Assembly (NCBI RefSeq): GCF_008831285.2
Contig: NC_045145.1
Location: 20,892,802-20,956,801 of the forward strand
Length of the DNA stretch: 64,000 nt
Source of the DNA: Nymphaea colorata
Taxonomy: Eukaryota; Streptophyta; Magnoliopsida; Nymphaeales; Nymphaeaceae
Direction: 5' to 3'
Every line of letters begins with the position of its first letter. Within the stretch, counting starts at the first letter, position 1. The notes beneath the pieces were generated by a model. It was given only the letters and a program-made list of their open reading frames with translations. It did not search any database and had not been told where the DNA came from. The translations under genes and the position numbers were made by a program. Positions 1 to 64,000 of the stretch are shown in pieces.

Positions 1-126
1 ATCATTGTTGAGACTATTGATATACATTTTTATATGCTTCCAAAGAAAATGAATCGGTTTTACGCATTGTATAGAAATATAATTCAACTTTACATGTATG
101 TATCATCCAGATATTTTCTTTTGCAG

Positions 127-235
127 AGAATCACTTGAAACCAAGACAGACTTCTTGAAGGCTCAATTCCAACAACTTACTTTTAGAGAGCTTCATTTGA
201 ATCCAGATTTCGAACTTGAACTTTTATGGGTATGA
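127..235 (+). CDS. Possible terminal exon of an unidentified gene (partial)
   Basis: A pyrimidine-rich tract ending in TTTTGCAG (to 126) is followed by an open stretch of about 35 codons from 128 to an in-frame TGA at 233-235. The peptide starts ESLETKTDFL and ends ELELLW; it is rich in Leu, Glu and Phe and looks like real coding sequence. A possible GT donor (GTATGA) overlaps the stop at 230, so the exon could instead end at 229 and continue. The rest of the gene would lie left of the window. I do not recognise the family. Sequence 1-126 would be intron. The call rests on one acceptor-like site and peptide composition only. Confidence 0.3.
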
Positions 236-459
236 TAAAGCCATATCTAGAGTCCAGCCATCAAACTAAGACTGTCCATACGAAGCACATGGCTGGTTGA
301 ATAAAAAACAAAGACAAAAGTATGTGAAGTGACATTAGATGACATAAAGATTTATCATCTTTTTTTTTCTTTATTTTTCTTTCCACCATCCATCATGAAA
401 GATCAAGCAGTTCTATGTAAATTGTTATGTGACTCTAAAAGCTAGAGTTATGGTTTAAT

Positions 460-592
<133 letters not shown>

Positions 593-673
593 AGGTAAAA
601 TATGCAATATGTAATTGGATAGCTAAAAGTAAAAAATCTATTGCCCAAAAAATAGTTGCTATAAGAGCATTCA

Positions 674-1420
674 TTAGCAACAACTCATGATGCACTCCCT
701 TAAACGAAGAATCTTTGCCCATGGACTGGCTCTTTCTTGGTTCTCAACTTGGCAGGAGCCAGTGTACCTGAATATGGGTTTAAAAAAATTCCAACCTGAA
801 ATCATAATGTTCGGATGAACCTTCTCCTCACTCAAACACCTATATGTATCATGGGTACTAATCTGACTCTTGTTGATAGTTTTGGGCATTGTATGTAACA
901 ACCCATCCCATTCCCATATTGGGTTTGTGCAACTTGAACTATGGATCCCAACCCATTCCATAGTAGTTTCAATGTCAACCCCAAAAAGATGAAAAGCAAG
1001 AGCACTCAATCACTTAACAACCTTTTTATAAGTCCCCCAAGATTTTTTCACAATCTTATATACATGATCGAACTTTTCAAAGTTGCATGTTACTATTTAC
1101 ATCATTAATGCATATGCAATATGCATGTGAGACTCTAGGCCCGAGTGTTGAACTGGTTCTAATACTACTGTAACCCAAATCCTACACCAAGTTCATGCTC
1201 ATGGTTTGTTGGATCTCCACCCACCCATTAATTGTTTCCATTTTAGCTTCAAAAAGATCAGGAACCATGACAACTAATAATTTAACAGTTCTATTTATAA
1301 GTCCCCCAAAATTCCACATAATTTTAGATATGAAACTAAACTTTTCAAATGGGATTGTTATACAGATCAAGCTTGGGTGTTATAGATTTGTATCATATGT
1401 TCAACTGAGTTTGAACTAAC
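674..1420. other. Non-coding stretch with a diverged direct duplication
   Basis: Segments at about 926-1090 and 1190-1360 are diverged direct copies. Both contain TATAAGTCCCCCAA followed by CAAA/T-rich sequence and a GAACTTTTCAAA-like or AAACTTTTCAAA-like motif. An uninterrupted minus-strand frame of 111 codons (674-1009) overlaps the first copy and matches no family I know. The pattern suggests an old transposon or duplicated spacer rather than a gene. Confidence 0.35.
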
Positions 1421-1639
1421 GACGTTTGAACGGGCCAAACATTCACAAGCCTCCCACTTGGATGATTTACAAGCACTTTTGGTGAATATTCCAAGTGCAA
1501 GTTAAAAGTTTGTATGAATGATCTAAATAAAACTTGCATTTCATTTATGCAATTATATGGACCCCGCACATTTCGATTTCTGAGGTCCTTAACTGCGAAC
1601 ATAGGGAACTAGTTTTGTATGCTGCTTCGTATATATAAT

Positions 1640-1965
1640 GAGTGTAAGTTGAATGTAGACTATATTATCAATATCCATAGTTACTGCAATTCCTTTGCAT
1701 TGCATGTACACAACTGACATTTTTAATCATGTCGTTATCTCATACCTCTGTCATTATCTTATATCCATGTAGTTTTTTTGTACCCATCATCTTATCCCTT
1801 TGTCATTATCATACTCTCATTTGTTATCTTATACCAATTATCTCCTACCCCTGCCAATATCATATTCATGTTGTTATCTCATAGTTACTACCTTATACCC
1901 CTGTGGTGAGCTCATATTCATTATATCATACCTCTATTATTATTTCATACCGATAGTTTGACAAA
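1640..1965. repeat. Degenerate short-period repeat (ATCTTATACC/TGTCATT words)
   Basis: The words TGTCATTATC, GTTATCTCATA, ATCTTATACC and CCCCTGTC recur in changing order through this block, as in an old decayed short-period array. No reading frame of note is present. Confidence 0.45.
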
Positions 1966-4900
1966 AAAAAAGTGAAGGCACTTGTTTGCCTTTCAAAGGG
2001 CTATATTTGTCATAACGACATGCATATAAAGAATGACACAAACAATTCATTTTGAGCTTTATCAAATCCAAAATCTTACTTTTTTGGTTTCCCTTTTTGT
2101 CGCTACAAAAATTCTCTTTTTCTATTAATCAGAAGCATTTTTCATTATGACTAAATTGGCAAAGGAAAATTTCATGCACATCGGTGGCATATATAACCCG
2201 CTTCAGTGAATACACGTATTACATGGTTAAAAAAAAAAAAGAAAGCCTTTTTTTGTTCCATTGTAAAACCGAAAATGCAATCCTAGACCCTCATGGGATT
2301 AAGTAAGTAGCAACAGGTTTTCCCCACTGTGCGCAATTAAAAACTAATGCAGGGTTACTACTAGTATGGGGGGAGAGAGACAGTCAAAGCATGTGACTTG
2401 AAATGAAAACTCTTGGCAGCATTGGATGCCTGATTCAAATCAGAAAGTCATTTATTTTTCTCATTTCACTAGTAAAATTAACATGAGAATTCTGTTAATT
2501 CCTTTCCAAATTTGAGCTCAAGGAAACATCTGCTTGGATTGGCAAACAATAGACTGCAAGGGAAAAGATTTAGCTTTGATTGGTATCTGATCAGATTTCT
2601 AATTATTTCAACCCATCCGTTCTTGACATCTCAAAAAGGTTAATTGCCTATAATTTTAAACTATCATGTTACTGGTGAATATGCAAGTTCAAGATACTAA
2701 TAATCAACTTGGAGAAGGTTGGTGCAACAGACAGGGCAGGGACTGATGGGCAGTCCATTTCTACTTCAAATTTGTGGGTCGTCAACTTCTTGTGCTATGA
2801 AGAGAGGGGCATCAACATCCAAGTTGAAACATTTATAGTACAGACCTTGAGACATCAAAAGTAGGCTTGGTATCCTAGAAAGATAAGAGCTGGGGAAGGG
2901 TGCGGCCTTTGAGACACTTCTTGGGTGGTAGTTGGGATGAAATACTCCCTTTTGTTGACCCAAGAAATGTTAATAATTAAATCCAATTGAACTTAATCTG
3001 CTCCCACAAACTGATGCCTGCATTACACAAATAGTTTATATAAATTGGAGATTCACCAGACAGTACCTAATCAAATGGTTTATAGAGGACCCATTTCGAC
3101 TCTGCTGTACAAATGGGAATTTTTCAAAAACCACATATATACTCGAAGAATTTAATTTGTAGTGATAAAAGAATGCGCAGATGATAAATTTCCTTCTTGT
3201 TGAAAATATACCTTGCCTTCATGCCGTTAATACAAAACTAGTATATATTCTCATTACGGAGGATGGTTTGAAGGATAATCGCCATGATAAAATTTTAGCA
3301 AGCAAAATTTCAAGGACTTTAATGTGCCACCAACTCTTGTTTACACCGGATGATGTTTATATTATCCATTACATGACCAAGGTGCAACCTTAAAACACGG
3401 AGTGCTATTTATGTCCAGATCCAACAAGATGGATGACAAAAGGTGAATTAATGAGATTACAAAATCTTGAAATCCAAATGTATAAATAATATTTGATGAG
3501 GTTTTAGAAATTTATGGTCCTAACTCTCGCAACCAACAAAATTCGATCTAGACATGTGACCTTGATATCTTTCTTTGATTAATATGCTTTCATACACCAG
3601 CTGAGACAGATATTTTGGCTGCAGGGACACTCATTCAATAACACTAATGCTTATAGGGGCAGCAATGTACATAAACAATCAAATATTTCAAATTATTAAT
3701 ATAAAAAATAAATAAACTTTGCAAAGCTGGTGTGGGCGCAAGTTGCTTACACTAGCCACCACGTGGCTCTGCCACTGATTTCATATTATGAAACGAGTTA
3801 AAACATGGAGAAATGTTTGATTTCAAAGAAATATCACTAACTAGATTCAGTCAATAAAAAAAAAATGAGAGCGAGAGGGAGAGAGAGAGTGAGATGCCAT
3901 GAGACAGAAAATAGTCACAAATGTCAGTGTGCGCAGGTGAACTATAATCTCTTCGACAATGTACTGTATATAAAGAGAGGGAGGGAAAAATGAAGCGCCA
4001 AACCGTCACAAATCTCAACCTGTTCAGGACCTAACCCCTTCCATTACATACTATTATTATTTTCATCAAATTAAGGATGATAATACCCCGGTAGATTAAG
4101 GAGATAAATTCCAAGGTTATACATGAGATAATATCTTTCGTGTCAAAGCTAAGTAGGTCTTAGATAATACTACAGTTAACACCCATCAAAGCTATGACAT
4201 TCATTACGTAAGACATGACCATGAAAAGAGGGGAACTCCATCAACGGATATGCGGAAGCAAGAATTTCTTCTCTCCCTTCAATAGCTTTATATAGCTCAT
4301 CTGAAATATATGCTTTGCCCACTTATATGAATAAAGGAAATATTTTTGACAAAGTTTTCATGCATTTTTCATCTCAAATACTTTTTTCCAGTCATCGTGT
4401 TCATTTGTTGAATAGGGATCTTGGTATGGATTCAGATTTCTCGTCAAAATTATATGCTTGTTGCGAACTCCCTGGCGGAAGAATCTGTAGTGCCAACAAA
4501 GCGAGAAAGGAAGATCATCCGGGCAGCCTCTTTACAAGGTATCCATCAACGTCAACATGATGCATTTATTATACGTTCAGCTTGCTCCGTCGACTGACCA
4601 TTTATCAAGTATCTCGAGGGAGGGATCGACGTCCCACCCAAAGTCAATTTCTAATACGGCTCCAGCCATCAAGCAAACGGCTGGTTTTATTGGTCACTTT
4701 TCCGGCGATGGGTAGCGGACACGAGCGATGGCCGAGGGTGTTGGTGTTTAGTCATTTCAGGTGATGAAAACAAGACCGTTTCACAATATGCACAGAGTAA
4801 TGCCCAAAAGTGCACGATTAGTACGTGAAATATTCCTCAAGATGCGATTCAACTGGCCGTTGGGTCTTCGTCGGCGTTTTAATATTGCATTAAATGTCCC

Positions 4901-5340
4901 GGTTGAACTGAATTGGAAGAGCAGAGGGTCGCTTCGAATATATAAGTAACGATTGCAGCTAGCCATGGTGTGGTGGCAAATGGTGGCGCGTACTGACAAG
5001 GCTAAAAATATGAAAATGACATGGCCATTATCATGCCACTTGTTGGCACAGCAGAACTGGCCGGGCTGGTGTAAGGTGAAACTCATAATTTTGGTTTGTC
5101 TTGTTTCCAGGACATTATGTTTCTGTGTCATTAGGTGGGAGCATCGCTTACTAGTTGTTATACAGCATTGTACCCACAACTGCGATCTTCAGCCATGGGC
5201 AAAGGAAAAAGGGTGCAGATAATTAATCTTTGATCGTAAAAAGGTGGGGAGATCTTAGTTGGCTCCTTCGATTATGCCCTTTAGAAATTAGGGGAACAAG
5301 ACGGAAGATCCTCTTTTATGAACGTTAACACACTGACAAA
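1966..5340. other. Intergenic, no gene recognised
   Basis: AT-rich sequence to about 4.3 kb, with a GA-rich tract near 3865-3895. From 4.3 to 5.2 kb the base composition is more balanced and several overlapping frames of 60-130 codons exist on both strands (for example 4315-4560 plus and 4781-5179 minus). None resembles a known family and none has convincing splice partners. I see no supported gene. Confidence 0.5.
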
Positions 5341-5359
5341 ATTCAAGTTTTGTGAAGCG

Positions 5360-5465
5360 ATGCAACGAGCGAGCCTAGCTGAGCCCGAGCTCCACTCAAC
5401 TCGCATGTTACTCGGCTCGATAAACCAAGTCCGAGCTCGTAATCGACTCGTTTAAGCTCTTTTAC
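5360..5465. repeat. GAGCTCG-rich repeat fragment
   Basis: CGAG/CTCG words recur (GAGCCTAGCTGAGCCCGAGC, CTCGGCTCGATAA, CCGAGCTCGTAATCGACTCG). The same vocabulary returns at about 7766-7805 and in a longer element at 9285-9600. This looks like dispersed non-autonomous DNA transposon material. Confidence 0.4.
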
Positions 5466-6049
5466 ATGAAATAGGGAAACCATTCTCTCCACACCAAATT
5501 TCCTTATTTTTTCAAATAACCACCAACGTATCTATTGTAATCTCTCTTTGATGTGCTCAATTGCTCATTAATCTAATAAGAGAAGTACTCATTTGATGGA
5601 ACATGGTTCCACAAGGATAAAAAAGTTCTACGCTGACCAAAGCATCTCATCTGCCTTTAGTTTTGTTCTAAGGATTAAGGAAGCACACAATATATTTGGC
5701 TACATAATTTCTCATTCATTTTCTGCATAACTGTGAAAAGATAAATTAACCATCTATATCCATTCATAAAAAAAGCACATAACATAATGTTGTACAAGCT
5801 ACTTCAAAAAAAAAATCGCAAGCATCTACACGTACTAGTATTGCATTATAATTAACAAGCATCTAACAATACCAACATGGAGAAAAATTAAATGACAAAA
5901 GAATGTATATATAATGAAGAGCGCTCCCAAAGACATGGGGAAAAATCTGATTACAACTTATGTATTTCAAAAATTAAACTCAAATACATGTATAAGTGCA
6001 CAAAACACTCTGTACAAAACAAAATCAAGGTGCAACAATTTCTTCTGCC

Positions 6050-7700
6050 ATAATGTTTCACACACAATTTAAGAACCCTGCGTAAACATACTTGGAGTTA
6101 GATGCTGAACATAGAACCTTCAATAGTCCCTCTCTCTCTTTTATGTCATTCTCAAGTACAATACATGACAGTAATTCTTTTGCACAGCAACACATGCACA
6201 CAATATCACTCGTGTAAATCCAACGAAGGTTTTGCATGCACTTTTGGAGCAAAAGTAACCAACATTGTGATTTTCATGATTTTGTTTTCAGATCTTATAT
6301 AATGGAATACGAAATACATACTAACCAGGCCTATTATAGTCAAAATGCCAACACATTGGTTGCTAACCAATCTTTGCTGTCAATTCAGCAACTTGTAAAT
6401 GAGATAAAAAATCTTTTCTATTCTTAGGAATCCATCTTCATCTATGTCTACCTCTAAGTAAGCAAGATTTAGTAAAAAATATGAAGTAAACTCATGGCAG
6501 CAATATAAACGATAACATGATACAAAATGAGATGAACGATGAACTTAAATAATATAGTTAAACCTGAACTATTCCAAAAAAGTAAATCTAGTTGCATTGT
6601 CTTCATTAGGATCCTAAAAACAAGCCATCAATAGTTGATTAATAAGCAAATACAATAATACAATATACAAAAACAAATTAACATTGTAAACTTGGTTGAA
6701 GATATACTTCCCTTCAGTGATACAAAATTCATATAGATAAGGTCGCCATAGTGCTTTATCCAATCGACAGACATCACTCACCAACATAGACATGTCGATG
6801 ATAAGACCCTTCACAGTCCCCTTTCCAACTGCTCACCACCAGTGGCCGTTCAAATCTGACATCATTTAGGCATTCAAATAATTAAGACAGAGACAAATGG
6901 GCAAGATTTTCACCTCATCAAATATCTGGCATTACCAAATGCATGTTACATTATCTATTTTAATCAGAACAGAATAGAGAACAGAGAGAAGGAATAGATT
7001 GGGGCAATGGAAAAAAAGAATCATATAAGAAAAAAAAAATGATTCACACAAACTATTTTCAGATAAAATTGAAGCTATAACCACCATCATTTATTACTAT
7101 CAGCTATAAAGTGCCTGAGCTGCCAAACTCACCAATATCAATTTGCTCCTCCTCAACCTACCAAAGGAAAGAAATAAAATGAAGAATAAATATAATCACA
7201 TAATTCACATCCAAAGCCAATACCAAAAGCAAGACAAAAATAGCATAACGTATAGGGGGACTCTGCTGAAGTAGCCCAAACGATGGAGACGCAGAGATTG
7301 TATACGACTCCCTGTTGGAAAGATCTGTTTTCCCAGATTACTGGCACCAATCCCAAGAAATGTAAGAAGAAGAAGACACAGAAGCATCACCTGTAAGGCT
7401 GTAACAATGAAGAATGGAATTATCCTCATTGGTTACAAAATCAAGTCCCTAAACCCCTAAACAAACTTATTAAGTGAAAAACAAAGAGAAGAGATTGGGG
7501 CAATGACTGTACTGTGGATTGAAGCAGCACTAACTCTAAAGCTTTGGCAGGACGAGTGGACAACCTTTGTAATCCCAGGCGCCGGGCCACCGGCAGACCA
7601 AGAGAGAGAGAGAGAGAGCGGGAGAGCTGGAGAGGAGACCAAGAGCAGGCGCAGCAGAAACCAAACTAGAGCGGCAAAGGCACAAAGCTAAAGGCGACCT
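6050..7700 (-). other. Possible decayed or unrecognised multi-exon gene
   Basis: Several coding-like pieces lie on the minus strand in a plausible order. Near 7640-7460 is a CT-rich leader and a frame reading MVSSPALPLSLSLSW. At 7133-7157 is a 25-nt segment between a TTTGGTAG acceptor and a GTGAGT donor, read as VEEEQIDI. Near 6830-6780 is a segment containing KGLIIDMSM that ends at TTG/GTGAGT. Near 6600 is DPNEDNATR, and near 6470-6410 LEVDIDEDGFLRIEK. Stops separate the pieces, and I cannot assemble one frame or name a family. It may be a relic, or a real gene with many tiny exons. Confidence 0.22.
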
Positions 7701-7765
7701 GAGCGGTTAAATTTTAGTTGTTTTCAACGTAATAGTAAAATTTTCGTGAAAATGATAACGAGTGG

Positions 7766-9280
7766 GGTTAAATAGTCGAGCTCCATCGGCTCGAGCTCGA
7801 CTCCTTTACAAAGTCCAGTTTTTGGTCGTGAGACACCAAAAACTACCTTTCCTTTATTTTTTTGGGTAATGCTGGTTGTTATTTTTGCCTTTTTCATATC
7901 AGGGAATTATTTAAAAACTGGTTATGAAACAAAAATGATTACGTCAGAAAGAGATCCCAGAATTAGATCTGGTGATCAAATAAATAGAATTGTCGAACGC
8001 CAAGTACCTTGTCTCCACGTATCTGGTGACCCGACGTCCCTCAAAAATAAAAAACTAGAAATGACAAATATGTAAATTGATGACGTTTATAAGATGTGCA
8101 ACAAATTGTTGTTCTAGCTGGCTCCTTTCACTTGGAGCACCTTTGTTTTAAAAAAATTCATAAAACCCACGGGCCTGCACCAAAGTACGGAAGGTATACA
8201 TGAACCCAAAAAATAAAAGAGACATTCTTAGCTTGAGTCAACATAGATAAATACGCACATCCCATAGATAAATGCAGTTTCCATGTAGCTAGATCCATTT
8301 TCTTAGTCCCTGTGAAACGGAAAAAGAATTTCACGTTCATCTTTTTGTTTTCAGGAAAGGAAAGGAAGATTAGGGCAATAACCTCGATTGATACATCTGG
8401 CCACATTCTCTCTTTGCAGAAAAGGTCTCCGGGAAATGATCAGGCTTCTTAGTGAAATAATAATAATAGCTAGAAACATGCCCTCGAGAAATGATCAGGC
8501 TTCATATTTATAAATAATAACTAAAAGTGCCTGGTTCATCACCCAAGTGCCGACACATACAAAGACGTATCAATCAAAAAAAGGGCTCCAGAGTTCAAGC
8601 CCTTTTTCTCTTGGTGGTGTAAACGTAAATTGCAAACAAAGCTCAAAAGCTTCCATGCTTGGCATTGGCGGCTAGGTGTGTAGTCACATTGTTGGATCCC
8701 TAGAACTGGTCTCCTCTTCAATTAAATGGATGAGTTATTTTTATTAAATAAAGCTATTTAACCTTCGAGTACAAAATGTATGAGAGAGATTGCGTGAAGG
8801 AGTCGCTCCAGTTGGTTCGAGAATCACCAGAGTCAGTTTGGTTCACCAGGAAACCCGGCTACAAGTCAAGGTTGGTCCGACTCATCCCTAACTAGGTCTG
8901 ACTTAGCCCTTACTTTTTGTTCTTATTCGCTGGATTCAGGTTATTTTAAAACTCGGCCGAATTGATGAGTCAACTCACCAAGTCGATGAGTCAACTCCTT
9001 AACCCGGTGACCAGTCATCTACCAATCTGAGTCTGTTTCATGAGTTTGCCAACCATGCGGAGTACAAATAAAGGTTTAGTGTCCACTACTATGAGTATTG
9101 CGTTGTATTCATTCTTTCTCTCAAAAAACTCTTGATCTTCTTCAGCCTCCAACTTCTCCATCCTCTTCGTTTGTCAATACATAGGCTTATTTCTTGTGGT
9201 TAAGGAAACTATCTTACAAGTGGCATGTGTTCTCTTTCTCATTCTCTCTCCCTCTCTTTTAATTTGAATCCCTTAATTTG
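7766..9280. other. Intergenic, repeat fragments only
   Basis: A short GAGCTCGAGCTCGACTC block lies at about 7775-7802. A CAGTTTGGTT / GAGTCAACTC-rich stretch occupies 8800-9060, with repeated ACTCACCAAGTCGATGAGTC-like words. No gene is seen. Confidence 0.4.
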
Positions 9281-9284
9281 TGTC

Positions 9285-9605
9285 ACTAAGGATTGCTCAA
9301 ACTCGGCTCGAGCTTACTCGATTAAGCTCAAGCCGAAGATTGGCTTGAGCCAAGCAAAGCCCACTTACCCATTTGAGCAATTTACCTTTTTTGATAATTT
9401 TGTTAGACTTATTTTATATATTTACTTTTTCGAGCTTAACCGAGTTTAACCGTGCTGAACACACTTAACTCGAGCTTAACTCGTTTTGGTTGTCGAGTTC
9501 ATTTCTTAAGTTGAACTCAATTCGTTTAATAAACGAGTCAAGTTCGAATCAAGTTTATCGAATGAATTCGAGTCGCTCAAATTTAGCTTGACTCCTTGAA
9601 TAGCC
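9285..9605. repeat. Putative non-autonomous DNA transposon rich in CTCGAGCTTA words
   Basis: The block starts near TTGCTCAAACTCGGCTCGAG and ends near TAGCTTGACTCCTTGAATAG. The two ends are roughly inverse complements of each other, and ACTCGAGCTTAACTCG-type words fill the interior. This layout is common in small plant inverted-repeat elements. I could not define a clean target-site duplication, so the class is uncertain. Confidence 0.4.
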
Positions 9606-10693
9606 CTACTCATGAACTACGAGGAGTCATCACTCCTCACCAACTCTCGAGAGAGTCAGGAGAGATCGAATCTCTTATTTTTCTAAACTGTGTGTTATAT
9701 GAAAAATAAAAATGTTTTGTCAAGTTGTAAAACGACATTCTCACCCCTATAAATAGGGCAAGGGTCATCAGTTTATGGTGCCTTTAAATGGAGTGTCAAG
9801 TTAAGCGTGCAGCAGATATGCACTGGGGTATTTTGGGGCTTTTTTTTTAAGTCTTTTCCAATCTTTTAACTTTTTCATTGCCTTTTTTATTCTTGCATAA
9901 AGATTCTTCTTTCTTCTGATGATGGGGATTTTGTCGTTATAAAATATTATGCACAATTTTTTCTGCAGCAGAAAAGGTGCATATAACCAGTTTGGATCCC
10001 TGGATGGATTTCAAGTGAAGTAAGTCGCTCCCTTTGCTTCGTGCTTGAAGTGCTTGACATGCTCGCCTACGTGAGCTTTGTTTAAACCCTTTGTGCCCCG
10101 CTTTGTCGTGTTGTTTTTAACCGTGCTTGAGATATTTCTAAGGCATTTTATTTCGTTCGCTTACAATATCTGTTAAAGAAAAGTAATGTTTCTATCCTAC
10201 GTTCATTTGTTTTCTCTTATCGAATTTATTAAGAACACGCGCTTTTGATGCATAATATATATATATATATATATATAAGCAAAAAATGAAAGGGTTTGGT
10301 ACGAGTTCAGTTATTACGTCCACCCGCACTGTCATTGCAGATTGTTGGCGTCGACTTCGTTGCTTTTTGAGCTGTTGGTAATCCACCTTATTTTAAGAAC
10401 GAAGCTGTCATTTGCAATTATTTTTTTTTTTGCTCTTTGACGCTTTTATAGTTCTGTGAGTGCAAAAATGAAAAATCATTTGGACCTCCTTTATCGGATA
10501 TCCATCACTTCCTGCATCAAGTACACTTTCTATTACTAGATCAACTTGCACCGTCTCACCATCAAGTATCCCTGGGGGTGGACCCATCTAAAACCAATTT
10601 AATTCTTTGTCAATGCATTGTAGCCGTCATAGCTGATGTACTATATAATTTTCATAACCAGTAGACAGGTCCTTTGAAGTTGACTTGATTTCA

Positions 10694-10767
10694 GAATCGA
10701 TATGAACATACATGTAGTGTAGGAGTATGTGAATCGATATGAACATACATGTAGTGTAGGAGTATGT
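10694..10767. repeat. 37-bp perfect tandem repeat, two copies
   Basis: The unit starting GAATCGATATGAACATACAT occurs at 10694-10730 and again at 10731-10767 with no difference. It is probably a recent replication-slippage duplication. Confidence 0.9.
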
Positions 10768-11744
10768 GGTGGTGTTGAGTAATTTTAGTTGATTTTGGTC
10801 ATTTAATTTGTTCATGTTCATTTCCACCCTCTATGAAGTCCTGTATATATATATATATAAACATTGTTGGACAAGTTAAATTAATACATGGCTGCCTATC
10901 AACTACCATTCATTCATCTCATCACAACGACAAATGCTTTGTAACGGGACCATCTGTAAGGTTAACCGTGTGCAGGATAAGATGCGAGTGGTGATCAGCG
11001 GTTGGGGTGGAGCGGCTGTATTGTTTTAAATGGTATGTCGGAACTACATTATAGGCCTAGCCCATAGCTTTGTAAATTCCGTTGTATTGGTGAAAAAAGT
11101 CCAGTAGGCGGTAATTTTTTTTTTTTTTTTTGTTGAGCTGGGCAGTAATTAGACCCATCAAATACAAGAAGAAATGTTTGATGAGCATTAAAAAAAACGA
11201 GTGAGAAAAATTAATACACAGAGAAGACAATGGTTAGAGGCAAACCAATACGTAAACAAATAAACCTTGCTTGATTGTGTGGGCAACTACCCACACAAGC
11301 CCAACAAGTGGCTGAACTACTCTTCGTAGGTTTTGCGGTAGGAAGGTTTTAGTGAGTCGAAGTTAAGATATCTGGCAGATTAAGAAGTCTTGAGGACATC
11401 TGAAGCCTGAATGGATGGCGCCAAAACCAGCAGGGCCCGTTGAAATTTTGTGCTTAAAAACGTGGTTTCGATGATATAGGCTTTTAGCACTAACTTGGTG
11501 TTGCCGAGGCCGGCTTTGATTCTTTTGAGAGTATACCAAATGCCCTTAGGAATTGTCTGACAATTGACGCACTGTACAAAGGTTTTATGAATCTACTCTA
11601 AAAAATTGATAAATTCATATAAAACTAGATGTCCAAAAACATACACCAACGCTTTTTGGGGCAGATTTAGAAAAGACTTACAAACTGTTTCATTTTTCAA
11701 AGTGTTTTATGAATCTTTCCCTAATAAATAATTGGGCCAGGTTT

Positions 11745-11814
11745 ATGAAACACTGGAAGTATTCTTGTGTTTCATGAACATGAAACGCTGGAAGTATTCT
11801 TGTGTTTCATGAAC
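11745..11814. repeat. 35-bp tandem repeat of an imperfect palindrome
   Basis: Two units (11745-11779 and 11780-11814) differ at one base. Each begins ATGAAAC and ends GTTTCATGAAC, so each is itself a short inverted repeat. Confidence 0.85.
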
Positions 11815-12199
11815 TTGCTTTTAATCTTTAGGGTTGATTCATGAACACTTACAAATGTCCTTGTTCATTGGTTGTTTGATAACAATAACAATACGTTATT
11901 GTTTCTTACATCTGCTCCAACAATAATCCTAATTTTTTTGGATAGATATGGAACAACCACATACTGTTAGAGTTACTAAACAACACTTTAAGAAGTATTT
12001 CTTCATACGAATGTTGCTATAACATTTCTTTAATATGTTAAAAAAATTAGGACAGATTCACAATATTGCATAAGTTCTATCTAATTTTTAACCGCAACAC
12101 ATTGTTTCTATTACTAAATTCGTCCTTGGAAATTTAGAGAGAGTAGAATATTTTTATCAGCCTTACAGGCTAAAGGTAAGCCCGGGGAGCGGAGTGCTA

Positions 12200-13864
12200 G
12201 CAGTTCATGAGGGCCATGATCGGTTTCTCCATAGATGGAGAGAGTTCCTCATCTTTTTTGGCATATATTGACATCGGCAATAGCGTTTTCGTCTTGTGGG
12301 GAAGAGAGTTCTTTGTTATTTGGCTTGAGAACGTGACCGCCACATGCATGAAGCTGGGCTGCAATTCAAGGCTTCAAGCCGTGCTAAAATCTTATCAAAA
12401 TGAGACGTCAATTCATGGCAATTATTGTTTCTCCTTTTTTTGGTCCTACGTACTCTTCATCATGGTATATTAATGTAGGCACTTTGAAAGACTAATGTGG
12501 CACATAGTTTGCTACCCAAAGGCATGCTGGTAGGAACATTCTGTCGGGAAGCTACCGGAAAATTCTTCGGTAGCTCTCGAAATTGTGTGGTAGGCGGCCT
12601 GCCCTCTTTTTGCAGCACATGGTTTAGAGGACAACAGGTATATATATATATGGAACAGTCCGTTTCTCCCATGCTGATAGCGGCGCGCCCCCGAAAAATT
12701 GAAAAACTAAGAATGGAGGTACGTCACAGTAATCAATAATATTACATAAGAAAGTTGATAAAGAATGTTGGTGAGAGATGTTCCACAACGTGAAGCTTCG
12801 CACGTGCTTGGTGTACGATGGGCCCATTTCTTCCTTCATTCTGAATTCGATGTTCCACAAATTCAAGTGCCGCACATGCTTCTCTGACGGTCGGCCCACT
12901 TCGTCTCTCATTCTTTAATGCACGAAATCGGTGTCACCGATGACAAACAGCGACAGGATACGTGATCAAGTTGCGTGGCAAAAAATATACACTAAGGCTT
13001 CAAATTTTTATGAAATATATGCATTTTAGACTTTTTGGCATTTTCATAATCTTCTTTTTGTCTTTCTAAAAGATTTCATTTCTTACTTTGTCATAGATAT
13101 TTTGATTATTACAAACTCATGCGCAATTTTTTATACAAGGAAGTGTATAAACTGCAGTCGGATATGTAGTAAGGCCTGTGTGTTCGGTCGCCCTCGTAGC
13201 TCACAAAAACGTCATTTTTTTGGCTGATAGTTGAAATTAATTAGGTTTGTGGAACGCTTAGAGGGTGATTGGACGACATCTTGGTTCTGTGAAAGCTTGG
13301 CTTTACAAAAACTAAGTTTAATGCGTTTTAAAAACCTTGTTATTTATTTATTTTGTTTTACAAATAAGTTTTGTCAAAAACTGGGTTTTGACGCCCAAAC
13401 ACACTAAAAGCATCTAAGCACCTCCTTAGTTTTTGAGGACACAAAATTTTTTAAAATGAAATAAACTGGCCTGTTCTATGTGTTGACAAACAAGATGTCA
13501 GTTTTGTTAGTAATCCAAACACAAATATTGAGCCATGGACTACACTAGTGGCCATTAGGGACCTTTTGGCTTTTTGAATAACCTCACATTCAAGAGTTCC
13601 AGATATGTATTGATGACGGTTATATGATCTTGAACTTCAAGTTATCTTGTGTCATGGTTCTCATGGGCCATATGTGTGTGTACTTGGCGTACGTGAAAAT
13701 AGAATCTAAATGTTAGGCCAGACAGTCACACAGTTGGAGAATTAGAAGAAATGATCTGTTGAATTACATCCATGAGTCTCTTATACATATAGCAGTTTGC
13801 AAATTGAGAAACATCAGAAAGAGTCTGTCTAAACCAATTAGACAGCAGCTCTTAATGTAAATGG
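12200..13864. other. 3' flank of MYB-A, part of the duplicated unit
   Basis: Blocks here recur beside other MYB copies. GACGTCAATTCATGGCAATT at about 12405 matches the 36.18 and 36.28 kb repeats of unit D. The TAAGAAAGTTGATAA/GATGTTCCACAA block at about 12748-12790 matches 30.59 kb (unit C) and 43.72 kb (unit E). The GAATAACCTCACATTCAAGAG block near 13577 matches 21.91 kb (unit B). No separate gene is seen. Confidence 0.6.
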
Positions 13865-15101
13865 TTAAGAATCGTTATCATCCTTCGTCCAGTCCCAAAG
13901 AAATGAATCGCAGAAGAAGTCGCCGAGTTCCTCATCGAGGAACCAATCTCCGGCTCCTCCTCCTCCTAGTGCAAATTGTTCTCCAGGCAGCGATGGCAGA
14001 CTGCAGCTTGACGGCTCTGCAGCAACTGGTAACTGGCCTGCCATCTTCCCGCCGTCCAACGGCTGCGAAGAGCTGGGAGGGATGAGCCTTCGCTTGTTCC
14101 ATGGTGAATACATCTCGCGCAGCAACTCACGCATTCTCTTGGAGATTCTGTGAGGTTGCGGCCTGTAGACGACCGTGCGAGGTGGAGGGGCTGCTGGGAG
14201 CTCCGCTGTAGCTGGTTTGCCTGAAACCCTTTTGGCCAAGTAAGAATTCCAGTAGTTCTTGACGTCGTTGGCTGTCCTCCCGAGCATCCTTCCCGCAATC
14301 AGCGACCATCTTCGTGTAAAATTCGAATGCTACAATTTGTTAGCCAAAATAAATGGAATCTTACTCCGAAATTGATCTGTGAAGAGGCTGGCCGTTCAAC
14401 ATCGTTAATTTTTTTTAAGAAAATGTAATCACACCAATAGACAAAGAACATTCTAAGGCAGTAGATGAAGAAAAACAAATTTCTTCATTTTCCGGATTAA
14501 ATCCTACAATTACATTATGTTATATTATATATACATATATATATTATACTGCCAAAGTTTGTGATTCTTTTGATAAATAAAAAAAACTTTGTTGTTTGAC
14601 CTGTTAAAATTTAAAATGTTAAAATTTAACCTGTTTCCCAGTAGCCGATGCATCCTGACGATAAGGTCCTCCTCATCAATGGAAAACCTACCACGCTTGA
14701 TGTTTGGACTTACATAGTTGAGCCATCTCAGCCTGCAACTTTTACGACACCTTTCGAGCCCTGAAAATATCAATTCCGTCCAAATCTATCCATGTCAAAG
14801 AAACAAAATTTTTACTTTTTTGGGAAGCAGAAATCCACGCTTGGACGTAGCTTGAGACAGTATGTTACCCCCACCTGCACCTTTTCTTGCTTGAAGACCT
14901 AAAGTATCGAAGGCGCCCTCACCACATCTCTACCTGACGCTCAAAACATCAAACCAATGATTGTTTTCTCACAGACACTGGCCCAACCAGCTATACGAAG
15001 TTCTTTGAGGACTGAAGCACCTTTATTATTTATTAGTCAGCATTTTGAACCATCTATGTGCATGTGCCCACATTTCAATGGGTAAAGAAAATGAACAAGG
15101 A

Positions 15102-15135
<34 letters not shown>

Positions 15136-15773
15136 TTTAAAATTAAATATTAAAGAAAGGGGACAAAAAACAGACTCTAAAATTATATATGAAAGTATTT
15201 TTTCTACATTCTAACCTCATACGTATGATTTTAAGAGTGATTTGATGAAAACATATATTAAGTTTAGTAGTTTTTTTAGTAATGTTTTTACTAACCGAGA
15301 AATAAACAATTATTATAACGTTAAAAGTTTTGATAGCAGAAAATTTCAATTTTTTACAAAAAATAACTTGATCTTAAGCAAGATTTGTATAAGATTAGTG
15401 TTTAAAACTACATTAAGAGGTTCACAGTTTATTTAAAAAACATTTTAATACAAATTTAATTTTAGAGGTTAGATCCTTCCCCTTACCCAAGTGGTCCAAT
15501 AACCTTTTTCAACATCAAGTTTTCAAATCAAATCTAGCAAGGCCAAAAGGAACTCTAGGTGAGCTTGTTGTTACAGGAGTGAAGAAGAAGGAAGCTAAAG
15601 CTAGAGATGGACGATGGGGACTTGCCTGCTCTTTGTGGAACAAGGTGCCACTTTCCCTCCCCATACTTCTCCACGCACTTCTTGAGCAAGCAATCTTCCT
15701 CCTTGCTCCATGCACCTCTCCTTATATCCGCAGCACCTGCAGCGGCACTACTGCGGACGGCTGCCGGAGCCAT
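13865..15773 (-). CDS. MYB-A: R2R3-MYB transcription factor, anthocyanin-regulator type
   Basis: Three exons: 15626-15773, 14631-14760 and 13865-14309, giving 240 aa. The 130-bp middle exon and intron phases are typical of R2R3-MYBs. Intron 1 has a GC donor (AG/GCAAGT) and a TTTTCAG acceptor; no GT donor keeps the frame. R2 has W22, W42 and W62; R3 has F75, W94 and W113. The bHLH-contact signature [DE]Lx2[RK]x3Lx6Lx3R is complete (DLIVR to IAGR), and the R3 ANDV motif is present. A C-terminal [11 protein letters not shown] recalls the subgroup-6 KPRPR-type motif of anthocyanin MYBs. An acidic, aromatic tail ([18 protein letters not shown]) is a likely activation domain. The start is the ATG of MAPAAV: a 2-bp insertion relative to MYB-B puts a stop in the upstream frame. 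Oddity: the conserved LPGRT of R3 reads MLGRT. Predicted nuclear activator of flavonoid genes; target pathway inferred. Confidence 0.85.
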
Positions 15774-15849
15774 TGCCAAGCGCCTCTCTCGTTTTGGCAC
15801 TTCTCTCTATGCCTCACTTTGCAGGCAGAAAATTAAGTGGGAGCTTTCA

Positions 15850-15858
15850 CATAAATAG
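15850..15858 (-). promoter_or_regulatory. Putative TATA box of MYB-A
   Basis: CTATTTATG on the minus strand, 77 nt before the MAPAAV ATG. The same element sits at the same place in MYB-B, and as CTATATATG in MYB-C and MYB-E. It is preceded by a conserved block (GGACATGCAAAGCTAGAGAT in A; AAAGCTAGAGATGCAGCCACTG-like elsewhere). Confidence 0.6.
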
Positions 15859-15869
15859 GCAGTGGCTGC

Positions 15870-17640
15870 ATCTCTAGCTTTGCATGTCCGGTTTGGACTA
15901 AAAGTGCATGTAATAGTTACGTTACACGCCCTTGTAGGTGGGCGTTGCTTTGTCTGCGACACCACACGTTGGATATATATGCATTCAACGCCCACAAGCG
16001 TATTCTACGAAAAGCAGTGATAAAAGAAATGGTAATTTAACGCTAATATATCACGTTCATTTTAAAAAGTGGTTAATTTTGAGCTCATCTAAATACCTTT
16101 ATCTTTAAACTGGGTGAGCAAGAGGAGAATCCCATGTACCACACAGGTGATAGGAAAGTCTCTTCCTTTTGCTGTCTTTAATGTCTAGAAACACATCTAC
16201 ATTTGGATGAACTTACTGTTACTCCTTTCAACTCAAAATTACCGTCTAAAAAAATAATGCCCACATAAATCAAATTCACAACCAGACTATACCTAGATTC
16301 TCATTAGCCTGGACCAGCTACGCCTTCTTGTCTCATCTCTATCAAAGAAATGAATGAGTAAGCTGCAATCGCGGTGGTTGTCCACTGCCCGTACATGCCT
16401 TACAGATAGGTCAGAAATGCCATGCTGTCGCCCCTTTAACAGGGAGATGGGTAGTCAAGTTTTTGGGATCTGACGATCGGCAGTATAAAGATATTGGCGA
16501 GGAGAAAGTTTGATCATGGAGAAGAAGAAGCAAACAACGATGTTCAATAATTTGGAAGATCTCCTCCAAAAGAAGAGCTCTCGTTAGTTAACTTGGATAT
16601 GCTAATCCAGTTTCTGACATGATGAACCATGGGTTTAGATTCATAGATAGACGAGGTACGATGGTGTTTTGCTCGATTATATATGACGCCTGCAGATCAA
16701 GATTGGACTAATTCAGAAAGCAGAGATGTAAATAAGTCACTTCAATTATGAATCCAATTGAATTCCAAAGCCCGCATTGGACGCACAAAAGTGAGACTTT
16801 ATTTACATATTAAAATAGTGAAACGAAAGTTCTTTCGCTAATTGCAAAAGATTTAAAGATCGATGCCCCCTGTATCGGACGTATAATGTAGTCTCTATGC
16901 TTCGTTGACCCACGCATCCATCAACATCCCAGTCTCTCTCTCTCTCTCCCTCAAGTTTTAGTAGTGTTCATGCATGTTTCACCTCTTCCTTCTTAACCCT
17001 TCAACATTGAATCGATCAGATACTTATGGTCAGAGAAGCCATTTAATCGCCGTAAAGATTATCTCCCCTTTACCAGCAAATGTTGAGAAATTTTGCCGCT
17101 AGTGTGATAGCACAAAACCCCAGGCTAGTACGCGGGATTCGGCCGAGAATTTTAGGGCCATTAATGGCATTCAATTTGAAGAGGAGGCACAATTGAAAGG
17201 ACAAAACGTTGACAGGCCACCCACTGAAATCATTTATAGACACTGGGCAAATAACCGCTTGCACAATTATGTGGCCCTTCCTGGTAAAGGAAAACTTCAT
17301 ATTAAAGAAAAGAAAAAAATGTGCTAAGAAAGGTGTGACACAATTGGTAAGCAGTCAGTCGCGTGCTCAAATCTCTACTTATGTAAGCCAATACATGTCA
17401 AGACTAGGGAACGAGTTAGCCTTCGAGTGAAGAAGGGGACTTTATTTTTGGAGGAGCAACAATGTCTCTTAGCGAGGGATGGTTCCTTTCAAGTAAAACA
17501 AACATGAATCAAGTACTAAGCGGTAGCTGCTAACCCTGTAGATATTCTTCCCCACCCAACATGGTTAAAACCTACATGTGCACTATTTCTCATCGAACAA
17601 ATGACAGGCGACTTCAGACGTTCAAGGAAATCCTGCAGAT
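15870..17640. other. Upstream region of MYB-A, duplicated upstream of MYB-D
   Basis: Long stretches match 38.37-40.40 kb in order. Examples are the CTCTATGCTTCGTTG block (16895 and 39525), the AGATATTCTTCCCCACCC block (17538 and 40320) and GATTTAAAGATCGATG (16851 and 39482). No gene lies between. Confidence 0.7.
17325..17470. repeat. SINE-like (tRNA-derived) repeat, unit A copy
   Basis: It contains a box-A-like GTGTGACACAATTGG and a box-B-like GTGCTCAAATCTC about 30 nt apart, followed by GAGTTAGCCTTCGAGTG. Copies at 40105-40255 and 48415-48560 occupy the matching place upstream of MYB-D and MYB-E. No poly-A tail or target duplication is clear. Confidence 0.35.
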
Positions 17641-17829
17641 AACCAATGGCAAAGTCATAATTGTTTAACCGTGGCACACTTGTGTTAGTAACACAAATTT
17701 GGTGTGGGCATTACATATAATTTTAAAATCGTACAAATGTGACGTTGAGACCTTGTAATGCGATTTTTGATGGGTTGGTGTGGGCAGTGGCCCACTCCTC
17801 AACCAACAAGTAGCTCTGCTATTACAGAT

Positions 17830-18120
17830 AACGTTTAGGTCTACCAGGGATCCCCTTCTGGCCTTGGGAATACCTTTTCTTTCTTTTCTTTATGACTAGT
17901 TGATTAGTTTTTTTGTTTACTTTTTTTAATAAAAGGTCCTCACAACAGTGTTTGCTCAGAATTAGTGTCTTCCTAACTACAATAATTTTTTGCCTTTTGG
18001 TGCTCGACGGACCTAGTGACTGGTTGGCCGTATGTCTAGGACTAGCGTAGGGCCAAGCCAGACGGACCCAGTGCCTGGTTGGCCTAACCATGTAGGCCCG
18101 GTTGGGCCTGGGCTTGGTCT
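17830..18120 (-). repeat. Dispersed repeat, inverted copy of the element in MYB-C and MYB-E introns
   Basis: Its reverse complement matches 32485-32700 and 45550-45760. Shared words are CTACATGG, GGTCACTGGGTCCATCTGGC-like sequence, CCAAAGGACAAAAA, CAAACACTGTTGTG and AAGGGGATCCCT. It probably belongs to a transposable element of unknown class. Confidence 0.55.
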
Positions 18121-18240
18121 ATTATCCAACTGTTTATTCATGTGCTCGCCAGGTCAGGGTTTAAATTAATTGGCTGTAGGCAGAATCTTATGGTCCAGTA
18201 ACCACCCATACACAAATGCTTCAAGAAAACATCTGGAGTG

Positions 18241-18960
18241 AGACGTTATCCCACCACCCAAATGGAAGCCCTTTCTTTTGTCTTTAGGTGTAGCTATACC
18301 AGTCAAGATATGTAAAATGAGAGGCTATCGTCCCACCCACATGAAAGCCCTTTCTTTTGTCCTTAGGTGTGGAGATAGAACAATATCATTCGAGATATCT
18401 AAAGTGAGAGGTTATCCCGCCGCCCAAATGAAAACCTTTTCTTTTGTCCTTAGGTGTAAAGATACAACAATGCCAGTCGAGATATCCAAAGTGAGAGGTC
18501 ATCCCACCGTCCAAATGGAAACCCTTTCTTTTGTTCTTAGGTGTATAGATACAACGATACCAGTCGAGATATCCAAAGTGAGAGGTCATCCCACTGCCCA
18601 TATGGAAACCCTTTCTTTTGTCCTTAGGTGTAGAGCTACAACTATACCAGTGAGTGGATGTCCACATGCTTCTTTTGTCCTTAGGTGTAGAGATACAATG
18701 ATACCATTCGAGATATCTAAAGTGAGAGGTCATCCCACCGCCCAATTGAAAACCCTTTCTTTTGTCTTTAGGTGTAGAGCTACAACTATATCGGTGGGAT
18801 GTCCACATACTTCTTTTGTCCTTAGGTGTAGAGATACAACAATACCAGTCGAGATATCTAAAGTGAGAGGTCATCCCACCGCCCAAATGAAAACATTTTC
18901 TTTTGTCTTTAGGTGTAGAGCTACAACTATACCAGTCAGTGGGATGTCCACATGCTTCAA
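18241..18960. repeat. Minisatellite, 87-bp unit with ~55-bp short variants, nine copies
   Basis: The anchor CTTTTGTCCTTAGGTGTAGA repeats at about 18272, 18351, 18438, 18525, 18612, 18669, 18756, 18810 and 18897. Spacings are 79, 87, 87, 87, 57, 87, 54 and 87 bp. The short units lack the GAGATATCTAAAGTGAGAGG portion. All spacings but the first are multiples of three, so long frames are open on both strands (18278-19024 plus, 18386-19090 minus), with a 29-residue period such as VRGHPTAQMKTLSFVLRC. I read these frames as by-products of the array, not genes. Confidence 0.9.
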
Positions 18961-20958
18961 CTTGCACGTATACACTCACTCCACTTTTTATTATAAAAGT
19001 ATAGCCTTTTGCTTGCCAGATTGAGGACCGGCTGCATAGCGTTCTGACTTCAAAACAAATAAATTTTTGTTTATTTAATATGAATTTCAACCGAATATTT
19101 CACGAGTCAAAAAGTGTCGTAAAGTTGCCGGCTGAGGTGGCTCAACTATCAAGTCCAAACATCAAACCTGGCACGTTTTCAACCGATGAAGTGGACCTGA
19201 TCATCAGAAAATGCAAGTCAAAGTAGAACTAGTGAGGACCTTAAATACAAAGGCAAGACGCCGCTGAGAACCTTCCAACGACGGTTAATTAAAAAGTGTC
19301 AGCGCCGTCGTTGAATTTCTCCTTTTTTACGCTAGAGGACACCAGTGAGATGGATTCCCCTGGCCTGTCCAAAACACCATGCTTGGTTTGCCATGGTATA
19401 GAAGAAACATCACCAAAAAGTTCTCGACATCAGAGATCAAAAATTGTCGGTAACACACATTTAATATGACTGTGGTGGATTGCATGCACCACTGAAAGTT
19501 GTCCAGTGGCACACACCACATGCCATTATCAACATTTAATGGCACATCAGAACTGCCACTAAAGGCTTTTTAGTAGCACATAATTAGATGCTGTTAGCGA
19601 TATTCTATGTCAAGTCTAGAAAGACCGAAAAGACCTTTCAGTGAGTTGCCTTCAAAAGGTGTGTCCTTGAGTTTGCCTCCAAGGTAAATTTAATGCACTG
19701 GTGCATATAAGAGTGGCGGTGATAGAGATTTCCACTGCGTTTTAACAACTTAAAAAAACACTTTTTGATATAGCACACAGTTTAGCAAAACAACAGACTC
19801 GAGCTCTCCAAAGAGTTCTGGACTTTGTGGAGAATTGGCGATGACTCTTCGCATCGTTCTTAAGCCGACGATTATTCCGATTTACAGTGGAAGTCGAATA
19901 TAAAACCTGGGAAAATGGTGTCGCGCGTCTTCCAGAGAATCGCTACCAAACAGCCATGGTCTGCGGCGGTATTACATGACAGTGAGGGGAACAATGATTT
20001 GATTGCTGTCCATTGGGACACATCCTGTCCATGCCATCAAAACACGGTTTTGTCCTAGTGAACATAAGAGTTCACCCTCTATTATTATTTGGTGACCTTA
20101 TGAGTCTATTTGTATGTTTATCTATTTTGTTCGGCATTTGTTTCTGTCTCTTTCATCCGACATTTGTGTCTTATGGGATCCATTCTATCCACTGTTTGTG
20201 AACAAACATGTGTTTGTTGCACTTGTTGGCAGCTGTGCCGTCGATTTTTTGTAACTTTAATATGTTGGAACTTTCGGTTCCACCAACGATCATGACGTAG
20301 CGTCACACTCTAACCACAAACCTACAAGAATAACACACAGCAAAATAACATAGCAAAAGAGAGATTAATAGAAACCAAAATGGTGATTGACTGTTGTTCA
20401 AGGGGTTTGCATCAGGGAGCCTTTAGGACTTAGCATCACAATATGTATTTGAATAGGCTCTTAGTATATTTATAAACTACCTCGGTTCCCTGTCGCAGCA
20501 CACACATCTCATTGAGCATCCCTCCAAGACAACTCTTGATTTTATGCATTAATATGGTTAATGACAAAAGTACTTTCGTTTATGCACAAAAGATAACTTT
20601 TTGGTAAGATTGAAATGAAAGTAAAAAAATAAAATGACTATAAAGGACATGTTTTCTTTAAAAAATTATCAAAATAGTTAAGCACGCAAAGGCGCACACA
20701 ATTCATACTGTCTACCACCCACATTCTCAACCCGCATGAGTCCATAGGGTGTAGTGTCATAATGTGTGGATGGTGCGCGCAGATATGCATTAAGTACCTT
20801 TTGATGGTTTTTTTTATTTAAAAGTCAATTTTTTGTCTTTTAACTTTTTCGTGGATTTTTTTATCTTTGCACAAAAATTATTCTTTTTAATGATCATGGG
20901 CATTTTGGTCATTATAAACTCTTATCCACAATTTTTGTTGGTATCAAAGAAAGTGCGT

Positions 20959-20995
<37 letters not shown>

Positions 20996-21682
20996 TATAT
21001 ATATATATATATATAACACATTGATATTTTTTAAAATAAATTTAAGAAGTTGGGTTTCTGTCTCTTGCTTAAATGGTTTAGTATTTACTAATAATAATTA
21101 TAATTATTATTATTATATAAGCACAATTCAATACTGCTGGGATGTAGGCTTCCATCCATTTATTATAAACAAATGTCTGCGATATACAAAACCTTAAAAA
21201 CTGAACCACAAACCCGTAAATACAGTTATGCAAGCGAAAGTGGTTCCATTCCTTCGAAACAATTTCAGATCTTAATAACTTTCTTGTATCCACAACATGA
21301 TAGGCGTTCAGAACATGAACCCTAACAGCTCTGAAGGAACATACGTGAATTCACAGCTTGCAAAATCAATGTATTTACAGAACTACCTCAGTGCCCTCCT
21401 CCATTTTGTTGGACCCGCTACCTGTTGCACCACCTTAGCTGTTGTTGGAATATAATTGAAAAGATGATTAAAAAGGTTAGGAACCTCCCAACATTCCCTA
21501 GCTTGCATCTAGTAAATTTTCATAAACTGCTTATTGCCAGATTCATTACAAATGATAACAGAGAGTCGTTGTCAATCTCTACCTTGAATGCAAGTAAGAG
21601 ATATGCTCCAACTAAAGGTTTTGAAGGAAACTCATACCAAAATCTTAATCCAGTTCCACTGTATCCTTACGTCTCCTTTTCT

Positions 21683-21720
<38 letters not shown>

Positions 21721-21880
21721 TATTTTATAAAAAAAATGTACATTTTAAACTTTTCACATTCGTCATAACATTCAACTCTTTTTTTTCACTTAAACACAAT
21801 CTGTGGGTTATGACAGTGCACAAGCTTATATGCACTCCCGTGTGCACATAACCCCGTTTGGCTTGTGGCATTGTATCCGT
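18961..21880. other. Intergenic between units A and B, no gene recognised
   Basis: 19440-19600 has repeated GTGGCACACACCACATGCC / TGCCACTAAAGG words, reminiscent of transposon termini. 20250-20500 has TGTTGGAACTTTCGGTTCCACC, which could be a retrotransposon LTR edge, but no second edge was found. 20770-20945 is a copy of the T-rich dispersed repeat also seen at 9.8 kb. No coding gene is supported. Confidence 0.45.
20965..21016. repeat. (AT)n microsatellite
   Basis: About 50 bp of AT dinucleotides with one interrupting G. Shorter AT tracts lie at 21685-21715 and 23080-23117. Confidence 0.95.
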
Positions 21881-22140
21881 TTTCAGAGTCTTCCCTTTTG
21901 GCTTCCTGAATAATCTCACATTTAAGAGTTTGAGACGTATATTGATGATGTTTCTCATGGGCCTTGTTTGTTTGTGAATTGTCTTCTGGGAGTGTAAATA
22001 GAAATTGAAAACAAAGCTGCTTCGAATCTGCCAACGCTTGGCGCTTGAATTATAAATAAAGCAATTTACAAATTGAGAAACATCAGATTCTCAGACAGAC
22101 AGAGGCAGAGAGTCTGTCTAAACCAACTTGATAGCAGTTC

Positions 22141-23077
22141 TTACTGTAATGGTGATGAACCCGTATCATCCTTCGTCAAATCCCAAAGAAATGAATCACA
22201 GAAAAAGTCGTCGAGTTCAGGATCGAGGAACCAATCTCCTCCTCCTCCTAGTGCAAGCTCGTCTTCTCCAGGCAGCGATGGCAGACTGGAGCTTGACGGC
22301 TCTGCAGCAACTGGTGACTGGTCTGCCATCTTTGCGCCGTCCAGCGGCTGCGAAGAGCTGGGAGGAATGAGGCTTCGCTGGACCCATGGTGGATACGTCT
22401 CGCGCAGCAACTCATGCATTCTCATGGAGACTCTCTGAGGTTGCGGCCTGTAGACGACCGTGCGAGGTGGAGGGGCTGGTGGGAGCTCCGGTGCAGCTGG
22501 TTTGCCTGAAACCCTTTTGGCCAAGTAAGAATTCCAGTAGTTCTTGACGTCGTTGGCTGTCCTCCCGGGCATCCTTCCCGCAATCAGCGACCATCTTCGT
22601 GTAAAATTCGAATGCTACAATTTGTTAGCCAAAATAATTGGAATCTTACTCCGCTGGCGAAATTCAGCTGTGAAGAGGCTGGCCGTTCAGCATCGTTAAT
22701 TTTTTTTTTAAGGAACTGTAATCACACGAATAGAGACAGCATGTTCTATGGCAGTAGATGAAGAAAAACAAATTTTTTCTTTGTCCGGATTAAATTTTAT
22801 GCCTTGACAAGCTTATGACTATTAAGATTTAAATATTGAATTAACCCCGATATACATACGGCAATTTGATATATCTTTTCTCGATCTTATAATTTTAAAC
22901 ATGTTGTATGTATCGGTATATTTATTTTAAATTTAAAAGCATCCAGGAAAAGGCTGCAACGTCCGGACAGCTAAAATTATTGCCTTATAATTAATTGAAT
23001 GGCCTTATCTTTCTGACAACGCCGTACGTACTGTCTTTTCTTGATGTTTCTAAATGTCATGAAAATATATAGAGACA

Positions 23078-23119
<42 letters not shown>

Positions 23120-25294
23120 AGAGAGGGAGAGAATGATGAGATTTCTCCGGTCGAGTTTCGACAAAGAATCCTCTCACATGGTATGGATGGGGAGATCGCC
23201 ACTCGACAGGCTGCAGATACCAAATGCCAAAAATTGTCGATGATTATTTTGATAAATAAAGGCTTTTTCAGATACCAACAAAATCTTTTGAACAGAAAGC
23301 GACTGTTCAAGATCGCTTTCTGTATGCAGTTTTTCTGATATATAGGCGTCAGTTTTGCAATGTAAAGGATAGTTTAAAGGTTAAAATTTAACCTGTTGCC
23401 CAGTAGACGATGCATCCTGACGATAAGTTCCTCCTCATCAATGGCAAACATACCACGCTTGATGTTTGGACTAAGATAGTTGAGCCACCGCAGCCTGCAA
23501 CTTTTTCGACACCTTTTCAGCCCTGAAATATCCATTCCGCCGAAAGCAATGTCATAGAAACTTTTTTTTTTTTTTTTTGGCAAGTAGAAGTAGAAGTCCT
23601 TTGAGCAGATTCCTTTATTATTTATTAGTCGGCATGCGCTTTGAATGTATAAAAAAGAAAGACAAAGAACGAAAAGGGTTGTTTGGCAACCGTAACAGTC
23701 TCATAAATTTGACCCATTTTTTTGTTTTGTGTTTTATGAATTTGCTGTACCTTTTTTGTGTATATTTATGAGACAGTAAATGCGTGCTATAGTTGTGGAA
23801 GGGCCCGTAAAGGAGAGTCTGGACAAGGTTCATAAGTAAGCGTCCATGTGCCACTCTTACACATTTTTCTACGGCCAAATGGACGGATGGGTCCACTGGT
23901 ATAAACATATATACATGTATATAGGAAGTTGGAAAAAAACATATTACTTGAGTACAAGACTGAAATCAAAATCAATAAAATTAATTATTAAAGTGTTTTT
24001 TTCTTTTTGCAAACTAACCTTATGAATATAATTTATGAGTGATCTGATGAGAAACAAACATTAAGTTAGTCATTTTTTTAATTTTAATAATATTTTTTAG
24101 TAATCGAGAAACAAACTACTATTGTTAGAGCAAAATTTTGGTAGTAGAAAATGTCAAGTTTTTTATAAAAATATCTTCAAATAAAACATGATTTATATAA
24201 ATTTGGCATTTATAAATACATTAGGAAGTTCAAAAGTTTATTTAAAACACTTTTTAATACAAATCTAAAAGTCTTGGGATTTTTCCCTTAAGTGGTATGG
24301 TATTTATAATTACTTTGTGTGTGTGTATGTGTGTATATATATATAATCTTGATTGCCAAAAGATCAATGTCCTGCTGCCTATCCTGGTCGATGAAAGTGA
24401 CATTTGTGTGTGATCTTCATGTTGTAGTTGCCCAAGATTTTTGTACCTGGCATACCTAAAAGCATAATTGGGCATAAGGAGCCAACTTTCCACCTCACCG
24501 TAACAGCCTCGCACGACAAATTATCCAAATTTATCCGACGGTTTAGGTCTCATTTTCTCTCCGGCGGTTAATTAAGCAAAGTTCGCATATTCAAATTTAA
24601 GGTGGAGGAAAAAAAAAGGAAACAATTTAAGTACATTCTTTGGTGCTTCCGGTGGATCGACTTCAATTCTCGGTCTTCTGTCCACTTACATGACAAACAA
24701 GGAAAGGAAGGAAGTATTTTCTGCAACTCAAGCCACAAGTATACCAAATTATGTTAAAAGGAGTGGGAAATGGGACACTCGTCTTATGCGCCGCAGCACC
24801 CATGGTAATCAAAACCAGTTACAGTACATCCCTCATGGTCCTGGAAACGAAGCTTAGGATTTTGCTATTTTTTGTGAGCCTTACGTCACGGGTACTTTGC
24901 ATAAAAGGTGGAAGCCTAAATATTATATAGTAATGTACTTGTAAACATTCTCTTGACATAGGCCGCGAGCTCTATAACCTCTTTCAACTTCAAGTTTTTC
25001 AAATCAAATCTAGCAAGGCCAAAAGGAACTCTAGCTGAGCTTATTGTTACAGGAGTGAAGAAGAAGGAAGCTAAAGCAAGAGATGGACGATGGGGACTTG
25101 CCTGCTCTTTGTGGAACAAGGTGCCACTTTCCCTCCCCATACTTCTCCACGCACTTCTTGAGCAAGCAATCTTCCTCCTTGCTCCATGCACCTCTCCTTA
25201 TATCCGCAGCACCTGCAGCGGCACTACTGCGGACGGCTGCCGGAGCCATTGCCAAGCGCCTCTCTCGTTTTGGCACCTCTCTATGCTTCACCAT
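22141..25294 (-). CDS. MYB-B: R2R3-MYB transcription factor, anthocyanin-regulator type
   Basis: Exons 25102-25294, 23393-23522 and 22141-22594 give 258 aa from ATG 25294, or 243 aa from the internal ATG at 25249. The internal start matches MYB-A. The upstream ATG lies only about 30 nt after the TATA box, so transcription may start too close for it to be used. Intron 1 is GC-AG (AG/GCAAGT); intron 2 is GT-AG. R2 and R3 are complete: [58 protein letters not shown]. The bHLH-contact signature and ANDV are intact, and the C-terminal motif reads YRPQPQRVS. The tail ([23 protein letters not shown]) is acidic and aromatic. Closest copy in the window is MYB-A. No disabling change is seen; this and MYB-E are the best functional candidates. 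Confidence 0.87.
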
Positions 25295-25321
25295 GAATTA
25301 AATGGGCGCTTTAATTGCACA

Positions 25322-25330
25322 CATAAATAG
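25322..25330 (-). promoter_or_regulatory. Putative TATA box of MYB-B
   Basis: CTATTTATG on the minus strand, 73 nt before the internal ATG at 25249 and 28 nt before the ATG at 25294. It is preceded by the same GCTAGAGATGCAGCCACTG block found in the other copies. Confidence 0.6.
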
Positions 25331-25553
25331 ACAGTGGCTGCATCTCTAGCTTTGAATGTCCATCACGCCACAAGTTGGATACATGTGCATTCAACGCCGG
25401 GAAACTGAGTCGGGTTTACCATGAAAAGCAGTCATAGAAGACAATATCACGTTAATTTTAGAAGTGGTTAACTTTGCAGTCATCGAAACAGATTATTTGG
25501 GGTTAAGGTATCTTGAGAGAGGAGTAGAGCCCAACCACACCAAGTCATAGACT

Positions 25554-25558
<5 letters not shown>

Positions 25559-25613
<55 letters not shown>
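25559..25613. repeat. Poly-T tract of 55 bp
   Basis: An uninterrupted run of T sits where unit D has a short T/C-rich stretch (about 38580-38600). It may be an expanded homopolymer or the tail of a small retroposed insertion; its exact length is doubtful in any assembly. Confidence 0.9.
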
Positions 25614-25617
<4 letters not shown>

Positions 25618-25811
25618 CTCCAAGGTTTAAAGGTGCATTTAGATCTGGATGAACTTATGGTTTCTTCCTTCAAAAGAATAGTGTCTGCAGGTAATTCTCA
25701 TTGGCCCGCCAACCTGACCATTGACCTTTTAGTGATGTGTCTACCTTTAGTCCACAGAAAGGTAGTCAAGATTTTAAGATCCAAAACTATGTAGTATAAA
25801 GATTAAGGTTG

Positions 25812-26125
25812 GGCATCCAGCTGGCCTGATAAGGAGTCGGACTCTAGCCAAGTCACAGCTTGTGATTGTGGCTCAATCCTGATTGACCCTGCAACTTGAA
25901 GCCCAAGCCTAGGCCCGTCTCAACCCAATTAAAATTACAAATATATATTTTAATATAAAATAATAAATAAATATAATTAACCATAATATAACGTATTTAA
26001 TTATATATAAAACAATAAAAATAATATTAAAAATAAATTATTAGGCTCAATCGGACCGAGTCGGGCCAACTAGGGTGGCATGGGTTAGAACGTTGGCCCA
26101 AGTCGGTACCCAGCCCAATGCTCAA
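25812..26125. repeat. Insertion shared with unit D (GCCCAAGCCCAGGCCC / AT-rich core)
   Basis: Edges carry AAGCCCAAGCCTAGGCCCG and CGAGTCGGGCCAACTAGG. The core is nearly pure A/T (25935-26040). A matching element lies at about 38738-39095. Units A and C lack it at the homologous place (16480 and 34600). Confidence 0.6.
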
Positions 26126-26473
26126 CGTTAACATGGAGAATAACAAAAAAAAACATGGATGTACAATAATTTTGGAGATCTCCATACAGCATGTCCAACG
26201 AAGACTTCCAAGTGATCTACAAGATAAACCATGGGCTCTCTCACATTCATAGGAATACGAAACCACGTTGTGCGATTATATATGATGCCAGATCAAGGTT
26301 GGACTAATCCAGAAACCAAAGATGTAAATAATTGGCATCATTTATGAATCCAGCCAAAAATTTTGAAAACATCTTTTGATTTTGGAGTGGCAGCCTCGAA
26401 CTTGTGTTCATGGAGATTGGTGAATGTACGTTCGAGATGCTAAATTTAAATCGATTTGAACATCAATGATCCA

Positions 26474-26575
26474 ACAACTGAGTACTTCACCCACCTTCCA
26501 TTAATTAGAACGTTTCAATTTAGCACAACTGACTACTTCACCCACCTTCCATTAATTAGAACGTTTCAATTTAGC
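26474..26575. repeat. 51-bp tandem duplication
   Basis: The unit starting ACAACTGAGTACTTCACCC occurs twice, at 26474-26524 and 26525-26575, with one mismatch. It lies in the distal upstream region of MYB-B. Confidence 0.88.
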
Positions 26576-27534
26576 TGACACGTCTTAATGTGCTTTCAAA
26601 GGCATAAATAAATTTTTCAAAACTGGGCCAGCCTGAGCTGCCGGAAGAAGGGTTAAAACTATCATCATTTCTCCTACTTTCAACGTTCACCACTGCTTCA
26701 GAACATTGGTCGATATAATGCACAATCACTATTTGCAGTACAAAAGAATAGCACCTATGATAATCAAACTGACAACTAGTCTGACCACCTAAACTACCCG
26801 TCAAAGCTGAAATTCTTTTATATAGATAAAGGACTTTGGGTCAATGTTGTTAAATGCGATAAGGTTAAGCTTCCGAAGTGAGTCAAAGCATTCTGAGGCA
26901 AAACAAAACCTAAGCTTCATGACCAAAATCATGAAATATATAGTATCCACAAAAGTAATGTTAAAATTAAGAACAACTATTAAAATAACATAACAAATCT
27001 GTAGTCTGGGTACAAATACTTTGTATGGACTGGGGACTTTGGAACATGATCTGATCTGGTACATCCAATTAAAAATATCGAGGGCAGCTATACCAGACCG
27101 GACCCACTTGCGACCTGATAAATCAATGGGAAACTTTCAAAAGCACACTGACAGATTTTGTATCAATAAAAAAAATATACTTAATTCTTGTTACCTTCAA
27201 ACATACACCTAAGTTTTATTTTCATTCTCTCTCTCTCTCTCTCTCTCTCCCTCCCTCTCTTGCTTGATTCTCCCATCATTTCCCAACTCCCTCCCCATGT
27301 TGACCTACCAGCAGCGGCCAATTGCCTCTGTTGGCATTGCTGAGTTCCGGTGGGTTTGATGGCGGCTGCCTCGCACTCTTCCCCAAATTTCTCTTTCCTT
27401 CAACCTTAGATGGGTAGATTATTCCACCCATCTACGCTGCCTCTACCCAGCGCCTGCCTGGGTCTCCGCCATGTCTGATCTGAAAATCGGACGGCTCGTA
27501 TCAATCGTCATTTGAAGAAAAATGTTGGAGTCAT

Positions 27535-27598
<64 letters not shown>

Positions 27599-30290
27599 AT
27601 TCTTAAAGGCCGGCAAAATATGACTCTTTTGTTAACATAGCAGTTGAAAGCTTACTGAACAAACTTATGCATGTTTGCTAATTAACTATGGAAAAACTTA
27701 AATTTGTTTTGAATAATATTTTGTAGGTGTGCTTTCGAAAGCATCAATAAATAAATAAATAAAAGCATTTGCTCAGAACCGACAAGCTTAAGCGTTCAAA
27801 TCATTTCACCTGCCACCACTTTAACTGGTAGGTGGGAGAGATGGCTACATGTGTCGGTGTGCATATCATGTGGAAACTTGCATTTTTAATGCCCCTTCTT
27901 TTGTAGTACAAGGAGGTGGACTCCACAAGAGCTCAAAATGTAGATTGGCTGCCTACCAATCATGTTAAACTTGTCCACAATGAAAAAAAAAATATTTTAT
28001 TGAAAAGTATGTTACTTATGAATGATTGAGGCATTATTTGATGCATCTCCTATGTCCCAACAAATTATTGTACTCTTAATTTGTTTTTGCCCTACAAGAC
28101 AACCAAGAGGGAAATTTATGCCTACATTTCAGGGCAGCTATACCAGTAAAACCCCTTCGGCAAACTCCTCAATTGCAAGTTAACAGTGATGTATAAAATT
28201 GGCTTGCGATGATTTGGACCGTTTCGACTAACAAACAAAGGAATCCCTCAGTAACGTACCCTGCATGCCAGCCCCCTTGGGTCGATGATTAAGAAGAGTG
28301 GTGGAGCTAGAAAATTCTGGCTGAGGGGCACTCTATCTAAGTTTAAATGTCAAATTTTATGAGTACCCTGCGTGTCCACTGATTAAGAGTAATATGTCGG
28401 TGCATTCTACCATAATAGAGTTGGGACTACAATGAGACTATTAAGCTGACTAAAGCGTAATAAAATTGGACTTTTTAGAGAAATTAAACAAAATAAATTT
28501 TGGTTAGGCACACAATTTAACTCTTTCTAAGTTACAATAGTTACTTTTCTTATAATATCATTCAAGTTATATCGGATGTCTCCCAAGAGACTTCTCTCAT
28601 AATGATATATACTGTAGCAAAGCACATACATCGTAAAGTTGCATATAGCAAAAAAAAACGGGAGTAACGACTATATATATATATATATATATATAGATTG
28701 AGAAAAACACTTAGTTGAATTTGACCGGTTTCTGTACCAAATTAATCGAAGGAAAGGCGACCCGTTTCTACTTGCGAACACTAACTGGAAAATGGGGGTA
28801 AGTAGAAAAACTAGTCTTACATGAACTCTAAGGCTAACTGGAAACCGGATCCTTCATTAGCAAACTGCATCTACAAAGCTTAGTGATCTCAGAATAAGAT
28901 GACAATGCTGTAACGACTCTCAGGACCCTAGCTAGAAAATAATAGCACTGTAATGGAGAAAGCAATAGATGCAACAGCTACCACACCAAGAGCAAAGGGG
29001 GGTACTGATGCTACGTGAATAAGTGATTCAACCTTTAGAAGCGGCTTGCAGGTGGAGCCACACATATTTGGCAGAAGGGCACTGACTATATATAGAGGGG
29101 CATTTCATATGTAAATATATAAAAAGTTGTGTTTAACGAATAAATAAATAAGGAATTTTTATTGGCTGTGTTGGCAATTGCCCACATGTGGCTTTGCCCC
29201 TGAAAACCGTTGACTGTTTTTTTTTTTTTTTTCTGTTCAAACTCTTTTTGAGTACATTGGGTCATGAATAGAAAGTTGCCAAAAATGGTTTCAAATTAAT
29301 AAACATGAAAACAGCATTTTCAAAAAACCAATTTTTCTTAAAATGCTCATGCCACCCAAACAGGTCACAGATTTCTATATATAAATGGTTACTCATATAT
29401 ATAACATAACATAACAAATATTTGACATCAATACCCTTCCCCCCGCTCGCCAACTGATTTTTTTTTTAACAAGCTGTTTGGTAATGGAAACAGTTTATTA
29501 GTATCTTATGAATTTGTCATAAAGATATTAAAGTAGATTCATGAAGCATTATAATATATTATTTCATGGATCGACATCAATCATGAAACAACAACAAACT
29601 ATTACTGTTACCAAATGCCCTCAGCAAATAAGAATCTTAGAGGGAAGGAGAAGCAGAGAAACATAAGAGAGGAGTGACAGTAGTTCACGAGGCTGTACTC
29701 AGCTAAGGATTGAGAGTAAACTAGGAGAATTGCTTCTTCCATGGAAGAACAGAGTCATAGATTTCTTAGTCTGTTTTTGGCACATATTGCCAGCAAATGG
29801 CGGCTCGAGCTAGCTAAGGGGCAACGAAAGATCTGGGAGATGCGACAAATTCACATTTACTTTAATGGTGGTACATGAACGTCGTCTTCTCATGACATTG
29901 CAGACTCGGTGAAAGAGAAAAGTACCACATAATTAACCACCGAAAGCAGCACCACCCTACCCAGTATGTATCCTTTCTCTCTACACTACATTATAGTTAA
30001 TGCTAGATTCATGAGGTGTGGTGTTTTAATTATATCACATTAATTAACCATTTTGAAATTTTTTAAATTGTTGATCTGTTCTATGTATCTGGCTGAGAGA
30101 AAATAAAAAAAAAAGTATGGTAATTTAATTATATGACATTAATTAATCATTTTTTGATTTTCTCTTAATCATCTATTTTTAAAAAAACACTTGCAAAGAT
30201 GATTATTAATAGTCTCGTACTTACTAATATATATATATAGTTTGTGGATTTCTTTATTCTGGTTTGATTGGAGGATTGGACGAATTTCTA
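26576..30290. other. Distal part of unit B and spacer, no gene recognised
   Basis: Blocks match unit D and unit E. GTACAAATACTTTGTATGGA is at 27010 and 41025. The CAACAAATTATTGTA block lies at 28058 and 41547. CTAACAAACAAAGGAATCCC at 28230 resembles 41716 and 51310. The GGAAACCGGATCC block lies at 28842, 42760 and 51900. A CT-rich leader-like tract and a GC-richer patch at 27225-27500 have no convincing frame. A degraded element with GGTGGAGCC and GTGGCTTTGCCCCTG ends lies at about 29050-29202. Confidence 0.55.
27537..27591. repeat. (TA)n microsatellite
   Basis: An uninterrupted TA run of about 55 bp. Confidence 0.95.
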
Positions 30291-30292
30291 GA

Positions 30293-30296
<4 letters not shown>

Positions 30297-30373
<77 letters not shown>
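30297..30373. repeat. (TA)n microsatellite, longest in the window
   Basis: About 77 bp of pure TA between units B and C, followed by two copies of an AAAATGCATCA(A/G)ACAGTGT block at 30377 and 30422. Confidence 0.95.
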
Positions 30374-30379
<6 letters not shown>

Positions 30380-31177
30380 TGCATCAAACAGTGTGTATAT
30401 ATATTAACAACACACACATTGAAAATGCATCAGACAGTGTCCTTAATCATATATGCACGATGCAATTCGCTCTGCAACTGCGATTGGAGGAAGTTCAAGA
30501 TATCTTGATATGTATATATAATTGTTTTCGTGTACCTTGACAATACATCTTATCACATCGAGACCGTACGTCCCCAAATTAATAAATAAGAAATAAGAAA
30601 GTTGATAATATTGATAAGAGGTCCCACAAATTGAAGTGCCGCATGAGGATCCGCCCACCTTTGGTAACTTCCAACTATTCAATTTAATGGCTTTCCACTT
30701 TCTAGGCTTCTACTTGGAGAAATTTTATGAAGCCCTTCTGTACAGAAATAAATCCTTAGAAAACATTTAAACCTCTAATTTAAAAAATAATAATTAATAT
30801 CCCCGTACACCTTTGGTAAAAGAGCAGAAAAGAAAAGAAAGGCTATGTTAAACACTTGACTCCCTTCAATCTGATTCAAGAGAATCCCATCACATAGCTA
30901 AGTCTGTCTGCTGTTATTATCAGATATACAGTAAGGGCATGCTGTAAGGATCGAAATTGCATTCAGACTGATTATTACTCGGACAGATGATAATGGCGTG
31001 TTTGGGTGACATCATGACAAAAATCTTTTTTTTTTGTGGGAGATGGTTGAAATTGGGTTTCTAAAAAACTTAGTTTAGTTTAAACTTTTGGATTTTAGAA
31101 AGTTTAAATTGGTTCTTTTGTCTCGACAAACTTTATGAGTAATAATCTACAAAAGCGCACACACAGCACCCTACAAA

Positions 31178-31217
<40 letters not shown>

Positions 31218-31337
31218 GCTATTAATGTAATGGCGACGAACCGTTATCATCCTTCATCCAATCCCAAAGAAATGAATCACAGAATAGGTCGTCCTCCTCG
31301 GTATCGAGGAACCATTCTCCTCCTCCTCCTCCTACTT

Positions 31338-34003
31338 CTAGTGCGAACTCGCCTTCTTCAGCCATGGCAGACTGGAGCTCGACGGCTCTGCAGCAACTAG
31401 TAACCCGTCTGCCGCAACTGGTAATTGGTCTGCCATCTTCGCGCCGTCCAGCGGCTGCGAAGAGCTCGGAGGGTTGATGCTTCGTCGATCCCATAGTGAA
31501 TACGTCTCACGCAGCAACTCACGCATTCTCATGGAGACTCTGTGAGCTTGCGGCCTGTAGACAACCGTGCGAGGTGGAGGAGCTGCTGGGAGCTCCGTTG
31601 CAGCTGTTTTCGCTGAAACCTTTTTGGCCAGGCAAGAATTCCAGTAATTCTTGACGTTGTTCGCCGTCCTTCCAGGCAGTCTTCCCGCAATCAATGACCA
31701 TCTTTACGTCAAATTCGATTCTTACAATTTGTTAGCCACAACAAAATGGAATTCTAAAGTTCCATTTCTGTCACATAGTCTAAAAAGAATTATAAAAGGT
31801 TGATACACTTGGCCGGCAAATTTCAGCTATGATAAGCAGCCTTGCCGTTGAGCATCTTTAGTTTTTTTTTTTTTTTTTTTGAAGAAAATGTAATCAGTAA
31901 TCACAAATAGTTACGGAATGATCTAAGTCAGTAGATAAAGAAAAACAATTTTTTTCAATGTCCAAATTGGTCCTTTTGTCTCGACAAACTTGCGACTCGA
32001 AAATTTTAAATGTACCTTATACAAATCTAGTCATACATGGATAGATACAATGTTCGAATTTATATTATGATACTTTTGATAAAACATAAGACTTTTACAA
32101 TACTTAAACTTTATAATGGTGAGAAAGCGACGGTTGATGATTGCTTTCAGTGTTCATCTAAACGCCATGTTTTTACCTGTTTCCGAGTAGCCGTTGCATT
32201 TACGATTTAAGTGCTATGTTATTACCTGTTTCCGAGTAGCCGTTGCATTCTGATTATCAGGTCCTCTTCATCGGCTGAAAACGGACCACGCTTGATGCTT
32301 GGACTCAGATAGTTGAGCCACCTCAGCCAGCAACTTCTACGACACCTTTTGAGCCCTGAAATGTCAATTCGATCAGTCCAAATTTATGTTTAAAAAACAA
32401 ACATCCTTCCTTCTTACAATCTTGAATTCTAGGAGGTCTAATTTCAAAGTTTGGATGAAAGAATGGAGAAAGGTCCTACATCACTACATGGGTGGGCCAA
32501 TCGGTCACTGGGTCCATCTGGCCTGGCCCGACGGCTGTCCACGGTCTGCTAACACCAAAGGACAAAAATTATTCTAGTGAGGAAGCCATTAATTCTGTGC
32601 AAATACTGTTGTGGGTGGGGTTCCCCGGAAATCAAAGAATCAACGAATCACAGAGAAAACAAACACAAGGTATCCGCAAGACAAGAAGGGGATCCCTCCT
32701 GGGCTAACTAAGAATAGACCACTCAGAATAGGGATTCAAAGGCCTAGACAAAGGCTGCAGGAGTTCATTTACACAAGTAAATCTCATCCCACAGACAAAT
32801 CCCTCCACTATATCTCCATCCTCCATCCCTCAAGCTAGCAGTTAAGGCTGAGGGAGTATGTTTCTTGTGTGCCTTTTGTTGCACAAACAAGAAAATGACT
32901 TTATTTTCACTAGCCAAACAAGCTAGTTTGAGAGAAAAACGTGTGAAAGGAACGAGGCCACGCTTTTGGAGAAGCAGCAATAGAGCTAAACTTTTGGGGC
33001 TCACACCAAACCAAGGATACGGTGGTGTTCCTCTTTGTTTATGATTTATACAAATTGCATGTGGGTCGAGACACTTTTAGCATGGTCGAAAGCGTAAAGC
33101 TAGGAAGTTACCATCTTCACCATGGGGACTTAAGCCTAATCGAGTACGCGAAAAATAAAATTTTTGGTTGGGTTACGTCTTATTTTATCTTCAGGTGTAG
33201 TTCAGATGTCAAATTCAAGAAGGAATAAATTCAACAACCTTAGGCCACTTAATTTGCGGTCTTCTGTCCACCCCTTCATGAAAAAGGAGTAAGAATTTAG
33301 AAGGATGCTTCACCCAAATTTTGCCAAAAGGAGCTCTACCTATATGTCATATCGGTCCAGTATCTACAAATAAGGCGCACATGGGATATTGCTACTTTTG
33401 TGAGTCTTCCGTGAAGGGTACTATAAATTGCATTTAAACATGAAACCTACATATAATATAGTAATCTATATGCTTCCAATCGTTCTTTGGAAATGGGCTG
33501 TGAGCTCTATAACTTTGATCAACTTCAGTAAGGTTTCAAATCAATCCAACTAGCCAAAATGAAACGCATAGTCTGCCGACATCGAGCATGGCTGGATCCT
33601 CGAAGAGGACAAAGTTCCTCTTCATTTCCTCAGTCAGGGTTTAGAGTTGCTTAAGGACTTAGTTGAGAACGATACACTCATCAACTAAAGTTTTGTGCAT
33701 CTATTATTTACATTCAAGATGAGTAGCGCTTATTAAAATCAAACTGATAACCAGACTTTCAGCGGCTAACCAGCTAGGCTATGCCTTCAAAACGATGCCA
33801 AGGAAGCCAAACACAAATTACATGGACTTGCCTATTCTGTTGGGAACAAGGTGCCAGTTTCCCTCTCCGTACATCTCCACGCATTTCCTAAGCAAGTTGT
33901 CTTCCTCCTTGCCCCATGCACCTCTCCTAATGCCGGAACTTGCAGAACTGGGGGCAGTTGGTAAAGCCATTAGCGGAGCGCTGCGGGTGGTTGGCGGAGC
34001 CAT
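31338..34003 (-). CDS. MYB-C: R2R3-MYB with frameshifted, truncated C-terminus
   Basis: Exons 33832-34003, 32226-32355 and 31338-31701 give 221 aa. Intron 1 is GC-AG, intron 2 GT-AG. The protein begins [15 protein letters not shown] and has R2 Trp at 30, 50 and 70. Compared with MYB-E, a 4-bp deletion near 31359 (MYB-E has GGCTGCCTGGAGAAGG, here GGCTGAAGAAGG) shifts the frame, ending the protein at ...[11 protein letters not shown]. The old tail ([25 protein letters not shown]) stays open in another frame down to 31222. Other departures: SCRLRW of the R2 recognition helix reads SCWLRW (residue 67), RAG reads RIG, and the R3 ANDV motif reads ANNV. The bHLH-contact signature is intact. The product may be inactive, or may bind a bHLH without activating. 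The ATG at 34063 overlaps the TATA box, so 34003 is the chosen start. Confidence 0.75.
32173..32200 (-). repeat. Duplicated exon-2 end with splice donor inside MYB-C intron 2
   Basis: The last 24 nt of exon 2 plus the donor GTAA (real copy at 32222-32249) are repeated perfectly 49 nt downstream in the transcript. A degraded remnant is present in MYB-E intron 2 near 44845-44862, so the duplication predates the C/E split. Confidence 0.85.
32485..32845 (+). repeat. Dispersed repeat inserted in MYB-C intron 1
   Basis: Matches 45525-45890 in MYB-E intron 1 (same orientation, same intron) and 17830-18120 (inverted). It includes GGTCACTGGGTCCATCTGG, AAGGGGATCCCTCCTGG and CTCATCCCACAGACAAATCC. Absent from the A and B introns. 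Confidence 0.6.
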
Positions 34004-34060
34004 TAGTGGGGCGCTTTCTTTTGGTGCTTCTCTATGTGCCTCAGCCTCCCCCGATGAATG

Positions 34061-34069
34061 CATATATAG
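34061..34069 (-). promoter_or_regulatory. Putative TATA box of MYB-C
   Basis: CTATATATG on the minus strand, 58 nt before the chosen ATG; aligned with the boxes of A, B and E. Confidence 0.55.
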
Positions 34070-34079
34070 ACAATGGCAG

Positions 34080-36030
34080 CATCTCTTTGAGTGTCTGGTT
34101 TGGACTGAAGGTGCACAGTTCAACGATCACAGCTAAGCATATGACCTGTGAACCAGAAAGCGAAGCAGTAGTCTCCGATTTACCATCAAAAGCAGTCAGA
34201 GAAGACGTGTTTATTTTAACACTAGTATCATGTTAATATTAAACATGGTTAACGGTGGTTGTTGACTGGCCATATGTGCCTTACAAAGTTGGTCGGGCTG
34301 GTGGGCGGGTGAAGTTTTATTTTTTTTTACTGCAAAGGGTGAATGCAATGCACTTCAGTTGATAAGTATTTTACTTACCACCCAAATCCTAAGGTAGCTC
34401 TTAGCTCGATGGATTGGGAAAGAAGTACAATCAGTGGATGCAATGCACTCTAATTGATAAGAGTTTCACTTTCCACCTGATACAGCAATGGACGGTAGGA
34501 GAAGGGGAGCGGTTTGGACCTTTCATTAAATTGTCAAATCACCACTTATAGTGTTTTTCCATTTAGCAGGGAGCAAGGTAATTGAATTTTAGGATCTGCA
34601 TCTGCAGTATATGATGGAGGAGGAGAAAGCAGTTTTGATCGTCGTGAAGAACAGCCAAGGGTAGACGTACAATAATTTGGGGGATCTCCACTAAGCTTGT
34701 CTCAAGGAGGAAGAGCTCTCCCTCGTTGAGTGTTATGCACATGGGTGTGAAATGACTAAAATATCTTTGTTAAAGTTGAAAAAAATGAAAATTATAAAAA
34801 TATTGAATGACTAAAATATACATAGCTTTAAAGAAATTTCTAAAATACCAGTCTCCTTCCTTGGTGCATATTCACAGATGTGTCTGCACACAAGTCAATC
34901 TCGTTAACAAATGGTCAGCCAAGTCTCTGACAAGATAAACCATAGGTTTTGATTCATAGGTATATGAGGTATGTTCATATCTTGTTCAATTATAACTACC
35001 GTTTAGAAGACTAATGGGACTAGTTTAGGGACGAAATCACATCAATTATGATTTGCATTACATTTCAAAAGACGCATTTGATGTGCATGTACATACAAGT
35101 GGCAGTCTTATACATCTAATTCAAAAACTTATTAGATTTGTTGGATACTTTAAAAAGTGTTTCATGAATTGAATTTGCTCTATTTTTTAGAATAGATGGT
35201 TCTCCAAGGCCTAAGGGAGCACAGAATTTAAGCCTATGACGACTTCAAATTAAAGAGATGTGGACCTCTCATTATCATTGGGTACCTAATTCAAATCAGG
35301 ATAATTTATTTTCTCATTGCTGTTTGATTTACATGCAAGTGAATTATATATTAATTCTTTTTGGAATTTAGACATAAGGAAATGTTCCCCGACAGAGGAG
35401 GTGAGATTGATCTATGCTCTTACATCTGATGATATGTCAAAAAATGTTTACTGTAATTTAAAAATATTGTATTTTTTCAATGAACAGTTGCCAAGGGGCA
35501 GGCAGTCAAATCTTTTTTAAAAGTAAGAATATTTACAACAGAAAAAATGGAGATTCCGAAAAAAGCAGGGATCAGTTAACCTATTTACATCAAAATTTAG
35601 GTGCAGAGAGAGCCAAAATGCAAAAAGTTGGTTGGCTGCATCTTACCGTACAAGTTGTGCATAGTGCACATCCTTTATGCTACAACATGTGTCCCCCGTG
35701 ACCCACTTTCTTGGAGACCCTAGCCCATTTCTATAGTTCGGTACATCTTTTCAAAGGAAGTCTACCCCACTCAAATTTTGTATGAAAGCATATAAGCGCT
35801 TAAAAGAATGGCATTGTTTTGATGGAACTTCATGGTTATGGCTTACCGATTATCTACGGTAGAATAATCGTGAGTAATAGTGTGTTAAGTGTTTAGTACT
35901 TTTTGTCTAATCAACGGACTCAAAAAAAAATTAATAAAAGCTTGTGCTAGGTTAAGATTAAGTTAAGACTGACTGTCAGTACAGTGCTGGCCAAATAAAG
36001 GTTAACAAAATCAACCCATGACACCCTGAG
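34080..36030. other. Upstream region of MYB-C, no separate gene
   Basis: It shares blocks with units A, D and E: ACAATAATTTGGGGGATCTCC at 34668 resembles 16545; AAGAGATGTGGACCTCTCA at 35252 matches 40445 and 48750; GAGAGCCAAAATGCAAAAAG at 35607 matches 49185. Small frames such as 35317-35520 are not convincing. Confidence 0.55.
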
Positions 36031-36119
36031 TCTACACATTAATAAGGTGGTGTCACTTTTAATGTCGGGCACGCGATAGTGCCGCCAGTAGTCTGTGGGC
36101 TTGCTTCCCACATGCTTGA

Positions 36120-36312
36120 AGAAGCTGGTGGTCACTATGAATGCAAATGATGGCGCGCCAAAATCAAACGAAAAATGAGGCGTCAATTCATGCCAATTAT
36201 TGCTTGGCCTTTTATTGTGCTGCATGAAGCTGGACGTCGCAAATGATGGCGCGCTAAAATCAGATGGAAAATAAATGAGCGTCAATTCATTCCAATTATT
36301 GCTTCGCCTTTT
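36120..36312. repeat. Tandem duplication (~100 bp) in the 3' flank of MYB-D
   Basis: AAATGATGGCGCGCCAAAATC and GGCGTCAATTCATGCC at 36140-36200 recur at 36240-36300. A single related copy lies at 12350-12440 in the 3' flank of MYB-A, which anchors the left end of unit D. Confidence 0.7.
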
Positions 36313-36546
36313 TCATGTTCTTACTCACCGTCAACGTATTGGTGGTGTTCTAAATGCCGCCATGCTACTGGGCATCCGGTTGAGTAATAAACGAAGGGAA
36401 TTGTTAAGACAGTGAAACGAAGGGAATTGTTAAGACAGTGACACATATTCTAACCACACTCTTTCTCTTATTCATGTTTAATTTTTTTTTCTTTTATTTA
36501 TGTATAGTAATAAAAATTAAAAAAAAAATGAATTCAACTAAGAAAC

Positions 36547-36584
<38 letters not shown>

Positions 36585-37396
36585 AAATTTTTCAGGGTTC
36601 GTGCAGCCCGCACTCACGTAATATAGTAGGTTATATTGACGGAACGTTCACGGATAGGCTTTGCTAAGGCGATCGCAGCTCTTCTTTTAGTTTACAGTAT
36701 TTTTTTTCATGGTTTCATCAACACTTAGAAGATTAAACAAAGGGTATTTTTAAGCATTTTTACCGTTTTACCTTTAATGGGAAGCCTATTTTGTGGAGGT
36801 CGAGTTTTGCATGCCCACTCCTTAAATTTGATGTATTTTCGATTTTTTTTTCGTAAAAAATGTACAGTTTACATTTTTCTTTTTTCTCATAACTCCTTCT
36901 GTCCTCATAAAAAGCATCTTTTTTATTTTAAGCAAAGGTATTTTAGTAATTACACATTTCTATGCATGATTTTTTTTTTGTCAAGGAGTGAGCACATAAC
37001 CAGTTTCTTATTTTGTGCTGCTTATCAACTTTTACGACAGATCGGGTTAAATGCACACTCCTGTGCATGCCAAACAAATACACATACGCACTGAAGGAAA
37101 AAGAATAGAGTTAGCTATTTTCGAAACTGTTTTACATTTGTTCGTTTTAAACTTTTAACTTTTGCCATAACGTTTTTTTCTCCTACAAACAAGCTTGTTT
37201 GTTCACGTAAATGAAGTTATTTTGGCTATTACCGTGCGCAATTTTTTATGCACACGAGTGTGTATATATATATATTATAATGCCAAAGTTTATGATTCTT
37301 TTGATAAATAAGAAACTTTGTCGATATCTTTCGCTCTATAGTTTTCGCATACGCAATTTTGAAAGGATCATTTTTAAAACAATGTTAAAATTTAAC

Positions 37397-38365
37397 CTGT
37401 TTTCCCAGTAGCCGATGCATCCTGACGATAAGGTCCTGCTCATCAATGGAAAACATACCACGCTTGATGTTTGGACTTACATAGTTGAGCCATCTCAGTC
37501 TGAAACTTTTACGACACCTTTTGAGCCCCGGCATATCAATTCCCTCCAAATCTATCGTTGTACTCTTTTTTGGGGGAAGCAGAAGTCCTTTGTGGAGGGA
37601 ATTAGCATTTGAACCCATCCCAAGTGCTGGTGCCACATTTCACTTCAGTGGGCAAAGAAAGGGGACAAGTATAGTAGGGGCTCGGTTGGCAACAATAACA
37701 CATAGTTACTGTCTCTTAAATCAAGTTCACCTTTTAACAGCCATGAAGATGTTCCATATTTTTTGTATCATATTCTTGAGAAAATAGCTCAGTGTTGGGC
37801 GCTAAAGGAGAGTTTAAGCCCAAATTCCATTCTCACACTTTTCCACCGATGCATGGGCTATATATATATGTGTGTGTGTGCGTTAGAAACCATACTCATT
37901 AAAATTAAAGAATTTTTCTGTTACCTAACCTTATAAATATGATTTTGAGAGTGATTTGATGAAAAACATATATTAGGTTAGTCATTTTCTAACTTTAACA
38001 ATATTTTTTTAATAAGTGAGAAATGAACACCACTATAACATCGAAAATTTGATAGTAGAAAATATCAATTAATTTATTAAAATAACTTAAAATAAAACAT
38101 AATTTTTACAAAATTAGCATTTATAAATACAATAGGAAGTTCAAAAATTTATTTAAAACATTTTTTTGTAAATTTTAAAAGTTTTGGTTTTTTTTCCTCA
38201 CCCAAGTATAAATATATAATCTTAAGAGTGAGTTCATGAGAAGGTGTCACTTTCTTTCGCCATGCTTCTCCACGCATTTCCTGGGTCCTCCCTGCTCCAT
38301 GCACCTCTCCGTAAGTCCGCGCTAGCCTTGTAGCGACACTACTGCAGACGGCTACCGAAGCCATT
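37397..38365 (-). pseudogene. MYB-D: R2R3-MYB pseudogene (decayed exon 1 and exon 2, exon 3 deleted)
   Basis: Exon 2 (37397-37527) is 131 bp instead of 130: an extra A before the donor turns LLGNR into LLGKQ. Its acceptor reads CCGG where the others have CAG. SCRLRW reads SFRLRW. Exon 1 remains only as 38250-38365: it keeps the GCCATTGCCAAGCG start region and the GTGCATGGAGC stretch, but has a ~10-bp deletion and has lost its 3' end with the donor. The segment with the TATA box is deleted upstream of exon 1. Exon 3 is absent: homology to MYB-A intron 2 stops at an AT microsatellite near 37255, and matching 3' flank resumes only below 36.3 kb. MYB-A-type residues (YVSPN, FSIDE) place it with A and B. 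Confidence 0.85.
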
Positions 38366-38737
38366 GCCAAGCGACTTTAGCTTTGAATGTCCGGTTTGGA
38401 CAAGAAGTGCATGTATAGTTACACGCCCTTGTAGGATTTAGAGACAATATCATGTTCATTTTAGATGCGGTTAATTTAGCCGTCCGAAACATATTATTTG
38501 GGTTTAATTAAGATGCCTTAATCTCTAGCGGGGGTGAGGGAGATAAGAACCCCACCACCCGAGTGAAAGGCTAAAACTCTCTTCTTTTTTTCTCTATCTA
38601 AAAGGTGTAGAGACATGGGAAAACTTACGATTACTCTATTCAACTTTAAAATAACATCAGCTACTAATTGCTACTAATTGTTAGAAGCAGCCTAACTAGA
38701 TATGTCACTATTGAAGTCCACTGCCTGTTACTGTGGC

Positions 38738-39095
38738 CCAGACCCAGCCCAACTCCCTAAAACCCAAGCCCAGGCCCAGCTTCGCTCAACCCGATTAAAA
38801 TTTAAAAATATATAATGAAATAAGGTATAAATATAGTTCATTATAATAAAATATATTAATCATATAAATCAATGAAAAAGTTTAAAATAAATTATCGAGC
38901 CAACTAGCACGAGCATGATATTTGTTTAAAAATGAATCCATATCTTAATCTGATCAAATATTTACGTATAACGGAATCTGAATCTGATCGGATGCCATTT
39001 ATTAAATCTGAATCCGACTTGTCAAACCTGCCCGGCAACCAATTTGTGGGCCCTAGCACGAGCCCAAGTAGGATGGTGCCCGGTTTGATTCCCAG
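38738..39095. repeat. Insertion shared with unit B, with a nested GAATCTGA-rich block
   Basis: Edges are GACCCAGCCCAACTCCC / CCCAAGCCCAGGCCCAGC and GCACGAGCCCAAGTAGG, around an A/T core at 38800-38890. A block of GAATCTGAATCTGATCGGAT words (38930-39020), like the array at 52.0-52.4 kb, appears nested in it and is absent from unit B. Confidence 0.55.
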
Positions 39096-40104
39096 CCTTA
39101 ATAAAGACATCTGTAAGGAGAAAGTTTGATTATGGAGAAGTACAACCAAGCATCAGTGTACACTCATTTGAAAGATATCCTAACACCAGACAGCGTGACC
39201 AAGCGAAGAACTTTCATTGGTTAACGCGGATATGCGAATCCTAACAAGATAGACCATGGGTTGGGATTCATACAAAGACGAGGTACAACCGTGTTTTGTT
39301 CGATTATACATGATGTCAGATCTAGATTGAACTAATTAAGAAACCAGAGATGTAAGTATTTCACATCAATTATGAATGCAATTGAATTCCAAAGCACGCA
39401 TTTGATGCACAAATTGGCCAAAGTGAGAATTTTTTTATATATTAAGACAGTGAAACGAAGTTTTGTTTGCTAATTACAAAAGATTTAAAGATCGATGCGC
39501 TCTATATCCTACATATATTGTAGTCTCTATGCTTCGTTGGCCCACGCATCCATCAGCATCCCAATCTCTCTCTAAGTTTTAGTACAGTGTGTTCATGGAT
39601 GCTTCTCTCTACCCGTCAATAGTGAATCGATCCAGATATCTATATCAGAGAAGCCGCTTAATGGTCGTAGCGATTATTTCCCAAGCAAATGTTGAGAAAA
39701 TTTGTGGCTTGCGTGATACCATAAAACAGGAGGCCGGTACCCTTCGTTCTGCCTAACTTTTAGAGCCAGTGGAGGCATTCAATTTGAGGAGGATGCAGAA
39801 TTGAATGGACAACCATTCACAGGCAACTCACTTAAATAATTTAGGCTGCATTTGGTAGCTTCTGATCTTAAACCAAAGCCACATTAAAAGGTGTATTTTA
39901 AGATATCTTTTATCTAACCAAACCAAATGAATTTCACATTCATGCTACATGTTAAAAACCAGGTCGGATAGAAAGGGGCGGAGAGGGGAGAGTTCGGTTC
40001 TTAAATTCATAGATCTCTGTGGATCGCAAATCCACGTTGAAACAAACACAACCTTATTGACCACAGGGTTTCAAAATCTTGTAGGTATAGTTTACACAAT
40101 CATG

Positions 40105-40255
40105 TGTCCAGAGGGGTGTGGCGCAATTGTCGGTCTTGCCTTCAAATCTCAAAGACACCCACTTCTTGCATAAGCCAATACAGGCGTCCGACAAAGGAAG
40201 GGGCTAATGGCCTTCGGGTGTGAGTTGGGTTGTTATTTTTAGGCGAGCAACAAAG
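40105..40255. repeat. SINE-like (tRNA-derived) repeat, unit D copy
   Basis: GGTGTGGCGCAATTGTCGG resembles a box A region and CTTCAAATCTCAAAG a box B region. It then has GGCTAATGGCCTTCGGGTGTG. Homologous to 17325-17470 and 48415-48560. Confidence 0.35.
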
Positions 40256-41230
40256 TCTCTCAGCCCGAGCTGGTTCGTTTTAAGCAAAACACACATGGAA
40301 GTGAGCAGCTGCGAACCCTGTAGATATTCTTCCCCACCCTACGTGGTTAAAACCTATATATGCAATATTTCTCATGCAACGAATTATGACATCTTACTAT
40401 GGAAATCCTAGCTATTTTTAACTTAAGCCCGTGACTTCAAACAAGAAGTGGACCTCTCAATAGCATTGGATAGCTTTTTCAAGTCAGAGTCATTTATTTT
40501 CTTGATTGCACACGAGTTCTACTAAATTCCTTTTCAAATTTGGGCCTAAGGAAATGTCCCCCGGCAAGGTGTGAGATTAAGCTTTGATCTGTATTCACAT
40601 TATCAGATTTCAAATTTTCTCGGTACATCCGTTGGCATGTAAAAACGTCGCCAGTAACTTGAAAATATCTTGATTTTACTGTGACAGTCTCAAACTTGTG
40701 TTCATCGAGATTGGTGAACGTACGTTCCAGATGCTAATTTAAATCCGTTTGAACATTAATGACCTGCCAGAGTCACCGGATCTGCTCCGACGACCTGATT
40801 ATTTGAGCCACCCACCCTTAATTACAATGTTTCAATTTTGCTGTCACACCTTGATGTGCTTTCAGATTTCACCCTGCTACACCGCTACTATTTACAGTCT
40901 AAAAGAGTGCATATTAAAATCGATTGGATGACCATACTCTCGTAAAACTACCATCCCAACCAACTATACTGTACCCCTCAAAACAAAAAAATCTTCATAC
41001 ATATAAAGGTTTAAAGGTCTGTAGGTACAAATACTTTGTATGGATTGGAGACTCGGAGAAGGATGTGATCTGGTACATCCACTTAAAAATATTGATAGAT
41101 GCCACCTACTAACCACCTGATAAAATAAATGAGAAATTTTCAGAAGCGGTTAAATATGCATTCAGCTAATTCAATTGTTCAACTTGTATATCAATGCCTC
41201 CCCCCCCCCCCCCTATTTTGTAGTGTAGAG

Positions 41231-41376
41231 CAGGGTGAGCTCAGGATTTTTTTTTTTTTTTGAAAAAATCAAATTTTTTTAGTTTGGCCCAACCGATCGC
41301 TCCTCTTGGCCCGACTTTGGCCCGGCCCGCAAATCGTCTTGGCCCGACCCTAGAAAAAATCCTGGCTCCGCCCTTG
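41231..41376. mobile_element. hAT-like MITE with 8-bp target-site duplication
   Basis: The left end CAGGGTGAGCTCAGGATTTT and the right end AAATCCTGGCTCCGCCCTTG are inverse repeats. Flanks are GTGTAGAG (41223-41230) and GTCTAGAG (41377-41384), a 7/8 match as expected for a hAT insertion. The 146-bp interior is non-coding, with TTGGCCCGACTTTGGCCC words. Confidence 0.65.
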
Positions 41377-41384
41377 GTCTAGAG

Positions 41385-43080
41385 AGTTAGATGTAATAAG
41401 CGCCCAAAACAAAAATTGGCTACCCAGCTACCAGCCGCTTTCGTGTCCATTGTGCGAACCCCTTGAGATAAACTTGTTAACGATAACAAATTATTGAAAA
41501 CTACGTTACTTATGAATGACTAAGGCAACATCTGATGTCTTATGTCCCAACAAATTATTGTATTTTGTTTTTCCCAACACAACCTAAAGGGAAATTCATG
41601 CCTAAGGTGAAACCCCATCGCCATGCTCCTCCATTGCAAGTTAATGGTGACGAACAAGGTGATGTATATGATTGGCTTGTGCCAGAAATGACACCTACCG
41701 ATTTGGACTGTTTCCACTAACAAATGAAGGAATCCCTCAGTAACGTATCTTGCATGCCTGCCCGCTTGTCGATGATTAAGAGTGTTATGTTGGTGCATTC
41801 TACCAAAATAGAATGGGACTGCGACTGAAAGTGATGTGGTGAATACATAATGTTTATGGAAATTAAAGAAAATAAAATTTAACTTTTTTAGAGAATTTAA
41901 AGAAAATAATCGTTGATTAGGCACAAAATTTTTCTCTTGCTAAATTTCTACAATTATTCTTCGTAAAAATATCACTCCAATTTTATCGGATGTCCGGAAG
42001 AGGTTTTTCTTATCATGATATATACAAAAAGAGAGCACCTTTTCAGTGAACAAGCACCATCTACTTTATCGCCAGGGTCCAGCTGCATAGAGACTTAGAA
42101 GTGGATATAATATAGTGCATAAGACTTTGTATAACCAAGAAAAATGGGTAAGGGTATATGTAATTAACTTAGGTCAAAGATAAAAACCAGTCCCATTGAT
42201 TTTTTTGTTCAAAAATTATTTTAAATATAATATAAATATCTTAATATATTTATAAAAACTATTTTGACATAAAACATGTTTTGATTCAAGCTGTTCTAAT
42301 GAAAAATGTTGACTTTTTTATTATCATGGGGGACTTTTTTATTATCATGGGGCCTGTTCATTTTTTCATTATAAAAACATCACTAAAGTCTAACGAATGA
42401 TCAACTTAGTATATGTCAACTTATTCTTAAGATCACTTACATCAATAAGGTTAGATTGTAAAAAAACACTTTAAAAATCAAAATCAAAGGGATTTGGCTT
42501 TTATCTCTGTCTTGTTTATGTTTCAGTTTTTAACAAAGTTCTCAAATATATATATATATATATAAGCTTGAGAAAAAAACATACTTGTACGTTCACTTTA
42601 TGTGATTGACATATTTAACTGTTCCTGTATCAAAATTATAGAAGGAAAGGTGACCTGTAGCCATTATATTTTCTTTGTTTCTTCCAGTTCCATTATTTCC
42701 TTTCTTTGTCGTCCAAAAGTAGCAAAACTAGAGTCTTGCACAAACTCTAAGACTAGCTGGAAACCGGATCCTTCTTGATTTTCAAACTGCGTCTACAAAG
42801 CTTAATGGTCTCCGAATAAGACGAACAATATTGCAACTACTTCAAACCTTAAAAGATAGTTTGTACAAGCACATATTAGAAATACAACAGATAGTATGTA
42901 TATGTATATACATACTTACATAAAAAATGCATGAGACTGTGTGTTTAATCATACATGCCCAATACAATACATCATGTCGTGCGGTTGTGATTGGACGAAA
43001 TTCAAGATAACTTAAAATAAAAACCATCCATCTTATTTAAACTCATTTTTCATATTTATTAATTAATTTTCTAACTTTTT
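41385..43080. other. Distal part of unit D, no gene recognised
   Basis: Homologous to unit B at 27.96-28.92 kb. Short duplications occur at 42318-42350 (TTTTTTATTATCATGGGG twice). An AT tract lies at 42547-42565. Confidence 0.5.
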
Positions 43081-43084
43081 AGTT

Positions 43085-43445
43085 TATTTTGGGTTGATCC
43101 TACCGTTCCTCCCCACCGCCTCCCTCCCTTCTCCGCCGGCCATCGGCCTGAGATGGTGGCGGGAATGGATCCTCCCTTCCCCTTCCTTCCCACGACAAAA
43201 GATGTCAACCTTCCGGCGGCGTCTGAACGGGGAGGGGAACCGCCGTACGACGGCAAGGAAAAAAACCCCCCTCCCCCATTCTCCCCACTACAGAACATGG
43301 AGAGGATGAGGAGAGGGGGGATCCATTCTCACCTTCCCACGGTGGCCCCTTCGCACCTATCGTCAGGCAGCTCAGGCCAACGGCTGGCGACCCACCGGCT
43401 GTCGGCCTAAGTGCTGTCGGATGGCGGCGGAGAAAGGTAAGGAAG
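43085..43445. other. GC-rich patch of foreign composition
   Basis: About 360 bp of C/G-rich sequence (CCACCGCCTCCCTCCC, TCCGGCGGCG, GGTGGCGGGAATGG) sit in AT-rich surroundings in the 3' flank of MYB-E. Overlapping Gly/Pro/Arg-rich frames are open on both strands, as expected from composition alone. No counterpart is obvious in the other units. It is probably a captured fragment or transposon piece. Confidence 0.45.
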
Positions 43446-43578
43446 GCAGTGGGGAACAGAAGTTCGAAAAGAATGCATATAAAAGAAATAACAATAATGA
43501 TTAGGAAATATAACAAAACAGGTAAAATGGTGATTTTGATGGCTGAGGATGTGAATGGAACCTAGTGTGAGCATTCAA

Positions 43579-43613
<35 letters not shown>

Positions 43614-43953
43614 CTATCCGTACACCTTTGTCACTCCATCTTATCGAATCGAGACCGTACATCCCCAACAAACCAAGGGAAACAAATACAACAATGTTAG
43701 AATAACAAATAATAAATAAAAAAGTTGATACTGTTGATAAGATGTTCTACAAATTGAAGTGTTTCACACGCTTCTAAGTAATACGTTATGACTTAGAGCA
43801 TAGTACATTCTTTTGCTTGTCACGCAGTGAAGCTTCTGAAGCGTATACAGATTCTGAAAAGAAAGCGGTTTCATATCCGCCACTTTTGGATTATCTACAA
43901 AGCACTCTACAAACGATACTCAGAAAGAGAGAGCGAGAGACAGAGAGTAGCAC

Positions 43954-46523
43954 TTAAAGTAATGGCGACGAACCGTTATCATCCTTCATCCAATCCCAAA
44001 GAAATGAATCACAGAATAGGTCGTCCAGTTCGGCATCGAGGAACCAATCTCCTCCTCCTCCTAGTGCAAACTCGCCTTCTCCAGGCAGCCATGGCAGACT
44101 GGACCTTAACGGCTCTGCAGCAACTAGTAACCCGTCTGCCGCAACTGGCAACTGGTCTGCCATCTTCGCGCCGTCCAGCGGCTGCGAAGAGCTGGAAGAG
44201 TGGAGGCTTCGTCGATCCCATGGTGAGTACGCCTCACGCAGCAACTCACGCATTCTCATGGAGACCCTGTGAGCTTGCGGCCTGTAGATAACCGTGCGAG
44301 GTGGAGGGGCTGCTGGGAGCTCCATTGCAGCTGGTTTGGCTGAAACCCTTTTAGCCAGGCAAGAATTCCAGTAGTTCTTGACGTCGTTCGCCGTCCTTCC
44401 CGGCAATCTTCCCGCAATCAATGACCACCTTTACGTAAAATTCGAACGTTACAATTTGTTAGGCACAACACATGGAATTCTGAATTTCCATTTCCGTCAC
44501 ATAGTGTAAAAAAAATTATGGAAAGCTGATACACTTGGCCGGCGAATTTCAGCTGTGATTAGCATCTTAATTTTTTTTTTTTTCTGAAGAAAATGTAATC
44601 ACAAATAGTTTACAGAATGATCTAAGTCAGTAGACAAAGAAAAACAATTTTTTTCAATGTCCAGATTGGTTCTTTTGTCTCGACCAACTTATGCCTGTTA
44701 ATCTTTAAATGTTTATATAACCTCGGTTACATATGAAATCTTTATATAGATCTAGTCATATGTTGGTACATACAAAATGATCGAATTCATATTATAATTC
44801 TTTTGATAAAACAAAAGAGTTTTAAAATACCTAAACCTTTTTACCTGTGTTTAGCATTTACGATTTAAGTGCTATGTTATTACCTGTTTCCGAGTAGCCG
44901 TTGCATTCTGATTATGAGGTCCTCTTCATCGGTTGAGAACGGACCGCGCTTGATGTTTGGACTCAGATAGTTGAGCCACCTCAGCCTGCAACTTTTACGA
45001 CACCTTTTCAGCCCTGAAATGTCAATTCGATCCGTCGAAATTTATGTTAAAAAATAGTATTGTGGGTTCAGTGGGGATCCCAATTGCATGTGTTTTTTTT
45101 TACAATCTTGGACTTTTTGGAGGTTTAATTTCAAAGCTTGGAAGAAAGAACGGAGAAAAGGAAAAAATTGTTGAAAGGTGCAGCTTGTTTCAATAGTTTC
45201 AATGTAATGTAATGTAATAAGACAAGAAGTCCTGAGGGGCATAGCTCAAATTGGAGGGAGGGTTAAGACAAGTATTTAGGCCTGCAAGGAGCTATACTTT
45301 TTTACCAAAAAAGAGAAGTGGGTCTCTCTACATGTAAGTAGAAGCATGTAGACATCCCATCCACTCGATGTCGATGTAGTTTTGGACCTTGAGGTAAAGG
45401 GAATGGCTCTCGTTTTGCCGGCGATTGGATAACCTCCCACACACACAAATAGCGTATGAAGACAAATAGTGTATGAAGACAATAGATATCACTTTCGGCC
45501 CTGCCCGTGAATAAACTGGCTGCGTAATGGACCAAGTCCAGGCCCAACCAGGTTTACATCACTACATGGGTGGGCCAATTGGTCACTGGGTCCATCTGGT
45601 TTGGCCCGATGCCCGTCGTAGACTTACGGTCTGCCAGCGCCAAAGGACAAAAAACATTGTTAGGGAGAAAGACATTAATTCTGTGCAAACACTGTTGTGG
45701 ATGGAGTTTCCCGGAAATGAAAGAATCAAACAAGAAGGGGATCCCTCCTGGACTAACTAAGAATAGACCATTCGGAAGACAGATACGGATTCAAAGACCT
45801 AGACAAAGGCTGCAGGAATTCATTTACACAAGTAAATCTCATCCCACAGACAAATCCCTCCGCTACATCTCCATCCTCCATTCCTGAAGCTAGTAGTTAG
45901 GCTGAGAGAGTATGTTGTTTGTGTGCCTTTTGTTACACAAATAAGAAATTACTTTATTTTCCCAAGCCAAACATGCTATTTTGACAGAAAAACGTGTGAA
46001 AGGAACGAGGCAACGCCTTTTGAGAAGCACCAAGCACGAGCTAACCTTTTGGAGCTCACACCAAACCAAGGAGACGGTGGATTTCCTCTTTGTTCATGAT
46101 TTCAACAAATTGTTGTGAGACTTTTCCCTTGGTTGAAAGCATAAAGGTAGGAAGTTACCATCTTCAACGCCCACCAGATGAAACAATCATTGGTCTCTCG
46201 CTGTCGTTGGCACAACCAACTATACTGAGCCCCTTGATCCTCCATGGAGAAGCCCTCGTTAATGACAAAAAATCCTTGTTTGAACAGAAAAAAAGAAATT
46301 TTTTTGAATAGACAAAAATGGAAATCGAAAAGGCGAAACGACTCAAAAGTGACTTTTTTTTTCTGTAATTTCAACCCTCTTTTTTCTTTTTGGCGTATGA
46401 TTGTTGCATGCACCAACCAGCACACTCAACTCAAACTCGTATTTTTCTACCTTACAGCATCCCCACCTAATTTTTTTGTAACAACTTATGGTTACAAGTC
46501 CTTCACTGAAACCAAGCTTTTCA

Positions 46524-46555
<32 letters not shown>

Positions 46556-46827
46556 TGAATAGTGATTATGTTTTTTGAGTCGTGCAGCTATCTAACTGAA
46601 GCAATCTAACCTTTCATAATGAATGGTTAATAGAAAAACAAGGTAAAAAAGGTGATGGGTGTTTATACCATCTATACTATTAGTTTGCACTTTTTTTTCC
46701 CTTTGTTTCCGGCTGGATGACTATGGATAGTCAGTGCCATCATTTACTTACACACAAGTGTCATGAAACAGTTACTAAAGTATCATAATTAACCATCCAG
46801 CAACATTTCGCAATTGGCTTATTTCAA

Positions 46828-46896
<69 letters not shown>

Positions 46897-47793
46897 CTCA
46901 CGTCCTTCTCCTGCTTATTGGTCAAAAGTGTTATCTGTACATGTGTTATTCATGTTGCAGTTATAATATTTATGTACCTGGAATAAGCTTATGAGCACAA
47001 TCGGGCATAAGGGTGCAAATTTAAGCCTCACCGAGTACGCGAAAAATGAAGTTGTTCATTGGTTTACCTCTTATTTTATCTGCAGGTGTAGTTCACCCGC
47101 TCAAGTTTCAAGAAGGAATAAATTCAAGGACTTTTTTTGCTGCTTTTAATTTGCGGTCTTCTGTCTACCCATTCAGGAAAAAGGAGTAAGACGTTAGAGC
47201 GATGGTTCACCCATTATGACGAAACAAATCGCCCGTGATGCTGCATATAAACATGAAACCTTCATATATTATAATCATGTTTATGCTTCCAATCATTCTT
47301 CTGCAAATGGCTTTTGTGCTCTATGGTTTTTTTCAACTTCAATAAGGTTTCAAATCAATCCAAACTATTGTTTTTCTCTCTGCCACCGTCCTAGCCTACT
47401 TAGAGATTGGGTAGGAGAACAGCACACTTATCAATTAAAAGTGTTGTAAATCCATTAATTGCAGTCTATTAATTGCAGTCTAGAGGAACAGCGCTTATTG
47501 AAATAAAACTGATAGCCGGACTTTCACCAGCTTTCTAATTCATCCAACTATGCTACGCCCTTTTCAAGATGATGTCGGAATGATGCCAAGGAAAGTCAAA
47601 AGACAAATTACATGGACTTGCCTGCTCTGTTAGGAACAAGGTGCCAATTTCCCTCCCCATATCTCTCCATGCATTTCCTGAGCAAGTTGTCTTCTTCTTT
47701 GCCCCACGCACCTCTCCTTACGCCGGAACATGCAGAACTGGGGGCCGTTGGCGGAGCCATTAGTGGAGCACCGCGGGCGGTTGGCGGAGCCAT
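43954..47793 (-). CDS. MYB-E: R2R3-MYB transcription factor, anthocyanin-regulator type
   Basis: Exons 47622-47793, 44884-45013 and 43954-44428 give 258 aa. The start ATG ([10 protein letters not shown]) has an in-frame TAA eight codons before it. Intron 1 (2.6 kb, the longest of the set) is GC-AG; intron 2 is GT-AG. R2 has W30, W50 and W70 with SCRLRW intact. The bHLH-contact signature ([20 protein letters not shown]) and ANDV ([11 protein letters not shown]) are intact. The C-terminal motif reads [12 protein letters not shown] 7-residue insertion ([15 protein letters not shown]), shared with MYB-C and absent from A and B, follows. The acidic tail ([23 protein letters not shown]) is complete. 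This is the intact member of the C/E type. Predicted nuclear MYB partner in a MYB-bHLH-WD40 complex. Confidence 0.87.
45525..45890 (+). repeat. Dispersed repeat inserted in MYB-E intron 1
   Basis: Same element and orientation as 32485-32845 in MYB-C. The neighbouring 45240-45520 segment has no counterpart in MYB-C and may be a further insertion. Confidence 0.6.
46833..46893. repeat. (AT)n microsatellite in MYB-E intron 1
   Basis: About 60 bp of pure AT; another shorter tract lies at 46528-46555. Confidence 0.95.
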
Positions 47794-47852
47794 CAGTGGG
47801 GTGCTTTTCTTTTGTTACTTCTCTATATGCCTCGGCCTTTCCTTGATGAATG

Positions 47853-47861
47853 CATATATAG
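47853..47861 (-). promoter_or_regulatory. Putative TATA box of MYB-E
   Basis: CTATATATG on the minus strand, 60 nt before the ATG; identical to the box of MYB-C and preceded by the conserved AAAGAGATGCTGCC block. Confidence 0.6.
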
Positions 47862-48414
47862 ACAACGGCAGCATCTCTTTGAATGTCTGCTTTGGACTAA
47901 AGATGTAAAGTTATATGCCTTTGTAGGTGGATATTATTTTGTTGGTGTATATGCATTCAACGGTCACAGTTAATCATTTGACCTGAGGACCCGAAAACCA
48001 AGCTGGAGTCTCGGATTTACTATTCAAAGCTGTTATAGAAGACGTGTGTATTTTAACACCAATATCACGTTAATTTTAAACATGGTTAACTTTGCGGTCA
48101 TTGAAACTGGATTACTAGGGGCTGAGGTATCAAAATAGTGAGAAGAAAATTCTTTAAAATTACTTTGTTAATTACAAAAGGATTAAAGATTCTATAATCC
48201 TCCCAATCGTTCACCTCTCTCTCTCTCTCTCTTTCTAGGTTTAGCATACGTACTTGTTGATTCTTCTCCTTTGCCTGCCTTTTGCGTGCCTGCTGAAATT
48301 TGCCAAAAACCACACAGGTAGAGAAACTTTGTCGCTTGCATTGCCCGGTTGGCCCGATTTTGGACACGGGTGCGTCCTTGCAAATACATGCATTCTTTCC
48401 CTTAATATTAAAAG

Positions 48415-48560
48415 GAACAAGTGCCCCAGAGAGACTGTGGCTGAATTTATAGGTAGTTGGTCACTTGTTCAAACCTCACAGCTTTCAAATGTGGAAATAT
48501 GCCCCTTGGCTAATGGTTTTTATGGGTTTTACGCTTCGGAGGAGCGATAAACTCTCTTAG
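48415..48560. repeat. SINE-like (tRNA-derived) repeat, unit E copy
   Basis: GACTGTGGCTGAATTTATAG is in the box A position and TTGTTCAAACCTCAC is a good box B. The downstream part has GGTTTTTATGGGTTTTACGC and TTCGGAGGAGCG, a tail style seen in plant tRNA-derived SINEs. Confidence 0.4.
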
Positions 48561-48596
48561 ACCATGCTTGTCCTTTCCAAGTTAAAAACACACACA

Positions 48597-48631
<35 letters not shown>

Positions 48632-49735
48632 ACCCTCGGCAAATCTTGTGGATGTTCTGAACTTTGCATTGCATGGTTAAAACCTATATATGTAGGTACA
48701 TATCGAACTAATAAGGGAGCAGAGAATTTAAGCCTGTGGTTTCAAACGAGATGTGGACCTGTCAGTAGCATTGGATACTTGTTCCACAATCAGGGTCATT
48801 TATTTTCTCATTGATATTAATTGATTTTTGAATTGGGACATAAGGAAATGTGCTCGACAAGAGGATTTCCAAACAACAGTGGATTGGGTCAGCTATTTAC
48901 TTCAAAATATAAGTGCATGAGCCCGAGAGACTAGAGAAAGTTGAAGCCCACGGTACCCAGTAAAAAAGGGAATGACATTTTGGTAATTTGTTTAAAAGAA
49001 ATGTTTTCTATAGTCTTTTTACTTTTTCTTATTTTTAATTTTGTCTTTACAAAAAGTTTGTTTCAATTATGAAGTAACGATATTTTAGTCAGTATTGGTT
49101 ACGAATATTGATTACGAAAATTTGTGCACCCGTATGTCATATACAACCAAGTTCACCCAAAGACACCAAGACAAAACACAGAAAGAGCCAAAATGCTGAA
49201 AAGCTGGTTAGCTGCAGCTTAGATTGGAGACGTGGTTATGTGCACCGTGCGTTACGTGCACCGCTTTGTATGGTGCACATCCATAAGGGCACAACTTCTG
49301 TCTCATTAGCCCACTTTCATTGGAACCTTGATCCAATTTGAAGGGTACGTGTCATGCACATGAACCTATGCACAATGCAAAGCTTCACTTAAACTGGAGT
49401 GAATAAGAAGCGACAAACCTAAGTGTTGGACCACTTGGCCCAATTGCCATCGTGTCAAGGCCCGATCTGCCCGATCTGCCAAATTGAGGGCTTCAAATCT
49501 ATTCTCCTTATCCCAAGAACTCTCTTGGTCAGTGTTTATCATCATTCTTGGAGGTTGTCATGCTAACTTTACCTGGTGCCATTCATTTGAGGCCAGGGAT
49601 GGGATGATGCTAACAGTGCAACTGGCTACCATGACCCCCCTTAAGCTTTGAAAAAAATCAAATTTTACTATATAAATTTTACAAAAATTTTCTCTTGGCC
49701 CCGATAAAAAATTTAAAAATTATTTAGTAACATTT
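48561..49735. other. Distal upstream region of MYB-E, no gene recognised
   Basis: It contains an AT tract (48600-48628), blocks homologous to units C and D (48700-48850), a T-rich dispersed repeat (48970-49130) and a GTGCACCGTGCGTTACGTGC segment. A degraded GGGATGGGATGATGC / CTCTTGGCCCC region at 49600-49700 resembles the hAT-like MITE family. Confidence 0.45.
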
Positions 49736-50390
49736 TCAAGTAAAATTTTTGGCATTGCTACTGTAACACTCTCGAAGTTTAGTCCTGTATCGAATATTGT
49801 GAGGAATCTTCAAAGACTTATAAAGGGAAGTCATTAACAAGATTATTGATCTGGTTTCTATCTTTTGTGGAGTTGAAACTGAAACTGCTAAGGAGCCGTT
49901 TAGGCTCCGTTGAATTCGGAGCTCAAACTCAAAAGTAGGTCGAGTTGTTACAGCTACTGGCATCAACCCACTTGTGTCCATCGAGTAGAACAAATGTACT
50001 AGTTGATGTACATTGGAATCCCAAGAAAGTGGTAGATGGCTTTTTCCATTAAGTCTAACCTTTCTTTTTTATTTTTTGCTTCTATCCCAAGGGTCAGTAC
50101 CTCGCTTGACTTGATTAGTGCTTTGGCGATTCTTTTTGCAAAACCATCGAACCATGGAGATTGGTCGATTGCTACAAAAGACGCTATCGCCTGAGGAAAC
50201 AGAGGCACTGAGGGAGGCGGCTTGTTCTCTGGAAAGGGCGATGGCCAAGAAGAGGACAGTGAGCGATGAACTAAAAGAAGGAAGAAGGAGAGAGAGGAGC
50301 TTTGACACTGTGGTGGTTCTTTGGCATGTTCCTACGCATAAAAACTACTGCTTCAGACATGTTGCGTCTTCATGGGGCCATTGGTAGTTT
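49736..50390. other. Coding-like but unassigned segment
   Basis: Open frames exist on both strands. The minus frame (49999-50208) includes KSSEVLTLGIEAKNKKERLD. The plus frame (50154-50330) reads MEIGRLLQKTLSPEETEALR, then LERAMAKKRTVSDELKEG, with an amphipathic, charged composition. Neither is recognised; they cannot both be genes, and no splice partners are evident. It may be a captured gene fragment. Confidence 0.2.
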
Positions 50391-50767
50391 GCTCAAGTAC
50401 TCCAGCCACTTCAGGAAACAACTTATACATTATGTAAAAAAGAAAAATTTTATTGAAAAACAACACTTTAGAAGCATTGAGGCATTACCTGATCTCTTAT
50501 ATCCCAAACAATTTTCTTTTAAACAGTTTGGTGTGAAATTCAAGGCTAAACTTTTAGTACAACAAAAAGAATTTATCTGCTACGACCACTGCTTAGAACA
50601 AGGGTCGTAGCGAACGATACTCTGCTCCTCCATCTCCCAACCTATTTGATTTCTCCCCATGAATAGCCCGCGAACGTCTTTATGTCTCCTGCCCAGCAAA
50701 TGAGGGAAGAAGACTCTCGCAGCAAGAACTCATGGAGATTAGCAGTCGCAGGAGTTAGACCACTGTG

Positions 50768-50966
50768 CAGGGGCGGAGGGGGGGGGTTCACCTAGGCCGT
50801 GGCCCGCCTCAAACTAGCTGGAAAAAAAAATTTACATTAGAAAAATAAAAAAAACTTAATTGTTCAATGTATTTTTTTTTTTTACTTAGGTTCAGTTTGG
50901 CCCTACCCAAATTTGAGGTTGGATTATTTGGCCCGTCCCTAAACGCAATCCTGGCTGGCTCCCCTC
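50768..50966. mobile_element. hAT-like MITE, inverted relative to the 59.5 kb copy
   Basis: The left end is CAGGGGCGGAGG. The right end has CCTGGCTGGCTCCCCTC. Flanking octamers are CCACTGTG and CTACCGTG (6/8 match). Its reverse complement aligns with 59478-59672 through GGCGGGCCACGGCCTAGG, TACATTGAACAATTAA and CCAGGATT. Confidence 0.55.
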
Positions 50967-50974
50967 CTACCGTG

Positions 50975-52015
50975 AAAAATATCTTTGTCAATGGTAAACT
51001 AATTTATTGGCAACAACAAACATCCAAGCCAATAACCATGTTTGTTGTCGTGCTTGTTTTGACAAAGCTGGTTATATGCTCCCACCTATTTTCCCATACA
51101 TCCTACACAAACCTGAATCCTTGACACCTACCAGTAAGAATGAGTCATGGCCCCTTTGAAAGTGGGTTGGGAAACACATGTCCCGCACTAGGAGCTGTGC
51201 ATGGTGCACCCCGGTGCACGTAACTGCCTCTTTTGGTTCAAAGTAAATTGCAAGTTAATGGTGATGTATAAGCACAAGAAGTGACGGCTACTGGTTGGGA
51301 CTGTTTCGTCTAACAAACAAGGGTTCCTCCAGTTACGTACGTTGCGTATAAGAATAACATGTTGGTGCACCCACCATATGAGGGAGAGGGTTTGGGCAGT
51401 GAGCGAGACTAGTATGGTCAATGCACCAAGAAAGGGAGGGAGATTATTAAGTTGAGTTTAAGGAATTAATTTAACCGTTTACATGTACTTAAGAAAATAA
51501 ATTGGATTAGGCACATAATTTAGCTCTTTGTAAATTACCATAGTTACTTTGTTTATAATAATATATGCTAAAAACAGAGCAATATTTTTGAGTGAATGAG
51601 TATCACTCACCCATCATTTGCCTCTAGGATCCAAGGCTTGAAAGTGAAGAGGAGGAGGATCATATATATGTCATAAAAGTAAATATAAAAAACTTGACAA
51701 AAAAAAATTAATCAAAGTTGTTGCACTTTCACTTTATTTAATTGGCAAATATGACCGGATTCTGTATCAAATTTATCGAACGGAAAGGACCCGTAATGCT
51801 TATATTTTCTTTGTTTCTTGCCCCCATTATTTTTTTTTTTTTCTTTGTCACAAGCGATCCAAAATAGCAAACGATAGTCTTACACAAATTAGACCAACTG
51901 GAACCGGATCCCTGATTAGCAAGCTGACCGACAATGCTTAGTGATATCAGATCAAGATGAACAATATTGTAATCGCTATAGACCCCACATAGGAATGTTA
52001 ATTAGTTAATTGGAT
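50975..52015. other. Right end of the duplicated array, no gene recognised
   Basis: Blocks match unit B and unit D distal ends. GCAAGTTAATGGTGATGTAT at 51250 resembles 41637 and 28178. GGAACCGGATCC at 51901 is the last block shared with the other units. Confidence 0.5.
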
Positions 52016-52400
52016 TTGAACCGGACTTGCTCTTAAGTATATCCACTTTTTCACATATTCACATATTTGGATTCAAATGTGAATGAAAAAAAGTCATATC
52101 TGATTCCAAATTTGAAATCCAGATTCAAATCTGAATCCAATATGAATCTGATATTTAAATTCAGATCTAAATCTGAATCCGAATTTTAAACCCGCTTCAC
52201 CTGAATTCCAAAATGTATGGGCATTGGATGTAGGATTTAAAACTAAATCAGATCCGAATTTGATCAGACGTTTCTGTATATTTGAATCTGAATTTGAAAC
52301 CAAATGGATGTCATTTCTTGAATCTGAATCTGATCTGATTGTTAATCAGATATTTTAAATTTTGAATGCTTCAATCGAATATTTAATCAAAATCAGAGAT
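52016..52400. repeat. Degenerate GAATCTGA/TTCAGATT array
   Basis: Words such as AAATCTGAATCC, ATGAATCTGATA and TTTGAATCTGAATTTG recur in irregular order over nearly 400 bp. Relatives occur at 38930-39020 and, briefly, 62615-62690. Confidence 0.6.
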
Positions 52401-52901
52401 GTTGACATCCCTAACCCTAAAAGACAAGAACATGATAAGGGAGAAAGCAGTAAAGGACTACGTGGTTCAACTTCAACATTTAGAAGGCTTGCGGCCATTG
52501 AAGCACCATTTAACTCTTTCGTTTGTTAGTACTATTTTTGTATACAGGATGATATGTTGGATCATTATGCTGGATCATGAATCAGAAGTTGCCAGGATGA
52601 TTTGCATTCAATCAAGTGGTTTTAAGTTATTTGGAATGTGATTTACATAGCTTGCTTAACTCAATCAAAGGTTTGAATTGCATTGTGTTGTGTAAGAAAG
52701 AAAAAAAAACTACTAAATGTTTATTAGAATCGTATACTCTTCATATTTTGGTGAGAACATTCAATATTATATTCAAACTTGATTGGTGGTTGGGTACAAT
52801 TTGTCTTAGCGAACCCACCACTTTGTTCCCTACTCAAGTGTATAGGAGTAACCCCCCAACATGATTTCCATAATGACAAGCATCTCCTTGTAGATCGGAG
52901 T

Positions 52902-52973
52902 TCATATTACTAGCAAAGTCAAACTAATAACGACACACATAAGGAGAGACACATATCGAGCATTGGAACTCAT
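52902..52973 (-). pseudogene. Stranded neprosin-family exon 1 (signal peptide only)
   Basis: The frame MSSNARYVSLLMCVVISL ends at a TGA after 23 codons. It aligns with exon 1 of the intact neprosin gene (MSSSTQYVCLLACIAV). Upstream sequence is also homologous over about 450 bp (52.97-53.42 kb with 58.31-58.78 kb), including the TATA box. No exons 2-7 follow on the minus strand below 52.9 kb. It is the remains of a duplication that carried the promoter and signal-peptide exon. Confidence 0.7.
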
Positions 52974-53030
52974 TCTTGGGGCTTGGAGCCTTCTTGAATC
53001 TATATTGAAATACAAAAATAAGTTGAGTGA

Positions 53031-53037
53031 TTTATAG
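53031..53037 (-). promoter_or_regulatory. TATA box of the stranded neprosin copy
   Basis: CTATAAA on the minus strand, 58 nt upstream of the ATG at 52973, at the place of the TATA box of the intact gene. Confidence 0.5.
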
Positions 53038-54114
53038 TACATGAATTTGATATTTTTGGGAAGGAGGTATTTGATAAGTAAACATATTAGAGTTGATGGA
53101 CAAATATTAATGCAAATCTTTTCTTTTTGGAAATGAAGAGAGTTGCCCACTTTAGTCCACTCCAGATTTTGACATCTCCATTCATTTAGTATAATAATCG
53201 ATACCATCCTTTTTAATTTGTTTCACATATCTTTCATGGGTAATGCCAATTTAATTTCAAACTTAACTAATAAAGAAAAGTTTGGGAACAAAAGTTTAGC
53301 AAGGATTTTGGTCAGCAAATAAATATTTCTAGTTGGAATCCGTTGGATGCGGAAAGAATTATGTTAAGTTTCAAATTGTTGTTGTGTTGAATCAGAATTC
53401 GATTCTTTTCCTAGTTCAAATCATATATCACATACAAGCATATGAACAGAGAAAGACAACAATATATATATTTATTTATTTATTTATTTATTTAACATGG
53501 TGATCGTATGTGTGTTAGAAGTTGGGTCACTACTATTCATTGAATATTGTAATTCTAGTTTATTATTTACAAAGTGTCCTCAATTACAATGTTTGAATTG
53601 CAAAACTTGTTGAGTACGAAAGAAAAAACTGCTAAATGTGTGTATACGAGTTGGATATCCATATTCCATGAGAACATTCAATATCATATTCAAACTTCAT
53701 TACCGACTGAATGTGAATTTTCTTAGCAAATCGAACTCTTTGGATTCATATGTATTCAAGTAAAATGTCAAATTGATACATTTGTTCCCCACCCAAGTGC
53801 TCCACCTAAGATTTGGAGAACTTACAAACTCGATGGCTGCAATGATCAGCAGTTCCTTGTGGATGGAAGCTATTGCTAGTAATTGAATTAGTCATAAATA
53901 TGTAGTAGCTATCAAGGCGAAGCCAGCGAGCTACTAGGTCTGTCATACCTCAAAATTCACCTCATCAATAGTGCAATGCACACAACATAATCTTGCAAAC
54001 AAGAGGCTTTTGTTAATGATAAATGAATGAATGATAATCACTATCTTTCAAGCAATTCATACAATAAAATTCGAAAAGGAAAAGGAAGAGGAACATAGGC
54101 AACAATTTAAATGG

Positions 54115-57100
54115 TTAAGGACATTTTTCCCTGTCATACCCAGGCCCGCCCACAGTTATGTAGCTGCCCAAATTGTCATCTTTCCAAAGAGTCACATCAT
54201 AGCACATTGGGTTTGTTGCAAAGGTGTTAAGCTCATTGGGTGCATCATATAATCTGCCTTGGGAGTCGAATAAGCCCATCCCTATCACATAGGCGGCTTT
54301 TCCTATTCCTTCACTTGAGAAATGACCGCTGCCCATTTGAGTAGACGTGTGCCTTCCCGTCTTCTCATGGTTTACTATCTCTCCTCCCCATCTCACCATG
54401 GTTGCGAAGGGAAAGCTATCAAGGTAATTACTACGTGGCCAAAATCCGACCTCTGATTCTGAGACTGAAAGTTCCCAGTCTCCAGCATCATTCTATTCAC
54501 CAAGAAAATGCATTAGTAATCAATAGTGTATAGCTTAATTTTCTCAATTTGCAGTACTGAGTTTCAATTATTTATAGTAGGCAAACTCGTGATTTAGACT
54601 CGGATCGAGATATGATTGGGTCATTGGATCAGTGACTTTACTCGTCGACTCGATCAAGTACTTAAATAACCATAACGTAAATTACTGCAGCTGAATCAAG
54701 CGAGTTTGGGCCTAGTCAGGAGCGAGTCGGGCTGAGGTAGAGGCAAGTCTGGCCAAACCTTGACTCATGATTGGTTTTTTTGGCGATCTGAGCTGACTCG
54801 GGCAATTCTTGAATCTGTGAATTTGCCAACTATGCAATGCTCTGTTTCCATAATGTTCAGTTTGTAACGTTTGATCCATATTTTAGCACAACTAGAATAT
54901 TAAAATATCATAACTATGTCATAGTCTTGTCATTATATAGCTTGGGGCTCTAGGCTCAACTGTGGTGAAAATGACTTGGTACAAGGCTAGCTACCAACTT
55001 CTATCAGCCACGCAATTGTTAATTGAGACTGTTTAGTTAACCAAATCGGCTGACTTGGGCCGTAGTTGCTAATAGAACTTGTGTCTAGTAAAAAAATATT
55101 TTTTATGTTTAACCAAAGATTATTATATAATCACTGATATAGGCCCAAATACATTAGTTTGGTTTGACTAATAAGTAATTGCATCGTTAATTTAAAAACA
55201 GCAGGGCTTGTAATCAATATTGGTATCTTTTTCTTGGGTTCAATCAAGATCTACTCTTAGTTTACTTGTATCTACTGATATACATGCAAAAAAAATACTT
55301 TTTATGTTTAATCAAAGATTATTCTAAAATCACTGATATAGGCTCAAATACATTAGTTTGGATTGACTTGTAAGTAATTGCATCATTAATTTGAAAACAA
55401 TAGGGCTTGCAATCAATATTGGTAGCTTTTTCTTAGGTTCAATCAAGATCTACTCTTAGTTTAAAGTATTCGCACATAAACATACAAGCACACAGAGAAA
55501 CAACTTCTCCACTTTAAATAGGGTGTGAAGGAGAACATGTACCCTTTGAATCTTGATGTCTGCCGCTCCTTGATCCCCATCGAAACTTGAGATAGGTGTC
55601 AATTCCATACCAAAGGGAACATCATCACTCTGTCTTACGAACCTCAACCTATTGTTTCTGAATGGTTTTTTACCCGTGTCTCCATAAAGCGACGTCTGAT
55701 AGGAATTATTCTGTTGAAACAAAGAAATTTAATAATTACTTGTTGATGATTTACTATAATTATTTTTACTACTGGTGACAATATGAGGAATTGTAGGTAA
55801 ACAATTACCGTTGTAAAGAAAAAAAACCGTGTGGAATGATCTCCAAATATCGAAGGTTGCACCTTCATCATTGCCAGAAAGTAGAATGATTAAATCAACC
55901 GATATAAAATGAAACAAGGCAAACAAGTAAACTACTCTATTTATCAAAAGAAGTGACTTATCACTTCTTTGATTTGGATGAAGGAAGCAAACATACCATA
56001 TAACCGGCTTCAACTGTTTCAATGTTAGCCTCAGTGTCCGAGATCGTAGTTCTTCTGACGACCCATATTTGCATCAAACTCATCTCATCACGGTCCTCAA
56101 GAATGGGTTGCCAAATATTAAAAGTCCCTTGGCCTCCTCTATATTCTCCATCGTCTACATGTGCTAATGCATGCTACAATTCATATACATGTCAAAAAAG
56201 AGCAGCACATTACTAAAGTCATGCTATTTCGAGCGATATCAGAATCGAAATATTAAATTAAGGTGAGCATAAAAGTTCATTCAAACCACTTGTATTGAGT
56301 GTTGATTATTCAATAACTATACAGTGAAGAAAAACAAGATATAAGTAAACATAGATATCAAACCTCGTGTTGAGTCGGATCATCCAGTGGCTCTATATTG
56401 TTGGATTCAGAAAAGAACTTAGCACGTGATCTGGTAAAACTATCAAGAGCACTGTAATTAAGAGGCCCTGCTTTGGTGGCCTTGAGAAATGAAACACTTC
56501 CCGGTGGGCAACTCCACCTTCGTGGTCCGACTCCTCCCAACTTTTCATTCACCGGTTCATGGAATTTACTTTCTGCTTTTCTTGCTTTCATCTGTAGACA
56601 CATTTCGATTAACAAATGTTACCCATACATCAATATATCTTTGAATAATTTTTGCTTCACATAGAATGCAAGACCTTAGTTGGTGGAAGCATAACTTGTT
56701 TTACTAGTCATGGTGCAGTGTGCAAGCAAGACATTTTTTGGAAAAACTCAAACCTAATGCAGATGGAAAATTATATACATGTAATTGAATTAAAGTATAC
56801 CATCAAAAGTGAACTTGGTTCTTTTTTCTACACTAAGCTTAGACTTTGTGACAAAAACTCAAGTTGGAGAGAAAATAGTGACTGCACAATCAAGTCAATG
56901 GAAAGTGAAGCCATTTTTGGAAACCAAGTGGTTGAAATATTCTTTCTTAAACCTTCACCAACATAAAATATTCACTAATATTCTCTACATCTAGAAAATA
57001 AAGTAAACAAAGAGAAACATACTTTGGAATTTTCTCTTATATAAGGATCCTCCATGGCAGGTTGACTGTAAAAATCCACGCAGTCGATCACGTCTCCATT

Positions 57101-58308
57101 ATCCAACTGAAAATTAACAAAAAAAATGTTAAATTTGAAGATGGAGCTAGGAGATCATTTTCTTAGAGAAGATGGGGGAGAAGGGAGTACGTCATTTTTC
57201 ATGTGCAAGACTTGCATGCACCATTACAAAAAAAAAAATTGTAGTCTACATAGATGCTAGAGTATCTTCCACATTAAAATTTTGGGTGGAGTTTTTTATT
57301 TTTTGTGTTAGAAGGCTGCAGAAAATCCGACGGTCAAATGTTTTTACTTCTAGAATTTAATTCATTTTAAATTGGATATGTCAGTTTTAATTTTGGAATC
57401 AAAATTCCAGAGCCTCCATTATTGAAATTTTGTCAGTTTGAGATTGAATTTTGGTTCTAATGCTGGAATTTAGGAGAAGGCATTTTTGTCACACTGTATC
57501 AACTCTATATAGGATTGTAGATGGGTATTCCAATAATAGTAACCACTGCAATTATCAAATGTAAAAAAATAAATAAATAAATAAATACTGTACAAAACAT
57601 GAAAGGTCATAAATCTCGCTCGAATTAGTTTCCATACGACAAAGTTGATAATGGTAATGATGGTGGTTATGATAGATAGGAAAAGAGCAATTTCATCATA
57701 AGTGGAGTAAGCAAATGCTACCCATACTCACTTAGCTATCTAACCAAGACTGCCCATCTGAAGTACATGAATGGTTGAGAGAAAAAATTACGAACTAATA
57801 CTAAGTGATGTAAATGTCCATTCATTTTTTCTTCTTGTTTTTTTCTTAACTGTCCATCATGATAGATCGGATGACCTTGGTTAGATGGTTAGGTAACTAT
57901 AAAAAACTAGAGTCACCATTCAAGTATCTCTTATGTGACCTACATTATATAGATTGAATCAACTCTAGTTGACAAATATGCATTTGGCGATTAAGCTTAT
58001 CCTTCTGAATTTGTAATAAGTTAATCAAATGTTGCAATAAGGAAAACCAAATTCTCTCACATTGAGCAAATACAATCCATGCTGGCTTAACACACAATCA
58101 TGTTGTTGGTATATATGGAGAGAGTAGCAATGCAAAATGAAAGGCATACAAAGAAGAGGTTACTTACCACGATGGTTTTGACTGGCGGCTCCTCTGGATA
58201 ATATTTTCTTTCGCGAGCATATCTATTGCCTTCACTTATTAAGGCTTGATTGAAGAAGATGACAGCAATACACGCAAGTAGACACACATATTGAGTGCTG
58301 GAACTCAT
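54115..58308 (-). CDS. Neprosin-family (DUF239) secreted protein
   Basis: Seven exons, all phase 0: 58168-58308, 57023-57106, 56364-56591, 55997-56173, 55809-55862, 55543-55710 and 54115-54492, giving 409 aa. Residues 1-25 form a signal peptide (YVCLLACIAVIFF). The activation-peptide region has DVIDCVDFYSQPAMEDP, typical of the family. The neprosin domain follows: RRWSCPPGSV, HALAHVDDGEYRGG, FNIWQP, LMQIWV, VEAGYM, GDWELSV, VRWGGEIVN, TQMGSGHF and a final GGPGYD..KCP. Two Glu, E206 (VEAGY) and E322 (WGGE), are spaced like the catalytic pair of neprosin, a glutamic prolyl endopeptidase of the secretory pathway; this assignment is an inference. Oddity: the usual YWT.DGY..TGCYN..C.GFVQ stretch is replaced by FFFFTTNNSYQTSLYGD, losing both Cys. 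The start at 58308 is preferred over 58347 because the signal peptide begins there. Confidence 0.85.
55083..55463. repeat. Tandem duplication (~185 bp units) in a neprosin intron
   Basis: Units at about 55085-55265 and 55283-55462 share TTTTTATGTTTAA, CACTGATATAGG, ATCAATATTGGTA and CAATCAAGATCTACTCTTAG. Both lie inside the sixth intron (54493-55542). Confidence 0.85.
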
Positions 58309-58370
58309 CTGAGGCTTGTTGGCTCTTGAATGTACGCAGAAATTCAAAATGTTAGTTGAAAAGATCAGTG

Positions 58371-58378
58371 ATATATAG
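58371..58378 (-). promoter_or_regulatory. Putative TATA box of the neprosin gene
   Basis: CTATATAT on the minus strand about 63 nt before the ATG at 58308; conserved in position in the stranded copy at 53.0 kb. Confidence 0.55.
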
Positions 58379-58379
58379 C

Positions 58380-59470
58380 ATTTATATATGTAATATGTTA
58401 TAGGAAGGAAAATATTTGTAGCTTATAATTAGAAGTGATGGACAAATATGGATGCAAATCCCTTGTTTTTGGAACTGAAGAGAGTCTAGAGTAATTTGAT
58501 TAATTCTAGATTTTGTGCCACCTCCACTCATTTATTATGATAATGGCACCATCTTTTTTTAAATTGATTGGCAAATCTTTCGTAAATAACGTCAATTCAA
58601 TGCTAAAACTAACTGCTAATGTCGGAAGAAGGCAATACTTTTTGCCCCTTTTCATTTGAATAAAAGTAAAAGCTAGGATTTCAATCAACAACTAGATACT
58701 GTTGGTAAGATTCGTAGATGTAAAAAGAAAGATCGTAAATTTCAAATCGTTGTTGTGTTGAAGCAATCCTTTTTTTTTTCTTTCTTTCCTAGTCCTCTAT
58801 CACTGGGCCACTTTGCCCAATCAACAACTAGATACTGCATTTTGTCATGTTTTTTCTCATGCATATCGATGTTGCAACCTCATGACTTTTCCATTTACTG
58901 CACTTGATCAGGAAAAGTTGGAGCCTCTGCAGAAGTGCATCTTGTCAACATAAGAAATTCCAGTGCAGACTTTCATTTGTAAAATAATGCAGCCTCTTTT
59001 ATTTTGTGGTGGCTGTTTGACCATTTTTCATGTCTATTATGCACAACCGTGTTTGACGCTTGTTTACAGCCGAAACAAAAATATTAATACACTTTTTCAA
59101 AATCCAAGCATAAACTTGATTAAAATGTCAATGATATATTCCTATTGCACAATCAAATCCAATCCAAATTAAAAAATACATATTGCAGAAGAATGGTAGA
59201 AACAAAAATTATAGGTTTGCTATACAAATTTATTAAGATCCCCATTACATTAACTAGTCATTCTATAAACACAAGGTACAAAAACAATCAAACAAAAAAA
59301 AAGAAAAAAAAAATAACAGGCACACATCCTAAACTACCAAAAACGAACAGAACATCAAACCAAACAAGATCCTAAAAACTTACAACTCTGAGATCACTAG
59401 CCTTGTAGGGCAAGTGGGGGCAGTGGCGTGTGCAATAGCACACAGCAATCATCCAGTGGTCTCTTTGGAC
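58380..59470. other. Neprosin upstream region, no further gene
   Basis: 58380-58780 is homologous to 53.04-53.42 kb. Beyond that the sequence is AT-rich, with short frames only (58963-59172, 59145-59375). Confidence 0.5.
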
Positions 59471-59477
59471 TCGCAAG

Positions 59478-59672
59478 CAGGGGCGGAACCAGGATTTTTT
59501 TCAATGACGGTCTAAACGGTCGTTCAATTGGCCAAACAGTCATGACCGGACCAAACTAAATCAAAATACAAAATATACATTAGACAACTAAAGATTTTCA
59601 AATGTTTTAATGTAATTTTTTTTTTTAGTTAGCTTGGGTGGGGCCACGGCCTAGGCGGGCCCTCCGTCCTCG
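59478..59672. mobile_element. hAT-like MITE with 8-bp target-site duplication
   Basis: Left end CAGGGGCGGAACCAGG, right end GGGCCCTCCGTCCTCG. Flanks are CTCGCAAG (59470-59477) and CTCACAAG (59673-59680), a 7/8 match. The 195-bp element is non-coding and has a T-run before GGGTGGGGCCACGGCCTAGG. Same family as 50768-50966. Confidence 0.65.
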
Positions 59673-59680
59673 CTCACAAG

Positions 59681-60299
59681 CGTTGCCGCATTTGTTATTA
59701 CTCAGGCGGAGGACGACAAGTGCTTGTTTTTTCCGAGAAGACTGAAGTGAGAGCAGCCATGGAAATGGTCACAAACATAGAGAGAAGGAGTGCAATTTAA
59801 AATACGACAGATATACTCATGATAAAAGAAGAGAGTGAGAGTTAACACTAACATGAAAAAAAAAAAATGTGAGTAGTCCTTGTTTTTTATTTTTTTTAAA
59901 AAAAAAGAAATATCTGATGATCACCTTAATTATAACCTAACCGATGGCATGACTAACTACTAAAGACCTCTCGGTTGCAGAAGTGTGGTTTAAGATTACG
60001 TCGTGCCTGAGACGAGTGGATCTAGCTGAGGGGTGCTCACTAACAAGGGTGGAACCAAAATTTTTTCATGAGGGAACGAACTGAATTATGGTTTCAAAAT
60101 TTTGACAGAGCTGAAGTATTATTTTTCAAAATTGTTATAGGAGGTGAAGTATTATTTTTCAAAATTGTTATATAGAACAAGTGAAATTTTTTAAACTTTA
60201 CATGTAAATTTAAAAAAAAAAAAAATCTCGAGAGGACTGGCCCCCTCTGGGGCGGAGCCACTGCTCACCCACACACTCAATGGTTTGTCTATGCAACAG
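59681..60299. other. Intergenic, transposon-like debris
   Basis: 60045-60260 has CAAGGGTGGAACCAAAATTT and CTGGGGCGGAGCCACTG, related to the MITE family, but its ends are not inverse repeats. No gene is seen. Confidence 0.4.
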
Positions 60300-60404
60300 T
60301 CAGCAATAAACGGATGGAAGAAGCAAGGCTACGCAGTAACCAATAGGTGCTTTATTTGCCAAGGACAGGAAGAATCAGCAGACCATGTGTTGTTTTATTG
60401 CAGG
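60300..60404 (+). mobile_element. LINE relic: reverse-transcriptase zinc-binding domain fragment
   Basis: The plus-strand frame reads GWKKQGYAVTNRCFIC, then QEESADHVLFYC, with the C-x2-C...H-x4-C spacing of the zf-RVT domain that ends plant non-LTR retrotransposon polyproteins. A TAG follows at 60405 and further stops after that. Decayed LINE sequence may continue to about 60730. Confidence 0.6.
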
Positions 60405-60817
60405 TAGGCGAGTGAAGTGTGAAGGATAGCCCGAGGGGTGAAATGCATTGCGCAGCAAGGTGATTCATTCTAAAAAGTGTCTGTGACATGAAACCCATGG
60501 CTGCTGGCACAATCCAGTGCTCTATTTTCATGAACCCTAAAAAAGGTCTTAAAGCATAAATTGTGAATATGAGGTTGAGAGACATAATGGAGGTCACAGG
60601 CTCACAGCCTCTCTTGAGTTTGGAAAGTTGTGCCTAAAGAATAAGAATAAAAAGGTTGATCTTCTCTGCTGGGTGGCATGGCTCATGAAGGGTGCTTTTG
60701 CCAGCAGTTGGCTTAAAGATGGAAGGGGCAGAGGAATTCGTTAAGTAGTGCCGGATGCTTGTAATTCTTAATGCAGATACTTTAAAGAAGCTGAAGCTCT
60801 CTCTCCTTTTCCTTATT

Positions 60818-61387
60818 CTTAGGGTTTAGCTTTTAAATTTAGGCGAAAAAGTAGATACCCATTAACTAGGCACCGTGCATCCACCATTTTTTTCTTTGTC
60901 CTTAGAGTTCAGCTTTGGAATTTGGTGAAAAGGTGGATACTGGTCAACTAGGTCCCATGCGTTTACCATTTGCACCCACGGCAATCAAACTGTCACGGGC
61001 TGATTGTCGATCTGTTAGCCCGACTAGCTACACTAGGCCCCTCCGTGCAGCGTCTTGTGCCCAGCAAAAAGCAGGTCCTCCTTGGATTGAATGACCAATC
61101 TGGCCGATTTTGAATTATAAGATAAATTTATTGTCGATTCATGACCAATTTGATCGGCTGAACCGTTGAATGACCAACCGAGCCGATTCGATCGATTTGA
61201 ATTTTCCAATTTGTATCAGTTGCATCCTCATTGTATGAATTCATCCAGTGAAGACGCCTTGCCGCGTCTTTAAAAGGTGATCACTGAATGGGAAGCGTCG
61301 TTGATTCGATTCAGTTTCGAATTTTTATGCCAGTTGCATCCTCACTGTATTGATTTATCCAATGAAGGCCTCTTCCCACGTTTTTAA
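60818..61387. repeat. Two diverged tandem duplications
   Basis: Pair one: about 60818-60890 and 60901-60972 (CTTAGGGTTTAGCTTT / CTTAGAGTTCAGCTTT, then GTGGATAC-like and AACTAGG). Pair two: 61200-61265 and 61314-61387 (CAGTTGCATCCTCA(T/C)TGTAT in both). Offsets are about 83 and 114 bp. Confidence 0.65.
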
Positions 61388-61392
61388 CTCAT

Positions 61393-61749
61393 TTGGACGA
61401 GTTAAACCTGTTCAAATCTCTTGGCGAGAGACATGACAGGGACTGTCCAAAGAGAAAAATGCGGAGAATGTTTTTTTCCTCTCCTAAAAGGAAACAAAAC
61501 AAGTCTCTTGAGCTCAAAACCATGGGCGAAGAAAAAGAAAGGTTTTCAATCCAAATGGGAATTAAGGCGCAATTGGTTTTTGGTTCAGTCCATCATTGCC
61601 ATGTAAGCCCACATGTTCTGCTTGAAGAACTTCATGTCCCAGAAAAAGGCATTTGTCTGACATGCATTTCAGTTCAGGCAGGAGGTGGTGCAAGAGGACC
61701 AATTTGGAAGCGGAGAAGGGAACTGGAAGAAATGGTAGTAGTCACTTAA
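61393..61749 (+). CDS. Hypothetical 118-aa frame, weakly supported
   Basis: An open frame from an ATG, MDELNLFKSLGERHD, to WKRRRELEEMVVVT. It is Lys/Arg/Glu-rich and has no recognised domain. No promoter, splice or homology support can be seen. It could be a short gene, a transposon remnant or chance. Confidence 0.15.
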   Translation: MDELNLFKSLGERHDRDCPKRKMRRMFFSSPKRKQNKSLELKTMGEEKERFSIQMGIKAQLVFGSVHHCHVSPHVLLEELHVPEKGICLTCISVQAGGGARGPIWKRRRELEEMVVVT

Positions 61750-63187
61750 TACTTTTGTGCGGATGAATATTTTACAAGTTTAGAACAGTTTGCATGTCAG
61801 TTATGTTTCATATATTGTGTCAATGCATCTGCATGTTCATGCTCTTGTCTTTATGCTATTGATATCTTTTAACGCTCAAGTTGATACCTGCCAAAAGATG
61901 TTATGCTTGCCACCTATACCATCTGTTCCAGATAATATTTAAATTGTCTAGTTTTTCTTGAAACGATTAAACCTATAGACATTATTTACTTTAGAATAAG
62001 TATTTACAGTTCTTCTTAACTGTTTTCATTTTTTATATTCTAAAATTTTTCACAAACCCAAGCTTTTGATTTTTTTTGTTCAAAAATTTTCGACCCGTTT
62101 TGATCAATTATCTGAAACTTCTCTAAAAGTCATTCCATTCAAAAAACCCATGTAAACTAGTATTGCTTCCAATCCACGATGAGAACAGATCACAACCATG
62201 TTGGCTTCTCATTGCCGTATCAATGTATCATAGTATTTTATTTCAAAGAAAGTCCTAGTGGCTTCTCACTAGTTACTGATTTTTGCTCTATGAAGAACAG
62301 ACCAATGAATTGCTGCTGATCTTGCGAGCTATGGAACCAATGTGCACTCTGCCTCTGTAAAATGTTCTGCCAATATAAGTCATACTATAGGCCATCAGCC
62401 AATTATTAAACTAGAATCCTCCTCCCACTGTAGATCTGAAAGTTGAACCTAACCATTACAATTTCAAGAGTCATAGTCTTTCTCTGCAACCATCGTATTT
62501 AATTGATGCACCGTTTCACAGCAACGTCCGTCTTCCCTTTTTATCAACATCCTTTACACAGTGATACAGACAAATAATGTGCACTGGTGTCTCTCTCTCT
62601 CTCATGCCTTCAGTTAAGGGTGCCAACAGGGTAGGATTTGGATCAGATAAATACACAGATAATCAGATTGTAATTGGATTCAGAAAAGCCGAAGAAAGTA
62701 AAACTCAATTACCCTTCTACACCCTTCCCTTAAAAATTTTTATACGCAATGCCCCTTGACCAGTTTACCAGGTTTTCCACCTCCGTGACTAGTCTCGTAA
62801 TGGTGTGCATCTCTTCTGCGCCACCCAACACCAAAAACCCCTCTGCAGTCTGCCAATCCTCCTTCCCCCATCAAAATTTCACAACTTAAACCGACTTACT
62901 GCTGTACAAGCACCTTCAGATCCTTCGGTATCTGATGCGTAAGTTGAACCTCGAAGCACCTTGCAGAAGATGTGCACTTCACAGAATGACAACCGCCCAG
63001 GCCTTCAACATTTTCAAGCACCTGTCGCCGGAGCTGCATAAAAACATAAGCTGATCATCCTTTTCTTCCTGAGCGCAATGCCATCCGATAACATCTCACA
63101 ATCCATAACCTGCTGAGAGTGACTTTATGACCGCAGGAAGAGAAAAACATCAGCTACATGTGCTACCAAAATATGATGCTTGATGAA
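61750..63187. other. Intergenic and presumed 3' UTR of the PPR gene
   Basis: AT-rich to about 62.75 kb, with no gene. 62.77-63.19 kb is more balanced in composition and directly follows the PPR stop codon on the minus strand, so part of it is probably 3' UTR. No polyadenylation site was assigned. Confidence 0.45.
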
Positions 63188-64000
63188 TCATCTCAATGCA
63201 CTAACGACCCAACCTGTAATGCGGCTTGGCTTCTGAACTCTCACAACCCTCCGCGACCCACTTTGCAGGCGTTCAAGTACTGAATATGTGATATTGTCTG
63301 GAGTTAAACCCTGCTGCTTCAACCGTTCATAGAGTTTTACAGCTTCTGATGTCTTCCCGCACTTCTCAAGGCAATCAAGCAATATATTGTAAGTCACTAT
63401 ATTCGGATAACATCCTTCAGCAATCATCTCATCAAACAATTTGCTTGCCATCTCAACACAATTTGACTTGCCAAAACATTCGATGAGAGTACTGTAAGTG
63501 AACACATCAGGAGCGAGACCCTTTTCTTGCATCTCTTTGAACCGCATGTGTGCTTCATCAAGCTCGCCATTTTTTCCAAGGCAATTGATTAATGAATTGT
63601 AAGTGACAACATCGGGTTTAGAGTCACTTTTCTCCATTTCCTCAAAGAATCTTAGGGCCTCCTTGACATGCCTCATTCTCCCAAAGGTTGAAATAAGAAT
63701 GTTATATGTAAAGACATCTGGTGGGGGCCCATCCTTCTTCATCTTCTCATAAAGAGCTAGTATAGAAGATACCTGTCTTGCCTTGCCAAGGGCAGAGAAT
63801 ACCAGATTATACATGACACTGTCAAAATTTAATCCATACTCTTCAATCTTAGTTAGCAGATCCAGCGCTTCTTCTGTCTTCCCGGCATTGCAGAGATTCT
63901 CTAACATGGACAGACATGCAGTGTGATCACCCTTCTGGTCATGGCTCCACATGTTGCAAAATAACTTGTGAGCTTCGCTAGCATGGCCCAGTCGGCTGAG
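63188..64000 (-). CDS. Pentatricopeptide repeat protein, P-class (3' part, partial)
   Basis: The frame is open from the window edge to a TGA at 63188-63190, giving 270 C-terminal residues; an in-frame Met at 63952 is internal. At least five 35-residue PPR motifs are visible, with linkers such as DSVMYNLVFSALGK, DVFTYNILISTFGR, DVVTYNSLINCLGK, DVFTYSTLIECFGK and NIVTYNILLDCLEK. All are canonical P-type, with no E or DYW domain. The protein ends RITGWVVSALR. PPR proteins bind organellar RNA in a sequence-specific way, and P-class members mostly act in RNA stability and intron splicing. The C-terminus recalls the mitochondrial ABO5 (At1g51965) group; this is from memory and uncertain. Confidence 0.9.
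   Translation of the reverse strand, partial: LSRLGHASEAHKLFCNMWSHDQKGDHTACLSMLENLCNAGKTEEALDLLTKIEEYGLNFDSVMYNLVFSALGKARQVSSILALYEKMKKDGPPPDVFTYNILISTFGRMRHVKEALRFFEEMEKSDSKPDVVTYNSLINCLGKNGELDEAHMRFKEMQEKGLAPDVFTYSTLIECFGKSNCVEMASKLFDEMIAEGCYPNIVTYNILLDCLEKCGKTSEAVKLYERLKQQGLTPDNITYSVLERLQSGSRRVVRVQKPSRITGWVVSALR

Follow-up and report, generated by a model that had tools for sequence, protein, structure and literature searches.

An array of at least eight head-to-tail SG6-like R2R3-MYB genes in the water lily Nymphaea colorata, with exon-scale mosaicism and a putative role in anthocyanin regulation

In grape, tandem anthocyanin-activator MYBs are described: on chromosome 2 (the VvMYBA cluster) 12 tandem replicates form a clade, and chromosome 14 holds three; the available part of that account leaves undecided whether gene conversion caused within-species similarity (PMC8012628). 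Subgroup 6 (SG6) in monocots and early-diverging angiosperms is credited, in the excerpted text of another source, with "few to none local duplications"; the motif KPRPR[S/T]F is reported there to be present in most eudicots, intact in few early-diverging sequences, and represented by RPQPR/K in monocots (PMC8063865). For N. colorata itself, the accessible portion of a survey gives 59 R2R3-MYBs, six of them in tandem, with eight on chromosome 1 as the highest number and no more than seven on any other, and reports that NcMYB25 raised anthocyanin in apple skin (PMC11548254). Additionally, 12 MYB unigenes possibly belonging to S6 are mentioned for N. atrans in the excerpt of its transcriptome study (PMC13115826). 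The titles and abstract openings of the Victoria and Nymphaea MYB113 literature describe no such array as the one presented here, and the word "Nymphaea" is absent from the available DupyliCate and MYB atlas texts.

The window analysed here, 64,000 nucleotides of the N. colorata genome, holds the right-hand five-eighths of a series of at least eight head-to-tail MYB units in about 77 kb on the chromosome-scale contig C8, with five units in the window and three (B1, M, B2) in its flank, the latter continuing the array about 25 kb beyond the left edge. The explanation considered probable is that this array of SG6-like R2R3-MYB genes was built by repeated copying of units combined with short conversions, with the intact copies acting as putative anthocyanin activators.

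Layout and class of the array

A sequence-only reading of the window had proposed a segmental array of five units lying head to tail on one strand. Plain and exon-masked self-BLAST recovered these five units near the earlier limits (~12.4-17.6, 21.8-28.9, 30.3-35.4, 36.1-42.8 and 42.9-52.0 kb), all on the minus strand (Table 1), so the segmental, head-to-tail arrangement stands, and the number of units has to be raised to at least eight, falling into types A, B and C, besides one inverted C-type remnant (C0). Frames are intact in six of the eight copies, and all seven modelled units (B1, B2, M, A1, A2, C1 and C2) consist of three exons, the second being 130 nt long. In the spliced model of A1, which carries two Myb_DNA-binding stretches, intron 1 is of the AG|GC..AG form and intron 2 of the GT..AG form. 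The early stop of C1 at 31338 shortens the product to 221 aa, the C-terminal region carrying on in another frame, and conserved residues are changed from CRLRW to CWLRW and from ANDV to ANNV; in copy Ad, exon 3 is missing together with most of intron 2. Neither the early stop of C1 nor the inverted remnant at 17.8-19.2 kb was part of the sequence-only reading. Neither tRNAs nor Rfam families passing the gathering threshold were detected in the window.

Table 1. Array features in the window, in window coordinates
Feature	Position	Strand	Details
Upstream block of unit B2	2785-5137		homologous to B1 upstream; B2 gene itself left of window
Unit A1 with flanks	12397-17602	-	self-BLAST, plain and exon-masked
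A1, intact gene	13865-15773	-	exon 1 15626-15773, exon 2 14631-14760, exon 3 13865-14309; 240 aa
A1-A2 near-identical tract	15499-15800		partner ~24975-25276
C0, inverted C-type remnant	17846-19216	+	intron-1 pieces 17846-18145, 18863-19017; exon 2 remnant ~19042-19216
Minisatellite within C0 remnant	18237-18958		periods 87, 141, 174
Unit A2 with flanks	21778-28918	-	exon-masked self-BLAST
A2, intact gene	22141-25249	-	exon 1 25102-25249, exon 2 23393-23522, exon 3 22141-22594; 243 aa
Unit C1 with flanks	30347-35420	-	exon-masked self-BLAST
C1, probable pseudogene	31338-34003	-	exon 1 33832-34003, exon 2 32226-32355, exon 3 from 31701
Unit Ad with flanks	36090-42841	-	exon-masked self-BLAST
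Ad, dead copy	37397-38383	-	exon 2 ~37397-37527, decayed exon 1 ~38235-38383
Noncoding island, proximal	40420-40502		~0.9-2.0 kb upstream; shared by C1 (35212-35330), Ad, C2 (48712-48827)
Noncoding island, distal	42717-42841		~3.6-4.3 kb upstream of ATG; kept in A2 (28800-28918), Ad, C2 (51875-51972)
Unit C2 with flanks	42873-51972	-	exon-masked self-BLAST
C2, intact gene	43954-47793	-	exon 1 47622-47793, exon 2 44884-45013, exon 3 43954-44428; 258 aa

The anthocyanin-type MYB class proposed from the letters is supported by R2R3 similarity and by motifs. PF00249 was found in two stretches in each of the five spliced models submitted (A1, A2, C2, B1, M), and the bHLH-interaction motif [DE]Lx2[RK]x3Lx6Lx3R occurs in all seven models. 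The [A/S/G]NDV site in R3 reads ANDV in five of the seven (B1, B2, A1, A2, C2), ANNV in C1 and ANGV in M, the last form being shared by a single relative on C13. In six array genes, the R2R3 domain shares 70-75% identity with Arabidopsis MYB75, compared with 53-66% for TT2, MYB12 and WER, provisional sequences having been used for MYB75, TT2 and MYB12. A tree built with these four references, three of them provisional, unites MYB75 with the six array genes, three genes of a second array and the C13 relative, and separates this group from WER, TT2 and MYB12 with 99% ultrafast bootstrap. Since the canonical motif KPRPR[S/T]F is present in none of the seven models, where the site reads RP[QK][AP][HQ]R, the genes are best labelled SG6-like rather than canonical SG6.

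Measured over the whole CDS, with C1 and Ad left out, Ks between the C13 relative and the six array genes is 0.85-0.95, near the published whole-genome duplication (WGD) peak of ~0.9. A search for synteny around this relative as a WGD partner covered three flanking ORFs, all of them uninformative: two have many weak relatives genome-wide and are presumably PPR-like, and Neprosin matches are scattered over chromosomes, one lying 0.7 Mb from the C13 gene. It is therefore Ks that links the C13 relative to the genome duplication.

Noncoding homology, proposed order of duplication and exon mosaic

After masking of the MYB exons in all eight units, an 86-kb segment (~-30 to 56 kb) gave 145 self-matches scoring 45 bits or more and separated by over 2.5 kb (125 direct, 20 inverted), nearly all collinear between units, compared with 21 against the reversed sequence and 0, 0 and 0 against three dinucleotide shuffles. 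Homology thus reaches beyond the exons, as had been suggested for flanks, introns and upstream sequence in the same order; the dot-plot outcome that had been named against this, homology confined to exons, is not what the masked comparison gave. Noncoding identity is 80.3% for A2-Ad and 81.4% for C1-C2, compared with 71.3-73.8% for A2-C1, A2-C2, Ad-C1 and Ad-C2, which supports the proposed order in which an A+C pair would have been duplicated after an earlier split of A and C. Values above the other A-C comparisons were obtained for A1-C2 (79.9% over 219 bases) and for M-C (75.8-76.8%).

Whole-CDS Ks values, with C1 and Ad left out, are 0.47-0.52 for A-B, 0.38-0.39 for A-C, 0.32 for M-C2, 0.105 for A1-A2 and 0.081 for B1-B2. 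A branching of B before the other types is not a clean result, because the B-C2 Ks (0.64-0.68) is larger than the A-B Ks and the exon 1 topology test gives no decision between A+B and A+C. The low exon-1 Ks between A1/A2 and B1/B2 (0.14-0.18) was considered as a sign of ancient A-B conversion; given the undecided topology test, this claim was dropped.

At a finer scale, the exons of single copies differ in their affinities. A1 and A2 are identical in exon 1 while the surrounding flanks have diverged: the near-identical tract has 0 differences over 198 nt at 15603-15800, spanning exon 1 and covering noncoding sequence to either side of it, and 6 differences at 15499-15602; by comparison with the 198 nt, 24 differences fall in the following 96 columns of the alignment (gap columns counted singly), and exon 2 differs at 12 of 130 positions. 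Unit M has a C-type exon 2, and its C-like block takes in 41-46 nt of intron at 91-95%. Exon 2 places M with C, two M-with-A topologies being rejected (AU p 0.048 and 0.0005), as is the one M-with-A topology tested for exon 2 plus 46 nt of intron (AU p 0.015); exon 1 rejects three M-with-C topologies (AU p 0.017, 0.015 and 3e-5), and in exon 3 one M-with-C topology is not strictly rejected (AU p 0.071). Block duplication, as had been proposed, holds for the segmental units and is insufficient for the array as a whole, because the single-exon trees conflict for unit M. The mosaic of exons (exon 1 of A1/A2, exon 2 of M) is read here as probable gene conversion.

Mobile elements were also considered. 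A genome search with a C1 intron-1 stretch found three places, namely C1, C2 and C0, which leaves a transposon origin of this sequence unsupported. The minisatellite query (18526-18958) matched its own locus only. The distal and the proximal island each matched two places, both within the array, in searches that were non-exhaustive, each missing one known weaker copy (C2 and C1, respectively); because the two searched islands matched array places only, their interpretation as transposable elements is likewise unsupported.

Alternative explanations and proposed model

A plain tandem array without conversion, in which the mosaic would be noise of short exons combined with unequal selective constraint, is regarded as unlikely. 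In its favor, a GENECONV-like permutation test limited to exons gave no globally significant fragment (global p at lowest 0.0975, pairwise p at lowest 0.006), exon 1 leaves the topology of A, B and C undecided, and the stricter SH test, weaker here than AU, fails to reject for exon 2 one M-with-A topology (p 0.098) and for exon 1 a pair of M-with-C topologies (p 0.17 and 0.12). Noise in exons nevertheless fits poorly with an A1-A2 tract that extends into noncoding sequence on both sides, with 0/198 beside 24/96 differing columns, with the intronic portion of the C-like block in M, and with AU rejections that run in opposite directions for exons 2 and 1. That the copies are extra products of collapsed or mis-joined haplotypes is hardly credible: a single assembly was used and a 55-base homopolymer T run occurs at 25559-25613, but the 174 kb joined contain no N, and the copies are collinear, interleaved by type and, with ~71-88% similarity over most of the noncoding matches that could be detected, too diverged for alleles.

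The same array might instead serve another task, its products being MBW-type MYBs for a different flavonoid branch or for cell fate. The missing KPRPR[S/T]F and the ANGV of M and the C13 relative would agree with this; the presence of ANDV in five models and of the bHLH motif in all seven, and the R2R3 proximity to MYB75 among four references (three of them provisional), argue against it, as does the frequent absence of the canonical motif in early-diverging and monocot SG6 homologues, as stated in the available text of PMC8063865. Overall, a non-anthocyanin role appears rather improbable.

Under the favored explanation of unit copying with short conversions, repeated rounds of unequal exchange, later than the genome duplication of water lilies, would have multiplied a unit consisting of a single gene plus its upstream sequence, separating B from A/C, then A from C, followed by duplication of the A+C pair and finally of B1/B2. 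Exon-sized tracts would later have moved between copies by short gene conversions, surplus copies would decay, and the intact ones may join a bHLH protein in an MBW complex and switch on late anthocyanin genes. A more far-reaching version, offered tentatively, sees a grape-like SG6 cluster that evolved independently in an ANA-grade water lily and is homogenised exon by exon through conversion while promoters and introns diverge, as a putative regulator of blue petal pigment; if true, exon-wise homogenisation would maintain one DNA-binding module common to differently regulated copies.

Comparison with known systems

Flower-colour variation in Nymphaea gains a candidate locus in this array, whose unit number may, as suggested in the sequence-only reading, be polymorphic; the array also offers a setting in which conversion between transcription-factor genes could be tested at the scale of exons. 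If the subgroup reading holds, an eight-unit array together with a single C13 relative at WGD-like Ks contradicts the few or no local SG6 duplications stated in the excerpt of PMC8063865, the contrast lying in at least eight copies within 77 kb. An R2R3 domain of SG6 type combined with a degenerate KPRPR motif is likewise seen in SG6 R2R3-MYBs of Piperales and other early-diverging angiosperms, according to the same excerpt. Unlike the per-chromosome counts in the accessible part of the N. colorata survey, where chromosome 1 ranks highest with eight, at least eight units lie in one array on C8 (PMC11548254). The S6 unigenes of N. atrans fit several SG6-like genes in Nymphaea, the excerpted data being transcriptomic and without genomic arrangement (PMC13115826). 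The array also resembles the VvMYBA cluster on grape chromosome 2, where tandem SG6 MYBs are anthocyanin activators, as tandem SG6-like MYBs are found here; unlike grape, a eudicot with subgroup-6 C-terminal motifs in the available description, the water-lily array belongs to an ANA-grade species, carries its divergent motif site, displays visible exon mosaicism and has a putative pigment function (PMC8012628). Tandem SG6-type clusters are already known from grape, and the water-lily array, provided that the subgroup assignment holds, adds one in an early-branching lineage where they were thought to be rare.

Extent and gene content of the MYB array

The array of MYB genes proposed by a sequence-only reading of the window is real, older and larger than that reading described, and of an ordinary kind in an unusual lineage, with an exon mosaic still visible. 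The genome searched comprised 783 contigs and 407,766,735 bases, with the window placed at C8:20892802-20956801, and flanks of 60 kb (left) and 50 kb (right) were added to the window. The five units proposed there (A1, A2, C1, Ad and C2) all hold up and lie on the minus strand, the one exception being an inverted C-type remnant, and the array continues with three more units (B1, M and B2) to the left. The left-to-right order is B1, M, B2, A1, inverted C remnant, A2, C1, Ad, C2, where M, A1, A2 and the dead copy Ad are of type A, and six of the eight units are intact. Exon queries against the remaining fetched flanks returned simple repeats only, and no further units. All seven modelled units, Ad left out, have three exons, with an exon 2 of 130 nt in each.

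Features of the array and its relatives (window coordinates, negative in the left flank, unless a contig is named)
Feature	Position	Strand	Description
B1	exons within -24084 to -21940		left flank; frame intact
M	-12511 to -9699		left flank; frame intact
B2	-3946 to -1588		left flank; frame intact
A1		minus	intact frame, 240 aa
Inverted C remnant	17846-19216	plus	between A1 and A2; C-type intron 1 and exon 2 pieces around a minisatellite
A2		minus	intact frame, 243 aa
C1		minus	early stop, 221 aa; CRLRW and ANDV both altered
Ad		minus	exon 2 kept, exon 1 decayed; exon 3 missing together with most of intron 2
C2		minus	intact frame, 258 aa
Upstream islands	40420-40502; 42717-42841		genome search with each: array places only
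Second MYB array (L040-L049)	C8:20105026-20198796	minus	about 0.7 Mb away; at least 7 exon-2 and at least 7 exon-3 matches
C13 relative (L039)	C13:6875301-6879800		single intact relative of the array

The second array represents a related subfamily with ANDIKNRWNSHL, its exon-3 identity to the window's array being about 50%; it holds at least two open models, and its exon-3 match at C8 20198614 is of the window-array type and looks decayed. Intron 1 starts with GC (AG/GCAAGT) in all seven array models (A1, A2, C1, C2, B1, B2 and M) and in 5/5 second-array genes examined, and with GT in the C13 relative. A run of 55 T at 25559-25613, upstream of A2, is a possible assembly weak point. Elsewhere in the window, a Neprosin-domain exon (54115-54492, minus strand) has relatives across many chromosomes, those on C6 and C7 lying in clusters, and a 199-bp unit is tandemly duplicated at 55090-55463 (91% alike). 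A terpene-synthase cluster on contig C11 would fit N. colorata.

Noncoding homology and duplication history

After masking of the MYB exons in all eight units, matching the region between about -30 and 56 kb to itself (at least 45 bits, places more than 2.5 kb apart) yielded 145 matches (125 direct, 20 inverted), against 21 in the reversed sequence and none in each of three dinucleotide shuffles. Direct between-unit matches keep one order, broken twice in C1-C2, twice in M-C2 and in no other pair; inverted matches, one to five each, occur in five pairs of head-to-tail units. Given this excess over the controls and the shared order, the homology extends beyond the exons, as had been claimed. 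The 180 bp upstream of the ATG can be aligned across seven units around a TATA-like CTAT[AT]TATG, and two islands common to A-type and C-type units, 0.9-2.0 kb and 3.6-4.3 kb upstream, are candidate enhancers.

Noncoding identities, weighted over detectable matches only and thus all leaning high, agree with the proposed duplication of an A+C pair: A2-Ad (80.3%) and C1-C2 (81.4%) exceed the four comparisons of A2 and Ad with C1 and C2 (71.3-73.8%), as pair duplication predicts. Identity is 75.1% for A1-Ad, 72.3% for A1-C1, 79.9% for A1-C2 over 219 bases only, and 82.1% for A1-A2, in part inflated by an identical tract around exon 1. M reaches 79.9-83.5% with the three other A-type units and 75.8-76.8% with the C units, whose type of tract it carries; B1-B2 stands at 85.7%. 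A genome search with a stretch of C1 intron 1 returned just C1, C2 and the inverted remnant, which therefore derives from a C gene, and three A+C pairs may once have been present in the array. The minisatellite within the remnant (18237-18958) has open frames on both strands, and a genome search with it returned no locus but its own.

Whole-CDS Ks values, with C1 and Ad left out, are 0.105 for A1-A2, 0.081 for B1-B2, 0.32-0.39 for A-C (lowest for M), 0.47-0.52 for A-B (M included) and 0.64-0.68 for B-C2. The six array genes differ from the C13 relative by 0.85-0.95 (exon 3 alone, 0.69-0.80), and the whole-genome duplication (WGD) of N. colorata is reported to peak at a Ks of about 0.9 (PMC7015852). 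From these values, the whole array expansion appears to be later than the WGD, and the C13 relative, at 0.85-0.95, is possibly the WGD partner of the array; microsynteny between the two was looked for and not established.

Exon-scale mosaic and probable gene conversion

Around exon 1 (15603-15800), A1 and A2 differ at 0/198 positions, against 24/96 alignment columns directly upstream (gap columns counted singly; Fisher p = 2e-13) and 12/130 positions in exon 2 (p = 1e-5); the adjoining intron 1 differs at 6/104. These counts argue strongly for gene conversion of the tract. There is also good evidence that exon 2 of M was converted: this exon is C-like (94.6% to C1 and C2 vs 82-85% to A1, A2 and Ad), the C-like block taking in 41-46 nt of intron, and exons 1 (93.8%) and 3 (91-92%) are A-like. 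In AU tests, grouping M with A is rejected for exon 2 (p = 0.048 and 0.0005; when the intronic stretch is included, 0.015) and grouping M with C for exon 1 (p = 0.017, 3e-5 and 0.015), and exon 3 favours M with A (M with C, p = 0.071, 2e-22 and 3e-5). The SH tests are weaker, at 0.098 and 0.007 for M with A in exon 2 and 0.17, 0.0007 and 0.12 for M with C in exon 1. Against conversion count our own GENECONV-like permutation test on exons (2000 permutations on seven sequences with 690 ungapped columns, 250 of them polymorphic), in which no fragment reached global significance (lowest p = 0.0975), and the exon 1 topology tests, which gave no decision on the A-B-C order.

Protein class and comparison with published MYB families

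A search of the open-access literature, mostly at the level of titles and abstract openings, found no description of the array. Subgroup 6 (SG6) anthocyanin R2R3-MYBs are reported to show few to no local duplications in monocots and early-diverging angiosperms (PMC8063865). One survey of N. colorata lists 59 R2R3-MYBs, six of them in tandem, with eight on chromosome 1 and at most seven on any other (PMC11548254). Together, the two C8 arrays hold six intact genes and at least two open models; therefore, provided that the species is the same and that contig C8 is chromosome 8, the survey probably misses some R2R3-MYBs.

Two MYB repeats were detected by Pfam in all five spliced models scanned, the bHLH-interaction motif occurs in 7/7 models and ANDV in five of the seven. 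The R2R3 regions of the six array genes are 70-75% identical to Arabidopsis MYB75 vs 53-66% to TT2, MYB12 and WER, the WER sequence being taken from a PDB match. KPRPR[S/T]F was found in none of the seven models, its site reading RP[QK][AP][HQ]R; the proteins are therefore described, from their predicted sequences, as SG6-like and are not filed as canonical SG6. This degenerate site resembles the motif variant RPQPR/K reported for monocot SG6 proteins (PMC8063865).
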